Shown: piece by piece, positions 1-16,563 of the stretch
Position numbering within the stretch: position 1 is the first letter of the stretch
Layout: each line of letters starts with the position of its first letter
Source: an uncultured Actinomycetes bacterium
Lineage (GTDB): Bacteria > Actinomycetota > Actinomycetes > Mycobacteriales > Nakamurellaceae
NCBI GenBank assembly: GCA_937926105.1
Contig: CALANS010000097.1
Location: 1-16,563 of the forward strand
Length of the DNA stretch: 16,563 nt
Reading direction: 5' to 3'
Notes under the pieces: model-generated
Told to the model about the DNA's origin: nothing
What the model saw: only the letters and a program-made list of their open reading frames with translations
Databases searched by the model: none
Translations under genes and position numbers: made by a program

Positions 1-54
1 CCCCGCCAATACCGGCTGCGTCGTCATTCGATTTCTGTTGCACGCCACAGATTT

Positions 55-59
55 GGAGG
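55..59 (+). promoter_or_regulatory. Ribosome binding site of the plus-strand gene
   Basis: A perfect GGAGG lies 6 nt before the ATG at 66. It fixes that start over later in-frame candidates. I see no convincing -35/-10 pair in bases 1-54, so the promoter is probably upstream of the window or of an unfamiliar type. Confidence 0.75.
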
Positions 60-65
60 CTCAAG

Positions 66-1547
66 ATGCGCACAAGCACCGAACCGTCGACCGAGGCCGG
101 CTCCCCCATCGACGCCGTCACCGTCGTGGTGGATCCGCGCGTCGCCTACGTGGGTTTCGGCCCCGATGACGGGCCCCTCGCCCGGCTCGCCCGCGAGTAT
201 GGCGCCGAAGACGTGATCGAGGATCTGGCCGACGCCGCGGAAAAGCTGGACTTCGCCTACCTGCACGCCTGGAAGAATGCCGCGGCGCGAATCGCCCCCG
301 ACGACGCCTGGAACGTTTCGGCCCCGTACCACCAGAGTCCCGACGACTATCCGCTGCGGGACAAGGTGGCCAAGCCCGGCCGCGAGGGCCGTTACCGGGC
401 GGCGCTGATCGATCGGATTAGCGCCGAGGTCACCGTCGAAGTCGAGACACTCGGCTTCGGTGCGACCCGCTGGGCAGTGATCGCCGGCGGACGGATGGTC
501 GGCTCCGCGACCCTCGAGCACACTGTCATGTCCGTCCAAGACCAACACACCACTCAGGTTGCCGCGCGGCTGCGTGACGGCGGCGAGCTGCTGCGCAGCG
601 TCAATTCCGGCGACCTGCGGTTGGAACTCATCGAGCCCGGCGGCGGGCCGCGGCACGATCCCGGCGCTTTGGGCTATGTGCTGACCGACCGGGGCACCGT
701 CATATTTGCCAGCGCCGATTTCCGGCCGTCACCTCCGCACGCCATCGATTCAGATCGCGCCGTCGAGGCGCTCGCAGAGTTGCTGGCGCTCAGGCCCGGC
801 GATACAGACGACGAGTACTTCGCCCGCTACACCGAGCACCAAGCAATGTGGGCCGCAGGCGAAGGCCCCAGCAAACTCTACGAGTTGATCACCGCGCTGC
901 CCGGTGACACCGAGTACAACGCGCAGATCGCCGCGGACGCGGAAATGCCCGCCGAACATTCCGGCGAAATCCGCGCCTGGCACATCCGGCCGCTGGATCG
1001 CACCGATCTGCCGCAACTGGATCTGCTGGCCGACAGCCCCAGCAACGCCCGCTCCCAGTACCCCGCCTACGTTACGGCGTGGATGGCCGACACCGGTCGG
1101 GATCTGGACATCGACGACGATCTCTTCCCGGCCCTCGGCGTCGAGCCGAGCAACGCTCCTTTGCGGCGCGGGCAGCCCGTCATCCCCGGGGTCCGCGGCC
1201 AGCAGACGCTCGTCTGGGCAGTCGAGCACGTCAACTACTGGGGGACCGAAGCCGTCGTCGTCACCGATCTAGTCCCGGCCAAAGTGACACTGCGCGTCCC
1301 GGCCACCGGCACCGCCACGGTCGCCATCATGAACGCGTCCGCGATCGCGTATGCCGGGGCGCACGTCGAAGCTCACCGCCGCTCCCGCATCACCGCGCTG
1401 CCGGACTCCGACGTGCGCATCTACCCGGGCGCCGCCGTCAACCGCCGGCCCGGCAGCTATGTCACACTCGCGCCTGAATCCCGCATGCCCCAACGAGGCG
1501 GCGCGTTCCAGCAGAGCGCGACCCAGCAGCATCGGCGCACGCGGTAG
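66..1547 (+). CDS. Hypothetical acidic protein, 493 aa, unknown function
   Basis: I do not recognise this gene. It is the only plus-strand gene in the window and converges on the minus-strand Tad-like cluster, 108 nt from its last stop. The product has no signal peptide or membrane segment and looks cytosolic. The first 130 or so residues are rich in Asp and Glu. The middle (about residues 225-345) is again acidic and probably helical. The C-terminal part (about 370-470) is less charged and rich in Val/Thr/Ala, suggesting beta structure, with a Trp/Tyr-containing stretch VEHVNYWGTE near residue 390. The tail is Gln/Arg-rich and probably disordered. Codon use and GC match the neighbours, so it looks like a real, long-resident gene. 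It may be an accessory or cargo gene of the element or the edge of the adjoining region; no function is claimed. Confidence 0.85.
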   Translation: MRTSTEPSTEAGSPIDAVTVVVDPRVAYVGFGPDDGPLARLAREYGAEDVIEDLADAAEKLDFAYLHAWKNAAARIAPDDAWNVSAPYHQSPDDYPLRDKVAKPGREGRYRAALIDRISAEVTVEVETLGFGATRWAVIAGGRMVGSATLEHTVMSVQDQHTTQVAARLRDGGELLRSVNSGDLRLELIEPGGGPRHDPGALGYVLTDRGTVIFASADFRPSPPHAIDSDRAVEALAELLALRPGDTDDEYFARYTEHQAMWAAGEGPSKLYELITALPGDTEYNAQIAADAEMPAEHSGEIRAWHIRPLDRTDLPQLDLLADSPSNARSQYPAYVTAWMADTGRDLDIDDDLFPALGVEPSNAPLRRGQPVIPGVRGQQTLVWAVEHVNYWGTEAVVVTDLVPAKVTLRVPATGTATVAIMNASAIAYAGAHVEAHRRSRITALPDSDVRIYPGAAVNRRPGSYVTLAPESRMPQRGGAFQQSATQQHRRTR

Positions 1548-1655
1548 AGCGATGATTTCGGAGACTGGTCCAGCAGCCGAGCTTGATCGCCGCTGTGCGG
1601 TCGGCACGGACTGCCGCCCCGGCGCGGTGCCCGACGATCAGAAACGGGGGCGTCG
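1548..1655. other. Convergent intergenic spacer, no gene called
   Basis: This 108-nt spacer separates the 3' ends of the plus-strand gene and the minus-strand operon. It should hold transcription terminators for one or both. The best structure I can see is a short hairpin at 1602-1616, described separately, with no T-tract. A minus-strand frame runs through it from an ATG at 1659 but is not convincing as a gene. Confidence 0.5.
1602..1616. terminator. Weak candidate bidirectional terminator hairpin
   Basis: CGGCA (1602-1606) pairs perfectly with TGCCG (1612-1616) around a 5-nt loop, and two more G-C pairs form outside a T/C mismatch. It lies between two convergent gene ends, where a bidirectional terminator is expected. 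No U-run follows in either direction, though many actinobacterial terminators lack one. The stem is short, so this is only a candidate. Confidence 0.2.
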
Positions 1656-2261
1656 TCATGAACGCGCGATGGCGATTGCCACCAGTAGGCCGACGACGAA
1701 CGCGGGACCGAGTGGGGCGTGCTGTCGGCCGCGGGCCTTGGCATGCAGAAGCGCGATGGCGATCGCGATCTGAGTGGCCAAAATAGCGACGGCCAGCGCC
1801 GTCCAGGAAAGCCAGCTGGCCAGGACTCCGCAAGCCGCCGCGAGTTTGACATCCCCGAGCCCGTAGCCGTCGCGGGCGAGGAGTGCTGCCAACAGGGTCC
1901 ATCCGCCAAAGATCGCGCCGCCAGCCATGGCGCGCCAGGGGCTACCCGCACCGGTCACGGCGGTGACCGCAGAGAGCCCTGCCAGCGCGAATCCGCCGCC
2001 TCCGATGGTCAAGACGTTGGGCAGCCGCTGTTCGGTGGCGTCGACCGCCGCGGCGACGAGAAGCAAAGCCAGCACCGTCGCGTAGATGCCGGCGGCCGCA
2101 ATGGGCCGAATGAGCATCGCCGCCGCCCCGATGATCACCGACCCGATCGTGAGGAGGGCCCAACCCGCCGCCTGTTGTCGGGCGGCGACATGTCGGGTGC
2201 GTTGCGCCAGGAGGTGGATGAGCGGCGTCGCTATCAGCCCACCAGCAGCGCCCCAGATCAT
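1656..2261 (-). CDS. tadV: Prepilin peptidase, single-domain A24 (TadV/CpaA type)
   Basis: This integral membrane aspartic protease (family A24) would cleave the leaders of the Flp-pilin-like and TadE-like proteins encoded just upstream. The 201-aa product is almost entirely hydrophobic, with about six membrane segments. The two catalytic aspartates are visible: D74 in VDATEQRLPN (the D...RLPN motif) and D137 in GLGDVKL (the GxGD motif, residues 134-137). A conserved-looking LGPAF follows near residue 184. There is no N-terminal methyltransferase domain, as expected for TadV/CpaA and unlike the bifunctional PilD type. The start ATG at 2261 overlaps the stop of the LysM-BTAD gene by 4 nt (ATGA), so translation is probably coupled. 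It is the last gene of the operon. Family assignment is firm; substrates are inferred from context. Confidence 0.93.
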   Translation of the reverse strand: MIWGAAGGLIATPLIHLLAQRTRHVAARQQAAGWALLTIGSVIIGAAAMLIRPIAAAGIYATVLALLLVAAAVDATEQRLPNVLTIGGGGFALAGLSAVTAVTGAGSPWRAMAGGAIFGGWTLLAALLARDGYGLGDVKLAAACGVLASWLSWTALAVAILATQIAIAIALLHAKARGRQHAPLGPAFVVGLLVAIAIARS

Positions 2262-5200
2262 GGCGCGGCTCGTGCGGGAGTGGAGCGGATCGGCGCGCGA
2301 TACAGGTCCGCAACGATGTCGCCGCAGGGCGCTGGTAGGTCAGCAGGCAGATCGACGCCGTTGAGTGTGAGCATGAGATCTGCCCAGGCCCTTGCGGTTT
2401 CGCGATCGCCTTGGGCGAGAGCGATGCGGACCATGTCGCACAGTGGGATGATGCTGTACGGATCTGCGGTCCTTCCGGTTGCGGCCGCGGCCTCTGCCTC
2501 GATGGCAGTGCCCACCGTTAGTGCGATGTCGACCAGGGCGTGCGCGGCGTCGACGATCTGTGTCGGCAGGATTCGGTCTTCCATCCGATCGGTGTTGGAC
2601 AGCCAGGTGTATCCGGGCCCGGAGGCTTCGGGCAGCACCGGCCCCCGCACCAGGCGTAGCGCCGACTGGTAGTCGACCATCGCTGCGTGCGCATCGCCAT
2701 GTTGCGCGTGCGACTTAGCCCGGGCTCGCAGCCTCGCGAAGAGTTCCGCGTCAACGAGCCGGTCGACCAGCTGGTAGCGGCCGCTCATCGTTGGCAGGAA
2801 GGGATCGTTGGGGGCGCGCATCCCTAGCCAGGCTCGTAACCTCGACACGTCGGCCCGCCGGGTCGAATCGCTCGGCTGCCGGTTTTCGGGCCAGAGGTCG
2901 GTGACGAATTTGTCGGCGCTGACGCCTGCGGGGTGCAGGGCGAGGTACACGGCGTACTCCGTCATACGCGCGATCGGTCTATCGCGGAGCACGCCGAGGC
3001 CGTCGACGTGCGCGTCACCGAGGATTGCGATTCTCGGGCGAGACGGGTTGTCCGAGAACCACTCCGCGAGGTCGGCATCAAGGGTTTGCGGCGCGCCGGC
3101 AGCGTGCGAGCCGATCTGATCTGCGGGCTGCGACTCACCGCGGGCGGCATTTTCGGCCGTCTCGTCGCCTGGGTTGTTGCGGTCGGTCGGCGCCGTCACG
3201 CAGGGTTCGTCGGCCGACAGGTCATCCACGTTGGTCTGGCTGAACAGGCCGACGATCGCGGCGAATTCCGCATTGGTGACCGATGCTGCGGTAATCCCAC
3301 CGATGTTTCCCAGCTTCGGCAGCTGCAGCGCCCCGGCAGCGTCGACGGTGACCCTCGTTTGGATGTCGACGCGGTCGCCACACGCGATGACAGCGGCGGC
3401 CGCGGCGGGACCATGTTCCAGCGCTTCGATGAGCTCGCCGATGCCGCGCATCTCTGCGAGAGCTCCGGAATTTGCGATGACGATATGCGGCTCCCATGCG
3501 TCCGAGTAGGTGGTCTCGGTTCGCGCGTGGGCGATGGGCTCGTCGCCGAGCACCTTCCGGGTGTGTTCGACCTGGTATCGCATGAATTGGGTGGCGGCCT
3601 GAAGGTCCTCGATGGCCTGAATCCTGTCACCGTCAAGCGCACAGACGCTGTCCGACACTCCGTGCACCGAGACGTGGATGCCGTCCATCCACGGGGATTG
3701 CGACAGTTCAAGAATGATGTGGTTGACGAGATTTCCGCATCGATCCGGGTCGCCACTGATGCTGAGGGCACCGAGGTGCTCAATATCCACAGCAACGAGG
3801 CGTCCATCGTCCAACGTTCCCAGTGTGACGAGAGCTGGTAGCGCGGAAAGCGTCTCGGCGCCTTTCAGTTCGGCATCTTCAGGCAAGTCGAGCAGCCAGA
3901 CGGTCTCGGTGCCGGTGAACGGCTCTGGTGGCGGCGCTGGAATCCTCGGGTGAAGCTCGATCGCCTCGTCGCCAATCAGCACCAAGTCGACTCCCGAAGG
4001 AGCATGCGCAGCCAGGGGCCCGGTGACTGATCGGAGCGCGGCGTTAAGGCGTTGCGGGGCGGCTGCTGTCGCGGATTCGTGTATAGACCGTTCGATTTGT
4101 GCCTCTTCGACGGTGAGCGATGCCGGTCGTTGCCCCGGGAGGCGCCTGCGTGCGAGTCGTCGGCGCACGGCGAGAAGGCCCGCCCAGGCGAGTGCGGCGG
4201 CGAGGGCAGTCGCGCCGCCGAGCGTCATCGTTCGTTGCGACATCGTCGATGCGGAAGCGGTTGAGCCCACGGCCTTTGGCGCGGCAAGTACTGGGTTCGC
4301 TTCGGCGTCGACGGCAGGTTGATGCTCGAGTTCGGATTCGGTGTGTTTGTTGTTTGGTGCCCCTGCAGTGTTCGCCAAGATGGCCTCAGCCCTCCGATCC
4401 GAGGCGCGGCCGGCAGTGGCATCAGCCCTGCTTCCGCCGTTGGCAGCGGCACGGTTGCCCGGGCCGCTTGCGCGGTCGACGTCAGAGCCGCTCTGAGGAT
4501 TTGCTGAGGTGTGGTCGTGGTGCGGCGTCGAATCGCCTCGTCGTGGACCCGCGCCGACTTGGTTATGTGCACCGGGCGACACGCCACCTCCCTTCCCATC
4601 GGGTACGGCGATGCGGATCGGTTGGCCCGGGTAGATGAGGTCGGGGTTGGCAATGTGGTTGGCGGCGGCGATCTGCGGGTAGAGCGCGGCGTCGCCGAGT
4701 CCGTTGAGGGCGATCTGGGAGAGCGTGTCGCCCGGTTCGACGACGACTGTCTCGCCCGCTGGGCGTTCGTCGCCGGCCTGCGCGGCGGCGCCCTGATCCG
4801 CAGCGGTGCCGCTGGCGCCGACGGGGAGGCGTGCGTCGGTGGGTAGATGCAGAATCCAGCCGGGGAGAAGGAAGTTCGCTGATTCCAGGGTGCGGCCGTC
4901 GGGTTGGGTGCGGCCTTGGTTGAGGGCCGCGATCTCGTGGTAGCGGCGGCCGCTGCCCAGGGTCTTCTCGGCGATGGACCACAGGCTGTCGCCTTTCGAC
5001 ACGGTCCAGGTCGGCCCGGCCGTGGCGGCGGGCCGGGCGGTGTGGGTGGGCGCGGCCGGGTGCGCCGTCATCCCTGCTTGGTCGTGACGTGCGGTGGGCG
5101 ACGCGGCATGAAACGATGCCGCCACAGATGTGACGGCGGCGGGTGCGGGGCGCGGCAGCAGCGGCAGGTTGGCGGCGATGGCCGGGGCGGCGGACGTGGC

Positions 5201-5551
5201 GATGGTGCCGGCGATAAGCATGCCGACGAGCACACCGGCAGCGGCTTGCGGCAGGTGCAGGCCGGGCAGGTGCCAGTCCGGCCGGTGCGCGATCCGCGAG
5301 GCCACCTCCATCAGCACGGTGATGGCGAAGATGGCCCAGGCGACGAAGCCGACGATGACGAGGAAGCCCAGGAAGACCTGGCCGGTGTCGCGTTCGGTCA
5401 GGCGCTGCCAGATCTCGCCCAGTCCCGGAACGTGGTCTGGCAGCAGCGGCAGGCCGAGCTTGTAGAGGGCGTAGGGGGCGCCGATCAACATCGCGGCCAG
5501 CGCCATGAGGGCGATGAGGCGGCGGATCTGGCGCGCGATGAATGCCATCAT
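2258..5551 (-). CDS. Membrane LysM-LysM protein with cytoplasmic wHTH/BTAD regulator domain
   Basis: This is a 1097-aa multidomain protein. Three N-terminal membrane segments (about residues 9-32, 58-82 and 102-127) precede two LysM domains (182-238, starting TWTVSKGDSLWSIAEKTLG; and 268-316, with VEPGDTLSQIALNGLGD). A long Ala/Gly/Asp/Asn-rich linker leads to a fourth segment (442-463) followed by an Arg cluster. A globular region without clear family signature (520-780) is followed by a winged-helix part (840-930) and a BTAD-type helical-repeat domain (931-1085). Positive-inside charges predict LysM outside and wHTH/BTAD inside. LysM binds peptidoglycan; BTAD is a helical domain of actinobacterial regulators of the SARP/AfsR type. 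The open frame extends to 5944, but its extra 131 residues are Arg/Pro-rich and shadow the previous gene. ATG 5551 overlaps that gene's stop (ATGA) behind GGGAGG. Whether it regulates transcription or serves as assembly scaffold is open. Confidence 0.88.
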   Translation of the reverse strand: MMAFIARQIRRLIALMALAAMLIGAPYALYKLGLPLLPDHVPGLGEIWQRLTERDTGQVFLGFLVIVGFVAWAIFAITVLMEVASRIAHRPDWHLPGLHLPQAAAGVLVGMLIAGTIATSAAPAIAANLPLLPRPAPAAVTSVAASFHAASPTARHDQAGMTAHPAAPTHTARPAATAGPTWTVSKGDSLWSIAEKTLGSGRRYHEIAALNQGRTQPDGRTLESANFLLPGWILHLPTDARLPVGASGTAADQGAAAQAGDERPAGETVVVEPGDTLSQIALNGLGDAALYPQIAAANHIANPDLIYPGQPIRIAVPDGKGGGVSPGAHNQVGAGPRRGDSTPHHDHTSANPQSGSDVDRASGPGNRAAANGGSRADATAGRASDRRAEAILANTAGAPNNKHTESELEHQPAVDAEANPVLAAPKAVGSTASASTMSQRTMTLGGATALAAALAWAGLLAVRRRLARRRLPGQRPASLTVEEAQIERSIHESATAAAPQRLNAALRSVTGPLAAHAPSGVDLVLIGDEAIELHPRIPAPPPEPFTGTETVWLLDLPEDAELKGAETLSALPALVTLGTLDDGRLVAVDIEHLGALSISGDPDRCGNLVNHIILELSQSPWMDGIHVSVHGVSDSVCALDGDRIQAIEDLQAATQFMRYQVEHTRKVLGDEPIAHARTETTYSDAWEPHIVIANSGALAEMRGIGELIEALEHGPAAAAAVIACGDRVDIQTRVTVDAAGALQLPKLGNIGGITAASVTNAEFAAIVGLFSQTNVDDLSADEPCVTAPTDRNNPGDETAENAARGESQPADQIGSHAAGAPQTLDADLAEWFSDNPSRPRIAILGDAHVDGLGVLRDRPIARMTEYAVYLALHPAGVSADKFVTDLWPENRQPSDSTRRADVSRLRAWLGMRAPNDPFLPTMSGRYQLVDRLVDAELFARLRARAKSHAQHGDAHAAMVDYQSALRLVRGPVLPEASGPGYTWLSNTDRMEDRILPTQIVDAAHALVDIALTVGTAIEAEAAAATGRTADPYSIIPLCDMVRIALAQGDRETARAWADLMLTLNGVDLPADLPAPCGDIVADLYRAPIRSTPARAAP

Positions 5552-6114
5552 GGGGTGCCTCCCTGTTGGTAGACGACCTGGGCCTGGCCTGATCCGGTGA
5601 CGGTGAACGCGTCGATGCCGACCAACGGCAGGAACACCGTGGCCTGGCGCAGCGTCGCGGTCGCCGTAACGTCGAGCCCCGTGACGGTGACGGTTCCGGT
5701 GGCGCCGGCCGCGGCGAGGTAGTCCTGCGCGGCCCGGTCGGCAGCCGCCGGGTCGATCGCGATGTCGCCGGGCCGGTATGTCGCGGCCGCCGCCCGGGCG
5801 GTCTCGGAGGCAATTGCGCCGGCGTGGTCGAGGGCGCGGGCCTTGGCTCCGCGGTCGAGGATCAGGCCGAGGATCATCACCAGCGCGACCGCCGAGACGA
5901 GCATCATCAGCGACATCCCGCTGGAGCCGGCGTCCGAGTGCCAATCGAGGCTTACTTCTTGGCGCCCAGGTCGCGGCTGTCGGATTTGGTGCCCCGAGTT
6001 GAAATCCGCGGCACGCGCTTCAGCTTCCTTTGATTTCACTGCACCGGTCGACGGATTCGGGTGCCGTTCGAGTGTGCGGCCGCGCGACACGGTTTGCGCT
6101 GGTGACGGTTTCAC
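5548..6114 (-). CDS. TadG-like pseudopilin/Flp assembly protein, GTG start
   Basis: The 188-aa product has a charged 60-residue N-terminus, the motif DAGSSGMSL, one membrane helix (about residues 67-87), then the sequence DRGAKARALDHAGAIASETAR and an exported-looking Val/Thr-rich C-terminus. The hydrophobic helix followed by an Arg/Ala-rich amphipathic helix resembles the N-terminal segment of TadE/TadG-like Flp assembly proteins. In Tad systems these are minor pilins or wall-spanning accessory proteins. The chosen start is GTG at 6114, which overlaps the stop of the upstream TadE gene (GTGA) and has GGGAG about 6 nt before it; the open frame continues to 6204 but that part is a shadow. The long charged leader is unusual. 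A GTG at 6039 is an alternative start but has no ribosome binding site. Confidence 0.78.
   Translation of the reverse strand: MKPSPAQTVSRGRTLERHPNPSTGAVKSKEAEARAADFNSGHQIRQPRPGRQEVSLDWHSDAGSSGMSLMMLVSAVALVMILGLILDRGAKARALDHAGAIASETARAAAATYRPGDIAIDPAAADRAAQDYLAAAGATGTVTVTGLDVTATATLRQATVFLPLVGIDAFTVTGSGQAQVVYQQGGTP
5558..5563 (-). promoter_or_regulatory. Ribosome binding site deciding the LysM-BTAD start
   Basis: On the minus strand GGGAGG lies 6 nt before the ATG at 5551, itself overlapping the upstream stop codon as ATGA. This selects 5551 over the longer open frame that begins at 5944. Confidence 0.75.
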
Positions 6115-6566
6115 GGCGTCTCCCTGCGCGGGTCGAGCGGGCTGGCCGCGGTGGCGGTGACGGTGTGGCTGCCGGGCCAGCCGGGGATCGCGAGGTCCGC
6201 CCATGCGACGGTGCAGTTGACCGTGACCGTGACATGCGCAGGTGTGCCGGGCGGAGTTTGCAGGCCTGTCGCGTCGACGGTGATGGTGGCGGATTGGCAG
6301 TCGATGCCCTGGTTGTGCAGGGTTGCGGCGATAACCGACCGGGCCGCGGCTTGAGCCTCCGCAGGAGTGTGCTGGGTGCTGGCGGCGCGCGCCCCGGCGG
6401 CCGCGGCCTGCTCGACCCGGGATTGCCCGGAGGCGGTGCGCCCGGTGGCGACGCCGACGAGGATGATCAGCAGGATCATCGGGGTGATCAGCACCAGTTC
6501 GAGGGCCGGCGTGGCCGAGCCGCGATCCGACCTCGCCCGCATCAGCGGCCGTTCGATCGTGCTCAT
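6111..6566 (-). CDS. tadE: TadE-like pseudopilin
   Basis: This 151-aa protein matches the TadE pattern: a short basic leader, then DRGSATPALELVLITP leading into one membrane helix (about residues 20-41), then an amphipathic Ala-rich helix and a Thr/Val-rich exported domain with two cysteines. Of the three TadE/TadG-like proteins here it alone keeps the glutamate (E23) at the start of the helix, typical of type IV prepilin-like proteins. TadE and TadF in known Tad systems are pseudopilins processed by the TadV peptidase, and a TadV-type peptidase is encoded downstream. The start ATG 6566 overlaps the previous stop as ATGA; the ATG eight codons later is a possible alternative. Role in pilus assembly is inferred from family and context. 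Confidence 0.85.
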   Translation of the reverse strand: MSTIERPLMRARSDRGSATPALELVLITPMILLIILVGVATGRTASGQSRVEQAAAAGARAASTQHTPAEAQAAARSVIAATLHNQGIDCQSATITVDATGLQTPPGTPAHVTVTVNCTVAWADLAIPGWPGSHTVTATAASPLDPRRETP

Positions 6567-7018
6567 GGCAGGGTCTCGACGTTCGCGGAGGCGTGGCCGG
6601 CGATGTGCGGGTGGGCGAGCGGAACCAGGTTCGGTGCGGCGGCGGTGACGGTCACGGTGAGCTGCTGCCCGGCCTGGGTGACGGTGATGACGGCATCTGT
6701 GAGGGTTCCAGCGGCCTCGTTCGTGACGAAGTCCTCGGCTGCCTGCCTGCCACGTTCGGCCGAGGCGGGGGCTTGGGTTGCGGCGCGTACGCCGGCCTGT
6801 GCTGCGGCGATCGCGAGGGATCTGGCGTAGCAGTGCAGGCCGAACTGCACGCCGCCGAAGACGAGCAGCAGCACCGCGGGCATGAGCAGGATGAAGCCGA
6901 GCGACGCCCCGCCGGAGCCCCGCTCCCCATCCCAGCGACCCGCGCTGGCCGGGGCGCGCCCGAGCCGGCCGCGGCGGGTCCGGTGCCGCGCTGCGGGTTC
7001 GAAGCGGATTCTCATCAT
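6563..7018 (-). CDS. TadE-like pseudopilin with Arg-rich leader, lacking the helix-start Glu
   Basis: The 151-aa product begins with a strongly basic leader of about 35 residues (several Arg pairs), followed by ERGSGGASLGFILLMP and one membrane helix (about residues 40-61), then a small exported domain rich in Thr/Val. The leader-plus-helix arrangement and the motif shared with the neighbouring pilin (RGSGG.SL) place it with TadE-like pseudopilins. At the position where the pilin has Glu (VSLEH), this protein has Gly (ASLGF), so processing may differ or depend on other residues. Two adjacent ATG codons (7018 and 7015) could both serve as start. The gene begins 20 nt after the pilin stop and overlaps the next TadE gene as ATGA. 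Confidence 0.8.
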   Translation of the reverse strand: MMRIRFEPAARHRTRRGRLGRAPASAGRWDGERGSGGASLGFILLMPAVLLLVFGGVQFGLHCYARSLAIAAAQAGVRAATQAPASAERGRQAAEDFVTNEAAGTLTDAVITVTQAGQQLTVTVTAAAPNLVPLAHPHIAGHASANVETLP

Positions 7019-7038
7019 CGCTGGTGCTGAGGCTTGGT

Positions 7039-7254
7039 TTAGGGGTTGAGGTCGGCGGTCTTGGAGTTGATGACGGCGGCGATCGCGGCGACGACGATGC
7101 CGGCGGCGATGACGCCGCCGATCGCGATCAGGACGTGCTCCAGGGAGACGCCGCCGGAGCCGCGGTCCGGCTCACGGCGCAGCGCCTGGAAACGGCGGTG
7201 CACGGTGAGCATGACCGTGGAATACAGCATGGTGATGGACATCGGGATGGACAT
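7039..7254 (-). CDS. Flp-type pilin-like small protein
   Basis: This 71-aa protein has the form of a Flp pilin: a leader of about 34 residues, then RGSGGVSLEH and one long hydrophobic helix (about residues 38-62), ending NSKTADLNP. If the peptidase cuts after G34, the mature chain is 37 residues with Glu at position +5 (E39), matching the type IV prepilin rule of Gly at -1 and Glu at +5. Flp pilins are the major subunits of Tad pili. The gene sits between tadC and the TadE-like genes, as a major or minor pilin gene would. Start ATG 7254 has GAGGAG 5 nt upstream. It is the only gene in the cluster preceded by a real spacer (55 nt), fitting a need for higher expression. It could also be a minor pilin. 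Confidence 0.85.
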   Translation of the reverse strand: MSIPMSITMLYSTVMLTVHRRFQALRREPDRGSGGVSLEHVLIAIGGVIAAGIVVAAIAAVINSKTADLNP

Positions 7255-7259
7255 TTCGA

Positions 7260-7265
7260 CTCCTC
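7260..7265 (-). promoter_or_regulatory. Ribosome binding site of the pilin-like gene
   Basis: Minus-strand GAGGAG lies 5 nt before ATG 7254. Most other genes of the cluster start inside the preceding stop codon; this one has its own spacer and site, consistent with independent and possibly stronger initiation. Confidence 0.65.
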
Positions 7266-7292
7266 AGGTGGACGCGGAATTTGTTACATCAC

Positions 7293-7308
7293 AGGCCATA
7301 TCGGGCCT
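7293..7308 (-). other. Small hairpin between tadC and the pilin gene
   Basis: AGGCC (7293-7297) and GGCCT (7304-7308) form a perfect 5-bp stem with a 6-nt loop directly downstream of the tadC stop codon. No U-run follows on the minus strand, so a complete terminator is unlikely. A 3'-end stabilising or processing structure that partly uncouples pilin expression from tadC is possible. The stem is short and may be fortuitous. Confidence 0.3.
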
Positions 7309-7309
7309 T

Positions 7310-8218
7310 TCAGGTTGCAGTCAGTTGGGTGATCGCCGGGTAGAGCAGGAATGCCATGGTGGCCATCGCCAGCACAGCTTTGGGGATGGCCATGCGCCCG
7401 GATGCCACCTGCGCCGCGGCGATCTCGTCGGTCTGGAGTTGGGCGCGCAGCGAGGTGGCGCGGGCGAGCAGCGTGTCGTAGATCGCCGCGCCCTGAGTGC
7501 CGGCCGCAGCGGCGATCGCGGACAGGTCGGCGAGTTCGTCGACTCCCATCTCCTCGGCGAGATCGGCGATGCCCCGCCAGTGGGAGTGCCCGGCACGGGT
7601 CGCGGAATCGATCGCGCTCTTGATCCGCCGAAACGTCCACAGCTCGGAGACCGCGGCGGCATCGTCGAGGGCGGCGCCGGGGCCGGCCCCGGCGGCGCGG
7701 TGCAGCGCGACAAGCTGCAGGTAGGCGACCAGGCTGCGCCGCATCTCCAGCCTGGCCTGGTCGGCCTTGCCCGTGACGTGGCCGGCGACGGCGACCCACA
7801 CGAGAGCAGCGCCCCCGGCCACGACACCGACCGGGATGGTCACGGGGAGATCAAGTCCGAACGCGGCGAAGATCAGCAGATAGACCGGCCCGACCAGAAG
7901 AGTCGCCGCAGTGAGGGTGACGCGGGTGAGCAGGAATTCGCCGCGCCGCATCCCGATCACCGCCAAGTCCCTATCGGGGGCGGTGAAATATGTTGCGGCA
8001 AGCCACGTCTCGAGTCGAGTCTGTAACCCGGCGATCCCGCCGGTCGGCTCTACGGGCTGTCCCGGCGCAGCGGCAAGACTCGCAGCGCCACCGTGGCCGG
8101 GCATGTGGAGAGCGGCGAGTAGATCGGGCCGGCCCGGAACCAGGGCGGCGACGATCATGGCGATACCGAGCCCGGCCGTGCCGCCGGCTGCGAGCAGACC
8201 CAGCGTCGCCGCACTCAT
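7310..8218 (-). CDS. tadC: TadC-like inner-membrane platform protein (T2SSF family)
   Basis: TadB and TadC form the membrane platform that couples the TadA motor to pilin polymerisation. This 302-aa protein has an N-terminal helix (about residues 5-27), a helical pair near 97-146, a cytoplasmic four-helix T2SSF-type domain (about 160-275, with MRRSLVAYLQLVALHRAAG and EEMGVDELADL) and a last membrane helix (about 277-298). Length and topology fit TadC. The segment ADLAEEMGVDELADLSAIAA resembles the TadC region where the T2SSF repeat turns. Start ATG 8218 overlaps the tadB stop (ATGA). It follows tadA-tadB in the usual Tad gene order. Confidence 0.9.
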   Translation of the reverse strand: MSAATLGLLAAGGTAGLGIAMIVAALVPGRPDLLAALHMPGHGGAASLAAAPGQPVEPTGGIAGLQTRLETWLAATYFTAPDRDLAVIGMRRGEFLLTRVTLTAATLLVGPVYLLIFAAFGLDLPVTIPVGVVAGGAALVWVAVAGHVTGKADQARLEMRRSLVAYLQLVALHRAAGAGPGAALDDAAAVSELWTFRRIKSAIDSATRAGHSHWRGIADLAEEMGVDELADLSAIAAAAGTQGAAIYDTLLARATSLRAQLQTDEIAAAQVASGRMAIPKAVLAMATMAFLLYPAITQLTAT

Positions 8219-9183
8219 CGCGACACCCCCGTCAGCCCGGTGCCACCGGATGCGGCGGCGTCTCGCCGAACGGCAGCACTTCGCCCAGCGGCGCTTCCGG
8301 CCTTCCCGTCGCTGTCTGCCAGGAGCCGTGTCGCGCTAGGCGCAATAGACAGACGCCGCAGCATGGCGAGCGCCCCGATGACGATCGCGGCCAAGGCGGC
8401 GAGGACGAGCTGCCCGGTGACGGTGCCGTACACCTTCGCGTAGGAGGTGAATGCGGCAACGGCGACGACGAACAGGATTTGGACGATGACGATGGTGCGG
8501 GCCTCGGATCTCGGCTCGGCCCGGTCGGTTTCGATCCGCCGGCGGGCGGCAACATCGTCGGCGAGCTGCCTAGCCAGAACGCGCAGCAGGTCCGGGGTTC
8601 GCTGCGACGGCGCGGTGGCCGCGATGCCCAGGGCGATGGCGACCATGTCGCCGAGCGGATCATTGATGTCCTCGGCGAAGCGGCGCAAGGCTTGCTGCTG
8701 GTCGCCGCGCGGCACGGACAGTGCAGCGGCGAGCCGGGCGGCGGGCTCTTTAATGGCGGCCGGGGCGTGGGCGGCGGCCGTGACGATGGTTTGGACAGGC
8801 ATGGCGCCGGCGGCCATGGAATCGGCCAGGCGCCGCACCCACTCCTCCAAGCCTTGTAGCGCGTCGATACGACGTTTGGCGATCGCGGCGGCACCGAAGA
8901 AGTACGGCAAGCCGGGTATGGCGAGCGTGGTGACGACCCCGGCGACCGGCCAGCCCGACACCGCCCAAACGACAACGCCCGCCACAAGCGCTAGGGCGAC
9001 AATTCGGCCGCTCTTACCGGTCGCGGCCTGGCGCCAGCGCACCAGCGCCGCCGAGCGTGCCGCCGAACCGGATGTCGCTAGATGAGTTCCCGGGGCGCGG
9101 CCGTAGATGCCGCCAGCCACCATGAGCATCCCGGCGACGAGCGCGGCGCCGCAGACCGCGGCCAGCAGCGGGATCATCGTCAT
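8215..9183 (-). CDS. tadB: TadB-like inner-membrane platform protein (T2SSF family)
   Basis: This 322-aa protein pairs with TadC to form the Tad platform beneath the pilus. It has an N-terminal membrane helix (about residues 4-26), a second hydrophobic pair (about 60-95), a T2SSF-like cytoplasmic domain (about 108-228, with GLEEWVRRLADSMAAGAMPVQ) and two C-terminal membrane helices (about 230-247 and 255-275). The last 40 residues are Ala/Gly/Ser-rich and probably disordered. The order tadA-tadB-tadC and the ATGA overlap with tadA support the call. Swapping of TadB and TadC names is possible, but family membership is firm. Confidence 0.9.
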   Translation of the reverse strand: MTMIPLLAAVCGAALVAGMLMVAGGIYGRAPGTHLATSGSAARSAALVRWRQAATGKSGRIVALALVAGVVVWAVSGWPVAGVVTTLAIPGLPYFFGAAAIAKRRIDALQGLEEWVRRLADSMAAGAMPVQTIVTAAAHAPAAIKEPAARLAAALSVPRGDQQQALRRFAEDINDPLGDMVAIALGIAATAPSQRTPDLLRVLARQLADDVAARRRIETDRAEPRSEARTIVIVQILFVVAVAAFTSYAKVYGTVTGQLVLAALAAIVIGALAMLRRLSIAPSATRLLADSDGKAGSAAGRSAAVRRDAAASGGTGLTGVSR

Positions 9184-10661
9184 ACCCGATCACCCCTCTC
9201 CCAGGGCTGCGACCAGGTGCCGTTCGCGGCGCTCAGCCAGCCGAGGTCGAAACCGGCGCGGTGGCACCAGGTTTGGTCTTCGGGCAGGTGCTGTGGGTAG
9301 CCGCGCGGATCGTCCGGTCGGCCCGGGTCGGGGGCGAAGATGCTGGTGGTGGCGGGCTGACCGTTCTCCCCGACGGGGCCGACCTCGACGATGTCGGACA
9401 CGAATCGGTGTTTGCGCCCGGTTGGGGTAGCGGCGGCGTCGATGTAGACGATGAGGTCGACGGCGGTAGCGATCTGGGCCATCGCCGCGGCGTGGTTCCA
9501 GTTCGGTTTGTACTCCCCCAGCAGGGATGCGAGGGCTTCGAACGTGCCGGTGGCGGAGTCGGCGTGGAACGTGGCCATCGAACCCTTCAAGCCGCGCGAC
9601 ATCGCCGCCAGCATCGGGATGACCTCGGCGCCGCGCACCTCGCCGACCAGGATCCGCTCCAGCCCGTGCCGCAGCAGCTCCGGGAAAATGTCCGCCAGGG
9701 TCACCTCACCGGCCGCCTTGCCGCCCGGGTCGCGTTCCCCCGTGGCCGGCCGGCCCTCCGCCGGCAGGATCAGCGGGAAGCGGCCCGGCAGCTCGTGCAG
9801 GAGCAGCTCGTACTCGGTCTCCAGGGTGGCGAAGCGTTCCATGTCCGGCAGGCAGCGGGCCAGGGCGCGCAGCAGCGTGGTCTTGCCCGCGCCCGGCGAG
9901 CCGACGATCAGCAGGGAGCGATGCCCGCCCACCGCGGCGGTCAGGAACGCGGCCATCGCCTTCGAGATCGTGCCCATGGCCGCGAGCTGGTCCAGGGTGA
10001 CGTCGACGAAGCGGTGCCGGCGGATCGTGACCTGCGGATGCGGGGTGATCGACCACTGCGCCGCCAGCCGGGAACCGTCCGGCAGGCGCAGATTGAGGAA
10101 CGGCCAGGCGGTGACGACGGCCCGTTCGTTCTGCCCGTGGTACGTCGCGATCGATCGCAGCTGCTCCAGCAGACCCGCATCCGACTCCGCGACCGGGGCT
10201 GCGGTTTCACTGTGCCCGTCGGCGAAGCGTCTGATCGCCGGGGCGGCGCCGTTGATGAAGATCTCCTCCACGTCCGCGTCCTGCAATAGCTGTTCGATGC
10301 GGCCCAGGCCGAACATCGCCGCCAGCACCGCCTCGGCCAGCGCAGCCTCCTGCGCGTCGGTCGGCGGATTCCCGGCGGCGGTCTCGCCGTCGGCCCAGGC
10401 CGCGGTGCGTTCACTGATCAATCCCAGGGCGAGCTGGCGCTGCTCGCCGCGATCCAAACCACGTTCGCCGTCGCGGCTATAGCGGTCGAGTTCGGCGTTC
10501 ACCTCCGATTGGATGCGGCGCACGGTCGCGAAATCGACTGCGGCAACCGAAGTTTCATCGTCCAGCCACGGTGCGCGCGGTGCACCGTTCCTTCGTTCGC
10601 CCCACTCGTCGCTCGGGTACGGGTGGACACCGTCGATTTGGCCGCCCAGGAGGGCCGTCAT
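9180..10661 (-). CDS. tadA: TadA/CpaF-family secretion ATPase
   Basis: This is the cytoplasmic hexameric motor of a Tad pilus (type II/IV secretion ATPase superfamily, CpaF branch). The 493-aa product has a helical N-terminal region, the N2 domain starting near residue 120 with VEEIFINGAAPAIRRFADG, Walker A GSPGAGKTT (254-262), an Asp-box-like LETEYELLLHE (280-290), Walker B RILVGEVRGAE (336-346) and a His box with H366 in SMATFHADSATGTFEAL. A Pro/Gly-rich stretch (about 292-318) between the Asp box and Walker B appears longer than in typical CpaF proteins. The Trp-rich C-terminal extension (about 440-493) is also extra. Start ATG 10661 overlaps the upstream stop (ATGA). Everything needed for ATPase activity is present. 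In actinobacterial elements such ATPases are found both in pilus and in proposed conjugation clusters. Confidence 0.96.
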   Translation of the reverse strand: MTALLGGQIDGVHPYPSDEWGERRNGAPRAPWLDDETSVAAVDFATVRRIQSEVNAELDRYSRDGERGLDRGEQRQLALGLISERTAAWADGETAAGNPPTDAQEAALAEAVLAAMFGLGRIEQLLQDADVEEIFINGAAPAIRRFADGHSETAAPVAESDAGLLEQLRSIATYHGQNERAVVTAWPFLNLRLPDGSRLAAQWSITPHPQVTIRRHRFVDVTLDQLAAMGTISKAMAAFLTAAVGGHRSLLIVGSPGAGKTTLLRALARCLPDMERFATLETEYELLLHELPGRFPLILPAEGRPATGERDPGGKAAGEVTLADIFPELLRHGLERILVGEVRGAEVIPMLAAMSRGLKGSMATFHADSATGTFEALASLLGEYKPNWNHAAAMAQIATAVDLIVYIDAAATPTGRKHRFVSDIVEVGPVGENGQPATTSIFAPDPGRPDDPRGYPQHLPEDQTWCHRAGFDLGWLSAANGTWSQPWERGDRV

Positions 10662-11686
10662 GATCCGCCACCCGTCCGCGCCGTAGCCGCCGCCGGCGCG
10701 TGTGACGAATGCCGGGCCACAGCGGCGGCAGGGGCGGCTCGGTGGGCCGGCGCCGGGCCATATTCACCGGCAAATCCGGAGGCTGCGCCATCCACCTCGG
10801 CTTGCACACGTTCCGCGTGGCCCGGCCCCGCCGTGTCCTTTTCACGGGCAAGTCCCGGCGTCGGGGCACGGAAGGCGACTTGCCCGGGCTGTCCGTGGTC
10901 CGACACTAGGAGGCCTGCTTCCGCCGAAGGTGATGCAGCTTGTTGCGCGAGGGTTTTCGCGAGCCGGGCCGCACAGCGCGTCAGCGGCATGGCCGCCATC
11001 GCGCGCGGCGCGGGCAGGCCATCGACGAGCGCTCCCGCCGAGGCAGGATCCCATGCGAGCACCCCGGCGACCCGCGCGCCATCGGCCATCGCGGCGCGAA
11101 TGTCGCGCTCCGAATAGGGTCGGCCGGGTCCGATGATCACCGACTGCAGCCTGGGTGGGCCCGCCCCAATCACCGCCCCTCCAGTCGCACCCAATGCCTC
11201 CCGCGACATCGACGCCGCGGCTTGTGCCGCGTGCACGGCGGGCAGGGTTGAGCGCGTCGCGACGATCACCACGTCGGCGCTAGCCCACAGCGCTTGGTGC
11301 GCCGCCGGTGCGGGGATGCGGCCGGCGTCGATGATCACATCCACCGTCAATCCCCTCAGCGCCGCAGCGACGGCCAAGTAGTCGACGGCCTCGGCCTGCC
11401 GGGAGGTGTCAACACCGGGCAGCAGCCAACGGCTCTCGCCAAGGGCGACGACGTTCGCCCATATGGCCTCCGCCATGCTGGAGCGTCTGGCCGCGACCCG
11501 CACGCCGGTCAGGTTCCGGCCACTGATATCCGTGCCGGCTGCATAGCCGAGCACCAGGGAGCCGCCTGCCGGATCCGCCTCCACCAGCAGCACCGGCCGC
11601 GGCCAGGTGAGCGTCATACTCAACGCGGCGGTCGACGCGCCGGGTGATCCCTTGCCGGAGACGATCGAGATGATCACGGCGGTCAC
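10658..11686 (-). CDS. CpaE/TadZ-like ParA-superfamily protein with degenerate Walker A
   Basis: The 342-aa product starts VIISIVSGKGSPGASTAAL: the glycine-rich loop keeps the ParA signature lysine (SGKG) but lacks the catalytic lysine of GK[S/T], having Ala instead (GAST). The strand-loop VLLVEADPAGGSL fits the Walker A' region with its Asp (E-A-D), and later DVIIDAGR and DVVIVATRSTL match the Walker B and following strand of MinD/ParA folds. The last 75 residues are Pro/Ala-rich and disordered. In Tad loci CpaE/TadZ proteins localise the machine to a cell site; the position just before tadA fits. The open frame reaches 11731, but the chosen GTG at 11686 overlaps the upstream stop (GTGA) and opens exactly before the first ParA strand. 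ATP hydrolysis is doubtful; nucleotide binding may persist. Confidence 0.82.
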   Translation of the reverse strand: MTAVIISIVSGKGSPGASTAALSMTLTWPRPVLLVEADPAGGSLVLGYAAGTDISGRNLTGVRVAARRSSMAEAIWANVVALGESRWLLPGVDTSRQAEAVDYLAVAAALRGLTVDVIIDAGRIPAPAAHQALWASADVVIVATRSTLPAVHAAQAAASMSREALGATGGAVIGAGPPRLQSVIIGPGRPYSERDIRAAMADGARVAGVLAWDPASAGALVDGLPAPRAMAAMPLTRCAARLAKTLAQQAASPSAEAGLLVSDHGQPGQVAFRAPTPGLAREKDTAGPGHAERVQAEVDGAASGFAGEYGPAPAHRAAPAAAVARHSSHAPAAATARTGGGS

Positions 11687-12408
11687 CGCTCGGCAATCAC
11701 GATGATCGCGGCAACACCGGCAGCCGACCACTTCGCCACGGTCGCGGCGTCGGCGCGCGCGACCAGCACATCGACGCTGCGGCCGCCCGAAGCGTCCGGC
11801 GCGCCCACCGTGAACACCACCGCTCGAATCGGGTCAGGCGACTGCTCCACAGCCTGTGCGGCGGTTTGGTTGTCGCGGTCTGCGCGGGTGATCCAGACCT
11901 GTTGCCGGGCCGCCAATTCTGTGACGGGCAGCAGACCGGGTTTGACGGCGACGCCGACGAGGGCCTGCCCAACAGCCGGGATCTGCCCGACCATGACGTC
12001 GTCGACAGTGAGGAGGGAACCGGCGTGCAGATCGGTTGATGCCGGCCGCCCGACGGCCGTGCTGCGGTCGGCCCACGACATTGGGTGCAGTGCGGGGTCG
12101 GTGGCGATCCGCGCCTCGACCACGTCTTCGGCGGTGATCGTCTGACCCCAGGGAACGTCGGCGGACAGCGCAACCACGGCGATGCGGTGCGACGCGTTCG
12201 ATGCGAGCACGTAGGCGCCGACCGCGCCGAGGACCACCATTACCGCCCCGGCGGCGAGCAGCAACGGTCGGCGCCTCCGTTTCGGCTGCGGCAGGACCGG
12301 CGCGGGTGGCACTCGCGTCGGCCCGCCATCACGGTGCAGGGCAGGTTGAGCATCACGATGTGTCGGGGCGCCATTTATGGTCGTAGGTGTTTCGGTTCGA
12401 AGGCTCAT
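11683..12408 (-). CDS. SAF-domain membrane protein, CpaB/RcpC-like
   Basis: The 241-aa product has a Pro/Arg-rich cytoplasmic N-terminus ending KRRRR, one membrane helix (about residues 48-70), and an exported SAF domain (about 77-140: VVALSADVPWGQTITAEDV and later HAGSLLTVDDVMVG), followed by a beta-rich C-terminal domain with VAVKPGLLPVTEL and a typical terminal GVAAIIVIAER. SAF proteins of the CpaB/RcpC group act in the periplasm of Tad systems near the secretin; no secretin is visible here, and monoderm Tad loci often have SAF proteins without one. Start ATG 12408 has AGGTGG about 6 nt upstream. It directly precedes the CpaE-like gene, as cpaB/cpaE order would suggest. Confidence 0.82.
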   Translation of the reverse strand: MSLRTETPTTINGAPTHRDAQPALHRDGGPTRVPPAPVLPQPKRRRRPLLLAAGAVMVVLGAVGAYVLASNASHRIAVVALSADVPWGQTITAEDVVEARIATDPALHPMSWADRSTAVGRPASTDLHAGSLLTVDDVMVGQIPAVGQALVGVAVKPGLLPVTELAARQQVWITRADRDNQTAAQAVEQSPDPIRAVVFTVGAPDASGGRSVDVLVARADAATVAKWSAAGVAAIIVIAER

Positions 12409-12429
12409 CGCGTTCCACCTGGTCTCCCG

Positions 12430-13284
12430 CTACTTTGCCGCGACAATCACGGTGCGCCACTCCCCCACCCGGACTGGCGCCATCGATCGCGTCGTGACAC
12501 TGTCCGTGCCGGACTCCCCCGTGTTCGCCGACCACGCGATCGACCACGTCGCCGCGGCCGTCACCGGCCACGCACCCGTGCCGTTCGTGCGGTCATCCAA
12601 AGATCGCAGCCGGTAGGTGTAGCCGCAGGGCGGCGCCCACAAATCCGCGCCCGCCCACGGCGCCTCACCGCCGCCCGCGCAGTTGACGTCGACCGCGCCG
12701 GGCTCGCCCATGTACCACGCCACCGAAGCCAGCGTCGCCCTGGCCGTGACCGTCACCGATCGGTCCGTGGCCGCCGCCGATACCGCATTCGAGTTCGAGA
12801 CCCATAGCCAAACCGGCACATTCACCGCGACCTGCTGCGCATTCGGTCCAATCTCAATGTGCGGCAACGGGATCGGAAGTTTGGCGATCGCCTCCTGCGC
12901 CAACGCGTACGGATTTGGCGGCGGATTCGTGTTCTTCAACACCGCGAAAACGTCCGGGCTCTGCCAATCTGTTGCGCCACAGCCCGACTGCATCAATACG
13001 TAGTCGGCCGGATTTGCGCCCGCTGGGATGTAGTCCACCCAGACCGGGTCGTCGGGCACAGGTTGGCTGATTTCGACAGCAAAACATGGCTGTGAACCCG
13101 AGCCATCGGAATTCTGAGCTTCACCGCTGCCGTCACTACCGGCGCAAACGACATACTCGCTCGTTATTGGATTCAAGTACCCGCATGTTTGCGCGAGCGC
13201 GCTCGGTGCAATCAACACCATCGTCGCGGTCGCGACTCCTGCGCACACAACCAGGTAAGGAATCACCCGCAGCGACGTCAGCAT
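12430..13284 (-). CDS. Secreted hypothetical protein, Cys-paired, of the transfer/pilus cluster
   Basis: The 284-aa product has a Sec signal peptide: basic N-terminus, hydrophobic core (about residues 8-27), and a likely cut after ALA at residue 31. The mature chain has six cysteines (34, 47, 67, 102, 202, 220), suggesting three disulfides, and is rich in Trp, Pro and Thr with alternating beta-like segments; VNVPVWLWVSNSN and YALAQEAIAKLPIPLP are distinctive. I do not recognise a named family, but this looks like an actinobacterial surface protein that accompanies Tad-like clusters. Start ATG 13284 overlaps the lipoprotein gene by 7 nt and no closer start fits the signal peptide. It ends 21 nt before the SAF gene. 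A role as wall-spanning or outermost component is inferred from context only. Confidence 0.8.
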   Translation of the reverse strand: MLTSLRVIPYLVVCAGVATATMVLIAPSALAQTCGYLNPITSEYVVCAGSDGSGEAQNSDGSGSQPCFAVEISQPVPDDPVWVDYIPAGANPADYVLMQSGCGATDWQSPDVFAVLKNTNPPPNPYALAQEAIAKLPIPLPHIEIGPNAQQVAVNVPVWLWVSNSNAVSAAATDRSVTVTARATLASVAWYMGEPGAVDVNCAGGGEAPWAGADLWAPPCGYTYRLRSLDDRTNGTGAWPVTAAATWSIAWSANTGESGTDSVTTRSMAPVRVGEWRTVIVAAK

Positions 13285-14012
13285 GGTTCCACCGGATTCG
13301 GCGTCTTGATGTCATTCAGGAACCACAGCTCCGGGTCTTGGTCGTAGTAGAGGCTGATGCTGAATGTCCGTGAGAATCGTGGCGGAGTACCGCGTTCCAG
13401 CACCGAGTCGCCGTTGTTGTTGACGACGTCATATTTGCTGAGATCGACACATGCCTTGATCTGCACGTTGTGCTCGGCTGCGCTGAGAACCTCGGCGGTG
13501 TAGCCAATGTCGCCAACCTGGCGGATGCCTTGCTTGACGAACGTGTTGATCAGGGCCATCTGTTTCAGCGCGGCCGGGTCGTTAACGTACCGGTAGATGA
13601 GTGGCTTCCAGTCCTTGCCGGCAGGATCTTTCAGGGATTCATCTATGACGCGCATCGCATGGCGCCACACCCCGGCGGCCTGATTCGCCACCTTCAAGTC
13701 CGCGCCGATGATCGTGTCGGGGATCGTCACGGGAATGGCGTCATACATGTCGCCAGAGGTATCGGCCGACGTCGTGGTCGGCCGATCGATGGCGGCTGTC
13801 GTCGACGTGCCGCCGGGCGCGGTGCTGGTGGTCGTCGTGCCGGATAGCCACGATTCGACCGGATCAACACTGGCCGTTGAACTCGTTGTGACCAGCGGGC
13901 TGGCCGTGGTGGTTGGTTCCGGAGTTGTGCTGGGGTCGGTTCCGGCCGTGGCGGTGCAGGCGGCAAGCGTCATCGTGGTCGCGGTCAGTATGGCTGCGAT
14001 CAGTCGCTTCAT
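13278..14012 (-). CDS. Putative lipoprotein with Thr/Ser-rich tether
   Basis: The 244-aa product begins MKRLIAAILTATTMTLAAC: a lipoprotein signal peptide with lipobox LAAC and acylation site C19. A Thr/Ser/Pro-rich tether (about residues 20-88) precedes a compact C-terminal domain (about 100-244) with two cysteines (188 and the last residue, 244), probably disulfide-bonded. The pattern of a helical start followed by strands VQIKACVDLSKYDVV and FSRTFSISLYYDQ and a Trp near the end suggests an NTF2/VirB8-like fold, but I only infer this. The frame is open to 14351; the signal peptide and a perfect GGAGGTGA box 7 nt upstream fix ATG 14012. That box overlaps the stop of the coupling-ATPase gene. 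GC is lower than in the cluster, about 53% in the line 13321-13380 counted by hand. Confidence 0.85.
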   Translation of the reverse strand: MKRLIAAILTATTMTLAACTATAGTDPSTTPEPTTTASPLVTTSSTASVDPVESWLSGTTTTSTAPGGTSTTAAIDRPTTTSADTSGDMYDAIPVTIPDTIIGADLKVANQAAGVWRHAMRVIDESLKDPAGKDWKPLIYRYVNDPAALKQMALINTFVKQGIRQVGDIGYTAEVLSAAEHNVQIKACVDLSKYDVVNNNGDSVLERGTPPRFSRTFSISLYYDQDPELWFLNDIKTPNPVEPC

Positions 14013-14019
14013 CGCGTCG

Positions 14020-14027
14020 TCACCTCC
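14020..14027 (-). promoter_or_regulatory. Strong ribosome binding site of the lipoprotein gene
   Basis: Minus-strand GGAGGTGA is a full match to the anti-Shine-Dalgarno core, 7 nt before ATG 14012. Its last bases are the TGA stop of the coupling ATPase gene, so termination and re-initiation are physically linked. Confidence 0.8.
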
Positions 14028-15843
14028 CCGCTGACGATGGAGGTTTGCCCATACTGCTCCCGGCTGGGGTAATTGGCAAGATTGTCGGCAACAATGCACT
14101 ATTTTTGTCGAAAAGCACCGTTGCGGCATTATGCGTACGTATTGCCATATCTCGCTTGTCTCGGTGGGTCCATGGCCGCATGCGCATGACCGCCGGGGGG
14201 ACGGATCGAAGAAGCAGCACGGACGATCCGAAGGGCAGAGTGCGGAGCCGTCCGGGGTCGAGGATCGGGATGCGGCGCAGCGAGGAGGAGCGGCTGCGGG
14301 TGCCGTCATTTCCGCGGTTTTCGGCCCAGGTGGTTTCGTCGCGCTCCCCAATCAGCGCGGCGAGGTCGCGTAGGTCGCCGGCGTTGCCGCCGCCGCCCAG
14401 GATGATCTTGGTGGTGCTGGCGTCCCACACGGTCGCGGCAGCCTGTTCGCCCCACTTGTGGCGCGCCTGGGCGAGGGATTGCAAGATCGCCCAGGTGCAG
14501 ATCCCCGTGCCGCCGCCCTCGGACATCAGGGTTGGCAGGGACGGAAGGGGTGAGAGGTTGCCGATTTCGTTGAGCATCACGGTGAGCGGCGGATCCAGCC
14601 GCGAGGACGGTGAGGCTGCCGCGACGTGCCGCGCGGTTTCCACGATGTCCTCGACGAACGCGGCGACCAGATTCGCGGCCGCTCCCGCGCCGGTGGACGT
14701 GCCGACCAGGTACAGGGTGCCGCGGTTTCGGATGAATGCGGCGGGGTCGAACTGCTCCCCCGGCCCCGGGGAGACGGCGGCGAGCACGTCCGGATCACCC
14801 AACGCCCCCAACGACTGTCGAACGCCGAGCCAGACGGAGTCGCGTTGCCGCGGGTCCGAGTCCGCCACCGCGTTCAGTGCGGTGGCCCATCCTGCGGGGG
14901 CCCGCGGGTTGGAGTCGAGGATCGCGATCGCGTCCTGTACCGCAGCGGGGGTCAGCGACCACCGGTACAGGTCGGCGGCGCCGCGATGGTCCAGGGCCGC
15001 TGCCATGAGCAGGGCGCGCAGCGCGGCCTCGGTCTGGCCCTGCCAGAAGCTGCCGTCTTCGGCGCCCTTGCCGGTACCGGCGGCGAGGCCGGCGGCGCGG
15101 ATCATGGCTGTCATCGGTTGCTCGCAGCCGCGGGTCAGCGACCAACGCAGGCCGACCTGGGTGTCGCCGGCGAGGTGTTGCGGGTCGAACACGGCGACCG
15201 GACCGAGATGCCTTCTGGCGCCGATGGTTTGGTCAATGTTGTCCGGCCGGGTCGATGTCGCGATCACCGCGCCGGGTGCGTCGAGGATGACGTTGACGAC
15301 CAGGTGCAGGTCCTTGCCGGATCGGGCCGGGCCGAGCACCACGACGGAGTCCTCCACCGACGACCACGCTTCGATGCCGTGCGAGGCGCCGAGCAGAAAT
15401 CCGACGTCGCGCGCGGCAGGCTTACCGATGGAGGGGCGGAGAAGTCGGCCGCGCTTGCGTACCGCACGCGGGGAGCAGGTATCGCGGATCTTCCGGCGGG
15501 ACGCCGTGCCGGGCAGGCGAAACACATCTACGGGTTCCGGGTCGGTGATGAACACGTGTCGCACGCCAACCGCGAGCAGCACCGCCGCGGCGGCCACTAC
15601 CAGCGTGATCGCCCAATACACGGCCGGGCCCGGGTTGGCGGCGCCCCACACGGAAGCCGGCCGGGCCGCGTGCGTAACCGCTCGAACACCGGCGAACACG
15701 TCACCGTGCGGGCGCCGACCTACGGTCACGACCGCCAGCGCACCGCCCGCCCACAGGGCACCAACGACACCCGCTATCGCGAGAACAGCGGCCGCCCAGG
15801 CAGTGTCATTCGACGGCCGTACAGCATTAAGCGTTCGAGTCAT
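14020..15843 (-). CDS. TraG/VirD4-like coupling ATPase (T4SS conjugative transfer)
   Basis: The 607-aa product has two N-terminal membrane helices (about residues 15-41 and 75-95), then the RecA-like core: Walker A GPARSGKD (171-178), a conserved VIATSTRPDNI segment, and a Walker B-like region PLTVMLNEIGNLSPLPSLPTL (419-439) followed by GICTWAILQSLAQARHKWG. The order and motifs are those of TraG/VirD4/TraD proteins, which recruit substrate DNA or protein to a secretion channel. The position normally occupied by Asp before the catalytic Glu is Asn (LNEI). The open frame starts at 15966, but ATG 15843 overlaps the preceding stop (ATGA) and gives a normal N-terminus. The last 50 residues, after WTHRDKRD, are encoded by AT-rich DNA (45% GC in 14101-14160) and look non-conserved. 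A role in conjugation is the best reading; pilus-linked protein export is the alternative. Confidence 0.9.
   Translation of the reverse strand: MTRTLNAVRPSNDTAWAAAVLAIAGVVGALWAGGALAVVTVGRRPHGDVFAGVRAVTHAARPASVWGAANPGPAVYWAITLVVAAAAVLLAVGVRHVFITDPEPVDVFRLPGTASRRKIRDTCSPRAVRKRGRLLRPSIGKPAARDVGFLLGASHGIEAWSSVEDSVVVLGPARSGKDLHLVVNVILDAPGAVIATSTRPDNIDQTIGARRHLGPVAVFDPQHLAGDTQVGLRWSLTRGCEQPMTAMIRAAGLAAGTGKGAEDGSFWQGQTEAALRALLMAAALDHRGAADLYRWSLTPAAVQDAIAILDSNPRAPAGWATALNAVADSDPRQRDSVWLGVRQSLGALGDPDVLAAVSPGPGEQFDPAAFIRNRGTLYLVGTSTGAGAAANLVAAFVEDIVETARHVAAASPSSRLDPPLTVMLNEIGNLSPLPSLPTLMSEGGGTGICTWAILQSLAQARHKWGEQAAATVWDASTTKIILGGGGNAGDLRDLAALIGERDETTWAENRGNDGTRSRSSSLRRIPILDPGRLRTLPFGSSVLLLRSVPPAVMRMRPWTHRDKRDMAIRTHNAATVLFDKNSALLPTILPITPAGSSMGKPPSSAGR
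14051..14079 (-). promoter_or_regulatory. Weak candidate internal promoter before the lipoprotein gene
   Basis: On the minus strand TTGCCA (14079-14074) resembles a -35 box in five of six positions, and CAGTAT (14056-14051) after a 17-nt spacer is a poor -10. It lies in the unusually AT-rich 3' end of the coupling ATPase gene, about 39 nt before the lipoprotein start. It would let the downstream Tad-like part be transcribed apart from the two transfer genes. The -10 match is weak, so it may be chance. Confidence 0.18.
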
Positions 15844-16563
15844 CGCGACACTCCCGCAGCGACGGCCCTGGCGGGTCGCCTTTCGCGTCTGGCGTGCAAC
15901 GCGGGCGCCTCGCGGCGCTGCTGCTCGACGCGCTCCTGTAGCCCGGGCGGCTGTCCGGATCCCCATTGCCGGGTGGGCAGCTCGTCAAGGACGCGGCGGG
16001 CGATGGCGATCACCCGGGTGCCCGTTTGTCGCACCGTGGTCAGACCATCCTCTCGACTGGCCCAGGTCAAGATGTAGGGAAGCGAGTAGTCGGAGGTGTC
16101 CATGCCGTGGGCTGCGCCGATCAGAAACGCGACCGACTCGGCCTCAACCTCCTTCGCTCCACGCGTCACCGCCATCGCTGCCGCGAGGTCGGTCACGCCA
16201 TCCGGGCCGCGCGGGTCATGGAGCAGCACGTGCCCCAACTCGTGAGACAGCGTCTTGGCGCGAGCCGCGTCATCCATGTCGGCCCGGATCGTCACGGTCA
16301 TGTCCGCCCAGTTGGTGACGCCGCTCCCGCCGCCCAACGCGGCGGCCGATGGCGCGTCGCGAAGTGTGAAGTCTCGTGCGGCAATCTGTTCCGCGAGCCC
16401 AGCCCACAAACCGTCGGGTGCCCGTCCGGCCAGAATGAGCGGCGCTGGCAGCTCGGGGACGGGTTCGCCGTCGGTCTGCGAGATGTCGAACACCGTCGCG
16501 AGATCGAATGGCCGGTTCGGATTCAGCCGGGACCGTTGTCGGAGCGGCGCGCCCGGTCGGGGC
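15840..16563 (-). CDS. ArdC-like antirestriction / ImmA-IrrE zinc metallopeptidase, C-terminal part
   Basis: The frame has no stop up to the window edge, so the gene is 5'-truncated here; about 240 residues are visible. The first residues, NRPFDLATVFDISQTDGEP, match the junction typical of ArdC-like antirestriction proteins (ssDNA-binding domain followed by a metallopeptidase domain). The GTG at 16493 lies inside this conserved stretch and is unlikely to be the start. The metallopeptidase motif HELGH is encoded at 16230-16244, followed by EVEAESVAFLIGAAHG, where a glutamate supplies the likely third zinc ligand. The tail is Arg/Ala-rich. ArdC proteins protect incoming plasmid DNA from restriction during conjugation; ImmA-type domains can also cleave repressors. 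It overlaps the coupling ATPase gene as ATGA, which ties DNA-entry functions to the same transcript. Confidence 0.85.
   Translation of the reverse strand, partial: PRPGAPLRQRSRLNPNRPFDLATVFDISQTDGEPVPELPAPLILAGRAPDGLWAGLAEQIAARDFTLRDAPSAAALGGGSGVTNWADMTVTIRADMDDAARAKTLSHELGHVLLHDPRGPDGVTDLAAAMAVTRGAKEVEAESVAFLIGAAHGMDTSDYSLPYILTWASREDGLTTVRQTGTRVIAIARRVLDELPTRQWGSGQPPGLQERVEQQRREAPALHARRERRPARAVAAGVSR

What the first reader, a model, noticed from the sequence alone, without database searches (positions are those of the whole stretch)
1656..16563. Tad pilus machine joined in one operon with a VirD4/TraG coupling ATPase and an ArdC-type antirestriction protein
Seen: tadA, tadB, tadC, a pilin, three TadE/TadG-like proteins and a prepilin peptidase are contiguous and translationally overlapped with a TraG/VirD4-like ATPase and an ArdC/ImmA protein. 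Known: TraG/VirD4 and ArdC belong to conjugation, whereas Tad belongs to the type IV pilus family and normally works without a coupling protein. No VirB4, VirB6, secretin or relaxase is visible. Inference: the Tad motor and platform may replace the VirB channel in a DNA-transfer machine. To my knowledge Tad-like genes do occur on actinomycete conjugative plasmids, but the mechanism is not well described.
Basis: partly seen in the sequence, partly recalled or inferred. Interest (0 to 1): 0.8.

Follow-up and report, generated by a model that had tools for sequence, protein, structure and literature searches.

The report
Conjugation operon with a Tad pilus
The window is one end of an actinobacterial DNA-transfer element in which a complete Tad-type pilus follows the DNA-exporting machinery, probably so that donor cells can catch partners, a device that a recent review says Gram-positive conjugation systems lack.

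Summary
One minus-strand chain runs ArdC (cut by the contig end), TraG/VirD4, an NTF2-fold lipoprotein, a secreted protein, SAF/RcpC, TadZ, TadA, TadB, TadC, Flp, two TadE, TadG-like, LysM-BTAD and a prepilin peptidase, with eight 4-bp stop/start overlaps.

That Tad replaces the VirB channel is not supported. Five relatives keep TraG before Tad. In the four that reach past ArdC, a VirB4-type ATPase (two only as edge fragments) lies 1-6 kb on; one also carries SCO6880, SCO6881, DUF6112, VanY and a MOBF relaxase. The missing VirB genes reflect where the contig ends.

Best reading: a conjugative element with a Gram-positive T4SS plus a Tad pilus for mating-pair formation, like R64 and PAPI-1. The same Tad type sits near different conjugation systems on actinobacterial plasmids, but two of eight Tad loci in one family show no T4SS nearby.

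Unexpected: the coupling-ATPase clade has Walker A GKD and Walker B LNE in 12 of 12 members, GKG and LDE in the next 108 of 108 listed.

The parts
15840..16562 (-). ArdC antirestriction protein, C-terminal part (cut by the contig end)
   Evidence: Peptidase_M78; full-length homologues L031:16340-17422 and L036:8448-9629 have ArdcN; 73-82% identity in four relatives
14020..15843 (-). TraG/VirD4-type coupling ATPase, 607 aa, start overlapping the ArdC stop (ATGA); Walker A GKD, Walker B LNE
   Evidence: PF12696 3.8e-26 and PF02534 1.7e-16; start and codons; motif comparison
13278..14012 (-). lipoprotein with NTF2-like / VirB8-like fold, candidate cell-wall T4SS subunit
   Evidence: 20 homologues; AF2 model confident from about residue 90 on; Foldseek and VIA matches to NTF2-like proteins including VirB8 proteins 6iqt and 4o3v and pIP501 TraM 3wz3 and TraH 5aiw, tied with unrelated NTF2-like folds
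12430..13284 (-). secreted 284-aa protein, predicted beta-sandwich; homologues sit before SAF in Tad clusters of two Streptomyces plasmids
   Evidence: weak PKD/Ig matches, best E 2.4e-3
11683..12408 (-). SAF-domain RcpC/CpaB-like protein
   Evidence: PF08666 2.4e-5; FlgA C-terminal hit 1.4e-4 below cut-off
10658..11686 (-). TadZ/ParA-like protein with a degenerate P-loop (GKGSPGAST)
   Evidence: position and sequence; no Pfam hit
9180..10661 (-). TadA/CpaF pilus motor ATPase
   Evidence: PF00437 8.8e-21; TIGR03819 'TadA family conjugal transfer-associated ATPase' 6.5e-39, below its cut-off; canonical motifs
8215..9183 (-). TadB platform protein
   Evidence: T2SSF 1.5e-4, below its curated cut-off
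7310..8218 (-). TadC platform protein
   Evidence: T2SSF 4.9e-6
7039..7254 (-). Flp-type prepilin, 71 aa, G/GVSLEH processing site
   Evidence: 61-87% identity in four relatives; no family hit of use
6563..7018 (-). TadE-type minor pilin
   Evidence: PF07811 3e-7
6111..6566 (-). TadE/TadF-type minor pilin
   Evidence: PF07811 2.6e-7
5548..6114 (-). TadG-like protein, one TM segment, GTG start overlapping the TadE stop
   Evidence: no Pfam hit
2258..5551 (-). LysM - TM - BTAD protein, 1097 aa
   Evidence: PF01476 1.3e-13, PF03704 5.5e-5; TM segments
1656..2261 (-). A24 prepilin peptidase (TadV role)
   Evidence: PF01478 2.6e-11
66..1547 (+). conserved unknown protein, convergent to the chain; found beside the cluster in 4 of 5 relatives, possible border marker
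   Evidence: 55-77% identity; the fifth contig, G002:C31, ends about 1.2 kb past the A24 gene and shows no match; no family hit

Best explanation
The window is the Tad end of an integrative or plasmid-borne conjugative element of an actinomycete close to Nakamurella. DNA is nicked by a MOBF relaxase, handed to the TraG coupling ATPase and sent through a Gram-positive T4SS (SCO6881/VirB6-like, SCO6880 plus VirB4 ATPase, VanY-type wall hydrolase, possibly the VirB8-fold lipoprotein), with ArdC probably guarding the entering strand. The Tad genes downstream make a thin Flp pilus, anchored at the wall by the LysM-BTAD and SAF proteins, that catches recipients and, by TadA-driven retraction, pulls them close. 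The pilus is thus a mating-pair device beside the DNA channel, not the channel. Shown: gene content, order and their conservation in relatives. Inferred: that the window's own element continues into the T4SS, and the function of the pilus.
For: Order kept in five relatives. VirB4 ATPase beyond ArdC in 4 of 4 relatives that reach so far; SCO6880 in two; fuller T4SS and MOBF relaxase in one. Contigs C12 and C22 of the same MAG carry relaxases 83-84% identical to that of C13 and T4SS pieces at 49-88%, each with an integrase match 3.5-4.5 kb from the relaxase match. 4-bp overlaps tie ArdC to TraG and Tad genes to each other. The same Tad type lies within 20 kb of TcpC or SCO6880 in 11 of 17 genera with a marker, 5.6 expected by random placement, P about 0.003. 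Tad loci are paired with different T4SS types: pNOCA01 (Tad before SCO6880 and TraG), and Xylanimonas, Brachybacterium and Microbacterium (TcpC type). pAL1, called conjugative in PMC3534580 (passages seen), carries both. Type IV pili act this way in R64/IncI and PAPI-1 (PMC12857230 passages; PMC5297154 abstract).
Against: Two of eight Tad loci in the family (G012, G015) show no T4SS gene within 20-30 kb by BLAST with my reference proteins (G012 has only a weak 24% match to the helicase part of a MOBF relaxase). On two Streptomyces and one Kitasatospora plasmid the nearest marker is 89-98 kb away, on the Micromonospora plasmid 79 kb (sub-cut-off SCO6880 pieces lie nearer). Two of 20 plasmids (Nonomuraea, Embleya) have no TcpC or SCO6880 above cut-off. 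How often Tad-less plasmids carry these markers was not measured. The C13 relaxase has no integrase near it; the only PF00589 match on that contig is about 110 kb away. On C13 plus-strand genes lie between VirB4 and ArdC, so T4SS and Tad are not one transcript there. No expression, pilus or transfer data exist for this element.
Confidence: 0.6

Rival explanations
1. The Tad pilus is an adhesion or biofilm module carried by a conjugative element, useful to the host cell and only indirectly to transfer.
For: Tad/Flp pili are adhesins in many bacteria (PMC5696575 discussion); Tad loci of this type also occur without T4SS genes found nearby (2 of 8) and far from markers on Streptomyces plasmids.
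Against: Fixed position after TraG in six loci including the window; non-random closeness to T4SS markers across 17 genera; linkage to different T4SS types.
Confidence: 0.25
2. One reading: the Tad motor and platform replace the VirB channel and the pilus machine moves the DNA, energised with TraG.
For: PAPI-1 is proposed to be such a chimera of type IV pilus + VirB4 + VirD4 (PMC12857230 passages); the same review says Gram-positive T4SS lack VirB11, and TadA also matches VirB11 models.
Against: VirB4 ATPase, SCO6880, SCO6881/VirB6-like, DUF6112 and VanY genes lie next to it, so no channel need be replaced. A related SCO6880-type T4SS in the same MAG (C23, TraG 54%) shows no Tad match in its first 40 kb (L037/L038).
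Confidence: 0.07
3. Tad here serves natural transformation (DNA uptake), as in Micrococcus luteus.
For: Flp pili are required for transformation in M. luteus (PMC4322843 passages).
Against: No competence domain among the Pfam hits of the ORFs scanned; the neighbours are export genes (VirD4, VirB4, relaxase).
Confidence: 0.05
4. Coincidental neighbours: two independent modules side by side.
For: Tad and T4SS occur apart elsewhere.
Against: Six loci with TraG before Tad; the stretch between VirB4 and ArdC varies in length and content while TraG-to-A24 keeps its order, apart from an interruption on C41.
Confidence: 0.03

Closest known systems
Linear plasmids of Cutibacterium acnes with a tad locus (p15.1.R1, pIMPLE-HL096PA1, p09-9)
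   Same: Same Tad set in the printed table: SAF/RcpC, TadZ/A, TadA, two TadB/C, an unknown ORF, three TadE, LysM-BTAD; conjugation genes upstream (PMC3666418 passages, PMC5696575 passages and discussion)
   Different: There the named conjugation genes are FtsK/TraB-like, VirB4 and TcpC-like, not TraG/SCO6880/MOBF; the authors write that a functional link of the Flp pili to conjugation is unclear
PAPI-1 island of Pseudomonas aeruginosa
   Same: Type IV pilus genes plus VirB4 and VirD4 on a conjugative island; the pilus recognises recipients (PMC5297154 abstract; PMC12857230 passages)
   Different: Gram-negative, no further clear T4SS parts; here the pilus is of the Tad class and a fuller Gram-positive T4SS lies beside it in relatives
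R64/IncI thin pilus
   Same: Type IV pilus genes beside a complete T4SS, aids liquid mating (PMC12857230 and PMC12102498 passages)
   Different: Not Tad; a separate gene cluster; Gram-negative
Nocardioides pNOCA01 and Paenarthrobacter pTC1
   Same: LysM-BTAD Tad cluster next to SCO6880 and TraG; MOBF relaxases elsewhere on the same plasmids
   Different: T4SS lies downstream of Tad; the pNOCA01 TraG has GKT and LDE motifs

Membership tests
Tad/Flp (type IVb) pilus locus | TadA-type motor ATPase | tested here: met
   PF00437, TIGR03819 below its cut-off, intact motifs in the window
Tad/Flp (type IVb) pilus locus | two T2SSF platform proteins | tested here: met
   TadC above cut-off, TadB at 1.5e-4 and below cut-off; homologous to annotated pairs in L004/L005
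Tad/Flp (type IVb) pilus locus | Flp pilin, TadE pseudopilins, prepilin peptidase | tested here: met
   the Flp call rests on size, site and position, with no family hit
Tad/Flp (type IVb) pilus locus | secretin RcpA (Gram-negative Tad only) | not tested
   none seen among the Pfam hits; not expected in monoderms (recalled)
VirD4/TraG coupling proteins | TraG-D_C and T4SS-DNA_transf domains, two N-terminal TM segments | tested here: met
VirD4/TraG coupling proteins | canonical Walker B Asp | tested here: not met
   Asn in 12 of 12 clade members, Asp in the other 108 of the 120 listed; I keep the functional comparison and call it a divergent relative
ArdC | ArdcN ssDNA-binding domain plus metallopeptidase domain | tested here: met
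   in two full-length homologues (M78 of L036 below cut-off); in the window only the C-terminal half is present
Complete conjugative T4SS | VirB4, VirB6-like, VirB8-like, relaxase with the coupling protein | tested here: inconclusive
   present on MAG 69-20 contig C13; the window itself ends before these genes; the VirB8-like assignment is fold-level only; SCO6881 is below its curated cut-off
Pilus-assisted conjugation (R64, PAPI-1 type) | pilus needed for or enhancing transfer | not testable with these tools
   needs a tad mutant

The most novel reading that the evidence does not exclude
A Gram-positive conjugation machine with its own pilus: the Tad pilus is an obligatory part of transfer (PAPI-1-like), TadA takes the place of the VirB11 ATPase that Gram-positive T4SS lack, and the coupling ATPase has moved its magnesium-site acid from Walker B to Walker A as part of this rearrangement.
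Probability: 0.12. Interest if true: 0.9.

Novelty: new variant of a known kind. Interest (0 to 1): 0.62.

Why it matters
[quoted passage not shown] If the Tad pilus on these elements brings mates together, that statement fails for a broad group of actinobacterial plasmids and integrated elements, including catabolic plasmids such as pAL1, and the plasmid-borne Tad locus of C. acnes gains a likely function. The Walker A/B exchange offers a natural test of which acid the coupling-protein ATPase needs.
Full report
WHAT IS THERE. On the minus strand of the window, from 16562 down to 1656, lies one gene chain: ArdC C-terminal part, TraG/VirD4 coupling ATPase, a lipoprotein, a secreted protein, SAF/RcpC-like, TadZ-like, TadA, TadB, TadC, a 71-aa Flp-type pilin, two TadE, a TadG-like protein, a LysM-TM-BTAD protein and an A24 prepilin peptidase. 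Eight junctions checked are ATGA or GTGA overlaps, including ArdC/TraG. No tRNA or Rfam match was found. A plus-strand gene of unknown family (66-1547) converges on the chain. The window's TraG is listed on a contig of 16,563 bp, the window's own length, so the contig ends inside ArdC.

CONSERVATION. A scan of genome contigs with TadA, which reaches close relatives only, gave four loci: three in MAG 'Actinobacteria bacterium 69-20' and one in Nakamurella sp. HJP_bin23. All four keep the order from ArdC and TraG to Tad and A24, with TadA at 72-86% and TraG at 75-80% identity. In one (contig C41) the SAF gene was not matched and TadZ only in part; an ORF that I take, from recall and no family search, for a transposase lies there. 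A fifth locus, contig C31 of the Nakamurella MAG, shows the Tad set, the secreted protein and the end of TraG at its contig edge.

THE MISSING CHANNEL IS NEXT DOOR. In the four relatives whose contigs reach past ArdC, a VirB4-type ATPase follows 1.2 to 5.4 kb further on, same strand; on C14 and C41 it is a fragment at the contig edge. On C13 of 69-20 the run continues with SCO6880 (NF042935, 259 bits), a SCO6881 protein (84 bits, below its cut-off), DUF6112 proteins, a VanY-type peptidase and, some kilobases on, a MOBF relaxase; the ATPase matches a solved VirB4 (4ag5, 2.8e-5). In the Nakamurella locus SCO6880 is present up to the contig end. Contigs C12 and C22 of 69-20 carry relaxases 83-84% identical to that of C13, C12 with most of the T4SS (49-84%) and C22 with the start of it; each has an integrase match 3.5-4.5 kb from the relaxase match. 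These may be the other halves of the C14 and C41 elements; this pairing is inference. The C13 relaxase itself has no integrase near it. Contig C14 also holds genes that I read from sequence as ribosomal proteins (no family search), which suggests chromosomal integration. The genes between VirB4 and ArdC vary (a DnaE-type polymerase on C13), so T4SS and Tad need not be one transcript.

TAD TRAVELS WITH CONJUGATION GENES. The LysM-BTAD protein marks this Tad type; 180 of 72,556 plasmid records match it. I took 20 records of 19 genera. TcpC (PF12642) is over cut-off in 13 and SCO6880 in 5, together in 18 of 20; TraG-D_C in 7 of 20; FtsK_SpoIIIE in 12 of 20; MOBF in 5 of 20; T2SSE in 20 of 20. In 17 genera with a marker the gap to TadA is 20 kb or less in 11 (5.6 expected by random placement, P about 0.003) and 30 kb or less in 13 (7.9 expected, P about 0.005). 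The partners differ: SCO6880 and TraG downstream of Tad in pNOCA01 and TcpC-type in Xylanimonas, Brachybacterium and Microbacterium; a gene annotated FtsK lies beside Tad in Micromonospora. Against this, two Streptomyces markers and a Kitasatospora one lie 89-98 kb off and the Micromonospora one 79 kb. In the family of the Nakamurella MAG (17 genomes, 8 Tad loci in 5 genomes) six loci lie with T4SS genes (C31 with a TraG fragment only; G007 with SCO6880, VirB4 and TraG about 11 kb away), and two (G012, G015) show none within 20-30 kb by BLAST with my references, apart from a weak helicase-part match in G012. Tad is therefore a portable module that prefers, but does not need, conjugative company.

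THE COUPLING ATPASE. TraG of the window and its 11 closest relatives form one group (100/100, 55-row tree). All 12 have Asp after the Walker A lysine (GKD) and Asn in place of the Walker B aspartate (LNE); the other 108 of the 120 listed have GKG and LDE. Codons in the window and four loci confirm it. Two TraG copies of the same two MAGs that show no Tad beside them are GKG/LDE (L013 on an 8.7-kb contig, L016). TadA matched all three of my patterns in the window, L006 and L009, two in L007 and one in L008; VirB4 is canonical. The catalytic Glu is kept. By established knowledge of P-loop ATPases, the residue after the Walker A lysine and the Walker B Asp both face the magnesium ion, so the acid may simply have moved; loss of activity is the alternative. 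A link to Tad is only a correlation: the five loci of the group with visible context (window, L006-L009) are Tad-linked; the TraG fragment on C31 lacks the motif region.

HOW IT MOST LIKELY WORKS. Relaxase, coupling protein and T4SS export the strand; ArdC protects it. The Tad pilus finds and pulls in recipients; CpaF/TadA drives extension and retraction in Caulobacter (PMC11300603, start of abstract in a listing). The LysM-TM-BTAD protein has the layout of FimV-like pilus hubs (recalled) and may tie the pilus to the wall. The lipoprotein has the NTF2 fold shared by VirB8 proteins.

WHAT IS KNOWN. C. acnes linear plasmids have the same Tad set near conjugation genes; their authors leave a functional link open (PMC5696575, PMC3666418). 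In Gram-negatives R64 and PAPI-1 use type IV pili for mating. The 2025 T4SS review says that Gram-positive systems have no conjugative pili and no VirB11. My searches for a paper on Tad pili in Gram-positive conjugation (open-licence library only, listings capped) showed no such report beyond C. acnes in the rows listed. A 2026 Rhodococcus paper counts chromosomal tadA and tadE among conjugal transfer genes (PMC12915292 passages).

Noticed in passing
window 15312 and 14571 (TraG codons): Walker A GKD and Walker B LNE are fixed in the TraG group of the window (12 of 12) and absent from the other 108 listed relatives.
   Followed up: yes
L027:8607-12011: A DnaE-type polymerase (PHP and Pol III alpha domains) sits between the VirB4 ATPase and ArdC in MAG 69-20 contig C13, as if cargo.
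   Followed up: partly
L031:168-2135: A GmrSD-type restriction gene lies directly beside the prepilin peptidase end of the C14 element.
   Followed up: partly
L033:73-1554: An ORF that looks like a transposase (recalled, no family search) lies where SAF is expected in the C41 copy.
   Followed up: no
window 66-1547: Conserved protein of no known family at the far side of the cluster in 4 of 5 relatives.
   Followed up: partly
MAG 69-20 (G001): Three Tad-linked TraG loci in one MAG, plus a further T4SS (C23) whose VirB4 and SCO6880 are only about 36-37% identical.
   Followed up: partly
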